NCBI RefSeq assembly: GCF_000724545.1
Contig: NZ_JHBV01000010.1
Span: forward strand, 1-57,415
Length of the DNA: 57,415 bases
DNA from: Aureispira sp. CCB-QB1
GTDB taxonomy: Bacteria > Bacteroidota > Bacteroidia > Chitinophagales > Saprospiraceae
Direction of reading: 5' to 3'
Shown: one piece after another, positions 1 to 57,415 of the stretch
Position numbering within the stretch: the stretch's first letter is position 1
Layout: each line of letters starts with the position of its first letter
Notes under the pieces: model-generated
The model's input: the letters and a program-made list of their open reading frames with translations, nothing else
Told to the model about the DNA's origin: nothing
Database searches by the model: none
Program-made: the position numbers and the translations under genes

Positions 1-426
1 AATGGTTGTAGTGCAACAGGGAACTTAACGATAACAGTAGATACCTTGCCAACGGTAATGGCAAGCAGCACAGACACAGTAGTGTGTTCAGGCGAGTCAA
101 TCACCTTAACAGGAATAGGAGCGGCAAGTTATGCATGGGATAATGGAGCAGTAGATGGAATCGCTTTTGTACCAAGTGCAACAACAACGTACAATGTAAC
201 AGGAACAGATGGTAATGGTTGTAGTGCAACAGGGAACTTAACGATAACAGTAGATACCTTACCAACAGTAATGGCAAGCAGCACAGACACAGTAGTATGT
301 TCAGGTGAATCAATCACCTTAACAGGAATAGGAGCGGCAAGTTATGCATGGGATAATGGAGCAGTAGATGGAATTGCTTTTGTACCAAGCGCAACAACAA
401 CGTACAATGTAACAGGAACAGATGGT
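1..426 (+). repeat. Two adjacent 213-bp coding repeats
   Basis: Units 1-213 and 214-426 encode the same 71 residues. They differ at seven positions (ttg/tta, acg/aca, gtg/gta, ggc/ggt, gag/gaa, atc/att, agt/agc), all synonymous. A third unit starts at 427 but diverges after a few codons. More copies probably lie upstream of the window. Confidence 0.93.
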
Positions 427-936
427 AATGGTTGTACAGCGAATACTCAGCTAACCATTCAAGTAACAAGTATTGATACAAGTCTAAACTTAGTTGGAAA
501 TACATTAATGGCAACGACAATGGCTGCGACATATCAATGGGTCAATTGTGATAATAATCAATGGATTAATGGTGCAACCAATTCAACCTTTACACCTGAT
601 TCTACAGGAAACTACGCCGTTATTATTACCAACAATAACTGTGTAGATACATCAAATTGTTACAATATTTTAGTTGTAGGGATGACAATGTTAAATAGTC
701 CTATATTTGATTCAGTTAAGGTGTTTCCAAATCCTAATACAGGCACTTTTACCTTAGAATTTATAAATGCTAAATATGAGTCTAAGACGATTGAAATTAT
801 TAACTCGGTAGGGCAAATTGTTTATCAAACGACTACATCAAATGATAAAGAGCAGGTTCATTTGCATAATATAAGAAGTGGCTTGTATGTAATTTATATC
901 AATGGTTTATATACTCAAAAAATAATTATTCAATAA
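1..936 (+). CDS. T9SS surface protein with Ig-like repeats (5' truncated)
   Basis: The reading frame is open from base 1, so the gene begins outside the window. The protein has tandem 71-residue modules, each with the core motifs VVCSGESITLTG and ATTTYNVTGTDGNGC. These look like the Ig/PKD-like modules of Bacteroidota adhesins. A divergent module follows (about bases 430-690). The last 75 residues (VFPNPNTGTFTLEF ... GLYVIYINGLYTQKIIIQ) are a type A T9SS sorting domain, which directs export through the outer membrane and attachment to the surface. Function is probably adhesion or surface-layer. The first ATG in view (base 58) is not the real start. I am sure of the sorting domain; the binding partner cannot be read. 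Confidence 0.9.
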   Translation, partial: NGCSATGNLTITVDTLPTVMASSTDTVVCSGESITLTGIGAASYAWDNGAVDGIAFVPSATTTYNVTGTDGNGCSATGNLTITVDTLPTVMASSTDTVVCSGESITLTGIGAASYAWDNGAVDGIAFVPSATTTYNVTGTDGNGCTANTQLTIQVTSIDTSLNLVGNTLMATTMAATYQWVNCDNNQWINGATNSTFTPDSTGNYAVIITNNNCVDTSNCYNILVVGMTMLNSPIFDSVKVFPNPNTGTFTLEFINAKYESKTIEIINSVGQIVYQTTTSNDKEQVHLHNIRSGLYVIYINGLYTQKIIIQ

Positions 937-998
937 AATCAGAAACGTTAAAATGTTTATAGAGGCTGCCCTTTTCAGACAGCCTCACTTAATTTTTC

Positions 999-1250
999 TT
1001 ATGCCAAATAGCTTCTGAAGAACTTGTTTAAATTTTCACTAATTGGTTTAACGTGTTTGGATTTCCAATATAAATCAAAATGCTCTGTGTTCTCTGCAAA
1101 ATGCATTTTTTTAGGTCCAAGTACTTTTTTGAAAAACTCCTTGCCATTTTCTACGGTGTAGGCTTCACTTCCCAAAGCCATAAAAACAGGGATATTCTCC
1201 ATTAAATGAATTGATACTGGGACTTCTCTTATTAGGAAGTGCCAGCTACT
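999..1250 (-). pseudogene. Alpha/beta-hydrolase C-terminal remnant
   Basis: About 75 residues resemble the last part of a small alpha/beta hydrolase: IPVFMALGSEAYTVENGKEF, then GPKKMHFAENTEHFDLYW with the His of the catalytic triad (EHFDLYW), and a final helix. The nucleophile elbow and the rest of the N-terminal part are absent. Similarity ends at about 1220-1250, where an unrelated plus-strand fragment begins. I read it as a truncated remnant and not a working enzyme. The stop codon is intact. Confidence 0.55.
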
Positions 1251-1477
1251 CAAAATTGAGTAAAGTAATAAATTCCCGAGTAAAGCAAGCTTTAAACTTT
1301 AAACGGATACAAAGTAGTAATGTACCACTTTCTCAAGGTAAAATATACTATGGGGAAAGATGGGGCATTGAAGTGTTTTTCTCTGCGTGTATAAATTTAG
1401 AAAAGGCTACTAATTTAGGATTTACAGAATTATACGGTAATGAGGTAAACGAATTAAGAGATCAAAATTGTACGTAA
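1247..1477 (+). pseudogene. 3' fragment of an unrecognised gene
   Basis: This frame gives a protein-like tail (SSNVPLSQGKIYYGERWGIE, then a stretch ending NEVNELRDQNC). It has balanced composition but no signal peptide or plausible N-terminus. Its only upstream start codon (TTG at 1211) lies inside the opposing hydrolase remnant. I do not recognise the family. It is most simply the C-terminal end of a gene cut by a rearrangement at about 1245. Confidence 0.35.
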
Positions 1478-1532
1478 AAGTAGAGGAATTGAAACAAAAA
1501 GCTCTAGTTTGTAAGAGCCTATAAAACATTGC

Positions 1533-1574
1533 AAAAAAAATCCCTTGTTGTGTTCAAACAACAAGGGATTTTTA
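1533..1574 (-). terminator. Terminator of the M61 peptidase gene
   Basis: A strong inverted repeat (AATCCCTTGTTG ... CAACAAGGGATT) has A/T runs on both sides. On the minus strand it ends in a run of T, about 25 bases after the peptidase stop codon. It could work in both directions. Confidence 0.85.
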
Positions 1575-1596
1575 GATTGAGAGCGAGAGCAATATT

Positions 1597-3468
1597 TTAT
1601 TTAGACAACCAGCGTTTGCGCATTCTTAGTTGCTCGTCAGTTGGATTTTCTACCATTCTGAAAACGTGTTTTTTCATAGTGGGAATTTTAACAACTTCAA
1701 TATTTTTTTCAATTTCTACTTCTTTTCCATTTTCGTCTTTACGAAGGATAACAATATTTAGATTATCACCTGCTTTGACACCACCCAAGAAGCCGAACAA
1801 AACAGCCGATGCTGTTTTTATAGTAAATGGTTTTCCATCCCATTTTAGGATAACATCATCTTTTTGTAGTCCAATGAATTCTTTTCCAAATTTATCCAAT
1901 TTTTCGTGTTTGCGAATATAAAAACGATCTAGGGAATCTCTTCCAATAACGCCATTTTCAATTCCACCAAGAGGAGAAATTTCGTCCACAGTTGCTTCTT
2001 CTAGGTATTCGACACCAAATGGCTTTACAAAGACGTTATAATCAGGTGTTTCTGTTCCTTCGATATATTTTTCAAAGAAACTCTTTAGTTGTTTGAAGCC
2101 TGTAATTTCAATTATTTTTTGGAACAACTCTTCGTCTTTAAAAGGAGTGTCTTGACCATAAAAGCCAGACAAATCTCTTAGTAGCATTTGAATATCGTAT
2201 TTACCTTTGGATAGTTTTAACAATTCCAAATCTAGACACATTGCTAGGATAGCTCCTTTATAATAAATATTCTGGTATTGCTTTGCATAAGGTTCTACCA
2301 AACAGTTTTTACTCATTTCTGTTAAAGACATCCCTTGTTTGAAGCGATTGGAGTTTTTCAACTTGTCACGTAAGGTTTTTAAGAATGCTTCGTCAGAAAC
2401 TAAATCATACTTAGCTTGCATATGTTGAGCCATATATTCGATGACACCTTCATACAACCACAAATGTTTTGACATTTTAGGATCTACAAAGTCAAAGTTA
2501 TGAATTTCTTCAGAGTGGATATACAAGGGAGTCACCATATGAAAAAACTCATGAGAAGCAATATCTACAATCATTTTTGAAATTTTTTCAGGCTTTTCTT
2601 CAATCAAACAGAAGAGAGAAGAACGTGCATGTTCTAGAGCACCCGCAGCACCTGAAGGATAACCAGTAGGAGATAAGTAGATGATAAATGAATAGCGATC
2701 TACTGGAAGAATATTTCCTAAATATTGATTTTGTGCTTCTAGCATTGGACGTACCTTTTCGGCAACATCTTTAGCCGTTACAAGTCCATTGGGAGAATAA
2801 ACAGAAATTTGAATGTCTCCATACCCCAATTTGAAATTCACGGTATCTGGCACACAATACATGATAGGTGCATCTACCAATTCGTGATAATCTTGAGCTT
2901 TAAAAACGTCAGAGTCAAAATCACCACCGATACGTTTTAATGATGTTGTCGCATAAAAATTAGAAGGGCGATTGTACGTAACGACATAGGGTAATTTTTC
3001 CTTGCCTTCAAAAAAACCAAAACAACCATTAGCACTCAAAACATAATTTTTTAAAGCTTCAATATTGGTTCCGCTTGGTTCAAAAACAGCTTTGCGAATA
3101 TCTGCATCCCAGCTATCTTGAATCAAGTAAGTGATTCTGTAGATCTTTTTACCAGCAATTTTCCATGTATTTTGATCAACTCTCTCTACTCCAAATTCAC
3201 GACCTTTTTTATCAAAAGCTTTTAGGCTGCTTACAAACTGACCATAATCAGAAATCTCGTAAGTGCCAGGGATAATCTTAGGAAACTTAAATGTTAAATC
3301 CTTATCTGTTATTTCATTGGGAACAATAAGCTCAACTGATAATTGATCCTCTTGAACATTATTTAAATCAATGTTATATTGATACGCTTCTGTTTGTTCG
3401 GCTTGTTGCGCAATTAGCGCAGCATTTGAAATAAATAAAAACGATAGGAGTAATGCTAAAAACTTCAT
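1597..3468 (-). CDS. M61 family metallopeptidase with PDZ domain
   Basis: Exported zinc aminopeptidase of the glycyl-aminopeptidase (M61) family. The chosen ATG (3468) directly precedes a Sec signal peptide (MKFLALLLSFLFISNAALIA); the longer frame needs a TTG at 3492. An all-beta N-terminal domain is followed by the zinc motif HEFFH (about residues 306-310) with the third ligand Glu in LYEGVIEY some 30 residues later. A PDZ-like domain fills the C-terminal 120 residues (GLQKDDVILKWDGKPF). Length (623 residues) suits the family. It probably acts in the periplasm or at the cell surface on peptides. It appears to be a single-gene unit with a terminator behind it. No sorting domain is visible. 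Confidence 0.92.
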   Translation of the reverse strand: MKFLALLLSFLFISNAALIAQQAEQTEAYQYNIDLNNVQEDQLSVELIVPNEITDKDLTFKFPKIIPGTYEISDYGQFVSSLKAFDKKGREFGVERVDQNTWKIAGKKIYRITYLIQDSWDADIRKAVFEPSGTNIEALKNYVLSANGCFGFFEGKEKLPYVVTYNRPSNFYATTSLKRIGGDFDSDVFKAQDYHELVDAPIMYCVPDTVNFKLGYGDIQISVYSPNGLVTAKDVAEKVRPMLEAQNQYLGNILPVDRYSFIIYLSPTGYPSGAAGALEHARSSLFCLIEEKPEKISKMIVDIASHEFFHMVTPLYIHSEEIHNFDFVDPKMSKHLWLYEGVIEYMAQHMQAKYDLVSDEAFLKTLRDKLKNSNRFKQGMSLTEMSKNCLVEPYAKQYQNIYYKGAILAMCLDLELLKLSKGKYDIQMLLRDLSGFYGQDTPFKDEELFQKIIEITGFKQLKSFFEKYIEGTETPDYNVFVKPFGVEYLEEATVDEISPLGGIENGVIGRDSLDRFYIRKHEKLDKFGKEFIGLQKDDVILKWDGKPFTIKTASAVLFGFLGGVKAGDNLNIVILRKDENGKEVEIEKNIEVVKIPTMKKHVFRMVENPTDEQLRMRKRWLSK

Positions 3469-3579
3469 AGATTGAATTTTAAATTTTCGCAATCAGCTAA
3501 TGAAAGATGTTTTAAAAATCATTGACGGGCTATTTTGCACCCTTAAAATATGTATTTATTTGAAGTGAGTTCTACTTAA

Positions 3580-3587
3580 CAAAGATA
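3580..3587 (-). promoter_or_regulatory. Candidate -7 box for the M61 gene
   Basis: On the minus strand the sequence reads TATCTTTG, a full match to the Bacteroidota -7 box TAnnTTTG, about 110 bases before the peptidase ATG. No TTTG is seen at the usual distance upstream, so this is tentative. Confidence 0.4.
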
Positions 3588-3921
3588 ATAAAAAAGTATG
3601 GATTTTAGCTTAGTAAGATTCGCAAACATGACAGAGTGTACAGAATATCAGACAATAGGACTAAAAAAACGGACGAAACGTATTCTTTTACAAAAAAGTT
3701 CCTTTGACACCTCTTTTAATTTTTTATAAAAAAACTTTCTTTTTCTTTTTCTTGAAAGAATTTTTAAGATTTTAATATTTGAAACAAACGTCAATAACCA
3801 ATCAATAGCTAAGTTAAGAGACCTCACAGAAGGAAGCATACAATTAGTAGACCAATTTTAAAAAGACTGAAAAAAAGTAGAAAAAATAGGAGGATGGGCT
3901 AAGTAAAACGGGCTAAAAGAT
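3588..3921. other. AT-rich intergenic region
   Basis: Lies between the starts and ends of two minus-strand genes. It holds a T6-AT-A7 palindrome at 3720-3734. A short protein-like stretch on the plus strand, about 3780-3860 (NNQSIAKLRDLTEGSIQLVD then stop), may be a gene remnant. I see no convincing gene. Confidence 0.4.
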
Positions 3922-4866
3922 TTAATAGGAGAGGGTGCGCAATCGTGTTAGTAAACGATATATTTTATAATTGATACTAGGGTTGATATTTAAGTAAATA
4001 TCATTAATCTCCACTCGATCTTTATAATAATTTAACTTTTGAATATCCAAATATTCAATTCGAGCTGATTTTTGAAAATAAGCTTTCCAGTAAATTGCCT
4101 TAGCCGTTAAAATACACCCCTCTTTGCCTGAACGAAGTAATGTGTGATCAATAAAAGCATACGGAATTTCCCCCGCTTCAGGACTAAAAAATGTTGAGCG
4201 AGCATTTTTAAGTTTTTTTAGAGGAATATCAATGGCATTACTATAAGCGATCAGTGCTTCTTCATCTAGGTACAAATAGGCATTGACCATTCTGTGCAAG
4301 TTAGTTGTTAGAAAGCTAGCTTCCTGATAATGCAGAATTTGTTTAGAAAGTTGGTGGGGCAGCAAGGGGTTGCAATATTCAATAAAGAAACGTTCCAACA
4401 ATGCAGCAAATTGTTTTTCTACTTCGTGTTCAATGACCTTGAAGGCACTAATTCCTCGTTCCTCAAATATGTCTTCAAACTCTTGTGTCATTAGAATGGT
4501 TGCTTCTTCCAAATAATTTTGCTTGAAAGTGCTTTTTTCAAAAGTCTGGAGAAAAAGTGCTTCTTTTTCAGTGTTGTTTTCAGCTTCTAATGCCAAACTA
4601 ATTGACACCCTAAATGCTTCTGAGAGTTGTGTTGGTAATGTTGGAATGTCGTTAAAATCTAAGCCATAAACAGGTGAGATATTAGGCTTAGGAGTATATT
4701 GAATGTTGATTGGCGTACCACATCTAGAACAAAACCTAGCACCTTTGGGATTAAGGTTGTTGCAGGCAAAACAAACAACACCATCTCCGTCTGCTTGTTT
4801 GCCACAATTATGACAAAATAAAGCATTAGGAAGCAGGGTAGTATTGCAACTTAGGCAGTTTTTCAT
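3922..4866 (-). CDS. Double zinc-ribbon protein
   Basis: The ATG at 4866 gives a protein that starts directly with two zinc ribbons, C4-x2-C7/C18-x2-C21 and C32-x2-C35/C46-x2-C49. The frame stays open 36 residues upstream, but that part is poor and not needed. After a Pro-rich linker comes a mostly helical domain of about 170 residues, then a short basic, beta-rich end (IEYLDIQKLNYYKDRVEIND) that resembles a PH-like or YokE-like module. No enzyme motif is seen. It is cytoplasmic. Proteins of this layout often act as adaptors, but the partner is unknown. It follows the two TPR membrane-protein genes on the same strand and may be co-transcribed with them. Confidence 0.75.
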   Translation of the reverse strand: MKNCLSCNTTLLPNALFCHNCGKQADGDGVVCFACNNLNPKGARFCSRCGTPINIQYTPKPNISPVYGLDFNDIPTLPTQLSEAFRVSISLALEAENNTEKEALFLQTFEKSTFKQNYLEEATILMTQEFEDIFEERGISAFKVIEHEVEKQFAALLERFFIEYCNPLLPHQLSKQILHYQEASFLTTNLHRMVNAYLYLDEEALIAYSNAIDIPLKKLKNARSTFFSPEAGEIPYAFIDHTLLRSGKEGCILTAKAIYWKAYFQKSARIEYLDIQKLNYYKDRVEINDIYLNINPSINYKIYRLLTRLRTLSY

Positions 4867-5033
4867 AGTGTTATGATAATCCAATGTTGAGGTCAAGCAA
4901 AATGTAAGTACTAAAAATACTTGTTTTCTTGAAAAAATGGAATTTTTTAGAAAATACTTATTCCAGATAGCCACGAAATGTAAAAGTCAAAGCCTGACTG
5001 GTGTTTGTGGTGGCAGAATAAATAGTAGTAGTA

Positions 5034-5558
5034 TTATGGCATTTGATGGAGTGCTTGTTCCAGCTCCTCTACACGTTTTTTTAGATGCAAGTCTTTGATA
5101 GGAAGGTTTTTGAGTTGTACCAGTTGCTCTCTTGATCTATTCCATTCTTTTCTCTCAAAAGCTACTCTAGCCAAATTATAAAGTAAAATGCCTTTCTCTT
5201 TGGTGTGCAAATAGCCTAACTCTAGGGCTGTGTTTGAATGCGTTGCGGCAGCATCTACATCTTGATGATGAGAAGCAATTAATGCATTGGCAAAGTGATA
5301 ATAGGCTTGATACCTAGGACTTAGCCAATTAGGACGCTTGATGGAATTAATTAATTGTTCTGCCTGAGGTATGTTGCCTTTGCGTAAGGCAACCAAAATT
5401 CCTAACATAGGACCATGCCTAAAATGCCCCATCAAGAGAATAAAGGCAGTTGCCCAAAAAGCAAAAATTACATAGCTCCCTAGTTGCGCAAAGGGAGCTA
5501 TAATACCGCAAATCAAAAACAGTACAATCAGTACCAATCTAAGTTTAGGAGAAATCAT
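5034..5558 (-). CDS. Small membrane protein with TPR repeats
   Basis: 174 residues. Two N-terminal membrane helices (about 5-22 and 27-45) are followed by a soluble helical part with TPR-like pairs (NIPQAEQLINSIKRPNWLSP; DVDAAATHSNTALELGYLHT; EWNRSREQLVQLKNLPIKDL). It is a divergent paralogue of the next gene upstream, with the same layout and spacing, 29 bases apart, so the pair arose by tandem duplication. The TPR part probably faces the cytoplasm and binds a protein partner. No specific function can be given. Confidence 0.78.
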   Translation of the reverse strand: MISPKLRLVLIVLFLICGIIAPFAQLGSYVIFAFWATAFILLMGHFRHGPMLGILVALRKGNIPQAEQLINSIKRPNWLSPRYQAYYHFANALIASHHQDVDAAATHSNTALELGYLHTKEKGILLYNLARVAFERKEWNRSREQLVQLKNLPIKDLHLKKRVEELEQALHQMP

Positions 5559-5587
5559 TGTTGCTAAGTTCGAATAGAATCAAAAAA

Positions 5588-6211
5588 TTACCTTCTTTTA
5601 TTACGTCCACGACGCATATAACTTTGATTCATCATAGAGCGTTGTGCTTTCTTTCCCATCATTTTTTTCTGTTCTGCATGCTTGCCTTGTAGCATCAAGC
5701 CAACCTCTTGTATGTTTTGTTTTACCAATTCTTGCGTAATATTCAGCTTCTTAGCTTTTTGGTACAACTCTTTTACTTTCATTCGGTTGTTTCTGCTACC
5801 ATAGATGTTGATTAGTTGCAAATAAATCATTGCCTTAAAATCATCTTGCAAATCTAAGCCTAAAGCTATATTAGAAAGACGTTCTGCTTCTTTAAAATCT
5901 TTTCTTTGGAATGCCAAGGTACTTTTAATCCAGTAGTACATTCCGTGATAAGTAAATCGCAACCAACTTGGTTTGAAAGTATAGCTTAACAATTTTTCTG
6001 CTCCATCAAAGTCTTGTTGTTGCATTTTCATTGCTGCGGCATTGACCGTACCAATAAGCAAGTGTTTGGCAACCAAAATAATTACAATAAGAATAGGCAA
6101 CCAAGATCCTGCAAAACCAGCCCAACTATGCAATCCTACAATTGCAATCAAAGAAACAATGAAGAGAATAAATTGGCGTTCTATGGTAAAAAATCGTAAA
6201 AAATTAATCAT
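5588..6211 (-). CDS. Small membrane protein with TPR repeats (paralogue)
   Basis: 207 residues. A short N-terminus and two membrane helices (about 10-28 and 33-52) are followed by TPR-like helices (DFDGAEKLLSYTFKPSWLRF; DFKEAERLSNIALGLDLQDD) and a very basic, Met/Gln-rich tail ending MRRGRNKRR. The layout matches the adjacent gene at 5034-5558. The basic tail is specific to this copy and could touch RNA, DNA or acidic lipids (inference). It is the first gene of a likely three-gene minus-strand unit with 5034-5558 and 3922-4866. Confidence 0.78.
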   Translation of the reverse strand: MINFLRFFTIERQFILFIVSLIAIVGLHSWAGFAGSWLPILIVIILVAKHLLIGTVNAAAMKMQQQDFDGAEKLLSYTFKPSWLRFTYHGMYYWIKSTLAFQRKDFKEAERLSNIALGLDLQDDFKAMIYLQLINIYGSRNNRMKVKELYQKAKKLNITQELVKQNIQEVGLMLQGKHAEQKKMMGKKAQRSMMNQSYMRRGRNKRR

Positions 6212-6339
6212 TGTATAGTATTGTATTATATATTCTAAGTGTCAGGTAGAGTATCTTTCTAAATTCTAAAAGCAACTTGTAGAAGCACTTATTCAATTGT
6301 TGGAAGACAAAATTTAGATGAACTCCAAAATAATTATCG

Positions 6340-6347
6340 CAAAGATA
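6340..6347 (-). promoter_or_regulatory. Candidate -7 box for the TPR gene pair
   Basis: TATCTTTG on the minus strand, about 130 bases before the ATG at 6211, matches TAnnTTTG. There is no clear -33 partner. Confidence 0.35.
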
Positions 6348-6401
6348 ATGAAAAATATGAAGACTAAAGTACTTCTATCAAATCATACCAATAAAAGTCG
6401 C

Positions 6402-6914
6402 TTATTCTACGGCTTTAGTATGAACAAAATAACCCGTTTCTCTATTTTTGCGAACATCGTCCCAATTAAAACACTCTCCGTGCATGGCGATATAAATGCC
6501 AGGAGGCATACATTGAGCAAAAGCTAGGGCAGCCCCTAAATTGAAAAAACCATCCGAAGACATTCCAAATTTATAAGGAATCATAGCGCCCAATAAAACG
6601 ATGGTTTTTCCTTCAATGCCAGCTTCAGCTAAGTACTTGGCTGTTTCTACCATAGTGTCGGTTCCATGCGTGATAATAATGTGTTCAAAGTTACAACGTT
6701 TGCAATTTTGGGCAATAATGGATCGATCATCTTCCGTCATTTCTAAGCTATCAATCATCATCAACGTTCGAACGGTAATGTCTAGAGTAGAACGACCTCT
6801 TTCAAAAATTTCTGGTAAATGAGTGTCTTTGAAATAAAGTTCTCCTTTGATCATGTTGTATTCTTTGTCAAAAGTGCCGCCTGTTACTAAGGCTAGAATT
6901 TTCTTTTTCATCAT
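6402..6914 (-). CDS. Short asparaginase-like protein (N-terminal domain only)
   Basis: About 170 residues starting MMKKKILALVTGGTFD. It keeps the asparaginase active-site motifs: TGGTF with the first nucleophilic Thr, HGTDTM with the second Thr and Asp, and the later Lys in GAMIPYKF. Usual L-asparaginases are about 330 residues with a second domain, which is missing here. Independent short forms are known in Bacteroidota and Proteobacteria, so this is probably a normal small family and not a broken gene. The stop is clean. The start is ATG at 6914 or 6911. It lies 88 bases behind the AtoE-type transporter gene and may share its transcript. Activity on asparagine is likely but unproven. Confidence 0.82.
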   Translation of the reverse strand: MMKKKILALVTGGTFDKEYNMIKGELYFKDTHLPEIFERGRSTLDITVRTLMMIDSLEMTEDDRSIIAQNCKRCNFEHIIITHGTDTMVETAKYLAEAGIEGKTIVLLGAMIPYKFGMSSDGFFNLGAALAFAQCMPPGIYIAMHGECFNWDDVRKNRETGYFVHTKAVE

Positions 6915-7002
6915 AATTGTTGTTAATCGTCCGCTAAATATTTGACAACCATGTTGAGCCAAAATGTTTGTAGAGGACTCTTGTATTGTGTGAATGTTAA
7001 AA

Positions 7003-8400
7003 TTAGAACAAAATTAAAATTGAACAGAATATAACGACTCCTATTAGTAATAAAAATACCGTGTAAGGAAGAATTTCTTTTGCTTTTAAACCTGTAATGC
7101 CCAACAGTGGAAGCGCCCAAAAAGGCTGTAACATATTGGTAATCTGATCGCCATAACAAAGCGCCATAATACTTTTTTCAATTGGAACATGCAATTGTTG
7201 AGAAGCTTCGATTAGGATGGGGCCCTGTACCAACCATTGCCCACCACCGCTTGGAACAAATATGTTTACTAGTCCTGCCGAAAAAAATGTAAAAATGGGG
7301 AAGGTAGTTGTGGTAGAAACTTCGGTAAATGCGTTTGAAAAAACATCTACCAAACCAGAACCAATCATAATGCCCATGATACCTGCATAAAAAGGAAATT
7401 GAATCATAATACCCGCAGAACCTCCAATACCTTCACTTACTGCTTGATTGAATTTGAAAAAACTACCATGCAATAAAATGGCAAACCCAAATAACATAAA
7501 AATAATATAGTTGGGGTTGATAAAACTAAAACTCCAGTCAAATCCTTGTCCTTGTGTTAATGGGGCAATTAGAACTTTATAAAAACCAATAAAAACGATA
7601 ATCAGCCCTAAAGCAGTAGAAAGAATGGGAGAATAGTCTAGCCGTTCTGCGCCAGTAAGTGAAGTTTCATTAGTTGATGTCGAAGATGAAGATGTTTCAG
7701 TTAGGTGTAGAGGTGTACTTTTAACCCGTTTCCCCATCCAATACATAGCTAAAGGAAGAATGGTAAGCAATAGAATCATACATACCAAGTTCATTGTCGA
7801 AAAGATGGTATCGCTAAAAGGAATTAATCCAATTTGTGCAACGAATTTGTGACCTTCTTCGGCAACTTTTAGAGGGGCTGAACCAGATAAACCGCCATGC
7901 CAGACCATTAAACCCGCATAACCTGCTGCCCCAATAAGTGGATAGTTAATGGAAATATTATGTTGAGAGGCGTGTTCGCCTACTTTTCGGGCAAAGATAG
8001 CTCCTAAAATGAGTGCTAATCCCCAATTCAAAAAAGCGACTAAAATACTGATAAAAGTTACAATAAAAGCTGCTCGTGCGGTTGTCGTACAATGCCTAAC
8101 TAAGCTATTAATCAGTTTGTTGGCAGGGCGTGTTAATGCTAATACGTGTCCCAATACCAAAATTAGCATCATTTGCATCGCAAATTTTAAGAAATCAAAA
8201 AAGCCTGCTTCCCAATAAAAAAGAATTTCAAGTAGATGCCATTGGTTGGTTTTTGATTCTGTTAATAACAAGGCTAAAATAACCGTGAAGGCGGTTAATA
8301 GAATTGCTATTGTAAATGGAGAAGGTAAAACACGTTGTGCGGTACGAACAAATTTGTCTGCAAAACTCATAACTCTATTACTTTTAAAGTATTTTGGCAT
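7003..8400 (-). CDS. Short-chain fatty acid transporter (AtoE family)
   Basis: A polytopic membrane protein of about 465 residues with more than ten hydrophobic helices. It matches the AtoE/TIGR00366 family: the N-terminal FADKFVRTAQRVLPSPFTIA, MQMMLILVLGHVLAL, INWGLALI-like and FVPSGGGQWLVQGP motifs are typical. Expected role is uptake of short-chain fatty acids such as butyrate or acetoacetate across the inner membrane. Start: ATG at 8400 (MPKYFKSN) or ATG at 8370 (MSFADKF), the latter aligning best with known family N-termini; a GTG at 8436 is less likely. The asparaginase-like gene follows on the same strand. Confidence 0.9.
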   Translation of the reverse strand: MPKYFKSNRVMSFADKFVRTAQRVLPSPFTIAILLTAFTVILALLLTESKTNQWHLLEILFYWEAGFFDFLKFAMQMMLILVLGHVLALTRPANKLINSLVRHCTTTARAAFIVTFISILVAFLNWGLALILGAIFARKVGEHASQHNISINYPLIGAAGYAGLMVWHGGLSGSAPLKVAEEGHKFVAQIGLIPFSDTIFSTMNLVCMILLLTILPLAMYWMGKRVKSTPLHLTETSSSSTSTNETSLTGAERLDYSPILSTALGLIIVFIGFYKVLIAPLTQGQGFDWSFSFINPNYIIFMLFGFAILLHGSFFKFNQAVSEGIGGSAGIMIQFPFYAGIMGIMIGSGLVDVFSNAFTEVSTTTTFPIFTFFSAGLVNIFVPSGGGQWLVQGPILIEASQQLHVPIEKSIMALCYGDQITNMLQPFWALPLLGITGLKAKEILPYTVFLLLIGVVIFCSILILF

Positions 8401-8436
8401 GCTTTCAAAGAAGCTTTTTTGTGCTGCAAAAGTCAC

Positions 8437-8833
8437 TATTTTAAGTCATTTTTTATAAAAAAGAGGAAACAGTTTTATAAAAAATCTTGTTAGCCTCAAT
8501 TTAGATTTAGGACTCAGTTGCTACTGTAAATGTTAAAATATAATCCCTCGCTTGCCTAAACTAAGTTCGTTTCGTTTTTCCAGCAATAGGAGTGAGATAC
8601 CAAAACACTGGTTTTAATAGTCTCTGATTAACATTACTCCGTTGAAAAATCGTATTAGTTTGATTATCAGTAAGATGTACTTTTGTTGGCTTTTGTGCTA
8701 AAAGACTGATAATCAAACTAATGCAAGATGCTTTTTTACGTTTTTACTTCGTGAGCCTACGGGTTCGTAGAAAAACTAAAAAATCAACGGAGTATTAATT
8801 AATGGAATTTATAAAAAATAAAAAAATTAGATT
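8437..8833. other. Intergenic region carrying a palindromic element
   Basis: The divergent AtoE-type and DUF4377 genes are separated by about 400 bases. The region holds A/T palindromes at 8449-8462 and 8473-8484, the latter two close to the transporter start, and the 160-bp element at 8635-8794. No ORF of note. Confidence 0.6.
8635..8794 (+). repeat. Palindromic intergenic element, copy 1
   Basis: It is bounded by perfect 11-bp inverted ends, TACTCCGTTGA (8635-8645) and TCAACGGAGTA (8784-8794). Inside is a perfect 18-bp inverted repeat, ATTAGTTTGATTATCAGT (8654-8671) with its complement at 8705-8722, and the module TACTTCGTGAG near 8745. It encodes nothing. Related copies lie at 36995 and 42242. 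Confidence 0.85.
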
Positions 8834-9193
8834 ATGAGCATGAAGCAAATGCCTATGTATGTGTTGATGTTATGGAGTATACTTTTGATATCTTGCCAAA
8901 AAACGTCTGAGAATTTTAACAATGAAATTCCTGAAGGAACTAACTTTAGAGTAAATTATTACACAGAAGATTGTGTGGGAGAGGCGGTTCAAACCTGTTT
9001 GTTAGTTCAACAAGGAAGCTTGATTGGTAGTAACAATTGGGAATATTTTTACAGTGAAATAGATGGATTTACCTACGAAGAGGGGTATGTTTATAATCTT
9101 AATGTAAAACAAACGGCTATTGCTAATCCACCCATGGATGGTTCTAGTATAACGTACACCTTGGTAGAGGTATTGTCGAAAGAAGAACGATAA
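8834..9193 (+). CDS. DUF4377 lipoprotein
   Basis: 119 residues with a lipoprotein signal peptide (lipobox LLISC, Cys about residue 21). The mature part carries the DUF4377 pattern: DCVGEAVQTCLLV, then WEYFYSEIDGFTYEEGYVYN, then ANPPMDGSSITYTLVEVLSK. The domain is common as a small envelope lipoprotein or as the tail of HslJ-like proteins. Its function is not established. The ATG at 8834 or the next ATG two codons later is the start. It is a single gene between two minus-strand genes, with a repeat element just upstream. Confidence 0.85.
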   Translation: MSMKQMPMYVLMLWSILLISCQKTSENFNNEIPEGTNFRVNYYTEDCVGEAVQTCLLVQQGSLIGSNNWEYFYSEIDGFTYEEGYVYNLNVKQTAIANPPMDGSSITYTLVEVLSKEER

Positions 9194-9194
9194 T

Positions 9195-9231
9195 AAAAAA
9201 TGTCTTAGCAGCTCTAGGTTGCTAAGACATT
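9195..9231 (-). terminator. Terminator between DUF4377 gene and ilvE
   Basis: A 12-bp perfect stem (AATGTCTTAGCA/TGCTAAGACATT) is followed on the minus strand by a T run, which suits the end of the ilvE transcript. It can also end the plus-strand lipoprotein transcript. Confidence 0.78.
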
Positions 9232-9310
9232 GCTTTGAAAGTACTTAGAAATTGGCTTTATTTTAGACAATTTCTTGACTTATTTCGTATACTCTTTGGA
9301 TAACAGATAT

Positions 9311-10396
9311 TTATACTTTTTCTAAAATAGTAGAAACAGCAGGAGTTACCCAATCGTGGTTTTCTTCAACTGTATTTTCTTTGATATCTGTTAGTTTTTC
9401 TTTGATCATTGGACCAATCTTGCGATCTTCTATAGCTGGCAAGTCATAAACAACATCTTGATAAGAAATATCAGCAACATGAGAAACAACAGCAGCTGTT
9501 CCACTACCAAACATTTCTTTTAGTTCGCCAGTTTTATGTGCTTCAATCAATTCATCAATGCTAATAGGACGAACTTCTACTTTGATGCCCATTTCTTTTA
9601 ACAAAGTAATGATGCTGTCACGAGTTACTCCATCTAGAATTGAATCTGTTGTTGGAGGAGTTAATACTGTGTCACCAATTACGGCAAAGATGTTCATCGT
9701 ACCACATTCTTGCAAGTATTTAAACTCTAATCCATCTAACCATAAAATTTGATCAAAACCTTCTTCTTTAGCAATTTCAGCAGGTTTAAGTGTAGCGGCA
9801 TAGTTACCAGCTGCTTTAGCAAAACCAACTCCACCAGGAAATGCACGAACATATTTTTGAGCAACTAAGATACGTACAGGTTTTGGATAGTAAGGCCCTA
9901 CAGGACCTGTGAAAACAATAAATTTATAGTTTGTTGAAGCACGTACTCCTAGAGATTCATCTGAAGCAAAAATAAATGGACGAATGTACAAGGCACTACC
10001 AGCAGATTGAGGAATCCAATTTTTGTCAATAACTGTCAAAGAATTAACTGCCTCTAAGAATAATTCTTCAGGAACAGCAGGCATTCTCAAACGTTCGCTT
10101 GATTTGTTGAAACGCTGTGCGTGTTTTTTGGCGCGAAATAAAACAGGTTCGCCTGTTTGAGTGCTAATATTAGCTTTCATTCCTTCAAATACCGACTGCC
10201 CATAGTGCAAAGCCATCATGGAAGGGGCAAAGGAGATATCACCATAAGGAACAAGTTGACAATTTTGCCACTCGCCATCTATATAATCGGCCACAAACAT
10301 GTGATCAGAGAATGTTTTGCCAAAGGGGAGGTTTTCAATATCTAAGCCTTCTCTTCTAGACTTTTCGACCAACTGCACTTTTACTGGGTATTTCAT
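9311..10396 (-). CDS. ilvE: Branched-chain amino acid aminotransferase
   Basis: Class IV PLP aminotransferase (EC 2.6.1.42) that interconverts valine, leucine and isoleucine with their 2-oxo acids; cytoplasmic. At 361 residues it has the length of the eukaryote-like BCAT2 type. The motifs are MALHYGQSVFEGMKA near residue 62, ALYIRPF near 135, the Schiff-base Lys in GFAKAAGNYA (K194), and the ECGTMNIF and ILDGVTRDSI boxes near 231-261. The ATG at 10396 is preceded by an AT-rich leader of about 100 bases with a duplicated 15-mer and a good promoter. It is a single-gene unit. Confidence 0.96.
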   Translation of the reverse strand: MKYPVKVQLVEKSRREGLDIENLPFGKTFSDHMFVADYIDGEWQNCQLVPYGDISFAPSMMALHYGQSVFEGMKANISTQTGEPVLFRAKKHAQRFNKSSERLRMPAVPEELFLEAVNSLTVIDKNWIPQSAGSALYIRPFIFASDESLGVRASTNYKFIVFTGPVGPYYPKPVRILVAQKYVRAFPGGVGFAKAAGNYAATLKPAEIAKEEGFDQILWLDGLEFKYLQECGTMNIFAVIGDTVLTPPTTDSILDGVTRDSIITLLKEMGIKVEVRPISIDELIEAHKTGELKEMFGSGTAAVVSHVADISYQDVVYDLPAIEDRKIGPMIKEKLTDIKENTVEENHDWVTPAVSTILEKV

Positions 10397-10401
10397 AAGA
10401 T

Positions 10402-10467
10402 ACTAATATTATGTATTATAAAATATATATTCACACAAAATGAAAAGTGTTAACTAATATTATGTAT
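10402..10467. repeat. Duplicated 15-mer in the ilvE leader
   Basis: ACTAATATTATGTAT occurs at 10402-10416 and again at 10453-10467, 51 bases apart, between the ilvE promoter and ATG. It may be a pair of regulator sites or a simple duplication. Confidence 0.5.
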
Positions 10468-10495
10468 ATAGTTTTATCTCATTTTGATTTTCTTT

Positions 10496-10526
10496 CAAAA
10501 ATACTAAAAATTTTGCATTATTCAAA
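10496..10526 (-). promoter_or_regulatory. ilvE promoter
   Basis: On the minus strand the sequence is TTTG, 19 bases, TATTTTTG, matching the Bacteroidota consensus TTTG-N19-TAnnTTTG. It lies about 100 bases before the ilvE ATG. Confidence 0.65.
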
Positions 10527-10956
10527 ATAACAAAATTTTTGTTTATGAATAAGGTAAAGTTGTTCTGTTATTTAGAATAAAATTTTGTAGATGCTTTGAA
10601 TTGATGCAAAAGAATTATATTTTGTTATAAATAAACAAAGTGGAATTATATTCGGTTCTGAGAGTTGCGTTTTTTTTATAAAAAAAATGATTTTGCAATG
10701 GAGCTTTAACAAGCTTATGCGGGATTGTTTATTGGTTTAGGTGTTTAAAAATGGGCGTTATAGGCGGAGAAATGATAAAGTTCTTTGGGAATAATTTTTG
10801 TCAACTTTGTAACTTAGTAATTCTCCATTAAGCCTCCAAGTTAGATCGTTTTTTATAAAAAGTCCTTTTTTGAAAAAACGTTCGTTAACTGAAATATACA
10901 TTTCATTGGTTGAAAATTACATTTCGTCAAGTCTCCTCTACCTTTCAAATTTTACC
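10527..10956. other. AT-rich divergent intergenic region
   Basis: Between the ilvE promoter and the promoter of the large RHS unit. No ORF is supported. It holds a perfect T8-AT-A8 palindrome at 10670-10687 and another, TTTTTTATAAAAA, at 10849-10861 that forms part of a larger inverted repeat (CGTTTTTT ... AAAAAACG, 10847-10880). Confidence 0.5.
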
Positions 10957-10988
10957 TTTGAATTAAAAGTATAATTGGGGTATCTTTG
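10957..10988 (+). promoter_or_regulatory. Promoter of the RHS toxin unit
   Basis: TTTG (10957-10960), 20 bases, TATCTTTG (10981-10988): a full match to the Bacteroidota consensus, 48 bases before the first ATG of the unit. Confidence 0.72.
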
Positions 10989-11036
10989 TGATAAGATTTA
11001 AATAAACTCAATTTAATAAAACCAAATTTATAACTC

Positions 11037-11579
11037 ATGAAATTATCTACAGTATTGCAAATACTATTTGCAATAACTATAACATCATGGATGTTATGGT
11101 TAACTATTGGAAGTGCAACTCAACCTAAAGTTGCCTATGTTCACTCAGAATATCTTTTTGAAAAGTATCTAGGAACAATAGAATCATACAAGACATTAGA
11201 AGCCAAAAATCAACAATGGGGGACTAATTTGGATTCTCTATCCAAATCTTACCGAGCAACATTTGCTAGTTACGAGACCAAGCAAGAAGCACTAGACGAA
11301 AAAGAAAAAGAGGCACTAGGGTACAAACTCCGTCAACAAGAAGCCGCCTTCAATAATTATCATCAATCGGTAGAAAAGATGAAATTAGAGGAAGACCAAA
11401 AATTGACGCAAGCGGTCATTAAACAGATGGATGCTTATTTAAAAGAGTATGCTCTAGAGAATGGTTACGATCTGATTATTGGAGCAGGAGGGACGAGTAG
11501 CTTGGTCTATGGAGGTGAAAATTATGATGTAACTGAAAGTGCTTTAACCTTCATAAATAAAAAATATCGTGGTGAATAA
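11037..11579 (+). CDS. OmpH/Skp family chaperone-like protein
   Basis: 180 residues. An N-terminal hydrophobic segment (about 7-26) acts as signal peptide or anchor. Then VAYVHSEYLFEKY, a long charged coiled coil (about 50-130) and a closing beta/helix part (YALENGYDLIIGAGGTSSLV) give the standard order of the OmpH/Skp family (PF03938). Skp holds unfolded outer-membrane and secreted proteins in the periplasm. Here the gene is the first of a unit encoding several giant exported proteins, so a dedicated holdase role is a reasonable inference. It overlaps the next gene by 11 bases, which implies co-translation. Confidence 0.87.
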   Translation: MKLSTVLQILFAITITSWMLWLTIGSATQPKVAYVHSEYLFEKYLGTIESYKTLEAKNQQWGTNLDSLSKSYRATFASYETKQEALDEKEKEALGYKLRQQEAAFNNYHQSVEKMKLEEDQKLTQAVIKQMDAYLKEYALENGYDLIIGAGGTSSLVYGGENYDVTESALTFINKKYRGE

Positions 11580-12198
11580 ACAACTAGGTGCCATGGCATT
11601 GCTATTTGTGACGTGTTGTCTTTTGGGATGCCATCAGTCCATCAATAACCTAAAGGAGTACTATCAGTATCTCAATACACCAAGTAATGGTTTGATAAAA
11701 TTGAAAAGTATCGGTTCGATGGCATTTAGTATGAAATATTTGCCTTCAGATCTATATCTGTATAAGACCATGATGGATTCTCCTAATCTATCAATAGACA
11801 GTCTAAAAAAGGAATACGACTCTAGTCTTAATTTTATCCTCAAGATAGCGCCTTCCGAAGAATCAGATGCTCAATTTGATGTAATGACAGAGACAGTTAG
11901 CTCTCTGGCTGAATTTCAGGAACAAACGCTTACGGTCAACTTTGATCTGCAAAAATTTATTTACTTAAAGCTTGGCGACCAAAAAATTAAACCTGTTTTA
12001 GTAGAGGCAGAAAATGTCTATGGTTTGACCAAACACCGTTTGATCAATATTGTTTTTGCCAAGGATGAATTCGAGGAACTTTGGAACCGTGAAGACAAAA
12101 TTGATTTGGTCTTTAACGATGAGATTTATAATACAGGGAAACATCATTTTCTTTTTGATAAAAGTGATTTTCTGAGCATACCCAAATTAGAATATTAA
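11569..12198 (+). CDS. Lipoprotein of unknown function in the RHS unit
   Basis: About 209 residues. The start is a GTG (11569 or 11572) overlapping the end of the chaperone gene; an ATG at 11593 would still leave a short signal peptide. The signal ends in the lipobox LLGC. The mature part is mixed alpha/beta, charged and without any motif I know. Position between a Skp-like chaperone and the first giant protein suggests an envelope accessory or anchoring role. No function can be claimed. Confidence 0.75.
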   Translation: MVNKQLGAMALLFVTCCLLGCHQSINNLKEYYQYLNTPSNGLIKLKSIGSMAFSMKYLPSDLYLYKTMMDSPNLSIDSLKKEYDSSLNFILKIAPSEESDAQFDVMTETVSSLAEFQEQTLTVNFDLQKFIYLKLGDQKIKPVLVEAENVYGLTKHRLINIVFAKDEFEELWNREDKIDLVFNDEIYNTGKHHFLFDKSDFLSIPKLEY

Positions 12199-12232
12199 AT
12201 AGAATTAAACCAAATACCTAATCAACTAAATT

Positions 12233-15200
12233 ATGATCCAGCAAACAAGAGCTTTCAAACAGAAAGTTGCTTTCACCCTTGTCTTGTTCATGGTTTTTGA
12301 AGTTACTTATCCTACGGCGGCATTAGCACTAACAGGAGGACCTCAACAACCTGAATTTGAGAAATTTACTCCCGTAGCAACAACCGATATGGTCAATTCA
12401 CTGACGGGTGATTTTCAATACAACCTACCCGTACTCAATATTCCTGGAGCGGACGGGGGAGGTTATGCGCTTTCTTTGTCTTATAATGCCAACCCTTCCA
12501 TGGATTCCGAAGCATCGTGGGTTGGCGCTAATTGGACACTAAACCCTGGGGCTTTGATACGAAGCAAAAGCGGCTTGCCAGACGATTACAAAGGAAAAGT
12601 CAAAGAGTATAATGTGATTAAACCAAGTTTTTCGTTCTCTCGTACTCAGGGAGGTTCGGTAAGTGTTGGTTTTGGAGAGGACAATGCTAACAGTATAGGG
12701 GTGTCTTCAAACATAACTCATACTTGGAATAATTACTCTGGTTATGGAGATTCTAAATACATTGGTCTTTCAACCAATATTCCTATCGACTTGTCGGTAG
12801 GAGTTACCTTTGGAGGAAGGGACGCTACTTTTTCGGCGAATGTAACGATTGGACCCAAGCTAGAAGCCTTTACAAAACAAGCTAAAGACAACTTAAAAGA
12901 TGTTAAAGGAGCTGGTGCTTGGGGAAAAAGAACCTTGTTGAATATAGCGGAATCGAATGAATTAAGATTGAATGTGGGAACATCTGGTCAATTTGGAATT
13001 TTTGGACAAGTAAATAGTTCTGTTGCGGCTTCTGTAAAGCCTCATCGAGCAATGAGTTATACGTTTGGAGGTACGGCACAGGCACTTCTAGGACCCGTTA
13101 CGGCTGCTTATAATAGAAGCGAAACAGCCACCTTGCAGGTCAATAAACCAGTAGTCGATTACCATGCCTATGGGTATATGTATAACCCTAATCATGGTAC
13201 GCATGATTACCATGCTCGACAAGCGACACCAGAACACGTTATGAGTGATTATGGAATAGAAAAAAATTCTAACTTCTCTGCTCGTGATAATATCATAGGG
13301 ATTGTTCATAATAATGCTGATCAATTTAATGCGATTGGTGAGGGTATTTCAGGTTCTTATAGAATGCATCACAAAAAAGTGGGGCATTATTATTCAGATT
13401 GGGCTGCTGACGGTCGATCTAGAAATGTTTCTGTCGTTCCTAATATTACAGGTGGTGCTGGTTTTGTGTTGTCTGAAGGAGCAACAGGAGTTGGTTTTAA
13501 GATTGGTGCTAATTTCCAGTTTGAAAATAGAACAAAAACAGAGTCAAGAATGTGGTTGGTTCGCCCCAATTCTTGGGGAATGGGAACCAATGTGGATGCT
13601 AAGCAATTTGAAGACCCCAGTGCTCCAACCGAATTGCCCTTTTTTAAGGCTAAGAATGATGTTGGGGGAGCTTTGCTTTATGTACATCCAGATCGATTGG
13701 ATGATGCCGTGAGGGAGTATCGTGGTGGTTTTATGGGTACGATAGCAACTTCTGATAATTATGGTAATCCTGTGGTTGATGGTGATTTAATTTCGTTTGA
13801 GCGACCACATGTGAGTCAGTTTATTGAGGATTCAAAGCATGCTGGTAGCGATTATTACAAAGGCGGTTCAGGAAATATGGAATACGTTTTGAATTCGGAC
13901 TTAGTAGGAACGCATCCTAGTTATGATGACATTAGCCCAACAAAGGCCTTTGATAAACATCAACGAGTTTTACAATACTTAGATTCTGATCCATTTACCA
14001 ACACCGCACCAGTCTTGGGAAATGGTTCTGTCGCCAATTCAGAATTGTCAGAGCATATTGCCCAAATAAAAGTTTGGAACCCAAACGGGGTTAAATACAC
14101 CTATGGATTACCTGTTTATGTTCGAGATGAAGCCAATTTCACTTATGGAATCGACTTAAATGCTTCGTCTATTGGGAATGAATATGGTTGTTCTGCACAA
14201 AGACCTACCAAGCTAGAAAATAACAATATTGTGTATCCAATGGTGAGCGAAGGTTCGACAGGAGACTCAGAAAGAAATCTTAAAATCAAGCAAGGGCAAC
14301 AATTAGAAGAATGGTATGCCAACTCCTACTTGATGACTCAAATTACAACGCCTGATTATGTTGATTTGACAGGGGATGGGGCAACAGAAGATGACTTTGG
14401 AGGATATACTCGTTTTGATTATCGACGTTGGGTTAAAAATAAAGATCATAGTGGAGACCATATGAACAATTGGTACCGATTTAGAGCACCTTATACAGGA
14501 TTGAAATACAATCCTGGAGAGCATGCCAAGAAGAGTGATGACATTGGTTCGGTGTCGCATGGTTATCGAGAAATGTATTATTTAAACGGAATAGAGACAA
14601 AGTCTCATGTGGCTATCTTTATTACCAACAAATCAGATGGTTTAGAAGATTTTAAGCAGTTTGGGATTGAAAGTGCCGATTTTAATGGTTCTGGCGATAC
14701 TCGTAATGATGGTTTAGGACAAGTTATGGAAACACCGAATACTGAACCACTGGGGTTTGGTCCTTCAGATGTGAACCGTTCTAGTGTGCCTAGCTATGGT
14801 TGTTATCCTGGTGCTAACTATACCAGAAATGGTTATGCCTTGAATAGCAAAGATGCCAAAGACCTTTTTCAAGATGTAGAAAAATTAGAAAAAATTGTTC
14901 TTTTTGCTAAGAGTGATTTGACAAAACCATTGGTGACTACTTGTTTGGAGTACGATTACTCAGCATGGGAGAATATTCCTAACAATAGCCAAACACAAGC
15001 TTGTAACCCAGGGAATGGTAGCAACAAAGGGAAATTAACCCTTAAAAAAGTTTGGTTTGAATATGAGGGTGTCAGAAAACATAAGGTAAGCCCTTATGAA
15101 TTTGAATACGAATATGCTAAGGTGAAAGGAAGCAATCCATCTATTGCTCAGGAGGTTTTAAATCGTTATCCAGCGATTTTTGATCCTGCGCAAGGAGGAG

Positions 15201-18200
15201 ACTGGCCAACAGCAGGCGCGACAAGTTTGGCGGAAACACCTTATTATAACCAACATGCAATCGACAGATGGGGAAATTTAGCGTATGATGGCGAACAACG
15301 TCGATTTGACTATAAACATTGGCTCTATCAAGGAGTTTATGACAATACACAGGGCTATGATCCCGCTGCTTGGATGTTGAAGCAAATAAAATTGCCTTCT
15401 GGTGGTGAGATTCATATTCAATACGAAGAAAAAACGTACCAAAAAGTACAAGACAAACAGGCTTTGGCAATGGTGAGTTTGTTAGATGGTATTTCTGTAG
15501 ATGATAGCAACGATGGAACCAAGAACAAATTCTACTTAAATTTAGAAGATTTAGGGATGGAGGGCAATACCCCTAAGAAGGAAGAATTGGTGCGATTGAT
15601 CAAAGATTTGTACATGCAAGATTCGGATCCTTTGTCTGTCGATTATGGCTTTAAATTAAAAACCAAAGCAGGGAAAAAGGACGATCGAATTTATTTCAAG
15701 TTTAAATATGAGTTGGAAGAAGGCTCGGCAGAAGAATATATTTCAGGTTATGGAGTTGTTAGAGAAGTTGGGATTGATAATAACAACGATAAAGTATACT
15801 TGTCGATAGGAAATGCTTTGGACAAACCTAATTTTGTAGATCGAAAGGATATACCTCGCCAGTTGTGTTACGACCACATTACAGCGAATAATTATGGCAA
15901 CTATGATTTTGATTATGCTGGTGCAGCCTATGACTTTTTACCTTCTGAAGCCAATTCTCATTCAAGGTATGATAATTTTAAAGCAGAGGTAGAGGGTACT
16001 GGGAATCCTATTTATACTTATGGTAATCATGTAGATGATGCTGGGTTTACGTCCATGCAAACGGACTTTACAACAAAAGAGTATCCCGACTATGCAGCCA
16101 ATAGCACTTGTAAATCGATTAACTATGCCCATTCATTTATAAGAGTTCCTATGGTTACACCTAAAAGAGGAGGAGGGGTTCGTGTTAAACGAGTGTTGAT
16201 GTACGATGATGGGATGGAATCGGGCGATGCTCAGTTGTTTGGAATGGAGTATGACTATGTGAAGGAAGATGGTACTTGTAGCGGTGTGGCAACGAATGAA
16301 CCTGGTGAAGGGAGAGAGGAAAATGCCTTGATTTATTATGAAAAGCGCAAAGATACCAATCCTTTTCTCAAGATATTTGCAGGTGAAGATCGCAAAGAGG
16401 GTGAAATGCCTTATGGTGAGTTTTTGTTGCCTCCGCCATCTGTCAATTATAGTAGGGTGGTTGTGTCTAGTATTTACAAAGGCACTCAACAAAACGAAGG
16501 GTTTTCGGTAAAAGAGTATTTTACGACAGAAGACTATCCGACCAATATGCGTTTTGATGACCCTAAATTTGGAATTTTGGAAGGCTTTAAGAGCGTTCAA
16601 AAAACAGAATTGGGAAGTGGTTTCCCTTCTATTGAAGATGTTCGTTTGAATTATCGTAGAGAATCCTTTTTGCCACTAAGTTTGGGCTTGTTTAATTACA
16701 ATAGACATTTCCGTTGGATGACCCAAGCTTTTATGTTCATTCAGACCGATATGAATGGAAAGGTTAAATCAGAACAAACTTATGCTGGTGTTTATAATCG
16801 GGATTATTTTGCAAACCCTACAGCAGCTACGGATACAGATATTAGTTTGACTTCTAAGACGACTTATGAGTACATTGAACCAGGTGAAAAAGCAAAAATT
16901 TTAACGCACAATGGTTCAAGCTATGAGTTGCAAGAACAGCACTTAGGAGTAGAAGACGATGTGACGATGGCCGCCCAAGCTGTTTATGAAGAATCCTTTA
17001 GTTCGGGCATGAATTTGAGTTTTTTAATTGCTTATTTTGGTGGAATCAGTGTTTCTCCTAGTCTTGGATTAAATTTCTCCTTTGGAGAACGAGGGATGGC
17101 AAGGCATATGACAACTCGAATCTTAAGTTTCCCCTCTGTGCTAAAGTCGATAACGACTGAAATGAACAAATCCATTTCTAAAGTGGAACATTTGGCTTAT
17201 TCTGATTTGACGGGAACGCCAATTTTGACCAAAACTACGGATGGCTACGATCGAAATGTAGTTGTAGGACCAACGGGCGTTCAAGAGCACGATGGCTCAA
17301 TTTACAAATGGAATATCCCTGCTGCTTGGTTTTATAATGAGATGGGGAAAAAATCAGTTGATCCGAATAATACAAACCAGTTAATGGCGACTGTTGGGTC
17401 GGTAACATCTTATGGTGCTGATGGAAATCCTATTGCCTCGAATATTAATACTTGGGCAACTAATCCTACAGGTGTTCTATCTGCTTCCGCAGTAACTTTG
17501 AGCAAAACGGATGCAAATGCAGCCAAGTGGTTCGATGAAACGGCAGGAAGTCAAGATCCTTTGATTCTAGAATATGCTCCAAGTGCTAGCAACCCGCATT
17601 TAGTTGCCGAGCAATTAAATAAGTTGTATCGAGTGTTTGAAACTTATGTTTATGATCCAACCACAGGGGCTTCTTCAGCCAATGACAATGGAACAAACAA
17701 TTGGGGGCAAGCGAATCAAAAAACATATAAGAGTGGTATCAACGACCATTTTACAATGTTTGACTGGACGGGATCGAACCCTGATTGGACTGCTGTTACA
17801 AGAGTCAACAAATATTCGCCCAATGGTTATTCTTTAGAGGAGTTGGACTTGATTGCAGAGGTACCAAGTGCCGCGAAGTATGGCTATAAGAAGTACCTAA
17901 GTACCGCCATTGCTCAAAATGCTACTTATAATACGATTGGTTTTGAAAGTTTTGAGGATGAAAAGTTTGCTAATGCGACAACGCCTCATCCAAGCTTAGT
18001 TAATGGTGGTCATGCAGGAAAATATGCCCTAACGTTAACGAATACTCCCATTACTATTATTGATAATTTAAAGGTAAATAATAGAGTGACAAATCCTGAT
18101 TTAGGGAATGGGTTAATGGTCAGACTTTGGGCTAGAAACGAACTAGTGGGGAGTGCCAATAGAATTAAATTTTCAGGAGCGAAACACATCGATGTTAAAT

Positions 18201-18613
18201 TGACTAGTGGTGGCACTACGTTTTCTCCCAATGCAGGGGAAAAAGTTATAGCTCAAGTAGGAGAATGGTTGTTGTTAGAATATGTATTTGAACCAGCCAA
18301 CTTATCGGCTTCGAATAATATTTACGAGCTAAAAATGAATGTAACAGGTTCTGATGCGAATGGCAATACATTGACGACATTGACAATTGATGATGTTAGA
18401 ATTCAACCCATTAATTCGGAAATGACGACCCATGTTTATGATAACAAGTCCTTTAAGTTAATTGCTACTTTTGGTTCAGAACATTTTGGTGCTTTTTATC
18501 AATACAATGGCGAAGGAGATTTGATTAGAACTTTAATCGAAACAGAAAGAGGAATGAAAACAATTCAAGAAAATCAAGGAAATAGTCCTTTGACACATCA
18601 ACCTCTTAAGTAG
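12233..18613 (+). CDS. Giant exported RHS-associated protein (2126 residues)
   Basis: It starts with a Sec signal peptide (residues about 10-34, ending AALALTGG). Residues about 50-125 hold the conserved block VNSLTGDFQYNLPVLNIPG, SLSYNANPSMDSEASWVGAN and WTLNPGALIRSKSGLPDDYK, the shared N-terminal module of Bacteroidota proteins encoded in front of RHS genes and reminiscent of the SpvB/TcB start. The long middle is beta-rich with many Tyr/Asp-Tyr pairs. The last 80 residues (THVYDNKSFKLIATFG ... FYQYNGEGDLIRTLIETERG) are YD-repeat-like. It has no T9SS sorting domain, Hint or toxin part. I infer a shell component that works with the two other large proteins downstream, as TcB does with TcC. 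The family assignment is fairly sure; the role is inference. Confidence 0.83.
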   Translation: MIQQTRAFKQKVAFTLVLFMVFEVTYPTAALALTGGPQQPEFEKFTPVATTDMVNSLTGDFQYNLPVLNIPGADGGGYALSLSYNANPSMDSEASWVGANWTLNPGALIRSKSGLPDDYKGKVKEYNVIKPSFSFSRTQGGSVSVGFGEDNANSIGVSSNITHTWNNYSGYGDSKYIGLSTNIPIDLSVGVTFGGRDATFSANVTIGPKLEAFTKQAKDNLKDVKGAGAWGKRTLLNIAESNELRLNVGTSGQFGIFGQVNSSVAASVKPHRAMSYTFGGTAQALLGPVTAAYNRSETATLQVNKPVVDYHAYGYMYNPNHGTHDYHARQATPEHVMSDYGIEKNSNFSARDNIIGIVHNNADQFNAIGEGISGSYRMHHKKVGHYYSDWAADGRSRNVSVVPNITGGAGFVLSEGATGVGFKIGANFQFENRTKTESRMWLVRPNSWGMGTNVDAKQFEDPSAPTELPFFKAKNDVGGALLYVHPDRLDDAVREYRGGFMGTIATSDNYGNPVVDGDLISFERPHVSQFIEDSKHAGSDYYKGGSGNMEYVLNSDLVGTHPSYDDISPTKAFDKHQRVLQYLDSDPFTNTAPVLGNGSVANSELSEHIAQIKVWNPNGVKYTYGLPVYVRDEANFTYGIDLNASSIGNEYGCSAQRPTKLENNNIVYPMVSEGSTGDSERNLKIKQGQQLEEWYANSYLMTQITTPDYVDLTGDGATEDDFGGYTRFDYRRWVKNKDHSGDHMNNWYRFRAPYTGLKYNPGEHAKKSDDIGSVSHGYREMYYLNGIETKSHVAIFITNKSDGLEDFKQFGIESADFNGSGDTRNDGLGQVMETPNTEPLGFGPSDVNRSSVPSYGCYPGANYTRNGYALNSKDAKDLFQDVEKLEKIVLFAKSDLTKPLVTTCLEYDYSAWENIPNNSQTQACNPGNGSNKGKLTLKKVWFEYEGVRKHKVSPYEFEYEYAKVKGSNPSIAQEVLNRYPAIFDPAQGGDWPTAGATSLAETPYYNQHAIDRWGNLAYDGEQRRFDYKHWLYQGVYDNTQGYDPAAWMLKQIKLPSGGEIHIQYEEKTYQKVQDKQALAMVSLLDGISVDDSNDGTKNKFYLNLEDLGMEGNTPKKEELVRLIKDLYMQDSDPLSVDYGFKLKTKAGKKDDRIYFKFKYELEEGSAEEYISGYGVVREVGIDNNNDKVYLSIGNALDKPNFVDRKDIPRQLCYDHITANNYGNYDFDYAGAAYDFLPSEANSHSRYDNFKAEVEGTGNPIYTYGNHVDDAGFTSMQTDFTTKEYPDYAANSTCKSINYAHSFIRVPMVTPKRGGGVRVKRVLMYDDGMESGDAQLFGMEYDYVKEDGTCSGVATNEPGEGREENALIYYEKRKDTNPFLKIFAGEDRKEGEMPYGEFLLPPPSVNYSRVVVSSIYKGTQQNEGFSVKEYFTTEDYPTNMRFDDPKFGILEGFKSVQKTELGSGFPSIEDVRLNYRRESFLPLSLGLFNYNRHFRWMTQAFMFIQTDMNGKVKSEQTYAGVYNRDYFANPTAATDTDISLTSKTTYEYIEPGEKAKILTHNGSSYELQEQHLGVEDDVTMAAQAVYEESFSSGMNLSFLIAYFGGISVSPSLGLNFSFGERGMARHMTTRILSFPSVLKSITTEMNKSISKVEHLAYSDLTGTPILTKTTDGYDRNVVVGPTGVQEHDGSIYKWNIPAAWFYNEMGKKSVDPNNTNQLMATVGSVTSYGADGNPIASNINTWATNPTGVLSASAVTLSKTDANAAKWFDETAGSQDPLILEYAPSASNPHLVAEQLNKLYRVFETYVYDPTTGASSANDNGTNNWGQANQKTYKSGINDHFTMFDWTGSNPDWTAVTRVNKYSPNGYSLEELDLIAEVPSAAKYGYKKYLSTAIAQNATYNTIGFESFEDEKFANATTPHPSLVNGGHAGKYALTLTNTPITIIDNLKVNNRVTNPDLGNGLMVRLWARNELVGSANRIKFSGAKHIDVKLTSGGTTFSPNAGEKVIAQVGEWLLLEYVFEPANLSASNNIYELKMNVTGSDANGNTLTTLTIDDVRIQPINSEMTTHVYDNKSFKLIATFGSEHFGAFYQYNGEGDLIRTLIETERGMKTIQENQGNSPLTHQPLK

Positions 18614-18619
18614 AAATAT

Positions 18620-18652
18620 AAATAGTACAAGTGCTAAATGCTTGTACTATTT
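18620..18652 (+). promoter_or_regulatory. Hairpin between two genes of the RHS unit
   Basis: A 12-bp perfect stem (AAATAGTACAAG/CTTGTACTATTT) with a 9-base loop starts 7 bases after the stop of the 2126-residue gene. It is followed only by a mixed T-rich stretch (ATTCCTTTG), so it looks like a leaky terminator or an RNA-processing/stabilising hairpin and not a full stop. Confidence 0.6.
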
Positions 18653-18686
18653 ATTCCTTTGTTTAATCGAGAATAAATTATATATC

Positions 18687-19397
18687 ATGAAAATAATAAG
18701 CTCAATGTTTTGGTGGGGCGTTTGTTTTCTTTTGCTAGGCAATCATACTACTCAAGCACAAGAAAATTTGCTAGAATTGACTCGAAAAGTAACGCAAACA
18801 ACCAGCATAACCAATACGAACAATAATGTCCATTTGAAGTATGTTCAAACTTCTACGACAAGAGACCGAATGGATATCCCTCAAACGACAGAGGTTGAAA
18901 TAAAAAAAAGTGGTAATAAGCAAGTGATGTTGTCAGAACCAATGGAGGTTTATATGGACGACAAAGAAGCTTATGTTGTTTATAAAGAGGCAAAGAAAAT
19001 CTTTAAGATGAAAGATATTCAAGCTGTAAAAGAACAAATGAGTAGTGCCGATATGTCTAAAGCGATGGAGATGCTTTGGGAAACGGCAAAAATTACAGAA
19101 ATAACGCCCCAACATTATAAGAATTCAAGGATTCTTAAAGTAATTCCGTCTTCGAAAATGCAAGAAGTGAGTAAGGTGGCACGTGTTGATATTATTTTTG
19201 AACGAAGTTCTCAACAACTACAAAAAGTAGTTCTATTTATGGAAGAGAAATCTTATCTCAAAAAAATTGAATTCAAATATTTAATTATAGATCAACACGA
19301 ACCTGTACAGATTTTTAATTCTGCAAAATCAAAAATCTATGATGCCAGTCAAAAACTATTAAAAAAATACCAAGGTTATACCATCCAAGAAGTCTAA
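18687..19397 (+). CDS. Small exported protein, possibly LolA-like
   Basis: 236 residues from the ATG at 18687; the upstream extension of the frame runs into the hairpin and is not used. A Sec signal peptide ends TTQAQ. The mature protein alternates beta strands (HLKYVQTSTTRDRMDIPQTT; VYMDDKEAYVVYKEAKKIF) with helices, and the C-terminal strands (RVDIIFERSSQQLQKVVLFM) resemble the half-barrel of LolA-type lipid or lipoprotein carriers. This is a weak pattern match. It lies between two giant RHS-associated genes and could be a periplasmic carrier for them. Confidence 0.72.
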   Translation: MKIISSMFWWGVCFLLLGNHTTQAQENLLELTRKVTQTTSITNTNNNVHLKYVQTSTTRDRMDIPQTTEVEIKKSGNKQVMLSEPMEVYMDDKEAYVVYKEAKKIFKMKDIQAVKEQMSSADMSKAMEMLWETAKITEITPQHYKNSRILKVIPSSKMQEVSKVARVDIIFERSSQQLQKVVLFMEEKSYLKKIEFKYLIIDQHEPVQIFNSAKSKIYDASQKLLKKYQGYTIQEV

Positions 19398-19415
19398 TTA
19401 AAACTAAAATCTATT

Positions 19416-22400
19416 ATGAAATATATTTCATTGCCCATTGTATTAGTATTGCTGTTTTTTAGTAATGCTCAGGGACAAGTACACCAAAGTTGCAGCTCTT
19501 TTGCTTGGGGAGATGTAATTAGTTCTCAACAAAATTTGCCAATTAATATCCCTTCTACGATCCATGATAAAGTAAACTATCTGGTTGGAGAGACAGAAGT
19601 ACAGTTTAAAATTTCCATAGAAAGCAATGGTGTTTATCCCTACGGACGGGGAGATAATTTTTTGCTAGAATTTACCTTGTCGGGGGATATTGTGGATAAT
19701 AGTAACCATTCTGTATTGGGGAGTGCTATTAACCAATCCATTACCTTGAGCCCAACAGAGCCAGAAGCGATTTTTGTTTCACGAATAGGAGCACCGAATC
19801 GAATCAATTTTAATGGTTCAAAAAATCCTTACAATCTAAGTACCAATCAATTGTTTGACATAACGAATTTATTGGTGACGGTAACCAACAGCCAAGGAAT
19901 GACCATTCCACACGCTATCTTAAAATTTGAAGTGTGTTATAACATGGACTTAAAAAGTTCTGTTGGAACAGGGGTCAATACATCAATGGTTTACTCAACA
20001 GTCAACCTAAATAGCATTCCCACCTTAGTACCTAGTAGTGGTTATTATAAATTTGAATGGAATAGTAACCATGTTTACTATCCTAATTATGAGTTTCAAT
20101 TGTTAAAACTAGAAAATACAATTCTAGATCGACCAGCCAATAACCAAGAGTTGCAAACAGAAGTAGATTGGAATCAGGCATTGTCTTTTGTAATTCCAGA
20201 AGAAAAGCTAGCTCAAACCAATGGCATTTATAGTTTGCATTTTAAGCCTTCTGAGGGGACGGGGTATTACCTTTGGAGAATCAAACCAATTGGAAATTAT
20301 TATGACGGAGGCGTTGCCAATAACCAAAACTGGGGAAGTTGGAACACGCCTTTGTATACGGCTGCTTATCTTGCAGGAACCAATACAATTTCCTTGTCAA
20401 GTGCTAGTCTTGTCTATAACGATTGCTTTTTCTACACAGATGTAGATGAAGACAATAATTACATATACAGCAGAACTTTTACCGAAGATGGGCAAGTGTA
20501 TGAAAGCATGACTTATGCCGATAAATTATTGCGTCCAAGACAAACACAGAGCTATTTACCAGCCGAAGATAAAACGTTAATTGGGCAATCTTTATACGAT
20601 CATTTGGGGCGTTCTTCTATTTCTGTTATTCCTGTCCCAGTAGATGGAAAGATGAATGGCTATAAAGAAAATTTTGTTCAAAATCAAGGCGGTGATTTAT
20701 ACGTACAAGAAGATTATGCTAGGGATAATAAAGTCTATGACCCTTCAAAAATTAGTACCAATGGTGCTTATTCTTATTATTCTCCCAATAACCCAGACAT
20801 CACAATTCCCGATGCAGAAGGTTATCCTTTTACAAGAACATTGTATAGTAACGATGGTTTAAACAGAGTAATCGAGCAATCTGGAATTGGTCAAAAACAT
20901 ATGGTTGGACCTATTTCAAGTGGGAGAGGACGCACAACAAAAACAAACATTCAAGTTAGTGTGGACGATGCTGAGTTGGTTTCTATTTTTGGAATAGAAG
21001 CTCCTAATGCCAATCACGTAACTAAGCAGATTGTTATTGATCCGAATGGAACCACTTCTGTTACCTACCTTTCAAAAACAGGGAAAGTCTTAGCAACTGC
21101 ATTAGCAGCAGCTTATGACCCAGAAGGAACTTATCCACTGACGGAGTTAGACAACTCAACAAGCAATGATTTAGTCATTACCGAATCTTTGGATCTTGGT
21201 TCTTATCAAGGCGGTCGTTTTATTTCAAATAAAGAAATTGAACTGGTTCAATCGGTAGGAAATTTACAATTTGAATACCAATCGCCAGGTTGTGGTGTTG
21301 GTGGTCAATTTCCACCTTGTTTGAGTGGTCAAAATTGCAGCTACGAAGTTAAGATTAAAGTCGTTAAATTTTTGATTGACCCCAACGATCCTTTGTTTGA
21401 TATGTTGAATCAAAATGTTACGCAAGAAGTCGTCTATAGCAATGAAACAACACCATTGATTGTACCTACTTGTACCACACAAACAGTTACTACAGGAGTT
21501 GCCTTAGAAAGAGGAACGTATATGATTATCAAAGAGGTAAAACCTCTGGGGACAAGCATCCAAGATGCGATTAATACTTATCAAGTACAGGTTGAAAATG
21601 AGATTATTACTTATATGAACTTGATAGGACTGCTTTTAGATCAAGTTAGCTCAGAATCTGACTGGGTTTATGTGCAACAAGCAGTAGATGAGGTAAACAA
21701 CTACATGACTCACCAAAATACAACAACATTGGCAACAAATCTAGATGCCATTAGTTTGTTTTCGGGGGTATTGACAGGTTTTGCTTTTAGCGATCTTACC
21801 TTTTATTCTGTCAAAAGCCTTAGTTATGACGATGGTCAAACCTCAACGGCTGGCGCTTTTGAAGTCGATAAAATTACCTTGAAGCTGGAGGATTGTTATG
21901 GTAATGAAACAACCATCGCTTCAGAGGTGGAAGCCAAAAAAGAAAAATTTAGAATTACACGTTCGGATTATACTTATAATGGAATTGGATATGATTATCC
22001 GCCATTTTTAGAATATTTCTTGGAAGAAATTGGACTTGAAATTTACAACGATGCGAGTCAACCCAATAGTATTTTTGCCGATTTCTTTGATGGGTATAAA
22101 TACTGGAACGGTAGTCAGTGGACACAAATAGACGAAAATTTTGTGTTCGCTTATATCAATGCCTCTTCTACAAATGATTACAAAGTGCTGAATGCAAACC
22201 AATTTAATCGCATGGTTTGGCATATGTTTAATGATAAATATTATGGTGGACAAGTTCGCTATGTCGGCAGTGCTGATCCTGATAATATATCTGGTAGCGA
22301 TGAGTATCAATATTATGATGCCTCTAGCAATACTTGGTTGCAATATGTCAATTCAAGTTTAGTGGATTATCAATATGATGTGGAAGAATTAAAATCTTGT

Positions 22401-23792
22401 TGGGAAAATGTATTTGGAGTGATGAAAAAGATGTTAGATCCAGATGTCCAGAATGCGATTAACAATGGCATATCCAGCCATTCAACAGATCCAGATGGTT
22501 CCATCAACAATAGCAATGCTGGAGCAGGTTCTTATCAAGATGAGATGAATAAGCGCATACCATGGATTATCAAATTTTTCTTTGGCGATAGTTTAGAAGA
22601 TCAAATGACAAACGATCAAAATAATGGAGGGGTGCAACCTGTTTTTAGCAGTATTCCTTTAAGTGCCAAACACTTGCCGAAGCAGTTTTTAGAATGCACA
22701 GGTTACAAATATGCTAGGATTATAGACCCTGCTTTTGGAGGGACATCAGATTACTCCAATTATGTGAGTACTCTCCCTGCCAATCGCCAACATGGAACGG
22801 TCGCAAATATTAGTTTTAATACTTACGATATGCCTTTGAGTGGTACGCCATCTATTTCTTCTGGTGGTTATTTAGGAATTCCTGGTTATGCGGATGAGAT
22901 GGCAGAGTATTATGGAACGAATGAAAGAGTTGCGCATAATTTGACTTACGATCAACATAGTTTCCCTGCATTTCCATTTACACAAAATCTAGTCTTTGCC
23001 TTTAAATATTATGAGTATTGGGGAAGAACATTTAGTCAACCACATCCATGGAATGGTCAAACAGATAAAGCAGGAAATACTTTGACAGTATCGGGCAATT
23101 TGAACAAACCGTTGAGTTGCCTAATGTGTGAAGAGAGCTACAGTTATTATGAAACAACAACTAGTGCGTGCAACCAATCGTCTTTTGGCCACGATGAATG
23201 GCCTTGGCAACGCAGGAACTTATTCCTACAATGTGCCAAGACCCTAAACAATTCAGGTGATTTGCCCCAAGACGATGATGTTGTAGCGAATGGATCTACT
23301 TTAGAAGTTAATAAAAACTGTTCTGAACTTCCTGATTTAGTTCCAATGATAACTGCCTGTGAGAATGATTGTGAATCGAGAAGGGCAGAGTTTCGACAAA
23401 AAGTTATTCAAACCTTTGAAAATGCTTGCTATGCAGTAGGGCAATGTTCGGCTCAAAACCCGAATTACATTACCATTGCTGAAATTGATGCTTATGTAGA
23501 CGAGATTATTGCTGAATGTCAATCTCATTGTGGAATCACAGAAACACATACCCCAATCCAGTGTTTTGATGCCGCTGGAGTGAGTATCCACTATTGCCAC
23601 GTTGATGTTGGGACAGAATGTGAACTGGTTAATAGGGATATTGCAACCAATTGGCAATTGGAGCTATTTGTCTCTCCTGCGCCAGGATGTCCTAATACGG
23701 TTCCAAGTGTTAGTCCATCGATGACACCTTGTCCTAATCCTTCTGTGAACGAAACGGAGGTGATTCAAGTAAGTATTCCAAGTAACCCATAA
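19416..23792 (+). CDS. Large exported RHS-associated protein (1458 residues)
   Basis: A Sec signal peptide ends NAQGQ. The N-terminal 330 residues are beta-sandwich-like (fibronectin/Ig style, with WNSNHVYYPNYEFQLLKLEN). About residues 350-480 hold an RHS-type block (MTYADKLLRPRQTQSYLPAE; GQSLYDHLGRSSISVIPVPV). The C-terminal 250 residues are rich in Cys (CLMCEESY, CENDCESRR, CYAVGQCSAQ, CQSHCG), suggesting disulfides and so a periplasmic or extracellular place. There is no sorting domain, toxin part or Hint. The gene sits 18 bases after the previous gene and 23 before the RHS toxin gene. I infer a middle piece of a split RHS shell. Homologues in this position are known from Bacteroidota genomes, without an assigned role. 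Confidence 0.8.
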   Translation: MKYISLPIVLVLLFFSNAQGQVHQSCSSFAWGDVISSQQNLPINIPSTIHDKVNYLVGETEVQFKISIESNGVYPYGRGDNFLLEFTLSGDIVDNSNHSVLGSAINQSITLSPTEPEAIFVSRIGAPNRINFNGSKNPYNLSTNQLFDITNLLVTVTNSQGMTIPHAILKFEVCYNMDLKSSVGTGVNTSMVYSTVNLNSIPTLVPSSGYYKFEWNSNHVYYPNYEFQLLKLENTILDRPANNQELQTEVDWNQALSFVIPEEKLAQTNGIYSLHFKPSEGTGYYLWRIKPIGNYYDGGVANNQNWGSWNTPLYTAAYLAGTNTISLSSASLVYNDCFFYTDVDEDNNYIYSRTFTEDGQVYESMTYADKLLRPRQTQSYLPAEDKTLIGQSLYDHLGRSSISVIPVPVDGKMNGYKENFVQNQGGDLYVQEDYARDNKVYDPSKISTNGAYSYYSPNNPDITIPDAEGYPFTRTLYSNDGLNRVIEQSGIGQKHMVGPISSGRGRTTKTNIQVSVDDAELVSIFGIEAPNANHVTKQIVIDPNGTTSVTYLSKTGKVLATALAAAYDPEGTYPLTELDNSTSNDLVITESLDLGSYQGGRFISNKEIELVQSVGNLQFEYQSPGCGVGGQFPPCLSGQNCSYEVKIKVVKFLIDPNDPLFDMLNQNVTQEVVYSNETTPLIVPTCTTQTVTTGVALERGTYMIIKEVKPLGTSIQDAINTYQVQVENEIITYMNLIGLLLDQVSSESDWVYVQQAVDEVNNYMTHQNTTTLATNLDAISLFSGVLTGFAFSDLTFYSVKSLSYDDGQTSTAGAFEVDKITLKLEDCYGNETTIASEVEAKKEKFRITRSDYTYNGIGYDYPPFLEYFLEEIGLEIYNDASQPNSIFADFFDGYKYWNGSQWTQIDENFVFAYINASSTNDYKVLNANQFNRMVWHMFNDKYYGGQVRYVGSADPDNISGSDEYQYYDASSNTWLQYVNSSLVDYQYDVEELKSCWENVFGVMKKMLDPDVQNAINNGISSHSTDPDGSINNSNAGAGSYQDEMNKRIPWIIKFFFGDSLEDQMTNDQNNGGVQPVFSSIPLSAKHLPKQFLECTGYKYARIIDPAFGGTSDYSNYVSTLPANRQHGTVANISFNTYDMPLSGTPSISSGGYLGIPGYADEMAEYYGTNERVAHNLTYDQHSFPAFPFTQNLVFAFKYYEYWGRTFSQPHPWNGQTDKAGNTLTVSGNLNKPLSCLMCEESYSYYETTTSACNQSSFGHDEWPWQRRNLFLQCAKTLNNSGDLPQDDDVVANGSTLEVNKNCSELPDLVPMITACENDCESRRAEFRQKVIQTFENACYAVGQCSAQNPNYITIAEIDAYVDEIIAECQSHCGITETHTPIQCFDAAGVSIHYCHVDVGTECELVNRDIATNWQLELFVSPAPGCPNTVPSVSPSMTPCPNPSVNETEVIQVSIPSNP

Positions 23793-23815
23793 ATAAAACT
23801 CTAAAACAATATAAC

Positions 23816-26800
23816 ATGAAAACATTTTTGTTTTTTGCTTATTTTTTTTGCTTCAGTACTTTATTGTTTGGGGCACCTGAGCCAACTTTAGATATTACGC
23901 ATATATGTAATGGAGGTGGAGCAACGATTAATTATTCCTATGAAGGAGAAGATTATTATTTTGGTTGGCATTTTGAAGATGGAGAACCTTTCTTAACCGA
24001 GCCAGGTGCAGGAACAATAGAAGATGCGCCTAAGGGGCGACATACGGTAACACTTTATGTTCGAGGAAGAGGTGGTTACCAGAGTTATTCTTACATTATT
24101 GATGTCTATGATATCACGCCCACATTTAATTGGGTAGAAGGAAATGCTTGCAATGGAGTAAGTGGAGACGCTACAGCAAAGATTACACTTCACAATTATC
24201 ATTCTAGCATTAATTATACGGCCTATCTAAAAAATCCAGGTGGACAAGTATTGCTAGCTGCTAATATGACTTCTAGTTCGCATACTTTTACTAATCTACC
24301 AACAGGTAACTATCTAGTAGAGGTTCAATCTGATGATGGAGCTTGTAGCCACATAAAAAGTATTGCTATTTATGATGAATACCTTACTGCTACGGTTAGT
24401 GCTGATGTCGGAACTTGCCACACTTTGGGAGGAAGCATTACAATTGATTTACCTGATTTTCAAGCAGGAGAAACGTACGATATAAGTGTTGAAAATATTG
24501 ATAATTTTCAAGTAATTAATTACCAACAAACAACAGGTAACTACACTTTAGCGAATGTAGCACCTGGGAATTATCAAATAACTATTCGTAAAGGCAGTTG
24601 TGAAAAAGTACTTACTGTTACAGTAGAAGGAGCTGGTGTGCAAGCCGTTACTAGTCTTTATTTAGATGGAGGCTGTTATTGGAAATTCAATGCCGTTATG
24701 TTAGGTGGCGCTGTTGCAACCAATTATACTTGGAATTTAGTAGATGCTTCAGGCAATCCAGTAACTACTGGAATTAGTTACCCTACGGTTGAAGGAGATG
24801 AAATATATATCCCCACCTCTCATAATTCTGTTGCTGGTACACTCACTGTAACAACAGCAGATGGTTGTACTTATACCGTCAATCTAGAATATCCAAGTAC
24901 GAATATGTTTTTGACTAGTGGGACACCTAGTCATACTGTAACGGATAATACTTGTGGTGTTTCGGTTGGCTCTATATTAGTAGATTGGTCAATGTTGTCT
25001 CCTAATCCTACAATGGCAGTACATGAGGTAAAGCTATATAATGGACCTACTTATCAGACTAGTTTGTACCCTAATGGTGCTAGTGACGTTACATTTACCA
25101 ATCTTAATGCAGGGACATACACAGTAGAATTACATGCTGGAGGAAATTGCAATAGTGAAGGAATTGTTGAGATTAGTAATATTATTGTAGCGGAAAAAGA
25201 ACGAACACTTAAAACCTCTAACAAGGTAATTTGTGATAATGGTTCCGTGGCAGAATTGTCGGTTGTGACTTCTCTTGCAGCTAATATATCTTGGGGGCCA
25301 ACAGGAGGTAATCCTATTCCGAATGCTACAGGGGGAACCTACACCGTTCCTTCTCCTCTTATTAGTTCTTTTTATACGGTAACAGTTACAGAGAACGGTT
25401 GTACCTCAACAAAAGATTTTGAAATTGCGACAATGAACTTTCCTGGGCCAGAGGTGATTAAACCTATTCGTTGTGGAAGCCCAGGCACTTATCAACTGTG
25501 GCTGCCTGGTATAACATCTTCTAATCCAGCCAGCCCTTTTGCCCCTTATACTGTAACTATTGATGGAGAAACTACACCTGCTTTTGGGCATGGACAAGCT
25601 TCTCAACCTATTGCAATTGAAACATCAGGATATTATCCAGTTACAATTACTTCTGTTAATACAGGTTGTCAAATGACTATTAATACCTATATAGGAACGG
25701 CAGGATTGGATGTAGACTTTACAGAGGTAAATCCAAGTAACTGTGTTACTAATAATGGTAGTCTATCTGCTTCGACCAACTCGGGAGTAGGACCCTATAC
25801 TTATACATGGAGTACAGGAGCACAGACACAAACTATTACAGGCTTGTCTCTTGGCGCCACCTATACGATTACAATTACAGATGCTGCTAATTGTACAGGC
25901 ACAGGAAGCTTCACTTTTAACACAGCAGGAGCTTATGGTACATTGATAGTAGGAGAGCCCAATGGACCAGGGTCTATTTGGAATAATGGACCTGCCTGTT
26001 CAGATAATGCGACCTTATTGGCTAGTTTTGATGGTGCTAGTCCACCAGGACCCTTAACCTATACTTGGTCGTTATCAAATGCAGGAAACGCAGCATTGGC
26101 AACAGGCTTTGGAACAGGAACACATAGTGTCACGGTAACGGATGCGAACGGTTGTACTTATACTGCAAGTAAGTATCTTAATGCAGGATGGCAATACCCT
26201 TCACCTCAAGAAGTGGAGCAGTATATTGATTGTGCCAATAACCGATTTGGTTTTTATTTTGATTACAATGCTTATTGGGGATGCTCCTCTGTTGATGTCG
26301 AAATATATGAGCACGATGCGTCTATAGACGGATCAGCAAGTGGGACAGATGCTTTTAAAACGTTAATTCATACTACAACGGTACAACAGAATGGTTCTCA
26401 CACAGTATGGGTACCTATGAACAATGCTTTGGATCCGAATACTAGGATTGAACTTCGTTTTGGTAGCTGCTGTAATCAATGGTATTGGCAACCGATACAT
26501 AATCTTGACTTTTCTTTGCCAGAACCGACCATTACGATTTTGCCAGCGAGTTGTACGAGCTCGGGAGATGTTCAGATTGATTTTCCTGCAACAAGTTATA
26601 CCGCTCCAAATCAAACGGTTTGGCATGATGGAGTGATTAGCAATCATAGAACAGATTTGCCTGCTGGAACGTATATGGTGAATATGCAGCATCAACAAGG
26701 TTGTAGCCAACAAGAACTAGTTCATATTCCTGGTGCTAGTGGAAATCCTCACTTAATCCAAGCAAATTCTTGTCAACAGAGTATTAGCTTAGCCGCCAAT

Positions 26801-29800
26801 AACATTACGGGAGGAACTGCAAACTACACTCTTAAAGTGAATGGAGTTCCTACGGCTGTTGGAACGACATTAACAGGCATAGGCAGTTATACGCTAGAAA
26901 TTACAGATGCCAATGGATGCGTGGGAACGGAACAGCTTACGATCTATGAGGAAACGTATAATGCAACGGCTCAAACAACGGCTCCTTCTTGTGAGTTGAC
27001 AGATGGAAAAATTAAGTTGCATGTTAATAATAATGTAAGTGGAATTGCTTCTTATGAGTGGACTGGTCCTGGAGCAAGCTCTTATACAGGGCATACGCTA
27101 AATGGTTTGGTTGCGGGGAACTATACGTATACCGTTACAGACAACAGAGGTTGTCAACTAAGCAACTCTGTGACCTTACCAACCAATACAACAATTTCTT
27201 TAGGATTGTTTGGGGGGTGTTTGCCACAAGTGACCAATATTACAGGAGGAACCGCTCCTTATCAGCTAGCTTTTGAGGCAGATTTAACACAAAATCCTAA
27301 TCCAACACAAACTTCATTTAATCTAATATTGGATGGAAATACAACCTATCCTTATGATTTGAATGCGTTAGATCAAGGTGCTTATAATGTGTATGTGACA
27401 GATAAGCATGGCTGTCAAGTTGGTCCTTATGCCTTGAATACCTTGCCAACACCTGCACCTACTCGGAATCTAAGTTTGTTGCACATGCGTTGGAAGCGAC
27501 AAGAGGTGACCGCCACCACTACCAACAATTACAAGGAAGCGGATATCATCAAAGATGATTTGGCGAAACAAAGTCAGAACTTTTTAGATAATTTAGATGC
27601 TTTGGATGGTTTGGCAGATCATTGCGAACGCCAAACAACCGATCAACTAGACGCTCAATTTGAGCAGAGTTTGCACCATTATACCTTATATTATTACAAT
27701 GTAAAAGATCAATTAGTCCGTACCGTACCACCTGCGGGTGTTGATTTTATCAACAACAATACAGGAACAGACTTGAATGACTTACTTGCTTTTAGACAAG
27801 GGACGGGACCTCAACCAAGTAAGTTGATTCCTGACCACCATCAGGTGACGCAGTACGACTACAACGCTTTGGGGCAAATGGTCAAAACCAATACGCCTGA
27901 TAAGGGAATTGGAACGTCTTTGTATACAGAAGATGGTTTGGTGCGTTTTGCACAAGATGCAAAACAGGCAGCGGCAGCCAGTCCTACTTATTCTTATACT
28001 CTGTACGATGATTTAAAAAGAGTGATTGAGGTTGGAGAAATGTCTTGTGCTACTCTATTGACGCAAGCAGATGTCGATGCGCTCAATTTGGATCAGCTAC
28101 CTGCTTCTAGTACAAAAGACGAGCATGTCAAGACTTTTTATAGTATTCCACACAAAATAGCAGGGACTCCTATTGCTTATTACGGTTTATTTAATAAACA
28201 ACAACGTTATTTGAGAAATAATGTCTCTTATACAGAAAGTCATCAGAATGGAGTTGTTGTAACGACTTCTTATAGTTATGATGTACACGGGAAAGTAGAA
28301 TGGATTCGTCAAGATATTCCTGGCTTAGGGGAAAATTACATTGCTTATGATTATGACCTATTGACTAAGACAGTAAAACAAGTTCGTTACAACGAATATT
28401 CAGAAGATCGTTTCTTTCACAAATATACTTACGATGAACAAAAACGGTTAAAAGAAACCTATACTTCTAGAGATGGAATTATTTGGGATAAAGATGCGAA
28501 TTACAATTACTATGCGCATGGTTTGCTGAAACGAACAGAATTAGGTGAGGACAAAATTCAAGGCTTAGATTATATTTACACCATTCATGGTTGGATAAAA
28601 TCGGTTAATAATCCATTGATGGATCAATATGGTCTAGATCCTTCTGATCCGAATACCAATGATGTTGGGAAAGATGGTTATGAGAATATCTTTATGAAAG
28701 ATGTTTTTGGTTTTACCTTAGGCTATTATGAAGGTGATTTTACGAGGGATGGTTTGGATAACTTGATCACGTATAGTTCTCAACAGTTGTATAATGGCAA
28801 TGTTTCTTCTTGGTCGAATGGAACAAATGTAGAAGCTTTAGCTCAATCATTACCTGGATTCCCTTCTCCGAATAGAGAAAGTATTACTCAACGTGATTTT
28901 ACATATGACGAGGTCAATAGAATTAAGACCAGTGACTTTTTAGTTTCTAATACGCCTTTGGGAGATGAGAATTTTCCAGCGATGTTTGTTGTTCCTAACA
29001 AATACAGTACAAGTTATTCTTACGATGGAAATGGAAATCTTCAAGAGCTAAGTCGTTATGGTGATAATAATTTAATTGATGCCTTAACGTATAATTATGG
29101 CGCAAATGATTTAAAAAATCGTTTGAATAGTGTTGAAGATGGACAAGGCAATCAAGGAGTAGGGGATTTAGAAGCTCTACAATCGTACTTATACGATGAG
29201 ATTGGTAATTTGACAAGAAGCACAACTCCTATTGCTGCTAGTGGAACGACTGAAATAATGAATGTTTATTGGCGTGTGGATGGAAAGGTAGACTATGTCA
29301 CAGTGGTCAATGGGGGGAATACTAGTCAACTCAACTTCCTATATGATGCTACTGGAAATCGGGTTGCCAAGGTATGGGATCCTAATATAGCCAATCCTAA
29401 TGATGAAATTACTACGTATCATGTTCGAGATGCTTCTGGAAATATCCTTGCAACCTATGATAAAACATACAATGGAACTGCCTTTGAAAAAAGCTTAAAA
29501 GAGAGAACGCTTTTTGGTAGTCAGCGTTTAGGGATCGATAAAAAAAGCATTACTTTTATAGGAACACAAGATATTGTTCGATCTGGTGTTTCTATTTTGG
29601 AAGGCTTACAGATTCGTACAGTAAGTGACAAGCTCTTTGAATTATCCGATCATTTAGGAAATGTTACTACTACAGTATCTGACTATAAATTAAAGACGGG
29701 AACAGGGTATGAAGCTAATTTGTTGAGTTATCAACAGTATTATCCTTTTGGTTGGACGATGCCTGAACGACAAGCGAATGTTGGTAATTACCGTTTTTCT

Positions 29801-31480
29801 TTCAATGGGATGGAAAAAGATGATGAGGTTGGTAATGGTAACTTTACAACTATGTTTAGAGCCTATGATGCTAGAGTAGCTCGTTGGTGGAGTGTAGATC
29901 CATTATCTTATAAACAAGCATGGATCAGTCCATATGTTGCATTTGATAATAGCCCAATTTGGAAAACAGATACAGATGGTGATTTGCCTATAATTATTGT
30001 TTGGGCGCTCAAAAAACTGGGTGAAGCGGCTTTAGATGTCGTTGTAGACGTGGCAATTCAAGCAGCAATAGAGCATTATATTGGAGGAGTTAACTGGGGA
30101 GATGTAGATATAGATTGGGGAAGTGCTTTGTTTGCAGGAGGAGAGTCTTTTATAAGTAATAAGAAAGCAAAAATTATTGCATCAGCGGGGTATGAAATGT
30201 TATCTTATACTTATAATGCAGAAGATTGGAATGTTGAAGATTTTGTAAAAACAGGAATTTATGGAGGTTTAAGCTCCCTTATTGGAGATAGAGTTGGAGG
30301 CTTAGTGACAAAATATGGACTTCCAAGTGTTGTTAATGGACTAGAGAAGATGGGGGTAAAAAGGCAACAAATCAACCGATGGTTAGGACTCAACGGTTGT
30401 TTTCTAGCTGGAACTCCAATTATAGGAATAGATTCTACTATAAATATAGAAAACATTGAACTTGGCCAACTGGTAACAGTTTCTCTAGATCATTCAGAAA
30501 ATCCTATTGGTTATAATGCATCTCACAATCAAGTTCTAAATAGAGAGTTAATAACTTCCACTTCTTGGAAAAAGCTTTATATTGAACTTCTAAAACCAAA
30601 TAATACAATAACTAAAATAGAGTTATTACGTCCAGATTGGTGGATAGAAAAAAATGTCGATAAGTCAAATAACAAAGTTTATATTACTATACCTGAGTTA
30701 AAGCTTTCTGGTTATGCAAATGTTATTAATATAAGTGAACATACAATTCAGTTAACTCCTGAGTACTTTAAGTATAGGGCTGTAACGGGTAAGTTTACCC
30801 ATATTAGTGACATGGTTATTCAACTAAACTTCAAGAATACCAATACTCTTTTATCTGTTACATCTAATCATCCCATTTGGTCAGAAAGTCAAAATAAGTG
30901 GGTTGATGCCGGTAAATTAAAAATTGGTGAAAAAGTATTCACCAATAATGGAAGTACTACTTTAATAAGAAAGACTGTATTAGAAGGCATTCATGAAGTA
31001 TATAACTTGGAAGTTCATGATGCACATAATTATTTTGTATCTGATATTGGAATTTTGGTTCATAATGCAGTTTCTTGTCCAATTATTACAGAAGGTCTAG
31101 ATAATTTAAAAACAACAACAGCAAGCAAAAGTAATAATTGGACTTTAGATGTAGAAGGAAAATGGCAAAACAAAAAGAGTGGAAGCTCAAATTATGCTCC
31201 TCACAAAATTAATGAGTCTGATGCAGATCAAATAGGGGCAGAGTTTTTGGGGCATTCTTTGGATGAAGCTACAAAAGTATATAAGAAAAATGGTCAATTA
31301 TTAGGATATGTTAGTAAAGATGGTACAAGACGTTATAGGGTTCCTTCTACACACGAAGGTACCCGTAAGATAAATTTAGAAATAGATACCAAAGGAAGTA
31401 ATAGATGGGATGAATTAGATAAGAGGGGGGCTATTAAAAATGAGAATGCCAATCATCACATTGAGATAATAACAGATTAA
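23816..31480 (+). CDS. RHS polymorphic toxin with SprB-like repeats and Hint domain
   Basis: 2554 residues. Sec signal peptide (1-19). Residues about 20-1215 are Ig-like and SprB-type repeats (YTYTWSTGAQTQTITGLSLG; SVTVTDANGCTYT; YTLEITDANGC). Residues about 1340-1960 are YD repeats (QYDYNALGQMVK, SYTLYDDLKRVIEVG, YSYDGNGNLQELSRYG). The RHS core is about 1977-2055 (YYPFGWTMPE, YRFSFNGMEKDDEVG, FRAYDARVARWWSVDPLS). A hydrophobic stretch (2057-2100) and linker follow. The Hint domain runs from GCFLAGTPI (C2195) to YFVSDIGILVHNA (H2416-N2417). The tail (2418-2554) has SKDGTRRYRVPS and ends NHHIEI. It resembles the Ntox17-type pattern, but weakly. Expected action: a toxic tail is packed in the RHS shell and freed by Hint or core cleavage. 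Immunity genes follow after one base. Confidence 0.9.
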   Translation: MKTFLFFAYFFCFSTLLFGAPEPTLDITHICNGGGATINYSYEGEDYYFGWHFEDGEPFLTEPGAGTIEDAPKGRHTVTLYVRGRGGYQSYSYIIDVYDITPTFNWVEGNACNGVSGDATAKITLHNYHSSINYTAYLKNPGGQVLLAANMTSSSHTFTNLPTGNYLVEVQSDDGACSHIKSIAIYDEYLTATVSADVGTCHTLGGSITIDLPDFQAGETYDISVENIDNFQVINYQQTTGNYTLANVAPGNYQITIRKGSCEKVLTVTVEGAGVQAVTSLYLDGGCYWKFNAVMLGGAVATNYTWNLVDASGNPVTTGISYPTVEGDEIYIPTSHNSVAGTLTVTTADGCTYTVNLEYPSTNMFLTSGTPSHTVTDNTCGVSVGSILVDWSMLSPNPTMAVHEVKLYNGPTYQTSLYPNGASDVTFTNLNAGTYTVELHAGGNCNSEGIVEISNIIVAEKERTLKTSNKVICDNGSVAELSVVTSLAANISWGPTGGNPIPNATGGTYTVPSPLISSFYTVTVTENGCTSTKDFEIATMNFPGPEVIKPIRCGSPGTYQLWLPGITSSNPASPFAPYTVTIDGETTPAFGHGQASQPIAIETSGYYPVTITSVNTGCQMTINTYIGTAGLDVDFTEVNPSNCVTNNGSLSASTNSGVGPYTYTWSTGAQTQTITGLSLGATYTITITDAANCTGTGSFTFNTAGAYGTLIVGEPNGPGSIWNNGPACSDNATLLASFDGASPPGPLTYTWSLSNAGNAALATGFGTGTHSVTVTDANGCTYTASKYLNAGWQYPSPQEVEQYIDCANNRFGFYFDYNAYWGCSSVDVEIYEHDASIDGSASGTDAFKTLIHTTTVQQNGSHTVWVPMNNALDPNTRIELRFGSCCNQWYWQPIHNLDFSLPEPTITILPASCTSSGDVQIDFPATSYTAPNQTVWHDGVISNHRTDLPAGTYMVNMQHQQGCSQQELVHIPGASGNPHLIQANSCQQSISLAANNITGGTANYTLKVNGVPTAVGTTLTGIGSYTLEITDANGCVGTEQLTIYEETYNATAQTTAPSCELTDGKIKLHVNNNVSGIASYEWTGPGASSYTGHTLNGLVAGNYTYTVTDNRGCQLSNSVTLPTNTTISLGLFGGCLPQVTNITGGTAPYQLAFEADLTQNPNPTQTSFNLILDGNTTYPYDLNALDQGAYNVYVTDKHGCQVGPYALNTLPTPAPTRNLSLLHMRWKRQEVTATTTNNYKEADIIKDDLAKQSQNFLDNLDALDGLADHCERQTTDQLDAQFEQSLHHYTLYYYNVKDQLVRTVPPAGVDFINNNTGTDLNDLLAFRQGTGPQPSKLIPDHHQVTQYDYNALGQMVKTNTPDKGIGTSLYTEDGLVRFAQDAKQAAAASPTYSYTLYDDLKRVIEVGEMSCATLLTQADVDALNLDQLPASSTKDEHVKTFYSIPHKIAGTPIAYYGLFNKQQRYLRNNVSYTESHQNGVVVTTSYSYDVHGKVEWIRQDIPGLGENYIAYDYDLLTKTVKQVRYNEYSEDRFFHKYTYDEQKRLKETYTSRDGIIWDKDANYNYYAHGLLKRTELGEDKIQGLDYIYTIHGWIKSVNNPLMDQYGLDPSDPNTNDVGKDGYENIFMKDVFGFTLGYYEGDFTRDGLDNLITYSSQQLYNGNVSSWSNGTNVEALAQSLPGFPSPNRESITQRDFTYDEVNRIKTSDFLVSNTPLGDENFPAMFVVPNKYSTSYSYDGNGNLQELSRYGDNNLIDALTYNYGANDLKNRLNSVEDGQGNQGVGDLEALQSYLYDEIGNLTRSTTPIAASGTTEIMNVYWRVDGKVDYVTVVNGGNTSQLNFLYDATGNRVAKVWDPNIANPNDEITTYHVRDASGNILATYDKTYNGTAFEKSLKERTLFGSQRLGIDKKSITFIGTQDIVRSGVSILEGLQIRTVSDKLFELSDHLGNVTTTVSDYKLKTGTGYEANLLSYQQYYPFGWTMPERQANVGNYRFSFNGMEKDDEVGNGNFTTMFRAYDARVARWWSVDPLSYKQAWISPYVAFDNSPIWKTDTDGDLPIIIVWALKKLGEAALDVVVDVAIQAAIEHYIGGVNWGDVDIDWGSALFAGGESFISNKKAKIIASAGYEMLSYTYNAEDWNVEDFVKTGIYGGLSSLIGDRVGGLVTKYGLPSVVNGLEKMGVKRQQINRWLGLNGCFLAGTPIIGIDSTINIENIELGQLVTVSLDHSENPIGYNASHNQVLNRELITSTSWKKLYIELLKPNNTITKIELLRPDWWIEKNVDKSNNKVYITIPELKLSGYANVINISEHTIQLTPEYFKYRAVTGKFTHISDMVIQLNFKNTNTLLSVTSNHPIWSESQNKWVDAGKLKIGEKVFTNNGSTTLIRKTVLEGIHEVYNLEVHDAHNYFVSDIGILVHNAVSCPIITEGLDNLKTTTASKSNNWTLDVEGKWQNKKSGSSNYAPHKINESDADQIGAEFLGHSLDEATKVYKKNGQLLGYVSKDGTRRYRVPSTHEGTRKINLEIDTKGSNRWDELDKRGAIKNENANHHIEIITD

Positions 31481-31481
31481 T

Positions 31482-32288
31482 ATGTATATAAGAAGAGAAG
31501 ATGTTTTAATTATCCCTGAAAATGAGTGTGACTCATTTTCAGGTTTTTCTAATAAATCTTTTGAAATTAAGATAGATAAATTCAAAATACATGAAACCTT
31601 TTCAGTCGATTTGTTCGATTTTTTTTACTATAAAGAAAAATATTCTAAAAAGTATCCATATTTTTTCCTTGTAAGTTCTTTGCCTACTTTTTTTGTTAAA
31701 AAGTGGGATAGTGCAAAATTTTGGAATCTTATTTTAAATGAAATTGAAAGTGTATTGCCCCTTGAGTTCAATACTTTAGAAGAAGTGAATACTTTTCTAT
31801 TTAATTTGGAACCTATAATGGCCCTTTATTTTACAGATTGGCATGACTTATACTGGCCTATTGACCCAAACGCAAATCCAGAATTGCTAATAAATGGTGA
31901 AGAAATAGTCTGCAAGCCAATTTATGCTTATGAAGGAAATGGAAATCGATACAATTCTCAAAATAAAATAGAAGATTTACAAAAATATCGTCCCCAAAAG
32001 GATAAAGACTGGGAGTTGTATGTTTGTTATGAGTTGACATTTCCTAATAATGAAACTAGAGAGTTTTATATTACTTATACTTCTTGTTCTAAAATTATTG
32101 AATACTATGAAGGATATTTTAATAATAATGAAGATGAAATAGTAAAAACGTATAAACATTCTATAGCAGCTACTTATTCTTACAATATACTAGTAGAACA
32201 TCTCGATAACATAGCTGCTCTTCTTGATTCATCTTCTTCTGTAAAGCAAGGAATGAAAAGGATAGGGCATTTTTTTGATGTGTTATAA
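31482..32288 (+). CDS. Candidate immunity protein 1
   Basis: 268 residues, with its ATG one base after the stop codon of the RHS toxin gene. It has no signal peptide or membrane segment, so it is cytoplasmic. It is acidic and rich in aromatic residues (DLFDFFYYKEKYSKKYPYFF; WHDLYWPIDPNANPELL), a usual look for immunity proteins. I recognise no family. Position directly behind a Hint-toxin tail is the main reason for the call: immunity genes normally hold this place. The AT content rises from the toxin tail onward, in keeping with exchange of toxin and immunity as a cassette. Confidence 0.72.
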   Translation: MYIRREDVLIIPENECDSFSGFSNKSFEIKIDKFKIHETFSVDLFDFFYYKEKYSKKYPYFFLVSSLPTFFVKKWDSAKFWNLILNEIESVLPLEFNTLEEVNTFLFNLEPIMALYFTDWHDLYWPIDPNANPELLINGEEIVCKPIYAYEGNGNRYNSQNKIEDLQKYRPQKDKDWELYVCYELTFPNNETREFYITYTSCSKIIEYYEGYFNNNEDEIVKTYKHSIAATYSYNILVEHLDNIAALLDSSSSVKQGMKRIGHFFDVL

Positions 32289-32318
32289 ACATAAGTGACG
32301 ATATTTTTAAATAAAAAA

Positions 32319-32768
32319 ATGACTACAATTTTTTATAAAATAGATTACAGCAGTTTAGCAAATGAAGATGCAATTCTTAAGTACTCAAAGAGGGATTTAG
32401 GAGAAATGGTTTTTATTGGAGATATTTTAATATTAAATGAGAATACCAAGGATTATTTAGTCCTTAAAGAGATTAGTTTATTTCGATTTTTCTATCAATG
32501 TCTCCATGCTTTGCATGAACTAAAATCGACTAACGAATCAAAATTTTCAGATCCATCCAATTATTATGATATAAAAATGAGAATAAATAAAGGGATGCTA
32601 GAGATTAAAGATATTGATTCTGTGCAAGTCAATTATAAGGAGTTCTTAAAGGAGTTTTCTATAGTATGGAAAAATTTTATTAAAGAGTTAGAGTTAGCTT
32701 ACCCTAGAATTATTAACAACAAAAAATACCTTGAATTAAGACAAAGCTGTTTTGATGATTTGCCTTAA
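32319..32768 (+). CDS. Candidate second immunity or accessory protein
   Basis: 149 residues from the ATG at 32319, which has an A-rich leader; a GTG at 32295 is possible. Cytoplasmic. The N-terminal half is beta-rich (FYKIDYSSL, LGEMVFIGDILILNENTKDY), the C-terminal half helical (YKEFLKEFSIVWKNFIKELE). Family unknown, though the layout is like small immunity proteins of the polymorphic toxin systems. It could be immunity for this toxin, or an orphan kept from an earlier tail. A strong terminator follows 130 bases later. Confidence 0.65.
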   Translation: MTTIFYKIDYSSLANEDAILKYSKRDLGEMVFIGDILILNENTKDYLVLKEISLFRFFYQCLHALHELKSTNESKFSDPSNYYDIKMRINKGMLEIKDIDSVQVNYKEFLKEFSIVWKNFIKELELAYPRIINNKKYLELRQSCFDDLP

Positions 32769-33148
32769 TCTAGTGTGCTGTTTGTGTTCGTATTAAGCAT
32801 TACATTCAGTTAACAGACGATTGTCCTATTATAGGATAAACTGTCTTCCAAATCAAAAAAAGGAACAAGCCTTACTCAAACTTGTTAAAACAAATTAAAT
32901 GATAGCGTTAGGATTTTTCCTAACGCTATTTTTTTTAAGAAAACCCGAGAAATTTAAATAAAAGGAAGAAAAACTATTTCATTGCAAGTATTTTGTCCTA
33001 GTCTGTTCAAAAAATATATTGAATAGATTTTTGAATGCTGAAAAATTAGTATTTATTGTGACAGGTTGTACGATTGTGACAATACACCATAAAACAACTT
33101 TCATTTTAGGAATCAATCACCTTTGTCTGTTCTAAGTACGTTTATTGC
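32769..33148. other. Intergenic region with the terminator of the RHS unit
   Basis: No toxin remnant could be recognised here. Besides the terminator at 32902-32936 there is a small palindrome CCTATTATAGG near 32825 and, at 33056-33083, the partial direct repeat TTGTGACA. I see no gene. Confidence 0.45.
32902..32936 (+). terminator. Terminator of the RHS toxin unit
   Basis: A perfect 12-bp stem (ATAGCGTTAGGA/TCCTAACGCTAT) with a short T-rich loop is followed by eight or more T. It is a standard factor-independent terminator and marks the likely end of the 21.7-kb transcript. Confidence 0.92.
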
Positions 33149-33592
33149 ATGAAAAAAAATAAGAATATAGAGCCTAGTCCTGCATTTTATAACTTTCAAG
33201 TTTATGATATTGAAGAAAATAGCACTTGGAAAGAGGGGATTAATTCGAGCTTGTCGATTGTTGTTCTGCTGAAAAATGCGACTACAGAGGATTTGAATTT
33301 ATTAGGAAAAATTTTCCAAGCTGTTGGAAGAAATATAGAAGAAGAGGTTTGTGTGATTAACACGCTTACAACGGTTTCTTATAAAGAATTAGCAACACTT
33401 TTTCATTTAGAAAAAGTACTTGTTTTTGGTATCCATCCAAAAGAATTTGGGTTGCATTTGAATATTGACATTTATCAGACATTCATTTTTCAGGAGGTAC
33501 AGTTTTTGTTCTCTGACACGTTGCAAGTTATTGCCAGTAATTTACCCAAGAAAAAATTACTCTGGGCGCAATTGCAAGCCATGTTTAAGTAG
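33149..33592 (+). CDS. Hypothetical protein, possibly uracil-DNA-glycosylase-like fold
   Basis: 147 residues, cytoplasmic. The alternation of strands and helices (SLSIVVLLKNATTEDLNLLG; EEEVCVINTLTTVSYKELA; VLVFGIHPKEFGLHLNIDI; a final LPKKKLLWAQLQAMFK) recalls the small UDG-like, catalytically empty proteins seen in Bacteroidota and the DNA polymerase III psi subunit. This is a pattern impression only. No catalytic motif of uracil-DNA glycosylase is present. It stands alone between the RHS unit and a peroxiredoxin-like gene. Confidence 0.68.
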   Translation: MKKNKNIEPSPAFYNFQVYDIEENSTWKEGINSSLSIVVLLKNATTEDLNLLGKIFQAVGRNIEEEVCVINTLTTVSYKELATLFHLEKVLVFGIHPKEFGLHLNIDIYQTFIFQEVQFLFSDTLQVIASNLPKKKLLWAQLQAMFK

Positions 33593-33650
33593 GTTCCTAA
33601 TAGCCTGTAAAGAGGTAAAACCCTAAATTATTGTTAAAAACTTGCAATTT

Positions 33651-33666
33651 TAGACCAATTGGTCTA
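33651..33666. promoter_or_regulatory. 16-bp palindrome, possible operator
   Basis: TAGACCAATTGGTCTA is a perfect palindrome, 75 bases before the ATG of the peroxiredoxin-like gene. The half-site AGACCAA and spacing are like those of TetR-family sites. The regulator is not in view. Confidence 0.5.
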
Positions 33667-33740
33667 GTTTAGATGTTCTTAAGAAAGAGTAATCCTCAAT
33701 TATTGTTATTTTTTATCTTTACTTATACTAACTCATTTTT

Positions 33741-34346
33741 ATGAAAAATGTAATCCTATTATTATCTAGTTTGCTATTGTTTTTGGGCACTACTGAATTA
33801 TCTGCTCAAAAACTATCTAAAAATGTCAAAGTACCCAATATCAATACGGTAGATGCGGTTGGCAATAAAATAAAACTTCAAAACCTGTTGAAGGAGAATA
33901 AAAAAGTCTTGATTTGTTTTTTTAGACCTGTTTGGTGCCCAATTTGTAACAAGCGAACGCACGAATTGATTGAGCGTTACGAAGATTTGAAAAAGAAAGG
34001 CATCGAAGTTGTTGCTATTTATCCGAGCAACCAAGAAACAATGGCTCAATATGTTAAAGATGCCAAAATACCGTTTCCTGTAATTTCTGATCCTGACGAA
34101 GTGATTTATAAGGAGTATGCTATTGAACGTTCGATGCAAAAAGTAAAAGCTTCATTGGGCAAAGATGATGTCAAAAAGGTTTATATGCAAGGTCAACAGC
34201 TTTATGCAGGAAAATCATATCCCAAAAAGGGAGAAAAATATGATACTATTATCAATGCTGATTTTTTAGTAGGTGCTAAACGAACGCTAGAAGTTGCCTA
34301 TTATGGGGATTATGTAGGCGACCATTATAGTTTGGATAAGTTGTAA
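33741..34346 (+). CDS. Exported AhpC/TSA-type thioredoxin-fold protein
   Basis: 201 residues with a Sec signal peptide (ends ELSAQ). The thioredoxin fold carries FFRPVWCPICNKRT with Cys66 and Cys69, then FPVISDPDEVIYKEYAI, as in the peroxiredoxin-like AhpC/TSA group. Expected role: periplasmic thiol peroxidase or disulfide reductase. The C-terminal part (VGAKRTLEVAYYGDYVGDHY) also matches that group, in which this region marks the PRXL2-like branch. A palindrome that may be an operator lies upstream, which would fit stress control. A terminator follows. Substrate is unknown. Confidence 0.85.
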   Translation: MKNVILLLSSLLLFLGTTELSAQKLSKNVKVPNINTVDAVGNKIKLQNLLKENKKVLICFFRPVWCPICNKRTHELIERYEDLKKKGIEVVAIYPSNQETMAQYVKDAKIPFPVISDPDEVIYKEYAIERSMQKVKASLGKDDVKKVYMQGQQLYAGKSYPKKGEKYDTIINADFLVGAKRTLEVAYYGDYVGDHYSLDKL

Positions 34347-34372
34347 TTGCTTATTATTATAACTTTATCTAT

Positions 34373-34409
34373 GCTACTTTGTAACTTGATTACATGGTAG
34401 CTTTTTTTT
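34373..34409 (+). terminator. Terminator after the peroxiredoxin-like gene
   Basis: The stem GCTAC/GTAGC, extended by TGTAA/TTACA, is followed by eight T. Confidence 0.82.
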
Positions 34410-34597
34410 GTCTATTAAGCAACAGTATGGAATTTTTACTAAAAAAAAACAAAGTCTCGAAGAAGTATTGTCGCTTTCATAATAGAATTTTGGTGAAAAT
34501 TAACGAACTTTGCACTTCAGTTTGCCATTTGCCCAGATAAAGCACTTATATAGGCTGTCAAAAAGTGGTAACAATCGTAAAAATAAAAAGAAGAGTA

Positions 34598-35836
34598 ATG
34601 ATAGAATTAATGGCGCCAGCTGGCAATTTTGCTGCGATGCAAGCAGCTATAGACGCAGGAGCAGATTCAGTATATTTTGGAGTAGAGCAATTGAGCATGA
34701 GAGCTCGCTCTACTATGAATTTTACATTAGATGATTTAGAAGAAGTGGCAGCACGTTGTGCTCCAAAGAATGTAAAAACATATATAACCCTAAATACCAT
34801 CATTTATGATCATGATTTAGGCTTGGCTAAAAAAATTGTAGATCGAGCAGTAGCAGCAGGTATTACGGCTATCATTGCGTCGGATCAAGCAGTTATTCAG
34901 TATGCCAAATCTAAAGGAATGCCCGTTCATATTTCAACTCAACTGAATGTGACGAATATAGAAACGGTACAATTTTATAGTCTTTTTGCAGATGTCATGG
35001 TTCTTTCAAGAGAATTGTCTGTGCGTCAAGTACAGAAAATCGTAGAAGGAGTTAAAAAAGATGATATAAGAGGACCTAGTGGTGAATTGGTTCGTATTGA
35101 AATTTTTGCACATGGTGCCTTGTGTATGGCTGTGTCTGGCAAATGTTACTTGAGTTTGCACACACAAAATTCGTCGGCAAACCGTGGTGCTTGTATTCAA
35201 AACTGCCGTCGAAAATACCGTGTTGTTGATATAGAAGGAGGGCATGAGTTGGAAATCGACAATGAGTATATTATGTCACCAAAAGATTTGTGTACCATTG
35301 ATTTCTTGGATCAAGTAATTGCGACAGGAGTTAGTGTATTAAAAATCGAAGGTCGTGGTCGTGCTCCTGAATATGTGAAAACGGTTATAGAATGTTATCG
35401 CGAAGCTATTGATGCTTACTATGCAGGAACATACAATCAAGAAAAAATTGATGACTGGATGGCTCGCTTGGCAAAGGTGTACAACCGAGGTTTTTGGAGT
35501 GGATACTACTTGGGACAGGAAATGGGAGAGTGGACAAAGAAGCATGGTTCTTCTGCACAACAAAAGAAGGTGTTCTTAGGAAAAGGAATTCATTATTACC
35601 CAAAAGCAAAAGTAGCTCACTTTGATATTGATTCTTATAGCTTAAAAGTTGGCGATAAAGTCGTTATTATAGGTCCTACTACTGGAGTTGTAGAAACGGA
35701 AATCACAGAGTTGATGGTTAACAGTCAAAAAGTAAATGAAGCAACAAAAGGAATGGATTGTACTTTTCCTTTGGAGCAATTAATTAGAAAATCTGACAAG
35801 CTTTATAAGCTTGTAGATGTAGAAGTTGAAGCATAA
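34598..35836 (+). CDS. U32 family protein (tRNA hydroxylase-like)
   Basis: 412 residues starting MIELMAPAGNFAAMQAAIDA at the ATG 34598; an upstream GTG (34565) adds a basic stretch not found in the family. It has the U32 signature: GADSVYFGV, VHISTQLNVTN, then ALCMAVSGKCYLS with the Cys-rich box NRGACIQNCRRKY. Members such as TrhP, RlhA, UbiU and UbiV hydroxylate RNA or quinone and depend on Fe-S clusters; the Cys in this box can hold such a cluster. Which substrate is used here is not visible; ho5U34 in tRNA or 23S rRNA hydroxylation are likely choices. A ferredoxin gene follows after 5 bases. Confidence 0.9.
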   Translation: MIELMAPAGNFAAMQAAIDAGADSVYFGVEQLSMRARSTMNFTLDDLEEVAARCAPKNVKTYITLNTIIYDHDLGLAKKIVDRAVAAGITAIIASDQAVIQYAKSKGMPVHISTQLNVTNIETVQFYSLFADVMVLSRELSVRQVQKIVEGVKKDDIRGPSGELVRIEIFAHGALCMAVSGKCYLSLHTQNSSANRGACIQNCRRKYRVVDIEGGHELEIDNEYIMSPKDLCTIDFLDQVIATGVSVLKIEGRGRAPEYVKTVIECYREAIDAYYAGTYNQEKIDDWMARLAKVYNRGFWSGYYLGQEMGEWTKKHGSSAQQKKVFLGKGIHYYPKAKVAHFDIDSYSLKVGDKVVIIGPTTGVVETEITELMVNSQKVNEATKGMDCTFPLEQLIRKSDKLYKLVDVEVEA

Positions 35837-35841
35837 TTAAT

Positions 35842-36069
35842 ATGGTAACGATCTCTTTACAACGAGCAAAATGCATTGGTTGCAATTATTGCTGTGAAAT
35901 GGCTTCTGACCGTTGGGCGATGTCTAAAAAAGATGGTAAAACGGTATTAATAGGAAGTGAAAATAAGCGAGGTTTTCATATCGTAAAGGTTGGAGACCAT
36001 GAATATGAAGATAATAAGCGAGCAGAAAAAGCTTGTCCCGTCAATATTATAAAAGTAGTATCGGTATAA
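35842..36069 (+). CDS. 4Fe-4S ferredoxin
   Basis: 75 residues with C11-x2-C14-x2-C17 (CIGCNYCCEM) and a distant CP (KACPVNII), the spacing of a single-[4Fe-4S] ferredoxin of the kind found in thermophiles and Bacteroidota. An extra Cys at 18 is present. Directly behind the U32 gene on the same transcript (5-base gap), it is probably the electron donor for the U32 protein (inference). It ends at a strong terminator. Confidence 0.9.
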   Translation: MVTISLQRAKCIGCNYCCEMASDRWAMSKKDGKTVLIGSENKRGFHIVKVGDHEYEDNKRAEKACPVNIIKVVSV

Positions 36070-36092
36070 AAAAACGCCTTCGGGCGTTTTTT
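36068..36092. terminator. Shared bidirectional terminator
   Basis: A GC stem AACGCC/GGCGTT with a TTCG loop has A and T runs on its two sides. It serves the ferredoxin transcript and, from the other side, the minus-strand gene that ends at 36097. Confidence 0.93.
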
Positions 36093-36096
36093 ATGT

Positions 36097-36933
36097 TTAA
36101 AAGCGAATCACGCCAGTTAAAAGTAATACAACCAATAGAGCAATGACCAATAAGAGCCCTTCCATTAGAAGAATGGGTAGCGATATGGGACGAATTGGTT
36201 TTAGTGGAGGTTCTTTGGACGCTTCTCGCAAACGATTAACAATCGTGTCGATACTTTCGTAATGTTCCATTGTTGGATTGACGGCACGAGTTGGATCAAT
36301 AGGAATCATATTAGCAGCAGGCAAAGCATCTTTGATGCTAACCAATTGATTTTGAAGTTGTGTTTCTAGTTGCTCTAATTTTTGGTTTAGAGTGTCAACA
36401 GCTGTTTCTAAAGGATTTTCTTGCTTGGCATCAACCTGTGTTAGTTGCAAAAAATCTCCCTCTGTCAGTCCATTTTGAAGTGCATTTTCATTTAAGTCTA
36501 ATAATTTATCCCCTTTTTGCAGGTGCAAAATACCATCGACACCTTGCACAAAATTCTTTTCAGAAGCTTGTTGTATTATGCTACTTAAAGGGCTATCCTT
36601 AGGGAGTTGAATATCTAAAATTAAAGGCTCTGTAGGGTGTTTAATTCGAAGAGAAATTTCTTTTTGAGCAGGAATTATTTCTGGTGCATCATCTTTGTGC
36701 GCTATAATTTTTATCACAGCACCATCGTAGAGTTCCTGAATCTCGTCAAAAGTCATCTGACGTTCTAGTGCTTGTCCCATTAATTCAAAATCATATCCAT
36801 TTTTATTCTCGTTGATAAAACCACTCAAAAGAAGATTGTTGATCATTTCTTCAACGGTAAAAGAACCATCAATGTCTACATTCAATGTAGTTCCATATTG
36901 TGGATGCATGAAATTTAAATTATATTCTATCAT
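36097..36933 (-). CDS. Tail-anchored protein with two ubiquitin-like domains
   Basis: 278 residues. Two beta-grasp, ubiquitin-like domains are suggested at about 1-80 (MIEYNLNFMHPQYGTTLNVD ... GYDFELMGQALERQMTFDEI, DGAVIKII) and about 92-165 (EISLRIKHPTEPLILDIQLP ... HLQKGDKLLDLNENALQNG, GDFLQLT), each with the strand-helix-strand and GD/DG turn of YukD/EsaB-like proteins. A Gln/Leu coiled coil (about 170-205) and a Pro-rich linker lead to one C-terminal membrane helix (about 250-276). There is no signal peptide, so the domains face the cytoplasm. No type VII secretion or Ub-conjugation partner is seen nearby. The domain reading is by eye and moderately sure. Confidence 0.72.
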   Translation of the reverse strand: MIEYNLNFMHPQYGTTLNVDIDGSFTVEEMINNLLLSGFINENKNGYDFELMGQALERQMTFDEIQELYDGAVIKIIAHKDDAPEIIPAQKEISLRIKHPTEPLILDIQLPKDSPLSSIIQQASEKNFVQGVDGILHLQKGDKLLDLNENALQNGLTEGDFLQLTQVDAKQENPLETAVDTLNQKLEQLETQLQNQLVSIKDALPAANMIPIDPTRAVNPTMEHYESIDTIVNRLREASKEPPLKPIRPISLPILLMEGLLLVIALLVVLLLTGVIRF

Positions 36934-36994
36934 TGGGCTATGTGTTATTTATAAATAGACTATACTCAAAAAAAAGCTTGTTGGTTTCTAGCAT

Positions 36995-37185
36995 TACTCC
37001 GTTGGAAAATCGTATTAGTTTACTTCGTGAGCGCTACGCTTTTAGTTAGCTTCGCTGCTACTACGTGGTACTTCGTGAGCGCTACGCTTTTAGTTAGCTG
37101 CACTGCTACTAAGTAGTATTGCATGAATGCGATTATTAGTAAGATGTAATTTTGCTCTAAAAAAAACTAAAAAATCAATGGAGGA
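36995..37185 (+). repeat. Palindromic intergenic element, copy 2
   Basis: It starts with TACTCCGTTG (36995) and ends with a mutated partner TCAATGGAGGA (37175-37185). Inside are two tandem 48-bp units (37021-37068, 37069-37116) starting TACTTCGTGAGCGCTACGCT, then a fragment resembling the ATTATCAGTAAGATGT of copy 1 (near 37131). No coding capacity. Confidence 0.8.
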
Positions 37186-37632
37186 TTATTTCTAGAATAA
37201 TGGATTTTAAATAAATATAAAAGTTTAGTCAAAATACTAAAAAAAGGGAAGACTAAAAAGTAGTCCTTGATTGATTTTTATGCTTTAGGTAGAAAAATTA
37301 AAAAGTTTCCTTTATTAAATTCGTTGTTTGGCAATAAGGAGTATAAAGTGTCTGCTCAAAATTTAAAACAGCAATTTAAAAAATATAGTTCCTTCATAGA
37401 ACGGATTACAAATGGAGTTAGAAAAGCTTTTTATTGCAATGTTCAAACGAACTTTAGTATCTTTAGTTTGCATTTCAATTAGAGGAATTTGAACAGAATA
37501 GATCTTATGATTGTTTATTACACATTTATTCTTTTATTACTACAAGGTGCTTTGTGAGTACGCTACAGCTGATTACCAATACGAAGTATTCTATTTTATA
37601 ACAGCAAAATTATTTTACCGATTCATAAAACT
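37186..37632. other. Intergenic region without a convincing gene
   Basis: A 71-codon frame at 37267-37482 begins with TTG and has low-complexity Lys/Phe content; it may be a decayed fragment, but I cannot support a gene. Near 37543-37588 a degenerate relative of the CTTCGTGAGCGCTACGCT module occurs. Confidence 0.4.
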
Positions 37633-38661
37633 ATGCAAATTGTTACTTTAACGACTACAATACTTTTTCTTTTGTTTGCAACGACTTCTTACACACAAAC
37701 TAAAATTGAAGCCTTTGGTCAAGTTCCTCAGCCCGCTCGACCCGATTATTCCAAACTAGAGAATTGGGCAGCACATCCTAGTAAAAAGGACAAAGCAGAT
37801 AAAATTCCTAGACCATTAAAAACGGAATTAACCAATTTACCAGATAAAGTAGACGTCTTCTTTGTACATCCAACCATTTTTACAGAGACTCCCCAAAATG
37901 AATATTTGTGGAATGCTGCTGTAGAGGACGATAAAATGAACAAACAGGTAGACAAAACAACAATCAAATTACAAGCAAGTATTTTTAATCAAGCAGGAAA
38001 AGTATATGCTCCAAGGTATCGCCAAGCGCACATTCGTAGTTTTTTTGAACCATACACTCAAGAAGGAAATAAGGCCTTGGATTTGGCTTACGAAGATGTA
38101 AAAAATGCGTTTGAGTATTATTTAAAAAACGAAAACAAAGGGCGACCGTTTATTTTGGCGGGGCATAGCCAAGGAGCAAGACACCTAAAACTGTTGCTTA
38201 AAGAATGGTTTGATGGAACGGATTTGTACAAGCAGCTAATTGCAGCTTATATTGTAGGATGGGGGGTAGAAGAAGGAACCTATGAGTCCATTCCTTTAGG
38301 AACAGAACCAGAACAGACGGGATGTTTTGTAACTTGGAGAACTTATAATCGTGGTTATATGCCAGATTGGATTCAAGATGAAGATGTTTGTGTAAATCCT
38401 TTGACTTGGAAAGCAGATACTACTTATGCTCCTTACAGTGCTAATGAGGGAGCAATATTGTTAGGTTTTAATATACTGAGAAAAAAATTGTTTGATGCAC
38501 AAGTACATGGTCCTGTGTTGTGGGTCGGAAAGCCTAAAATGTTTTTAGGAGGACTCTTTCAACGAGATAATTATCATGTAGGGGATTTTAATTTATTTTA
38601 CCTAAATGTTCGAAGAAATGCTATTCTTAGAGCAAGAACCTTTTTAGAGCAAAATGGATAG
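37633..38661 (+). CDS. DUF3089 alpha/beta-hydrolase-like protein
   Basis: 342 residues with a Sec signal peptide ending TSYTQ. The DUF3089 pattern is complete: DVFFVHPTIFT, APRYRQAHIRSFF, the nucleophile elbow GHSQG (Ser179), and WGVEEGT with TWRTYN and HVGDFNLFYLNV near the end. It is a predicted exported serine hydrolase of the lipase/esterase fold; the substrate is unknown. It is a single gene. Confidence 0.87.
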   Translation: MQIVTLTTTILFLLFATTSYTQTKIEAFGQVPQPARPDYSKLENWAAHPSKKDKADKIPRPLKTELTNLPDKVDVFFVHPTIFTETPQNEYLWNAAVEDDKMNKQVDKTTIKLQASIFNQAGKVYAPRYRQAHIRSFFEPYTQEGNKALDLAYEDVKNAFEYYLKNENKGRPFILAGHSQGARHLKLLLKEWFDGTDLYKQLIAAYIVGWGVEEGTYESIPLGTEPEQTGCFVTWRTYNRGYMPDWIQDEDVCVNPLTWKADTTYAPYSANEGAILLGFNILRKKLFDAQVHGPVLWVGKPKMFLGGLFQRDNYHVGDFNLFYLNVRRNAILRARTFLEQNG

Positions 38662-38752
38662 TTAAGGATAAATTAGGGGGAACATATTTTATCCATCAAC
38701 AGTATATTTATACTATGAGAAAAATACCATTAATAAGATTTGACTAGGCAAT

Positions 38753-38850
38753 AGCTATTGGGGGATTTAGGAATGCCTGTTTCACAAATAGCTAAAAAAA
38801 ATGGGTGTTACAGAGGATAAAGTAGAGGAAGTAATAAATCGTCGAAGCTA
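38753..38850 (+). pseudogene. Frameshifted remnant of a small helix-turn-helix-like protein
   Basis: The plus strand reads LLGDLGMPVSQIAKK and, after one base is dropped from an A8 run (about 38790-38800), MGVTEDKVEEVINRRS then stop. The combined tail looks like a helix-turn-helix pair. There is no intact frame and no clear N-terminus (an upstream MRKIPLIRFD frame stops at once). Probably the end of a decayed gene. Confidence 0.35.
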
Positions 38851-38852
38851 GT

Positions 38853-39326
38853 TTATGACCAGTTTTTGAAAGGATGTAGGACTAAATTAGAGTTAAAATA
38901 ACGCTGGTCGTGGGAAACTTCTTCTTGTATCCATAGAGGAAGTTCGATAGATTGGTTTTCTGTATCGAGTTCTACTTCTGCTAAAATCAAGCCTACATTG
39001 TCTCCTTCAAACTCATCAACTTCCCAAGTGAGATCATTTACTGTTAAGACATACCGTTTTTTTCTAATAATAGAACCTTGGCATATTTTCAGCAATTCCA
39101 TTCCTTCAGCCAATGGAATGGTATATTCAAATTCTACTCTAGAGATTCCTTGACTTTTGCCTTTAATGGTTAATAAAGCTTGCTTTTTTTTGATGCGGAT
39201 ACGAACAGTACGTGCTGGATCTAAAGATAAATACCCTTGAGAAAGCTCCATGCAGGTAGCTTGAGATTTGGCTTTTTCCCAAGCTTCTAGTTGTACCAAA
39301 TATTTACGTTCTATTTCTACCCCCAT
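38853..39326 (-). CDS. CYTH domain protein
   Basis: 157 residues starting MGVEIERKYLV, the EIERKFL box of CYTH enzymes, followed by strands of the triphosphate tunnel with alternating basic and acidic residues (RTVRIRIKKKQALLTIKGKS; RVEFEYTIPL; RKKRYVLTVNDLTWEVDEFE; LILAEVELDTE). Members hydrolyse inorganic triphosphate or thiamine triphosphate, or cyclise ATP; for short bacterial ones triphosphatase is most common. Cytoplasmic. It lies four bases behind the methyltransferase-like gene. Confidence 0.9.
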   Translation of the reverse strand: MGVEIERKYLVQLEAWEKAKSQATCMELSQGYLSLDPARTVRIRIKKKQALLTIKGKSQGISRVEFEYTIPLAEGMELLKICQGSIIRKKRYVLTVNDLTWEVDEFEGDNVGLILAEVELDTENQSIELPLWIQEEVSHDQRYFNSNLVLHPFKNWS

Positions 39327-39330
39327 ATTG

Positions 39331-39870
39331 TTAAAATTTATAAATATAATGCTTTAAAAATACCTTTTTTCCTTTTGGAGTTAAGGCATGATCTGTAAAA
39401 TCTAGTTCGACACCACTAAGTACTTCTAAAACAGGGCGTTTGTGTGGGCTTAAAATAATGAGACTTTTGCTGTGTTGAAATAATTGGATGGTCAAAGGAT
39501 ACAGTTTTTGTTCTTCACAGAGATGCATCGCAAAACTACAGATGATAGAACTGTAATTACCTTCTAGTTTCCCTTTAATAACATCATCAAAAGACCAACG
39601 ATAGCATTTTTGTTTTAAATTTTTTTCATACAATTGATGTGTATAAGGGTCACTTCCTGTCATATTAGAATACCCCATTTCTTTTAAAATCCAACTTACT
39701 TCTCCACCTCCTGCACAAAAGTCTAATACGGTACTATAGTCCAACTTATCTTCATTATTAATAATGAGTGTTTCGATTTGTTGATTATGAGGGTTTTGAT
39801 ATTGATGACCATAATCTTTGTAGTATTTGTCAACTCCCAATTGTTCGTATAATTTTCTAATTGGTTTCAT
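39331..39870 (-). CDS. Class I SAM-dependent methyltransferase-like protein
   Basis: 179 residues. The SAM-binding motif I is DFCAGGGEVSWILKEMG (about residues 50-66), followed by an acidic second strand end (MTGSDPYTHQLYEKN) and a third motif (YSSIICSFAMHLCEEQK). The C-terminal substrate part is short. The substrate is unknown. First gene of a two-gene minus-strand unit with the CYTH gene. Confidence 0.8.
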   Translation of the reverse strand: MKPIRKLYEQLGVDKYYKDYGHQYQNPHNQQIETLIINNEDKLDYSTVLDFCAGGGEVSWILKEMGYSNMTGSDPYTHQLYEKNLKQKCYRWSFDDVIKGKLEGNYSSIICSFAMHLCEEQKLYPLTIQLFQHSKSLIILSPHKRPVLEVLSGVELDFTDHALTPKGKKVFLKHYIYKF

Positions 39871-40082
39871 AGTTAAGTAAGCTGAAAAAGTATCCAGAAA
39901 ATAACATTGTTTTGAAAGAAGTATTGCCCTATTTTTTAGACGACAAGAATAAAAAATATGGAGAAAATAGAAGCGCTTTTGGATAAAGCTATTGATACTT
40001 TTAGTATCTTAATTTTAAACAAAAATAATTAAAAATTAGCGGACTGTTAAGGTCTATTGCACATTCCTAAAAAAAGAAATTC

Positions 40083-40853
40083 ATGTTTGCTCAGAATTTA
40101 TTAAAAGATAAAGTCATTTTGGTCACAGGAGGAAGAAGTGGCATTGGTTATAAGATAGCGGCGTCTTGTTTATCGTATGGTGCTACTGTTTATATTACTT
40201 CTAGAAATCAGGAAAAATTAGAAGTAGCAGCTAAAGAACTTGGTAAAAGTGGTTCCTGCTACGCTATAGCAGGAGATATTCGGAACATAGATCGTGTAAA
40301 AGAAATAGCAGCGCAGATACAACAAAAATCTGGTCGCTTAGATATTTTGATCAATAATGCAGGAGGGCAATTCCCTTCTCGAGCACAGGATATCAGCCCA
40401 AATGGTTGGAATGCCGTGATCAATAATAATCTAAATGGTACTTGGTATATGACACAAACAATGGCAAATACATTTTTTATTCCTCAAAACAAAGGGAATA
40501 TTGTTAACATTATAGCTAATGTGTATCGAGGTTTTCCTGGAATGGTACATACTGGTGCAGCAAGGGCAGGGGTAGACAATATGACAAAAACTCTAGCCGT
40601 AGAGTGGAGTCGCTATCAAATCAATATTAATGCAATTGCACCAGGAATTATTAAGTCAACAGGATTAGAGCAATACCCACCAGAATTACTAAAAGATGTC
40701 AGTAATCGAATTCCTCTTAAGAGACTTGGAACTACTCAAGAAGTTGCAGATTTGACGGTTTTTTTAATGAGTCCTATGGCTGCTTTTATTACAGGAGAAA
40801 CAATTTATATTGACGGAGGGCAACGACTATGGGGAGATGTTTTTGAGTTTTAA
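40083..40853 (+). CDS. SDR family oxidoreductase, enoyl-/dienoyl-CoA reductase-like
   Basis: 256 residues. The NADP-binding Rossmann motif TGGRSGIG (about 16-23), NNAGG (about 91), and PG motif (NAIAPG) are those of short-chain dehydrogenases. The usual catalytic YxxxK is replaced: residues 156-161 read HTGAAR, as in trans-2-enoyl-CoA reductase (PECR) and 2,4-dienoyl-CoA reductases (HSGAARAGV). So I expect reduction of an unsaturated fatty acyl-CoA with NADPH and not alcohol oxidation. An acyl-CoA dehydrogenase gene lies nearby on the same strand, with a lipoprotein between them. Confidence 0.87.
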   Translation: MFAQNLLKDKVILVTGGRSGIGYKIAASCLSYGATVYITSRNQEKLEVAAKELGKSGSCYAIAGDIRNIDRVKEIAAQIQQKSGRLDILINNAGGQFPSRAQDISPNGWNAVINNNLNGTWYMTQTMANTFFIPQNKGNIVNIIANVYRGFPGMVHTGAARAGVDNMTKTLAVEWSRYQININAIAPGIIKSTGLEQYPPELLKDVSNRIPLKRLGTTQEVADLTVFLMSPMAAFITGETIYIDGGQRLWGDVFEF

Positions 40854-40996
40854 CAAAAATTATTGGGAGATTAGTACCAAAGACTACAGAACTATTTTTA
40901 TTTTAGAGGACAACTGAACTACTTTTCAACTATCTATCTAAAGGTGACCCAGAGAACTTAGCAATCAAATCACAGAACCACACAAACCGCCCGATT

Positions 40997-41209
40997 ATGA
41001 GAAACTCTAATGCAGGTAGAGATCACCAGTTATTATCTGAAGCATCTTTTTTATACATTATTGCAGGCTTACTTCTTTTTATTTTTCTAATTAGTTGCAC
41101 GTCTGAAAAAAACTCCAATCAAACACCAGCAGAAACTTTATCTGATTCAACAACTATTTCAACCATCAAGGATACTATCTCGAAAAAAAAAAGAATATAT
41201 CTTAGTTAA
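40997..41209 (+). CDS. Lipoprotein N-terminus before a frameshift
   Basis: 70 residues with an N-terminal basic part and the membrane segment YIIAGLLLFIFLISC, whose C is the lipobox Cys, then a Ser/Thr-rich linker. The frame stops after an A10 tract (41183-41192). Reading A9 instead fuses it in frame to the SH3 protein downstream. I take it as the first part of one gene. Confidence 0.6.
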   Translation: MRNSNAGRDHQLLSEASFLYIIAGLLLFIFLISCTSEKNSNQTPAETLSDSTTISTIKDTISKKKRIYLS

Positions 41210-42221
41210 GGTTGATCACCTAAGAGTAAGAGATCGTCCTAGTACGAATCATTCAAAAGTGGTGGCATCGCTCCGAGAAAATTCTTATTGGGCTTATCAA
41301 GGGAAGCAGTCGGATCAGAAAGAAAAAATTACACTTAGAAATCAGGAGTTCAATGCTTATTGGTATAAGATTGATATAGATAACTGTGTGTCTGGTTGGG
41401 TCTATGGAGGGGCAATAGAGTTTATAGAAAGACCTAAGGATGGCACACCTAATATAGCAGCTACCATTCCATTTTCGGAAGAATTGATCAAAGATATAGG
41501 AAAGGAAAAGCACGAAACCATTCAGCAAGTAATTCATGATTTTGATGCAATTTCGACCGCAGAGGCGTTACTGGATTATTACAACACGCAACCAAAAGCA
41601 GTCGCAGAACTGTTGCCTTCGATAGCAGAACGTTTGTATGAAGGTGTATACGATGAAGTAATGTTAAAGTGTTTGCTTAAAATATTTACTTATACGCAGT
41701 TGTGTAGTGAATGCTCTGTAGAATTATACATTGATGTGCTTGCTTTTTTAGAAAAAGCAAAGACAACTCCAGCAAAAGTCGATGACGAAATCTTTCAGTT
41801 GTTATACGATGCTGTAGGTGAGTATAATTCCTTTGATGTGGGGGCATTGTCTGAGCACGATTGTGATTTTTGTTGGCATAGCATTCTAGGAGATGGGCAA
41901 CTTTTGGCATTTTGGAAGCGGGTAGAAAAAATACGATCAATGCCAGCATCGGATTTAAAACTTGACAACTTAATGAATGAATTGGAGCAATATCTCTTTT
42001 TAGAAATGAACTCTACCACTTACATCCATTCTCAAGTGAAAGTATTAAAAGAATTAGAAGCAATAGAAGTTGTTTTAAAACGACTTTCGTTGCCCCGTAA
42101 TTTTATGAAAGGTTTCGAAGAGCTGAAAACTCAGTTGCACAATCAAATGAATGTAACATTTGATTGCGCAAATAAAGATTGTGCAACTATTGTAATGGAT
42201 GGGCTTTTTCCTAATCATTAG
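41193..42221 (+). CDS. SH3-domain lipoprotein, downstream part
   Basis: The open frame after the A10 tract begins EYILVKVDHLRVRDRPSTNH, a bacterial SH3b domain (LRVRDRPST and later CVSGWVYGGAIEF), then about 250 helical residues with paired Cys (QLCSECSVE, HDCDFCWH, CANKDCAT). A GTG at 41259 would cut the SH3 domain, so it is not the start. Together with 40997-41209 it makes a 410-residue lipoprotein that probably binds in the periplasm, perhaps to peptidoglycan peptides. The frameshift may be real (slippage or phase variation) or a sequence error. Confidence 0.7.
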   Translation, partial: EYILVKVDHLRVRDRPSTNHSKVVASLRENSYWAYQGKQSDQKEKITLRNQEFNAYWYKIDIDNCVSGWVYGGAIEFIERPKDGTPNIAATIPFSEELIKDIGKEKHETIQQVIHDFDAISTAEALLDYYNTQPKAVAELLPSIAERLYEGVYDEVMLKCLLKIFTYTQLCSECSVELYIDVLAFLEKAKTTPAKVDDEIFQLLYDAVGEYNSFDVGALSEHDCDFCWHSILGDGQLLAFWKRVEKIRSMPASDLKLDNLMNELEQYLFLEMNSTTYIHSQVKVLKELEAIEVVLKRLSLPRNFMKGFEELKTQLHNQMNVTFDCANKDCATIVMDGLFPNH

Positions 42222-42241
42222 GAGTAGCTATAATAAAGTAG

Positions 42242-42366
42242 TACTCCGTTGCTTTTTTAGTTTGATTACCAGCCTTTTAGTATAAAGATCAACAAAGAGT
42301 GCATCTTACTGATAATTAAACTAATACGATTTAGCTGCGCTGCTACTGCGTGGTTTCAACGGAGTA
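42242..42366 (-). repeat. Palindromic intergenic element, copy 3
   Basis: The end TACTCCGTTG (42242) pairs with TCAACGGAGTA (42356-42366). Its interior reads CATCTTACTGATAATTAAAC, the complement of the copy 1 inner repeat, so it lies in the opposite orientation. It lies just upstream of the acyl-CoA dehydrogenase gene. Confidence 0.8.
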
Positions 42367-42412
42367 ATGATAAAGAACAATTGTAAGAAACTTAAACAAC
42401 CAATAATCAATT

Positions 42413-43576
42413 ATGAAATCATACTATTTTACTGAAGAACACCATCTGTTTAGACAATCTTTGCGTGATTTTTTGAACAAAGAAGTTGTCCCTAACATAG
42501 ATCAATGGGAAGAGGATCGCCGTATTCCAAAAGATTTTTGGAAAAAATTTGGAGAGATGGGCTACTTTGGACTCAATTTTCCAGAAAAATATGGAGGGTC
42601 AGATTTAGATTTTTTCTATTCTGTAATTTTAGTAGAAGAAATTTCCAAATGCTTTTCAGGGGGATTTGCCATCCTACCTATGGTACAATCTTATATGTCT
42701 ACGCCTTACATTTTGGCACATGGATCGGATTATTTAAAAGAAAAATACCTTCCTAAAGCAATTTCGGGAGAGTGGATTTGTTCCATTGCTATTTCTGAAC
42801 CTAGTGCGGGGTCTGATGTTATGAATATCCAAACAAAAGCCATTCGAGATGGAGACCATTATATTGTTAATGGTAGTAAAACATTTATTACGAATGGTGT
42901 ATATGGTGATTTTATGGTAGCGGTAGTTAAGACAGATCCTGACGTAGGCGTAGGCGGGATTAGTTTGTTGGTTATAGACCGACAGGCTGAAGGTGTCTCT
43001 GCTCGAAAGCTTAAAAAATTGGGCTGGCACGCTTCGGATACCGCAGAATTAAGTTTTGATGATGTAAAGGTACCTGCCAAAAACCTGATTGGAGATGCTG
43101 GAATGGGGTTTTATTATTTGATGGGCGGATTACAGTTGGAGCGCTTGGTTGGGGCAATTAGCACGATAGGAAGTTGTGATGCAGCCTTAAATTATGCGTT
43201 GCAATATATGTCAGAACGCAAAGCATTTGGGCGATCGATCAATAAATTTCAAGTATTGCGCCATAGAATAGCCCAAATGGCTTCGGAGATGGAAGCGAAC
43301 CGTTACTTTACTTATCATTGTTGCCGCTTGCACGACGATGGGGAATATGCCGTGAAAGAATGCTCTATGGCAAAACTATTAGGAACAGAATTGTGCAATA
43401 AAGTAGCCACAGAGTGTTTGCAGTTTTTTGGTGGTTATGGCTATATGGAAGATTACAAAATCGCCCGAGTATTTCGAGATGCCCGAATTGGAACGATTGG
43501 CGCAGGCACCTCTGAAGTAATGCGCGAAATTATTTCCAAAATGGTAATTGATGGGCAAGAGTATGAGAGTTCTTAA
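42413..43576 (+). CDS. Acyl-CoA dehydrogenase
   Basis: 387 residues, the usual family length. FAD/substrate motifs: SIAISEPSAGSD (about 124-135), NGSKTFITNG (about 153-162), LQFFGGYGYMED and RDARIGTIGAGTSEVM near the end. At the last motif the catalytic Glu of medium- and short-chain types is Ala (GAGTSE). A Glu in GGLQLERLVGA (E243) holds the alternative position known from isovaleryl-CoA and long-chain dehydrogenases, so the enzyme should be active with branched or long acyl chains. With the enoyl-CoA reductase-like gene it suggests fatty or branched acyl metabolism. Confidence 0.93.
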   Translation: MKSYYFTEEHHLFRQSLRDFLNKEVVPNIDQWEEDRRIPKDFWKKFGEMGYFGLNFPEKYGGSDLDFFYSVILVEEISKCFSGGFAILPMVQSYMSTPYILAHGSDYLKEKYLPKAISGEWICSIAISEPSAGSDVMNIQTKAIRDGDHYIVNGSKTFITNGVYGDFMVAVVKTDPDVGVGGISLLVIDRQAEGVSARKLKKLGWHASDTAELSFDDVKVPAKNLIGDAGMGFYYLMGGLQLERLVGAISTIGSCDAALNYALQYMSERKAFGRSINKFQVLRHRIAQMASEMEANRYFTYHCCRLHDDGEYAVKECSMAKLLGTELCNKVATECLQFFGGYGYMEDYKIARVFRDARIGTIGAGTSEVMREIISKMVIDGQEYESS

Positions 43577-43736
43577 ACTTTTGGCTCAGCCAAATAAAAA
43601 AGGAATTTTATGCACTATTTCATAGAATCATTCTATAATAACAAAGTTTAACAGTAGCTTAATTTGAATTCGTTAAATAATATCTTATTTTTATAAGAAT
43701 TGATTGTCCCCACTTTTTAACAATGCGAATACAAAC

Positions 43737-44174
43737 ATGGAAAACATTAAAAAAATACATCATATTGAAGGTTTTGATGTAAAAACAACTAAAGGAACCA
43801 ATATTAAATTTGGGGAAGGTAGTGAGAAACCTACGCTACTAGTTTTATTTACAACATGGTGTTCCTCTTGTTTGGAAGCAACACCAGCTATAAGCAACAA
43901 GTTCAAACACCTAAAGGATAAAATTAATATAGTCGGTATTGGTAGAGAGCATCATGCTGAAGAATTAGAAGAATGGTCAAACAAAGAAGGTTTGAGCTAT
44001 GATTTGGTTGAGGATCCGACAAGAGAGTTGTTTAATAAGTTTGCAGATTTACACGTTCCTAGAATGTACTTAGTTGACACCGATGGGAAAGTAACTTATC
44101 AAGATGTGAACTGGCATCCTTTAATGCTAGAAGATATGGAAGAAGCGATTGACAAATTGCTAAAAAATAAATAA
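43737..44174 (+). CDS. Thioredoxin-like TlpA-type protein
   Basis: 145 residues from the ATG at 43737; the frame upstream has no use. WCSSC (Cys42-Cys45) is the redox motif, followed by DLHVPRMYLVDTDGKVTYQD, with the cis-Pro of the fold. There is no signal peptide, unlike most TlpA proteins, so it is cytoplasmic. It probably reduces or oxidises thiols; the partner is unknown. A strong terminator follows at once. Confidence 0.87.
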   Translation: MENIKKIHHIEGFDVKTTKGTNIKFGEGSEKPTLLVLFTTWCSSCLEATPAISNKFKHLKDKINIVGIGREHHAEELEEWSNKEGLSYDLVEDPTRELFNKFADLHVPRMYLVDTDGKVTYQDVNWHPLMLEDMEEAIDKLLKNK

Positions 44175-44177
44175 GGG

Positions 44178-44207
44178 AAACTTAGGTCTGTAGACCTAAG
44201 TTTTTTT
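44178..44207 (+). terminator. Terminator after the TlpA-type gene
   Basis: An 11-bp stem AAACTTAGGTC/GACCTAAGTTT with the loop TGTA is followed by a T run. Confidence 0.92.
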
Positions 44208-44400
44208 ATTTGAAAGTAAGTAATCGTTCATAAAAATTTATAGGCAAAATAGAATTCTTTTTGCACTGTTCTTCATCAAAAAATCTCGTTTTAGCCCGCT
44301 AAAACTTCAATTCTTTTCTTTGAACAGCACTAAAAACAATTACATTTTTAACTATACTTTTTTCTGTCCACTTACTTACCAGCCAATAATAAAACACAGG

Positions 44401-46536
44401 CTATTTTTGAACCCGTTCGCCAGGATGATAAATTTCTTTGGCAGTTTTTAGAATTTCTTCCTTATTTAAGGTCATTTTTTTTAATTGTCGATTGACATAC
44501 ATTTCCATTTGATCTGTATAATGTGGGCTTTCTGGACGATTAGAGCTACCAAAACAATTAATGGTTTCTAGTGCAGCAACACCATTGTCATCGTATTGAG
44601 CGATGAGAATGTACGATTCACCAGAATAAGTGCGCAATTTCCCCTTTTCTTTTTTATCACGAGTATATGCCATGGCAGCGATATTCTCAGGCATTCCAGA
44701 ACTAGGAAAAGAAAGATCACTACCTTTTTCGCGTCTATGAATATGCATTTTGCCAAAAGGAACTTTGATTGTTCCATAATATTTGAGAACATATTTTTTA
44801 GCTTTTCGTAGGGCATTAACAAATACTTCTTCAGGAAGTGTATTGGCGTCTAATAATGCAGAACGATTGGCTAATTCATCAATAATATAAGTAAAAGCAA
44901 CAGAAAATACAGCGGCGTTTTCGTCTTCTTTGTCGGTAGAGCGGTCCCAATTCTTTACCAAATCTAAGACATCCGCCAAATCAGGGTATTTATTAGGATC
45001 TAAATTAGGTAGAATATCTATATTCTCAATATTGTAAGTATAAAACGTATTTTGAGCATACTGAATATCAAACTTTATTTTTTTAAACTCTTCATAGGTC
45101 ATTTTTCGATCTCCAATAGAGTCCATGATTTCCATAAAACGGATAGAGCGATTGGTTTCTTTTTCTAAGTATCCCATTAACTCATTGGGATAATCACTAG
45201 CGTTGATATTCTCTCCTGCTTTCGTAGCCGTAAAGGGCGTATTATTAGAGTTGAAAATATACCCAGAGGCAGGATTAAGCAGCTGAGGCAGCTCTTCCAT
45301 TTTATAAAATGTCGGTTGCCAAACATTTTCAGACGTATCTCCACGCATAACACCATGCCAATTGTAACCTATTGCTCTATTGTTGGGAATCAGTCCATTG
45401 CAGAAATTATAAATATTATCCTCTTTATCGGCATAGACCACATTAAAGCAAGGTATTTGTTGCATTTGTAGCGCTGTTTTGAACTCTTCAAAATTGTTAG
45501 CTTTACCCATTTTATACCATTGTTCGGCAGCTGCAATATGTTTGTTTGCAGAAAAGCGCAAGGCATAATAACCATGCTTGTTTTTCATCGCCATACCATG
45601 TTTGGACTTATAAAAAGTTAAGGTGACAGGAAACTTAATGCCAATAACATTGACTTTTATTTTCATTTTCTTGACCTCTAATTTTTCCCATTTCCCATCG
45701 TACCAATAGGTCAGTTTCTTTTTGGGATGCATTTTTAATTTGTAAACATCTGTCATGTCTGGATGATTAACCGTATGTGTCCAACCAAGATTTTTATTGG
45801 TTCCAACAAAAGGAGTCATACCCAAGGTAAATGTTCCTCCTAGCATGTTGTATCCTTCCTCGCTGTTAACATGCACTTCATACCATGCCAAAACGCCTTC
45901 TAAGGGTTGATGAGAATTGCTAACAAACACCGTTTTATTTTCTTGCATTCGTTTGCGACTGATAGAAAAACCATTGGAGCCAGTCGGTTGTGTAGCGTGT
46001 TTTTCATAATTGTGAATTTTGTTTTCAAAGATTTTCCCAATATCAAAAGCAGCACCTGTCATAATAATATTGCCCAGTAAGTAGCCCGTAACCACATCCT
46101 GTTCGTTGATAGGGAATAGTTTTTTTAATAACAATTCTTTGGGATGAGCCTTGGCGTAGTCGTTCATGCCTTGTGTGTAGGCACGAATAATCTTTTTGAA
46201 ATCGTCCGAAAAAGCAGTTTCATATTGTTCTTGGATAATAGTTTCTGCTTCGCACATAAACTGCATGACATCAAAAATTGCCCCGTCCTTGCCTAGAATT
46301 TCACCTGCACGCCTACGAGTGGCTGCATAAGCATGTTGAATCAATTCAAAGTTGTCTTCGCAGTGTGCCCAAGCCAAACCATAAATAACTTCAGCGTCCG
46401 TTTGGGCAAAAATATGAGGCACACCCCACACATCTCTAGCAATGGTAACATCTTGGGGGCGAATGGTGTTGTTTAACTGAGCCTGAAGGCTCGATAGGCA
46501 GATAGAGAGTAGAAGTGCAATGGTTGTTTTGTTCAT
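44401..46536 (-). CDS. Penicillin acylase family protein
   Basis: 711 residues from the ATG at 46536, which precedes a Sec signal peptide ending SLQAQ; an upstream extension is not used. This family of Ntn hydrolases cuts itself, and the new N-terminal Ser is the nucleophile: here TGSNGF, Ser187. The N-terminal part has RDVWGVPHIFAQTDAEVIYG and LAWAHCEDNFELIQ, and later motifs are NSHQPL and GWTHTVNHPDMTDVY, as in acyl-homoserine-lactone or penicillin acylases. Expected place: periplasm. It may cut N-acyl signals or antibiotic side chains, but the substrate cannot be read. It is divergent from the Clp-type gene. Confidence 0.92.
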   Translation of the reverse strand: MNKTTIALLLSICLSSLQAQLNNTIRPQDVTIARDVWGVPHIFAQTDAEVIYGLAWAHCEDNFELIQHAYAATRRRAGEILGKDGAIFDVMQFMCEAETIIQEQYETAFSDDFKKIIRAYTQGMNDYAKAHPKELLLKKLFPINEQDVVTGYLLGNIIMTGAAFDIGKIFENKIHNYEKHATQPTGSNGFSISRKRMQENKTVFVSNSHQPLEGVLAWYEVHVNSEEGYNMLGGTFTLGMTPFVGTNKNLGWTHTVNHPDMTDVYKLKMHPKKKLTYWYDGKWEKLEVKKMKIKVNVIGIKFPVTLTFYKSKHGMAMKNKHGYYALRFSANKHIAAAEQWYKMGKANNFEEFKTALQMQQIPCFNVVYADKEDNIYNFCNGLIPNNRAIGYNWHGVMRGDTSENVWQPTFYKMEELPQLLNPASGYIFNSNNTPFTATKAGENINASDYPNELMGYLEKETNRSIRFMEIMDSIGDRKMTYEEFKKIKFDIQYAQNTFYTYNIENIDILPNLDPNKYPDLADVLDLVKNWDRSTDKEDENAAVFSVAFTYIIDELANRSALLDANTLPEEVFVNALRKAKKYVLKYYGTIKVPFGKMHIHRREKGSDLSFPSSGMPENIAAMAYTRDKKEKGKLRTYSGESYILIAQYDDNGVAALETINCFGSSNRPESPHYTDQMEMYVNRQLKKMTLNKEEILKTAKEIYHPGERVQK

Positions 46537-46688
46537 TGATAAAGTGTGAATTTTAGTAATTAGATGGTTAATTGAGTAAGACAAAAATCTCTTTAAAGTA
46601 GTCAAAAAAAAGATTTTAACCAAGCAGTTAAGATTATTATTGTTAGAATAAAACTTCCTGATTTTTCCGATTCTTAATCAATCTTCAA

Positions 46689-46720
46689 TTTGCTTTTTAA
46701 TAATTACTTGCCTACTTTAG
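46689..46720 (+). promoter_or_regulatory. Promoter of the Clp-type gene
   Basis: TTTG (46689-46692), 20 bases, TACTTTAG (46713-46720), one mismatch to TTTG-N20-TAnnTTTG. The ATG is 28 bases downstream. Confidence 0.6.
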
Positions 46721-46747
46721 TGGACTTAAATTCACGAAGAAAATATC

Positions 46748-49006
46748 ATGGAAAAATTTGTTTATCCTTTATTATATTATCAACTATCAGAAAATAGAGT
46801 ACTAGGACTGTTAGTTGGAACACACCACCAGATTATAGATAAAGACATTAAACATGTCAAATCAAGTTTGACAACCCACTTAAAACGGTTGTATAAAAAA
46901 TACGACGACTATCCTTACACACCTTTTGAATCTTTTCGTCTAAAGACTTTTGAGGTAAAGGTGCGTCCTGTATATCGAGATAACAATCGTTCTTATCCTT
47001 CTAGCAAAGTACTTAAAGTGCCTGTAGACGCTGTTTTTGGACCGACTGATCAAGGCCATTTTTGCTGCTTTCTACCATTGCTCGGAGAGAGTTTTTATTA
47101 TTATGATAGCAAATTATTAGTATCGTTGGTACAGAATTTTGCGATGAACATTCTCAATAAAAAAACACCTGACGAGATATACCGTATGATTACAGGCTTG
47201 CGCCCAAATTTGGATGAAATTTCACTGCGTATTAATCTATATAGAGAATATAATTTTAGCAATGGTTGGAGTTTTACGGATAAATTTAAGGAGTTAGAAG
47301 CTATGGCAGAACGCTATCCGCAGTCTAAATCATTGCGAAAAAACATGGCGTCATTTCCTGAAGTAGCCTGGGAACTAGAAAGAGAAGTAGGGGAAGCGGT
47401 AGACAAAATAGTTAGTACTCGCTCCAATATTTTATTGGTTGGAAAACACGGAACGGGCAAAAGCTCTGTTTTGAGACAAGCGATGCGCAAGATTACTGCC
47501 AAATCTTCTAAGTTAGATTTGACTTTTTGGCAATTGATGGCGCAACGAATTACCGCACGAGCAAAATATTTGGGAGAGTGGCAACAAAATGTAGAAGAAT
47601 TATTGTACGAGTTAGAGTGTGCCAATGGTATTTTGTGGGTGGTGGATATGGTGCAGCTGTTGCAAACAGGAGGAGAAGGACCAGAAGATAGTGTCGCTGC
47701 ATTTTTGACCTCATTCTTACAAAACGGCAAATTGCAAATGGTAGGAGAAGTAACTCCCGCTCAATTAGAAAGCATGCGCCGAATGCTACCTGGGTTTGTA
47801 GAAAACTTTCAACTTATTGAATTAGAAGAATTGCCAGAACACAAGATTCAATCTATCTTGGATAAATTTGCCGATTACTGCCGACAGAATATGAAGGTAG
47901 AAATTGATAAAAAAGCCTTATCGGTTAGTTATCGATTGCTGTTGCGTTATTACCCTTATGAAAGTTTTCCTGGCAAAGGAGTGAAGTTTTTGAGTCAATG
48001 CATCAATCAAGCCTTGCAAGAGAATAGAAATCAGATTACTAAAAAAGAAGTGATTGATAATTTTATCAAGCAAACAGGAATGCCAGAACTTTTTTTGAGA
48101 GATGATTTGTTGTTGGATGACAAAGAATTGACAGCCTATTTCAAAAATCGAATCATTGGACAAGATACAGCGATTGAGTCGTTGGCAAATGTTGTAAAGA
48201 TTTTTAAAGCAGGATTGAACAGCCCTGCGAAACCTATTGCTACGATGATCTTTGCAGGTCCAACAGGAGTTGGAAAAACAGCATCGACAAAAGCCTTGGC
48301 AGAATATTTCTTTGGAAAAGGACAGAAAAAATCGCCCTTGGTACGCATTGACATGAGTGAGTTTCAGCACCCTGCGCAATTGGCTCGATTTATTGGAGGT
48401 GGTGGAGAAATTGGTAAGCTGGTTCAAGAGATTCGAGAACGCCCATTTTCGGTACTTTTATTGGACGAGATAGAGAAAGCAGATCCTTCGGTGTTTGATG
48501 CGCTATTAACTGTTTTGGATGAAGGTTTGTTGGTGGATGCCTATGGTCGTGTAACCAATTTTAGAAATACGATTATTATTATGACCTCTAATTTAGGGGC
48601 ATCCAACCGAGCTTCTGTAGGTTTTGGTCGAGAAGATACCACCAATTACGAATCGGCTATTGGCAAGTTTTTTAGACCTGAATTTGTGAATAGAATTGAC
48701 CATATTGTTACTTTTAACGCTTTAGAACAGGAGCATATTCGAGCGATTACACGTTTAGAATTAGAAGCCTTAAACAAACGAGAAGGAGTTGATAAACGTC
48801 AAGTTACTTTGTCTTTTACAGAACAGTTGGAGTCGCATCTGGCAGAAGTGGGGTTTGACAAACGCTATGGAGCAAGACCGTTGCAACGTGCTTTGGAGAA
48901 TGAAATTATAGCTCCTTTGGCAAAATGGTTGCTAGAACACCCCAACATAAAAGGGTGTGCCTTACGTTTAGACTTAGTAGATGGACAGTTGAAGATTGAA
49001 AGTTGA
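46748..49006 (+). CDS. Clp-type AAA+ ATPase with own N-terminal domain
   Basis: 752 residues. The second ATPase domain is a good ClpA/B-type: GPTGVGKT (504-511), VLLLDEIEKAD (Asp573-Glu574), MTSNLGA, and a C-terminal D2-small domain (FDKRYGARPLQRALEN). The first domain has GKHGTGKSS (232-240), but its Walker B reads ILWVVDMVQLL, with Met301 where Glu is needed, so its hydrolysis is probably lost. The N-terminal 200 residues are not the ClpN repeat and match no family I know; they may hold the substrate. There is no ClpP-binding loop in view. Expected role: unfolding or remodelling of specific proteins, as with ClpB or ClpV. Partner unknown. Confidence 0.9.
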   Translation: MEKFVYPLLYYQLSENRVLGLLVGTHHQIIDKDIKHVKSSLTTHLKRLYKKYDDYPYTPFESFRLKTFEVKVRPVYRDNNRSYPSSKVLKVPVDAVFGPTDQGHFCCFLPLLGESFYYYDSKLLVSLVQNFAMNILNKKTPDEIYRMITGLRPNLDEISLRINLYREYNFSNGWSFTDKFKELEAMAERYPQSKSLRKNMASFPEVAWELEREVGEAVDKIVSTRSNILLVGKHGTGKSSVLRQAMRKITAKSSKLDLTFWQLMAQRITARAKYLGEWQQNVEELLYELECANGILWVVDMVQLLQTGGEGPEDSVAAFLTSFLQNGKLQMVGEVTPAQLESMRRMLPGFVENFQLIELEELPEHKIQSILDKFADYCRQNMKVEIDKKALSVSYRLLLRYYPYESFPGKGVKFLSQCINQALQENRNQITKKEVIDNFIKQTGMPELFLRDDLLLDDKELTAYFKNRIIGQDTAIESLANVVKIFKAGLNSPAKPIATMIFAGPTGVGKTASTKALAEYFFGKGQKKSPLVRIDMSEFQHPAQLARFIGGGGEIGKLVQEIRERPFSVLLLDEIEKADPSVFDALLTVLDEGLLVDAYGRVTNFRNTIIIMTSNLGASNRASVGFGREDTTNYESAIGKFFRPEFVNRIDHIVTFNALEQEHIRAITRLELEALNKREGVDKRQVTLSFTEQLESHLAEVGFDKRYGARPLQRALENEIIAPLAKWLLEHPNIKGCALRLDLVDGQLKIES

Positions 49007-49065
49007 TGGCAAGAAATCTATCGAAAAGATAGAGCTAAACATTAGTACTAACTAAACAAAAGCGT

Positions 49066-52000
49066 ATTAAGACAAAAAAGCAAAGAACCGTTATTTATTG
49101 GACAGGTATTTTTTTATGTTTACAAACCTGTTCACTTTGGGCGCAGCAAGATAGCACTCAAAAAACGCCTCCTATTTCTAATTGGAGGAATATAACTATT
49201 GTTGCTAAAGATACCATTGTTTTAGATAGTCAAGTTGTATTTCCCAATTCGCTTTTGTTAAGAAATACTCAAAATCAGATTGTTTCCGATACCAGTTATC
49301 AAATAGAGGGCAATCAATTGATTTTTTTTAATCGACCAGAAGATAGCCTCTTTCAAGCTCGCTTTCGTGTCTTTCCTTATCCTATTACAGCAAAAAAACA
49401 ACACAAAGATGTTGCGTTGATTGGGAAAAATATTCAGCATGATGGTTTGATTGGAAATGGTTATACTTATAATCCTTTTGAAACGGGAGGGGATGCATTT
49501 AATTTTAGCGACTTAGATTATAGTGGTGTATTTGCTAGAGGAATTTCTTTGGGAAATAGTCAAGATTTGATTTTGAATTCTACGTTTAATTTGCAAGTAG
49601 CGGGCAAGCTAGGAGACATAGAAATCTTAGGCGCAATTACAGATAATAATGTGCCGTTGCAACCAGAAGGAAATACACAACAATTGGATGAGTTTGATCG
49701 AATTTTTATAGAATTCAAATACAAACGACAGCGACTAATTGCAGGAGATTATAACATAGAACGACCCAAGGGCAGTTATTTTATGAATTACTATCGCCGT
49801 TTGCAAGGAGGACAACTTTTTACAAATCTCAAAGTAGGAAAAGGTCGTTTAAAAACAGATGGAAGTTTTGCCGTATCCAAAGGTAAGTTTTCTAGAGATG
49901 TGTTTAATGGGGAAGAAGGCAATCAGGGACCTTATCGTTTGAAGGGGGCTAATGGAGAGCAGTTTATTATTATTGTTGCAGGAACCGAGCGCGTATATAT
50001 TGATGGTAAATTATTACAACGAGGGGCAGACAACGATTATGTGATTGATTATAACCTAGGTGAACTAACATTCACTCCTCAACAATTAATTACCAAAGAT
50101 AAGCGAATCCAAGTAGAGTTTAGTTACACAGATTTGACCTTTTTGAGAACCTTAGGTACTGCAAATGTTAGTTACGAAACTAAAAAAAGCACCGTTCGAT
50201 TTAATTTTTACTCTGAACAAGATGCCAAAGGTCAGACCATCGCAGAATCTTTGTCCGACTCTGCCAAAGCGGTGTTGCAGCGTATTGGAGACAATATAGA
50301 TCAAGCCTATGTTTCGGGCATTAGTATACCTGATCGAACGGGAGAAAACACTGGTACTATATTTTATAAATTGGTAGATACCATTGTCAACGGATTTCGT
50401 TATGAGGATGTACTTGTATTTTCCAATGATCCAGATTCTGCTATTTATACCGCTCGTTTTGCTATTATACAAGGAGGGGGAAATTATATCCGTACGCAAG
50501 GAGCTGCGAACGGTGTTGTTTATCAGTGGGTTGCTCCTGATCCTATTACCAATCGTCCTAGAGGAACACACGAACCCGTCCAATTGTTAACAACACCCAA
50601 ACAACGGCAATTGTACAATCTTGGGATGGATTACAAACTTGGAAATAATGGAGCAATTTCTGCGGATGTTGCATTGAGTAATGTAGACGAGAATACTTTT
50701 TCGGAAATAGGAAACGAAGACAACCAAGGAATTGCAGCGCGTTTGACCTACCAACACAAAGTTCCGATTTTTGGGAATAAAAAAAGTGCTTTGGATAGCT
50801 TAACCAGTGACAGCACTACCTCCAAACCGAATACTTTTTTGAAACTTAATGCACATTACGAGTTTTTAACAAAAGAATTTGAATTTATAGAACCGTATCG
50901 TCCACGAGAATTTTCTAGGGATTGGAATATTAATTTGACTGAACCAACACAAGAACATTTGTATAAAGCTAAATTGAGTTTAGAAGGTCAAAAGTGGGGA
51001 AGTGTCGCCTACCAATTTAGTGGCTTGAATAAAGATACTTTGTACAATGGCTATCAACATAATTTGAGTGTTAATACTCGATATAATGGCTTTCAAGTCG
51101 TTAGTAATAGTAGTTTGGTACAAAGTGAAACGCCTCTCGAACGCAGTGTTTTTATACGCCCAAGACTGGATGTGTCACAACGTTTTAAAAAGCTATTTAA
51201 TTGGAAAATAGGCGTCTATGGAGAACTAGAACAAAATAGCCGAATAGATGCTTATACAGATACCTTAAATCAAGGCAGCTTTTTTTATCATTTGTTTAAA
51301 GTCTATTCAGAACTACCTGCCAGCGAAAACCTTACCTTAAAAACACACTATATTCGCCGCTACGATTATACACCTCGGCGAGATGGTTTTTTGACCAATG
51401 CGATAGCCGATGATGTCAATCTAGCGGGAGAATGGACACAGACAGCGGCTTCTCAATTAAAGTGGAATTTGACGTATCGGAATTTGAGAATTCAAGACAG
51501 TACATTGACAACCCAAGAACCTAAAGAGACGTATTTGGGGCGTTTAGAGTATATTCTAAACATCAAAAAAGGATTTATTCGCTCTAATACAATTTATCAA
51601 TTAGGGTCTGGGCAGCAACAAAAAGTAGAATACAATTATGTCAAAGTAGATCAAGGACAAGGGACTTATATTTGGGTGGATCGAAATGGAGATGAGGTGC
51701 AGCAAGTGAATGAATTTGAACAAGCTCAGTTTCAAGATCAGGCAGATTACATTCGAGTAACCTTACTAACTGGGGCGTTTATTCGCACGAATAATGTACT
51801 CTTTAGTCAAAGCCTAACGATTCGCCCAAAACGACTGATTCAAGCCGCTCGAAAGAAAAAAGGCAAGGATTATAAACTGCCAATAGGACTAGATGTTTTG
51901 CAGCGTTTCTCGACAAGAAGTATTTTTAAAATTGATCGAAAAACATACGATGGAGCAAAGGGTGTTGTGGCGTTTAATCCCTTTCAACTCAATGTTGTTG

Positions 52001-52710
52001 ATACAGCGTTGGTGTCGGTTAGTTCTAGTATTAATAATAACATTTATTTTAATCGAACAGGAGTGTATAGTATTGAGTTTGGACAGCGGGACAGTAGAGG
52101 AAAAACGTTGCTAAGTACAGGTTTTGAAAGTAGAAATTTTACAGAGTATAGTTTGAACCAACGTCTGAACATAAAGCCAGGAAAAAGAAGGGCGGGAAAA
52201 AAGCCGTCTGCTGCTTTGAGGAACATTCGATTGCAGGCTTTACTAACGGGAACCTATGGTTTACAAGGCAATCGTTCAGAGTTTTTTCCAATACGAGATT
52301 ATGACATAGAGTTTTATGGCATAGAACCACAATTTACATTTTTATATCAAAAATCTTTTCGGGTAATTCTCAAGTATAAATACAATTACAAAAAGAATCG
52401 AATTAACGATCAAGAATTGGTTCAAAGCCATGATGTAACCACTGAAATTAGTTACAATCAAACGGCAAAAACAAATATAAAAGGAAGTTTTTCAATTGTT
52501 CAGATGGCTTTTGATGGCGACCCTACTTCTTCGGTTGGATATGCTATGACACAAGGTTTGCAAGCTGGTAGTAATTATTTGTGGAATATCTCGATTGCTC
52601 AAGCACTTTCCAAAAGTATTCAATTAACGGTGAGTTATGAAGGACGAAAAACGGGAGAAAGTGATAATGTGGTGCATGTAGGAAGGGCTGAGATTAGAGC
52701 TAATTTCTAG
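49066..52710 (+). CDS. Large outer-membrane protein without a standard start codon
   Basis: The frame is open from 49039. It encodes a convincing signal peptide (YWTGIFLCLQTCSLWAQQ, 49096-49149), yet has no ATG, GTG or TTG before it. An ATT at 49066 is the best start and gives 1214 residues; the first TTG (49255) would lose the signal. The mature protein holds the blocks FNFSDLDYSGVFARGISLGN, RLIAGDYNIERPKGSYFMNY and GPYRLKGANGEQFIIIVAGT, then DNDYVIDYNLGELTF, also seen in SprA-like and other large Bacteroidota surface proteins. Repeated amphipathic strands ending in Phe (EIRANF) suggest a beta barrel. I infer an outer-membrane barrel; its substrate is unknown. Confidence 0.8.
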   Translation: MKTKKQRTVIYWTGIFLCLQTCSLWAQQDSTQKTPPISNWRNITIVAKDTIVLDSQVVFPNSLLLRNTQNQIVSDTSYQIEGNQLIFFNRPEDSLFQARFRVFPYPITAKKQHKDVALIGKNIQHDGLIGNGYTYNPFETGGDAFNFSDLDYSGVFARGISLGNSQDLILNSTFNLQVAGKLGDIEILGAITDNNVPLQPEGNTQQLDEFDRIFIEFKYKRQRLIAGDYNIERPKGSYFMNYYRRLQGGQLFTNLKVGKGRLKTDGSFAVSKGKFSRDVFNGEEGNQGPYRLKGANGEQFIIIVAGTERVYIDGKLLQRGADNDYVIDYNLGELTFTPQQLITKDKRIQVEFSYTDLTFLRTLGTANVSYETKKSTVRFNFYSEQDAKGQTIAESLSDSAKAVLQRIGDNIDQAYVSGISIPDRTGENTGTIFYKLVDTIVNGFRYEDVLVFSNDPDSAIYTARFAIIQGGGNYIRTQGAANGVVYQWVAPDPITNRPRGTHEPVQLLTTPKQRQLYNLGMDYKLGNNGAISADVALSNVDENTFSEIGNEDNQGIAARLTYQHKVPIFGNKKSALDSLTSDSTTSKPNTFLKLNAHYEFLTKEFEFIEPYRPREFSRDWNINLTEPTQEHLYKAKLSLEGQKWGSVAYQFSGLNKDTLYNGYQHNLSVNTRYNGFQVVSNSSLVQSETPLERSVFIRPRLDVSQRFKKLFNWKIGVYGELEQNSRIDAYTDTLNQGSFFYHLFKVYSELPASENLTLKTHYIRRYDYTPRRDGFLTNAIADDVNLAGEWTQTAASQLKWNLTYRNLRIQDSTLTTQEPKETYLGRLEYILNIKKGFIRSNTIYQLGSGQQQKVEYNYVKVDQGQGTYIWVDRNGDEVQQVNEFEQAQFQDQADYIRVTLLTGAFIRTNNVLFSQSLTIRPKRLIQAARKKKGKDYKLPIGLDVLQRFSTRSIFKIDRKTYDGAKGVVAFNPFQLNVVDTALVSVSSSINNNIYFNRTGVYSIEFGQRDSRGKTLLSTGFESRNFTEYSLNQRLNIKPGKRRAGKKPSAALRNIRLQALLTGTYGLQGNRSEFFPIRDYDIEFYGIEPQFTFLYQKSFRVILKYKYNYKKNRINDQELVQSHDVTTEISYNQTAKTNIKGSFSIVQMAFDGDPTSSVGYAMTQGLQAGSNYLWNISIAQALSKSIQLTVSYEGRKTGESDNVVHVGRAEIRANF

Positions 52711-52730
52711 AAAAGAATATTTACAACCAA

Positions 52731-52752
52731 TAGTTAGCAGCGTAGCTAACTA
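52731..52752. repeat. Short hairpin related to the palindromic elements
   Basis: TAGTTAGC, a 6-base loop and GCTAACTA form a perfect 8-bp stem just after the outer-membrane protein gene. Its complement shares TAGTTAGCTNCGCTGCTA with the tandem units of element copy 2. It may be a partial element that serves as a terminator. Confidence 0.55.
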
Positions 52753-52899
52753 CTATACAACGATAAGAGTATTTTTTGAAATGCGTGACTTGACGTGGCA
52801 TTTTTTGATAACTTCAATGTATATTTGAAAAAATACGATGTTATATACTTTTAATACTTAGGAGTTCTAGGGACTATTAATCTTCTAATTTACCTTAAA

Positions 52900-53646
52900 A
52901 TGAAAGCTAAAACAATTGATGAAGTGATTGAAGCATTGGATTTGATTATTGAAGATGCTAAAAAAACAAATAATCCTAAGGGGTACTTTGCTGCGTTGTA
53001 TCGAAAAGTAACCAAACGAGTAAAAAAAGGTATTGCAGCTGGAGAATTTGAAGATGGAGAACGAATGGAGCGTTTGGACGTGTTGTTTGCCAATCGTTAT
53101 TTGAATGCTTATGATAACTATTTTGAAGGGCAAACAACAACTAAAAGCTGGACGGTTGCTTTTGATCATACCAAACAGTATTGGCCTATTGTATTGCAAC
53201 ATTTGCTATGGGGCATGAACGCCCATATTAACCTAGACTTAGGTATTGCAGCGGCAGCAGTAGCACCTGGCGACTCGATTCATAGCTTGAAAAAGGATTT
53301 TGATCGTATCAATGCATTGTTGGCTAGTTTAGTTGGCGAAGTAGAGCAAGAACTTTCTGAAATATGGCCGACCTTAAAATATATTCTTACCTTGTCCCAA
53401 AAAATAGATGACTTTCTGGTCAACTTTAGCATGAAAGCAGCCCGAGATGGTGCTTGGCGATTTGCCTTGAAATTAGCAGCAGCATCAGAAGAAGAACGTT
53501 GGAAATTGATAAAAGATAGAGACGAAACGATTAAGGAAATTGCCAACTGCGTAGATCCGCCAGGTTTTATTCCTCGATTGGTTTTTGCCTTAATAAGATT
53601 GGGAGAAAAAAGAGACATTGCTAAAGTTATAGAGATTTTGGAATAA
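52900..53646 (+). CDS. DUF5995 family protein
   Basis: 248 residues, all helical, cytoplasmic. The family pattern runs from the N-terminal IDEVIEALDLIIEDAKKTNN and PKGYFAALYRKVTKRVKKGI to the hallmark WPIVLQHLLWGMNAHINLDL, GIAAAAV and DFDRINALLASLV. His residues in HLLWGMNAHIN are a possible metal or substrate site. Function is not established. A partial promoter (TTTG-N18-TACTTTTA) may lie at 52824-52853. It is followed by the S41-like gene after 27 bases, so the two may share a transcript. Confidence 0.85.
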   Translation: MKAKTIDEVIEALDLIIEDAKKTNNPKGYFAALYRKVTKRVKKGIAAGEFEDGERMERLDVLFANRYLNAYDNYFEGQTTTKSWTVAFDHTKQYWPIVLQHLLWGMNAHINLDLGIAAAAVAPGDSIHSLKKDFDRINALLASLVGEVEQELSEIWPTLKYILTLSQKIDDFLVNFSMKAARDGAWRFALKLAAASEEERWKLIKDRDETIKEIANCVDPPGFIPRLVFALIRLGEKRDIAKVIEILE

Positions 53647-53673
53647 ATTTTATAAGTATAGAAGTATAAAAAC

Positions 53674-54909
53674 ATGAAGCTTAACATACTAATCTACTTA
53701 TTGTTGATACAGACGGTTTTTGCTCAGTCACAAAATAGAACATTAGACTTACCTAAAGTAGAAGAAGATCTCAATATGTTATTGGATGATTTATCTAATA
53801 ACTATGCCTATTGGGAAGAGAAAAAGATAGACATTAATTGCCTTCGAGAGCACTATAGTCAAAAAGTGGCTGGTCTAAAAACAGAAGCAGATGCCGTCTT
53901 GTTGTTCGAATATTTGTTAGACGAATTTTATGACAGTCACTTAATTTTAAATACCAATACACCAACTTCTTTTCGTTTGTACGCTCCAATATATGCACAA
54001 CTTATCAACGGAAAACCGATCATTTCAAATGTTTGGCAGAGTCAGATGGAGCCATTAGAAGTAGAGCTAATTGGCGCAGAAATTCAACAAATTAATGGCG
54101 TTAATTTTGATCAGGCAATAGAGCATTTTCCAACGCATTGTCAAGATAAAAATGATCCTATTGTTAGAGAATGGATTGCCAATAAATTATTAGCAGGGCG
54201 TTATAATGAAAAAAGAGTATTGACTTTAAAGCTGCGTAATCAGAAAGTTGTACCATTTGATTTGGATGAAATTGTTGTTAAAAAAGAAGCGCACTTACTC
54301 GATTTTGGTCAAAAGAAAAATATAGGCTGGATTAGAATTAACAACTCCTTAGGGCAAGATGCTTTGGTCAATGCTTTTGATAGTGCTTTGAATGTATTGT
54401 CTGAAACTCAAGGATTGGTTTTAGACTTGAGAAACACAGTAGATGGTGGAGATACTTACGAAGCGAGAGGAATTATGGGGCGTTTTATTCAAGAACCTAC
54501 GCCTTATCAAATGCACGCTTATGTTGAAAAAGCTTATGATAATCCTGTTCAGAACCCTTTGATTAAAAGACTTTGGATGGAGTTGGTTGTTCCTAGGGGC
54601 AAGGTGTATCAGGGAAAAGTAGTCGTTTTGGTTGGACGATGGACGGGGAGTATGGGAGAAGGGTTGGCAATTGGTTTTGATGGAATGAAACGAGCTACTG
54701 TTGTTGGGACAGAAATGGAACGTTTGGCTGGTGAAATAGAGTTCTTTCCTTTTCAGCATCGTTCTTATGGCTACCGCCTACCTGTTGCAAAACTATTTCA
54801 TGTGGCTGGTACGCCTAGAGAACAATTTGTTCCTAAGCATTATGTCAAACAACAAACCAATAAAAGAGATGAAGTCATTGAAAAAGCCTTTGAAATGTTA
54901 GCTAAGTAA
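53674..54909 (+). CDS. S41-like peptidase
   Basis: 411 residues with a Sec signal peptide ending TVFAQS. It has a helical N-terminal part, a short PDZ-like piece (GAEIQQINGVNF), and the S41 (tail-specific protease) core: NIGWIRINN, GLVLDLRNTVDGGD, VVVLVGRWTGSMGEG with the likely nucleophile Ser326, and a later GTE (VVGTEME). The usual Lys base four residues on is replaced by a Gly/Glu-rich turn, so activity is uncertain. Periplasmic or exported. Directly behind the DUF5995 gene. Confidence 0.85.
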   Translation: MKLNILIYLLLIQTVFAQSQNRTLDLPKVEEDLNMLLDDLSNNYAYWEEKKIDINCLREHYSQKVAGLKTEADAVLLFEYLLDEFYDSHLILNTNTPTSFRLYAPIYAQLINGKPIISNVWQSQMEPLEVELIGAEIQQINGVNFDQAIEHFPTHCQDKNDPIVREWIANKLLAGRYNEKRVLTLKLRNQKVVPFDLDEIVVKKEAHLLDFGQKKNIGWIRINNSLGQDALVNAFDSALNVLSETQGLVLDLRNTVDGGDTYEARGIMGRFIQEPTPYQMHAYVEKAYDNPVQNPLIKRLWMELVVPRGKVYQGKVVVLVGRWTGSMGEGLAIGFDGMKRATVVGTEMERLAGEIEFFPFQHRSYGYRLPVAKLFHVAGTPREQFVPKHYVKQQTNKRDEVIEKAFEMLAK

Positions 54910-54968
54910 GTTTTGAACGGTTGAAATAAGAATAAAAGCTCGTATTCTAAATATTAAAGAAAGCTTTG

Positions 54969-54976
54969 TACTTTTG
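54969..54976 (+). promoter_or_regulatory. Candidate -7 box before the RluA gene
   Basis: TACTTTTG is a full match to TAnnTTTG, 25 bases before the ATG at 55002. There is no clear -33 box. Confidence 0.4.
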
Positions 54977-55001
54977 CATTTCTATATCGAGAATCAACAT
55001 T

Positions 55002-56705
55002 ATGAAGCAGAAAGAAGAGTTAGGGCAACTGCCAAATTGTTTTATTCCTTTTGAGGAATCAATGGATGAGTTTGTATTGCCTGAAAAATTTACATTCCCA
55101 TTTTATTACGAACCACATCCTATTAGCATTTTTGCAGCAAAAAAACTGCAAGTTTATCTAGAAACGCAATCGGACTGGAAGCATAATTTTTATGCTACGG
55201 AGGGAACCGATGAGATGGCTATTGGTAAAATGTTTGGTGTATTAGTGGTTAAAACAAAGGACAATCGCTTGGGCTATTTAGCCGCTTTTTCAGGTAAGTT
55301 GGCAAACGAAAACCACCACGCAAAGTTTGTTCCTCCTGTGTTTGATATGCTAAGAGAAGATGGCTTTTTTGTTGCAGGAGTAAAGATTATTAATGCAATT
55401 AATCAAGCGATCAAAGCCCTCGAAACAAAAGAGGAATACTTGGCTTATCAAAGCTATTTAAAAGCAGAAATAGAACTGTCAGAAGCTCGTCTTGCTTTCA
55501 AACGAAAGCAAATGAAAGAAGATAAGAAACGAAGAAAGGCAACTAGAGAAGCGGGGCGAAATAGGTTGAGTCCTCAAGCGTTTAAAGTTCTAGAAAAGGA
55601 GTTAAAAGATGAAAGCCTTGGTCAGCAATATTATTACAAGCAATTGGTAAAGTTTTGGAAAGCTCGAATTGCAATGACTCAAGCAGAGGTGGCTATTTAT
55701 GAGAACGAATTGATGGCTTTGAAAGAGGCTCGAAAAGAAAAATCTGCTGCCTTACAACGTCAGTTGTTCAATCAATATGTGTTTCTGAATAAAGATAAAG
55801 AGGAGAAGAGTTTGTATGATATTTTTCTACCGACAATAAATGACGTGCCTCCAGCTGGAGCAGGAGAATGTGCAGCTCCAAAATTGTTACAATATGCCTT
55901 CTTGCACGATATGAAACCCATTGCTTTGGCGGAGTTTTGGTGGGGGGAGTCTCCTAAATCTGCCATTAGAAAACATGGCTATTTCTATCCTGCTTGTAGA
56001 GGTAAGTGTGAACCAATTTTGGGACATATGTTGGCTGGTATTCCAATGGATGAAAACCCTATGTTGATCAATCCTGCGGAAGGAAAAACCATTGACATTT
56101 TATACGAGGATGAAGACTTGTTGGTCATTAATAAACCCGCCGATTTTTTCTCTGTACCAGGAATTACTATTAAGGATTCTGTGTTGCTTCGAATGAAACA
56201 GCGTTATCCAACAGCTACAGGACCTTTGACGGTACATCGTTTAGATATGTCAACGTCTGGATTGATGCTCATTGCCAAAAAGAAAGAAATTCACAAAAGC
56301 TTACAATATCAATTTATTAAACGAACAATCAAGAAACGTTATGTCGCTTTGTTGGATGGTTATGTAGATGGAGAGGGTGGTTTTATTGATTTGCCGCATC
56401 GGGTAGATTTGGACGATCGCCCAAGGCAGATTGTCTGCTTTGAACATGGAAAAAATGCCAGAACAAAATGGGAGGTTATTGAACGTTCCAATAATCAAAC
56501 TAGGGTTTATTTTTATCCCATTACAGGACGAACACATCAATTGCGTGTCCATGCAGCACATCCCTTGGGACTCAATGTTCCAATTATTGGAGATGATTTG
56601 TATGGAAAAAAGGGCGAACGTTTGTTGTTGCATGCTGAATCTATCGAATTTGTTCATCCTGTGACAAAGGAATTGATGACAATGCAAGTAGACCCTGAGT
56701 TTTAG
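55002..56705 (+). CDS. RluA family pseudouridine synthase with N-terminal extension
   Basis: 567 residues from the ATG at 55002; the earlier start in the frame overlaps the promoter box. The C-terminal 220 residues are RluA-type: LYEDEDLLVINKPADFFSVP, HRLDMSTSGLMLIAKK with catalytic Asp415, and GRTHQLRVHAAHP. The N-terminal 340 residues hold a long charged coiled coil (about 150-265) and a part with NDVPPAGAGECAAPKLLQYA and HGYFYPACRGKCEPILGHML, with a possible metal site of Cys. Such long forms are known in Bacteroidota and gamma-proteobacteria. It converts uridine to pseudouridine in rRNA or tRNA; the exact site is not known. Confidence 0.92.
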   Translation: MKQKEELGQLPNCFIPFEESMDEFVLPEKFTFPFYYEPHPISIFAAKKLQVYLETQSDWKHNFYATEGTDEMAIGKMFGVLVVKTKDNRLGYLAAFSGKLANENHHAKFVPPVFDMLREDGFFVAGVKIINAINQAIKALETKEEYLAYQSYLKAEIELSEARLAFKRKQMKEDKKRRKATREAGRNRLSPQAFKVLEKELKDESLGQQYYYKQLVKFWKARIAMTQAEVAIYENELMALKEARKEKSAALQRQLFNQYVFLNKDKEEKSLYDIFLPTINDVPPAGAGECAAPKLLQYAFLHDMKPIALAEFWWGESPKSAIRKHGYFYPACRGKCEPILGHMLAGIPMDENPMLINPAEGKTIDILYEDEDLLVINKPADFFSVPGITIKDSVLLRMKQRYPTATGPLTVHRLDMSTSGLMLIAKKKEIHKSLQYQFIKRTIKKRYVALLDGYVDGEGGFIDLPHRVDLDDRPRQIVCFEHGKNARTKWEVIERSNNQTRVYFYPITGRTHQLRVHAAHPLGLNVPIIGDDLYGKKGERLLLHAESIEFVHPVTKELMTMQVDPEF

Positions 56706-56774
56706 GGATAGGATTGAACGTAGGGTTAAGAATTTTTATTAATGCAATTAAACTCATAAAAAATATTAGACGCT

Positions 56775-57179
56775 ATGGATATTCAATATGCATACACCAT
56801 ACTTTATGTAAAAGATGTACCTCAAACAATGGCTTTTTATCAAAATGCCTTAGGGTTTGAGCAAAAATTTATAACCCCTGAGCAAGATTATGGAGAAATA
56901 GTTTCAGGAGCGACCACTATAGCATTTGCGAATTTAGAACTAGCTACTTCCAATCTTAAAGATGGTTTTGTCACAAGCCGTTTAGAACAGAAACCATTTG
57001 GAATAGAGTTAGCGTTTACAACATCCGATGTTCAAAAGGCAGTAGATAGAGCTGTTGAACATGGGGCCGTATTGCTCTCAGCATTGCAAACCAAACCTTG
57101 GGGGCAGGATGTAGCTTATATTAGAGACTTGAATGGCTTTATCATTGAACTTTGTACCCCAATGGGAGGAGGGGAGTAG
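56775..57179 (+). CDS. VOC family protein (glyoxalase/bleomycin-resistance fold)
   Basis: 134 residues with the two paired beta-alpha-beta-beta-beta units: AYTILYVKDVPQTMAFYQNA, LGFEQKFITPE, then GIELAFTTSDVQKAVDRAVE and WGQDVAYIRDLNGFIIELCT. The metal Glu in the last strand (IELCTP) is kept. The substrate cannot be told from sequence. Cytoplasmic. It is a single gene. Confidence 0.9.
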   Translation: MDIQYAYTILYVKDVPQTMAFYQNALGFEQKFITPEQDYGEIVSGATTIAFANLELATSNLKDGFVTSRLEQKPFGIELAFTTSDVQKAVDRAVEHGAVLLSALQTKPWGQDVAYIRDLNGFIIELCTPMGGGE

Positions 57180-57207
57180 CTTTTTATTATAAAACTAAAA
57201 CTAAATC

Positions 57208-57360
57208 ATGAAACTACCTTTTGAACTTAAATCTCCAATAACACTGCTGGATGTCCAGATTCTTTCTTGCCAAATGCTTTTAGTCATGATGAAATATGCA
57301 TTGTTTTTTTTCTGTATTTTATCATTATTTAATAGACATTATCGTACATTAAAACTGTAA
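57208..57360 (+). CDS. Small hypothetical protein (50 residues)
   Basis: An ATG frame (MKLPFELKSPITLLDVQILS ... one hydrophobic stretch YALFFFCILSLF, ending RHYRTLKL) starts 28 bases after the VOC gene. It could be a small membrane protein or the end of a decayed gene; I know no family. The remaining 55 bases of the window are AT-rich and hold nothing I can name. Confidence 0.3.
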   Translation: MKLPFELKSPITLLDVQILSCQMLLVMMKYALFFFCILSLFNRHYRTLKL

Positions 57361-57415
57361 ACAAAAAAGTGAAAAAAAAGTATAAATACAAGAAAGTAGT
57401 GTGAAAAAGGTAGAA

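What the first reader, a model, noticed from the sequence alone, without database searches (positions are those of the whole stretch)
11037..32768. A 21.7-kb exported RHS toxin unit with its own Skp-like chaperone
Seen: one good promoter (10957-10988), eight genes on one strand with gaps of at most about 75 bases and one overlap, and a strong terminator (32902). Order: Skp/OmpH-like protein, lipoprotein, 2126-residue protein, small exported protein, 1458-residue protein, 2554-residue RHS-Hint-toxin, two candidate immunity genes. All the large proteins have Sec signals and none has a clear T9SS sorting domain. Known: RHS and Tc proteins form shells that carry a toxin. Inference: this is a self-contained envelope-assembled toxin system in which the chaperone keeps the giant proteins soluble in the periplasm. 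How it leaves the cell is open.
Basis: partly seen in the sequence, partly recalled or inferred. Interest (0 to 1): 0.82.

Follow-up and report, generated by a model that had tools for sequence, protein, structure and literature searches.

The report
Tc-like toxin operon with periplasmic helpers
This operon, shared by many Bacteroidota, appears to encode a giant toxin shell made outside the cytoplasm, with neighbouring genes that look like helpers for moving its pieces through the cell envelope.

The parts
10957..10988 (+). Bacteroidota-type promoter motif TTTG-N20-TATCTTTG
   Evidence: exact match, 48 bases upstream of gene A; 2 matches in the window vs 2.8 expected by chance, so position is the only support
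11037..11579 (+). Gene A: OmpH/Skp-like periplasmic protein
   Evidence: PF03938 74 bits; beside 18 of 21 lipoprotein-B places
11569..12198 (+). Gene B: lipoprotein of a family found only beside C in the genomes searched
   Evidence: alignment A3 with invariant Cys21 in a lipobox-like place; 21 places in 17 of 296 genomes, all within 200 bp of a C match
12233..18613 (+). Gene C: Tc-B/SpvB-like shell protein, Sec signal by eye; residues 34-1190 modelled; weak CBM-like stretch near the C-terminus
18687..19397 (+). Gene D (ORF opens at TTG 18642; ATG 18687 preferred): LolA-fold periplasmic protein
19416..23792 (+). Gene E: DUF6443 protein, probably the N-terminal half of a split RHS protein
   Evidence: PF20041 37.5 bits; E-like and F-like parts lie in one ORF in many relatives
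23816..31480 (+). Gene F: N-terminal region with Y_Y_Y and SprB-like stretches (about residues 1-1260, no blastp match in the fused relatives compared), RHS part (about 1264-2060), Hint (2320-2418), variable tip (2419-2554)
   Evidence: identity to the closest relative is 42-72% in residues 1201-2000, 24% in 2001-2100 and 2-18% after; GC 33% in Hint and tip vs 37-40% before
31482..32288 (+). Gene G: candidate immunity protein
   Evidence: position; no Pfam, NCBIfam or PADLOC match; only match in 296 genomes is itself; GC 28.1%
31515..31543 (+). Terminator-like hairpin inside gene G
   Evidence: -18.3 kcal/mol, z -5.25, followed by TTTTT
32295..32768 (+). Gene H: second candidate immunity protein
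   Evidence: position; no match over a cut-off; GC 26.6%
32901..32930 (+). Intrinsic terminator
   Evidence: -20 kcal/mol, z -7.6

Best explanation
This is one member of a phylum-wide family of Tc/Rhs-like polymorphic toxins that are made through the Sec pathway. C (Tc-B/SpvB-like) and E plus F (RHS, Tc-C-like) cross the inner membrane separately and co-assemble into a hollow shell around the tip of F, which Hint and RHS-core cleavage set free. A (Skp/OmpH-like), D (LolA-fold) and the lipoprotein B are a dedicated set that handles the parts in the periplasm and at the outer membrane. The shell is exported or displayed there and delivers the tip to competing bacteria; G and/or H protect the producer. 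Shown here: the genes and families, the predicted folds, the conserved association, the variable tip. Inferred: Sec export, the shell, cleavage, the helper roles, the outer-membrane route, target and immunity.
Against: Foldseek alone gives C no match at E <= 0.001, and the C model is only moderate (287 of 1157 residues under pLDDT 50). OmpH is absent from 27 of 66 and Lip from 20 of 66 named loci, so neither is indispensable. The profiles for A and B were built from copies beside C, so distant unlinked relatives of B may have been missed, and one search scored at most 10 first-look candidates per genome. GC is a weak sign: D (32.3%) is as low as the tip. Nothing shows that A, B or D touch C, E or F. 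No outer-membrane pore is in the unit. Toxin activity and immunity rest on position and variability; tip, G and H match no known family. The hairpin in G argues against a simple single transcript.
Confidence: 0.55

Rival explanations
1. T9SS-linked export (one form of the outer-membrane step left open above): the toxin shell crosses the outer membrane through the type IX secretion system by riding on a partner with a sorting domain, the upstream surface protein seen in many loci, or one encoded elsewhere for this copy.
For: Two C-terminal domain families (ct, c2) end proteins encoded upstream of the unit in relatives. Each resembles the T9SS sorting domain in profile comparison (77% and 82% probability; 0.1-0.2% against OmpH, lipoprotein and D). 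Significant ct matches lie within 23 residues of the protein's end. The five best of 11 ct matches in 296 genomes are all just upstream of a unit, though two of the five were in the model. ct or c2 in 34 of 66 named loci. SprA in 49 of 49 C-positive genomes vs 180 of 247 others, p 9e-7 without correction for ancestry.
Against: No such domain in A-H. ct and c2 do not match each other (0.2%). The sorting-domain profile had 12 sequences, only 4 from PF18962 matches, the other 8 picked by eye. In two loci (L156, L159) the ct-ended protein lies downstream of C. Six weaker ct matches lie elsewhere. Many of the 49 C-positive genomes have only a short N-terminal match. Of the 20 SprA-negative genomes listed (of 67), 17 are of one family, so the link may be ancestry.
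Confidence: 0.35
2. SpvB-type self-export (the other form of that step): the SpvB-like N-terminus of C carries the shell across the outer membrane, as proposed for Photorhabdus TcdB, needing only periplasmic chaperones.
For: The N-terminal part of C is conserved and aligns with the SpvB domain. Passages of PMC3789776 report that the B subunit is needed for outer-membrane passage and propose its SpvB-like 361 residues as the device.
Against: About 300 residues (126-440) appear to be inserted relative to Tc-B (inferred from the model ranges). The paper finds no signal leader in Photorhabdus B and C, while here Sec signals seem present. No mechanism is known.
Confidence: 0.25
3. Not a delivered toxin: a surface-anchored RHS adhesin or matrix complex, with the variable tip a by-product of RHS recombination.
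For: Y_Y_Y and SprB-like stretches in F, CBM-like stretch in C, lipoprotein partner, LRR/LamG/SprB repeats in an upstream protein of a relative.
Against: Hint domain, polymorphic tip, small variable genes downstream, orphan tip cassettes.
Confidence: 0.15
4. Operon hitchhiking: A, B and D serve general envelope biogenesis and are only co-transcribed with the toxin.
For: OmpH and LolA families are general periplasmic factors; other OmpH genes occur in the same genomes.
Against: B was found only beside C (21 of 21), and A and D versions recur at the same places in many named records.
Confidence: 0.1

Closest known systems
Tc toxins (TcB-TcC cocoon, e.g. TcdB2-TccC3, YenB-RHS2)
   Same: SpvB-like plus shell fold of C and RHS protein with variable C-terminal tip in separate, neighbouring genes
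   Different: No TcA found in this genome and in only 2 of 28 C-positive genomes; apparent Sec signals; envelope helper genes beside it; E and F split here
TcdB/TcaC-route polymorphic toxins of Zhang et al. 2012 (PMC3482391, passages seen)
   Same: Signal peptide plus SpvB domain, RHS, HINT, variable toxin; Bacteroidetes listed
   Different: In the part of the text held, 'OmpH' and 'chaperone' occur 0 times and 'lipoprotein' once
TANFOR polymorphic toxins of Bacteroidetes (PMC7073777: outline, first two of six parts and section 9 read)
   Same: Mostly Sec-exported large toxins of the phylum with hypothesised T9SS export; SprB/CTD proteins nearby
   Different: C, E and F have no TANFOR match at E <= 0.1; an upstream protein in one relative touches it at E 0.07, 13 bits vs cut-off 67
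LolA family (P. gingivalis and B. uniformis LolA; F. johnsoniae LolA1-3, PMC11885536, passages seen)
   Same: Fold of D
   Different: About 10% identity; encoded between the two giant shell genes of a toxin operon

Membership tests
Tc (ABC) toxin | Tc-B-like subunit (SpvB domain plus shell) | tested here: met
Tc (ABC) toxin | Tc-C-like RHS protein with variable tip | tested here: met
   Rhs_assc_core in F; tip variable; toxicity not tested
Tc (ABC) toxin | TcA translocation channel | tested here: not met
   PF18276: no match in G000 (99% complete, 184 contigs); 2 of 28 C-positive genomes have one
Rhs polymorphic toxin | RHS core followed by a Hint-type domain and a variable C-terminal domain | tested here: met
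Rhs polymorphic toxin | Cognate immunity gene downstream | tested here: inconclusive
   G and H are in place but match no family, and G has no match in the other 295 genomes searched
T9SS substrate | C-terminal sorting domain on a unit protein | tested here: not met
   Por_Secre_tail-type, ct and c2 profiles: no match in A-H
TANFOR toxin | N-terminal TANFOR domain (TIGR02542) | tested here: not met
   no match in C, E or F at E <= 0.1
Skp/OmpH chaperone (gene A) | OmpH family profile | tested here: met
   PF03938 74.1 bits, cut-off 32.4
Skp/OmpH chaperone (gene A) | Trimeric client-holding activity | not testable with these tools
   needs biochemistry
LolA (gene D) | LolA fold | tested here: met
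   (predicted model)
LolA (gene D) | Lipoprotein carrier activity with a LolB partner | not testable with these tools
   needs biochemistry; no LolB-like gene was sought

The most novel reading that the evidence does not exclude
Bacteroidota have a separate class of Tc/Rhs toxins with a dedicated periplasmic assembly line (an Skp-fold holder, a LolA-fold carrier and a private lipoprotein) that builds the giant shell outside the cytoplasm and hands it to a T9SS-linked or SpvB-type outer-membrane step: a new way to make and export a toxin whose three large chains add up to about 6,100 residues here.
Probability: 0.35. Interest if true: 0.87.

Novelty: new variant of a known kind. Interest (0 to 1): 0.67.

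Why it matters
How Tc-type and Rhs shells leave a Gram-negative cell is an old open question (PMC3789776 treats it for Photorhabdus). Here a recurring operon packages two apparent periplasmic carriers and a lipoprotein with the shell genes, in records that include deposited type strains (titles). It also places a large protein family without a Pfam entry (C; 531 stretches listed) in the Tc-B fold, and gives a concrete lead on whether T9SS can carry toxins that lack a sorting domain of their own.

Tried and rejected

Outer-membrane-protein-like upstream gene: a cluster of 11 proteins of about 700-980 aa lies upstream in some relatives, but a search of 20 genomes with one of them found no match in this genome, a match in G012 (on another contig than its C unit) and a weak one in G003, so it is not treated as a general part.

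Sequence search of PDB with the C and D profiles did not find Tc-B or LolA; only the folds did. Foldseek alone did not find Tc-B for C; its top rows were FMO proteins at E 0.003 and above. Weak Pfam matches of single C relatives, among them Diphtheria_C (one of 15 members, E 0.0019), were not followed.

Papers: DUF6443 gave none. Searches for Rhs/T9SS/polymorphic toxins in Bacteroidetes, OmpH plus RHS, Tc or Rhs with Skp, SpvB in Bacteroidetes, Rhs with periplasmic chaperones, and Aureispira listed no title or abstract start that describes this operon; I read only listings for most of these papers, and the library lacks most subscription papers. PMC7861908 (Tc census): 'Bacteroidetes', 'Flavobacterium', 'chaperone', 'lipoprotein' each occur 0 times. 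PMC11885536 and PMC13103446: passages only, 'Rhs' 0 times.

Dropped before counts: L104, L129 and L141 (same lengths as contigs of G046, taken as the same records) were left out. The list is the best 80 of 531 stretches and holds six loci from one MAG. on the unnamed stretches: 20 with C, of them 14 with 2.5 kb upstream (OmpH 8, Lip 10, ct/c2 7) and 14 with 2.5 kb downstream (D 11, E/F 14); overlapping stretches of one unit count apart there. First looks were capped: at most 10 candidates a genome scored, 2, 17.

Full report
What is there. The window is contig C10 of a 7.37-Mb genome in 184 contigs. A promoter motif of the Bacteroidota type (the consensus is recalled) lies 48 bases before gene A, but the pattern itself is no rarer than chance.

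Families. A is OmpH/Skp-like and E has DUF6443. F has PT-HINT and Y_Y_Y over their cut-offs and SprB just under its own, with Rhs_assc_core and an intein C-terminal motif. B, C, D, G and H have no Pfam or NCBIfam match over a cut-off. Of the 15 members of the C alignment only single ones gave weak matches, E 0.002-0.008.

Conservation. Searching 60 relatives, the own genome included, with C found matches in 11. Searching 20 of them with A found matches in 17, and the seven best matches all lie beside C genes. Fetched stretches showed the order OmpH - lipoprotein - C - (D) - E/F again in this genome (C17, C141), four times in a same-genus genome (one on an 87-kb contig) and in other families. 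In many relatives E-like and F-like parts are one ORF: in the four fused ORFs compared, E residues about 225-743 match residues about 229-718 and F from residue about 1264 matches about 1453-2432. The first roughly 1,260 residues of F have no blastp match there.

How tight is the association. B was sought in 296 genomes of the phylum: 21 places in 17 genomes, the own genome's three included. All 21 lie within 200 bp of a C match; 20 of these C matches are, the 21st (G000:C141). OmpH lies beside 18 of the 21; the exceptions are G185:C81, G329 and G098. Conversely, of the 18 strongest C places, 13 have a detected B. Caveat: the B profile was built from copies beside C, and one search scored at most 10 candidates a genome. 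Among 77 named loci analysed, 66 have at least 2.5 kb upstream: OmpH 39, Lip 46, both 39, ct or c2 protein 34. In the 66 with 2.5 kb downstream: D 47, E/F 61. About half of the 27 loci without OmpH are six loci of one MAG and eight records that I take for Chitinophagaceae from their titles.

Toxin end. Compared with the same-genus relative (L060), F has 24-51% identity per 100 residues in 1-1200, 42-72% in 1201-2000, 24% in 2001-2100 and 2-18% after. GC falls from 37-40% to 33% in the Hint and tip and 27-28% in G and H; the window mean is 36.2%, and D with 32.3% is as low as the tip, so GC is a weak sign. In the same genome (G003) an orphan cassette is 98.6% identical over 348 residues to the end of the intact gene upstream. 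Together these are marks of a polymorphic toxin. What the tip does is unknown; F, G and H have no PADLOC match and no Pfam or NCBIfam match covers the tip. G has no match in the other 295 genomes searched.

Outer-membrane step. None of A-H matches a sorting-domain profile. In many relatives a gene upstream of the unit encodes a protein with one of two C-terminal domains, ct or c2; one such upstream protein (L102) carries LRR, LamG and SprB repeats. In pairwise profile comparison ct and c2 each resemble Por_Secre_tail (77%, 82%), while the OmpH, lipoprotein and D families score 0.1-0.2%; ct and c2 do not match each other. The Por_Secre_tail profile held 12 sequences, 4 from PF18962 matches and 8 picked by eye. 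In 296 genomes ct gave 11 matches; the best five (E below 1e-8) all lie just upstream of a unit, the six weak ones do not. Two of the five were in the model by construction, and in L156 and L159 a ct-ended protein lies downstream of C instead. All 28 tested genomes with C have SprA. In the 296-genome sample 49 of 49 C-positive (many with short N-terminal matches only) vs 180 of 247 C-negative genomes have it (Fisher p 9e-7, not corrected for ancestry; of the 20 SprA-negative genomes listed of 67, 17 are of one family). Passages of PMC3789776 report for Photorhabdus that the C subunit reaches the periplasm and that the B subunit is needed for the outer-membrane step, and propose its SpvB-like part as the device. 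Both routes remain open.

Comparison with what is known. The protein parts are of known kinds: Tc/Rhs shells, Hint-type domains, OmpH, LolA. A TcA channel, which defines Tc toxins, was not found here, so the unit works like the BC half of a Tc toxin but is not filed as one. What I did not find described, in the searches named under Tried and rejected, is the linkage to a private lipoprotein, an Skp-like and a LolA-like protein across the phylum.

Verdict. Observation confirmed, interpretation partly supported and extended. The association of chaperone-type genes with the giant proteins is real and not chance, but the helper roles and the export route are inferred.

Noticed in passing
31515-31543: 13-bp hairpin followed by TTTTT inside the first codons of gene G, 34 bases after the stop of F; possible attenuator between toxin and immunity genes.
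   Followed up: partly
L073/L074 (G000:C17) and L075/L076 (G000:C141): Two more units in the same genome. The one on C141 has the fused E/F form and a ct-ended upstream protein; the one on C17 has the split form, runs off its contig and has a peroxidase-domain protein upstream.
   Followed up: partly
L063/L064 (G003:C3, 87-kb contig): One unit of a same-genus genome lies on an 87-kb contig of a three-contig assembly, perhaps a plasmid.
   Followed up: no
L066 12450-13514 and 17204-18457: Orphan RHS-plus-tip cassettes downstream of an intact unit; the first is 98.6% identical over 348 aa to the intact gene's end, the second only 62% over 128 aa.
   Followed up: yes
G003:C1:3151146-3151994 and G183:C9:35416-36282: TcA-type matches in open frames of about 3,100 residues in two C-positive genomes, at other places than the C units.
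   Followed up: no
L150 6318-8591 and ten relatives: Family of about 700-980-aa proteins upstream of the unit, several of whose ends look like outer-membrane barrels by eye.
   Followed up: partly
L119 9546-9950, L124 9572-9958, L126 9345-9731, L165 9571-9954: Small proteins with zinc-ribbon-like CxxC motifs just before C in four loci of one MAG, where the lipoprotein would be.
   Followed up: no
model positions about 21-90: The SpvB-like N-terminal motif of C also gives short matches in many other Bacteroidota open frames, mostly of about 900-2,600 aa.
   Followed up: no
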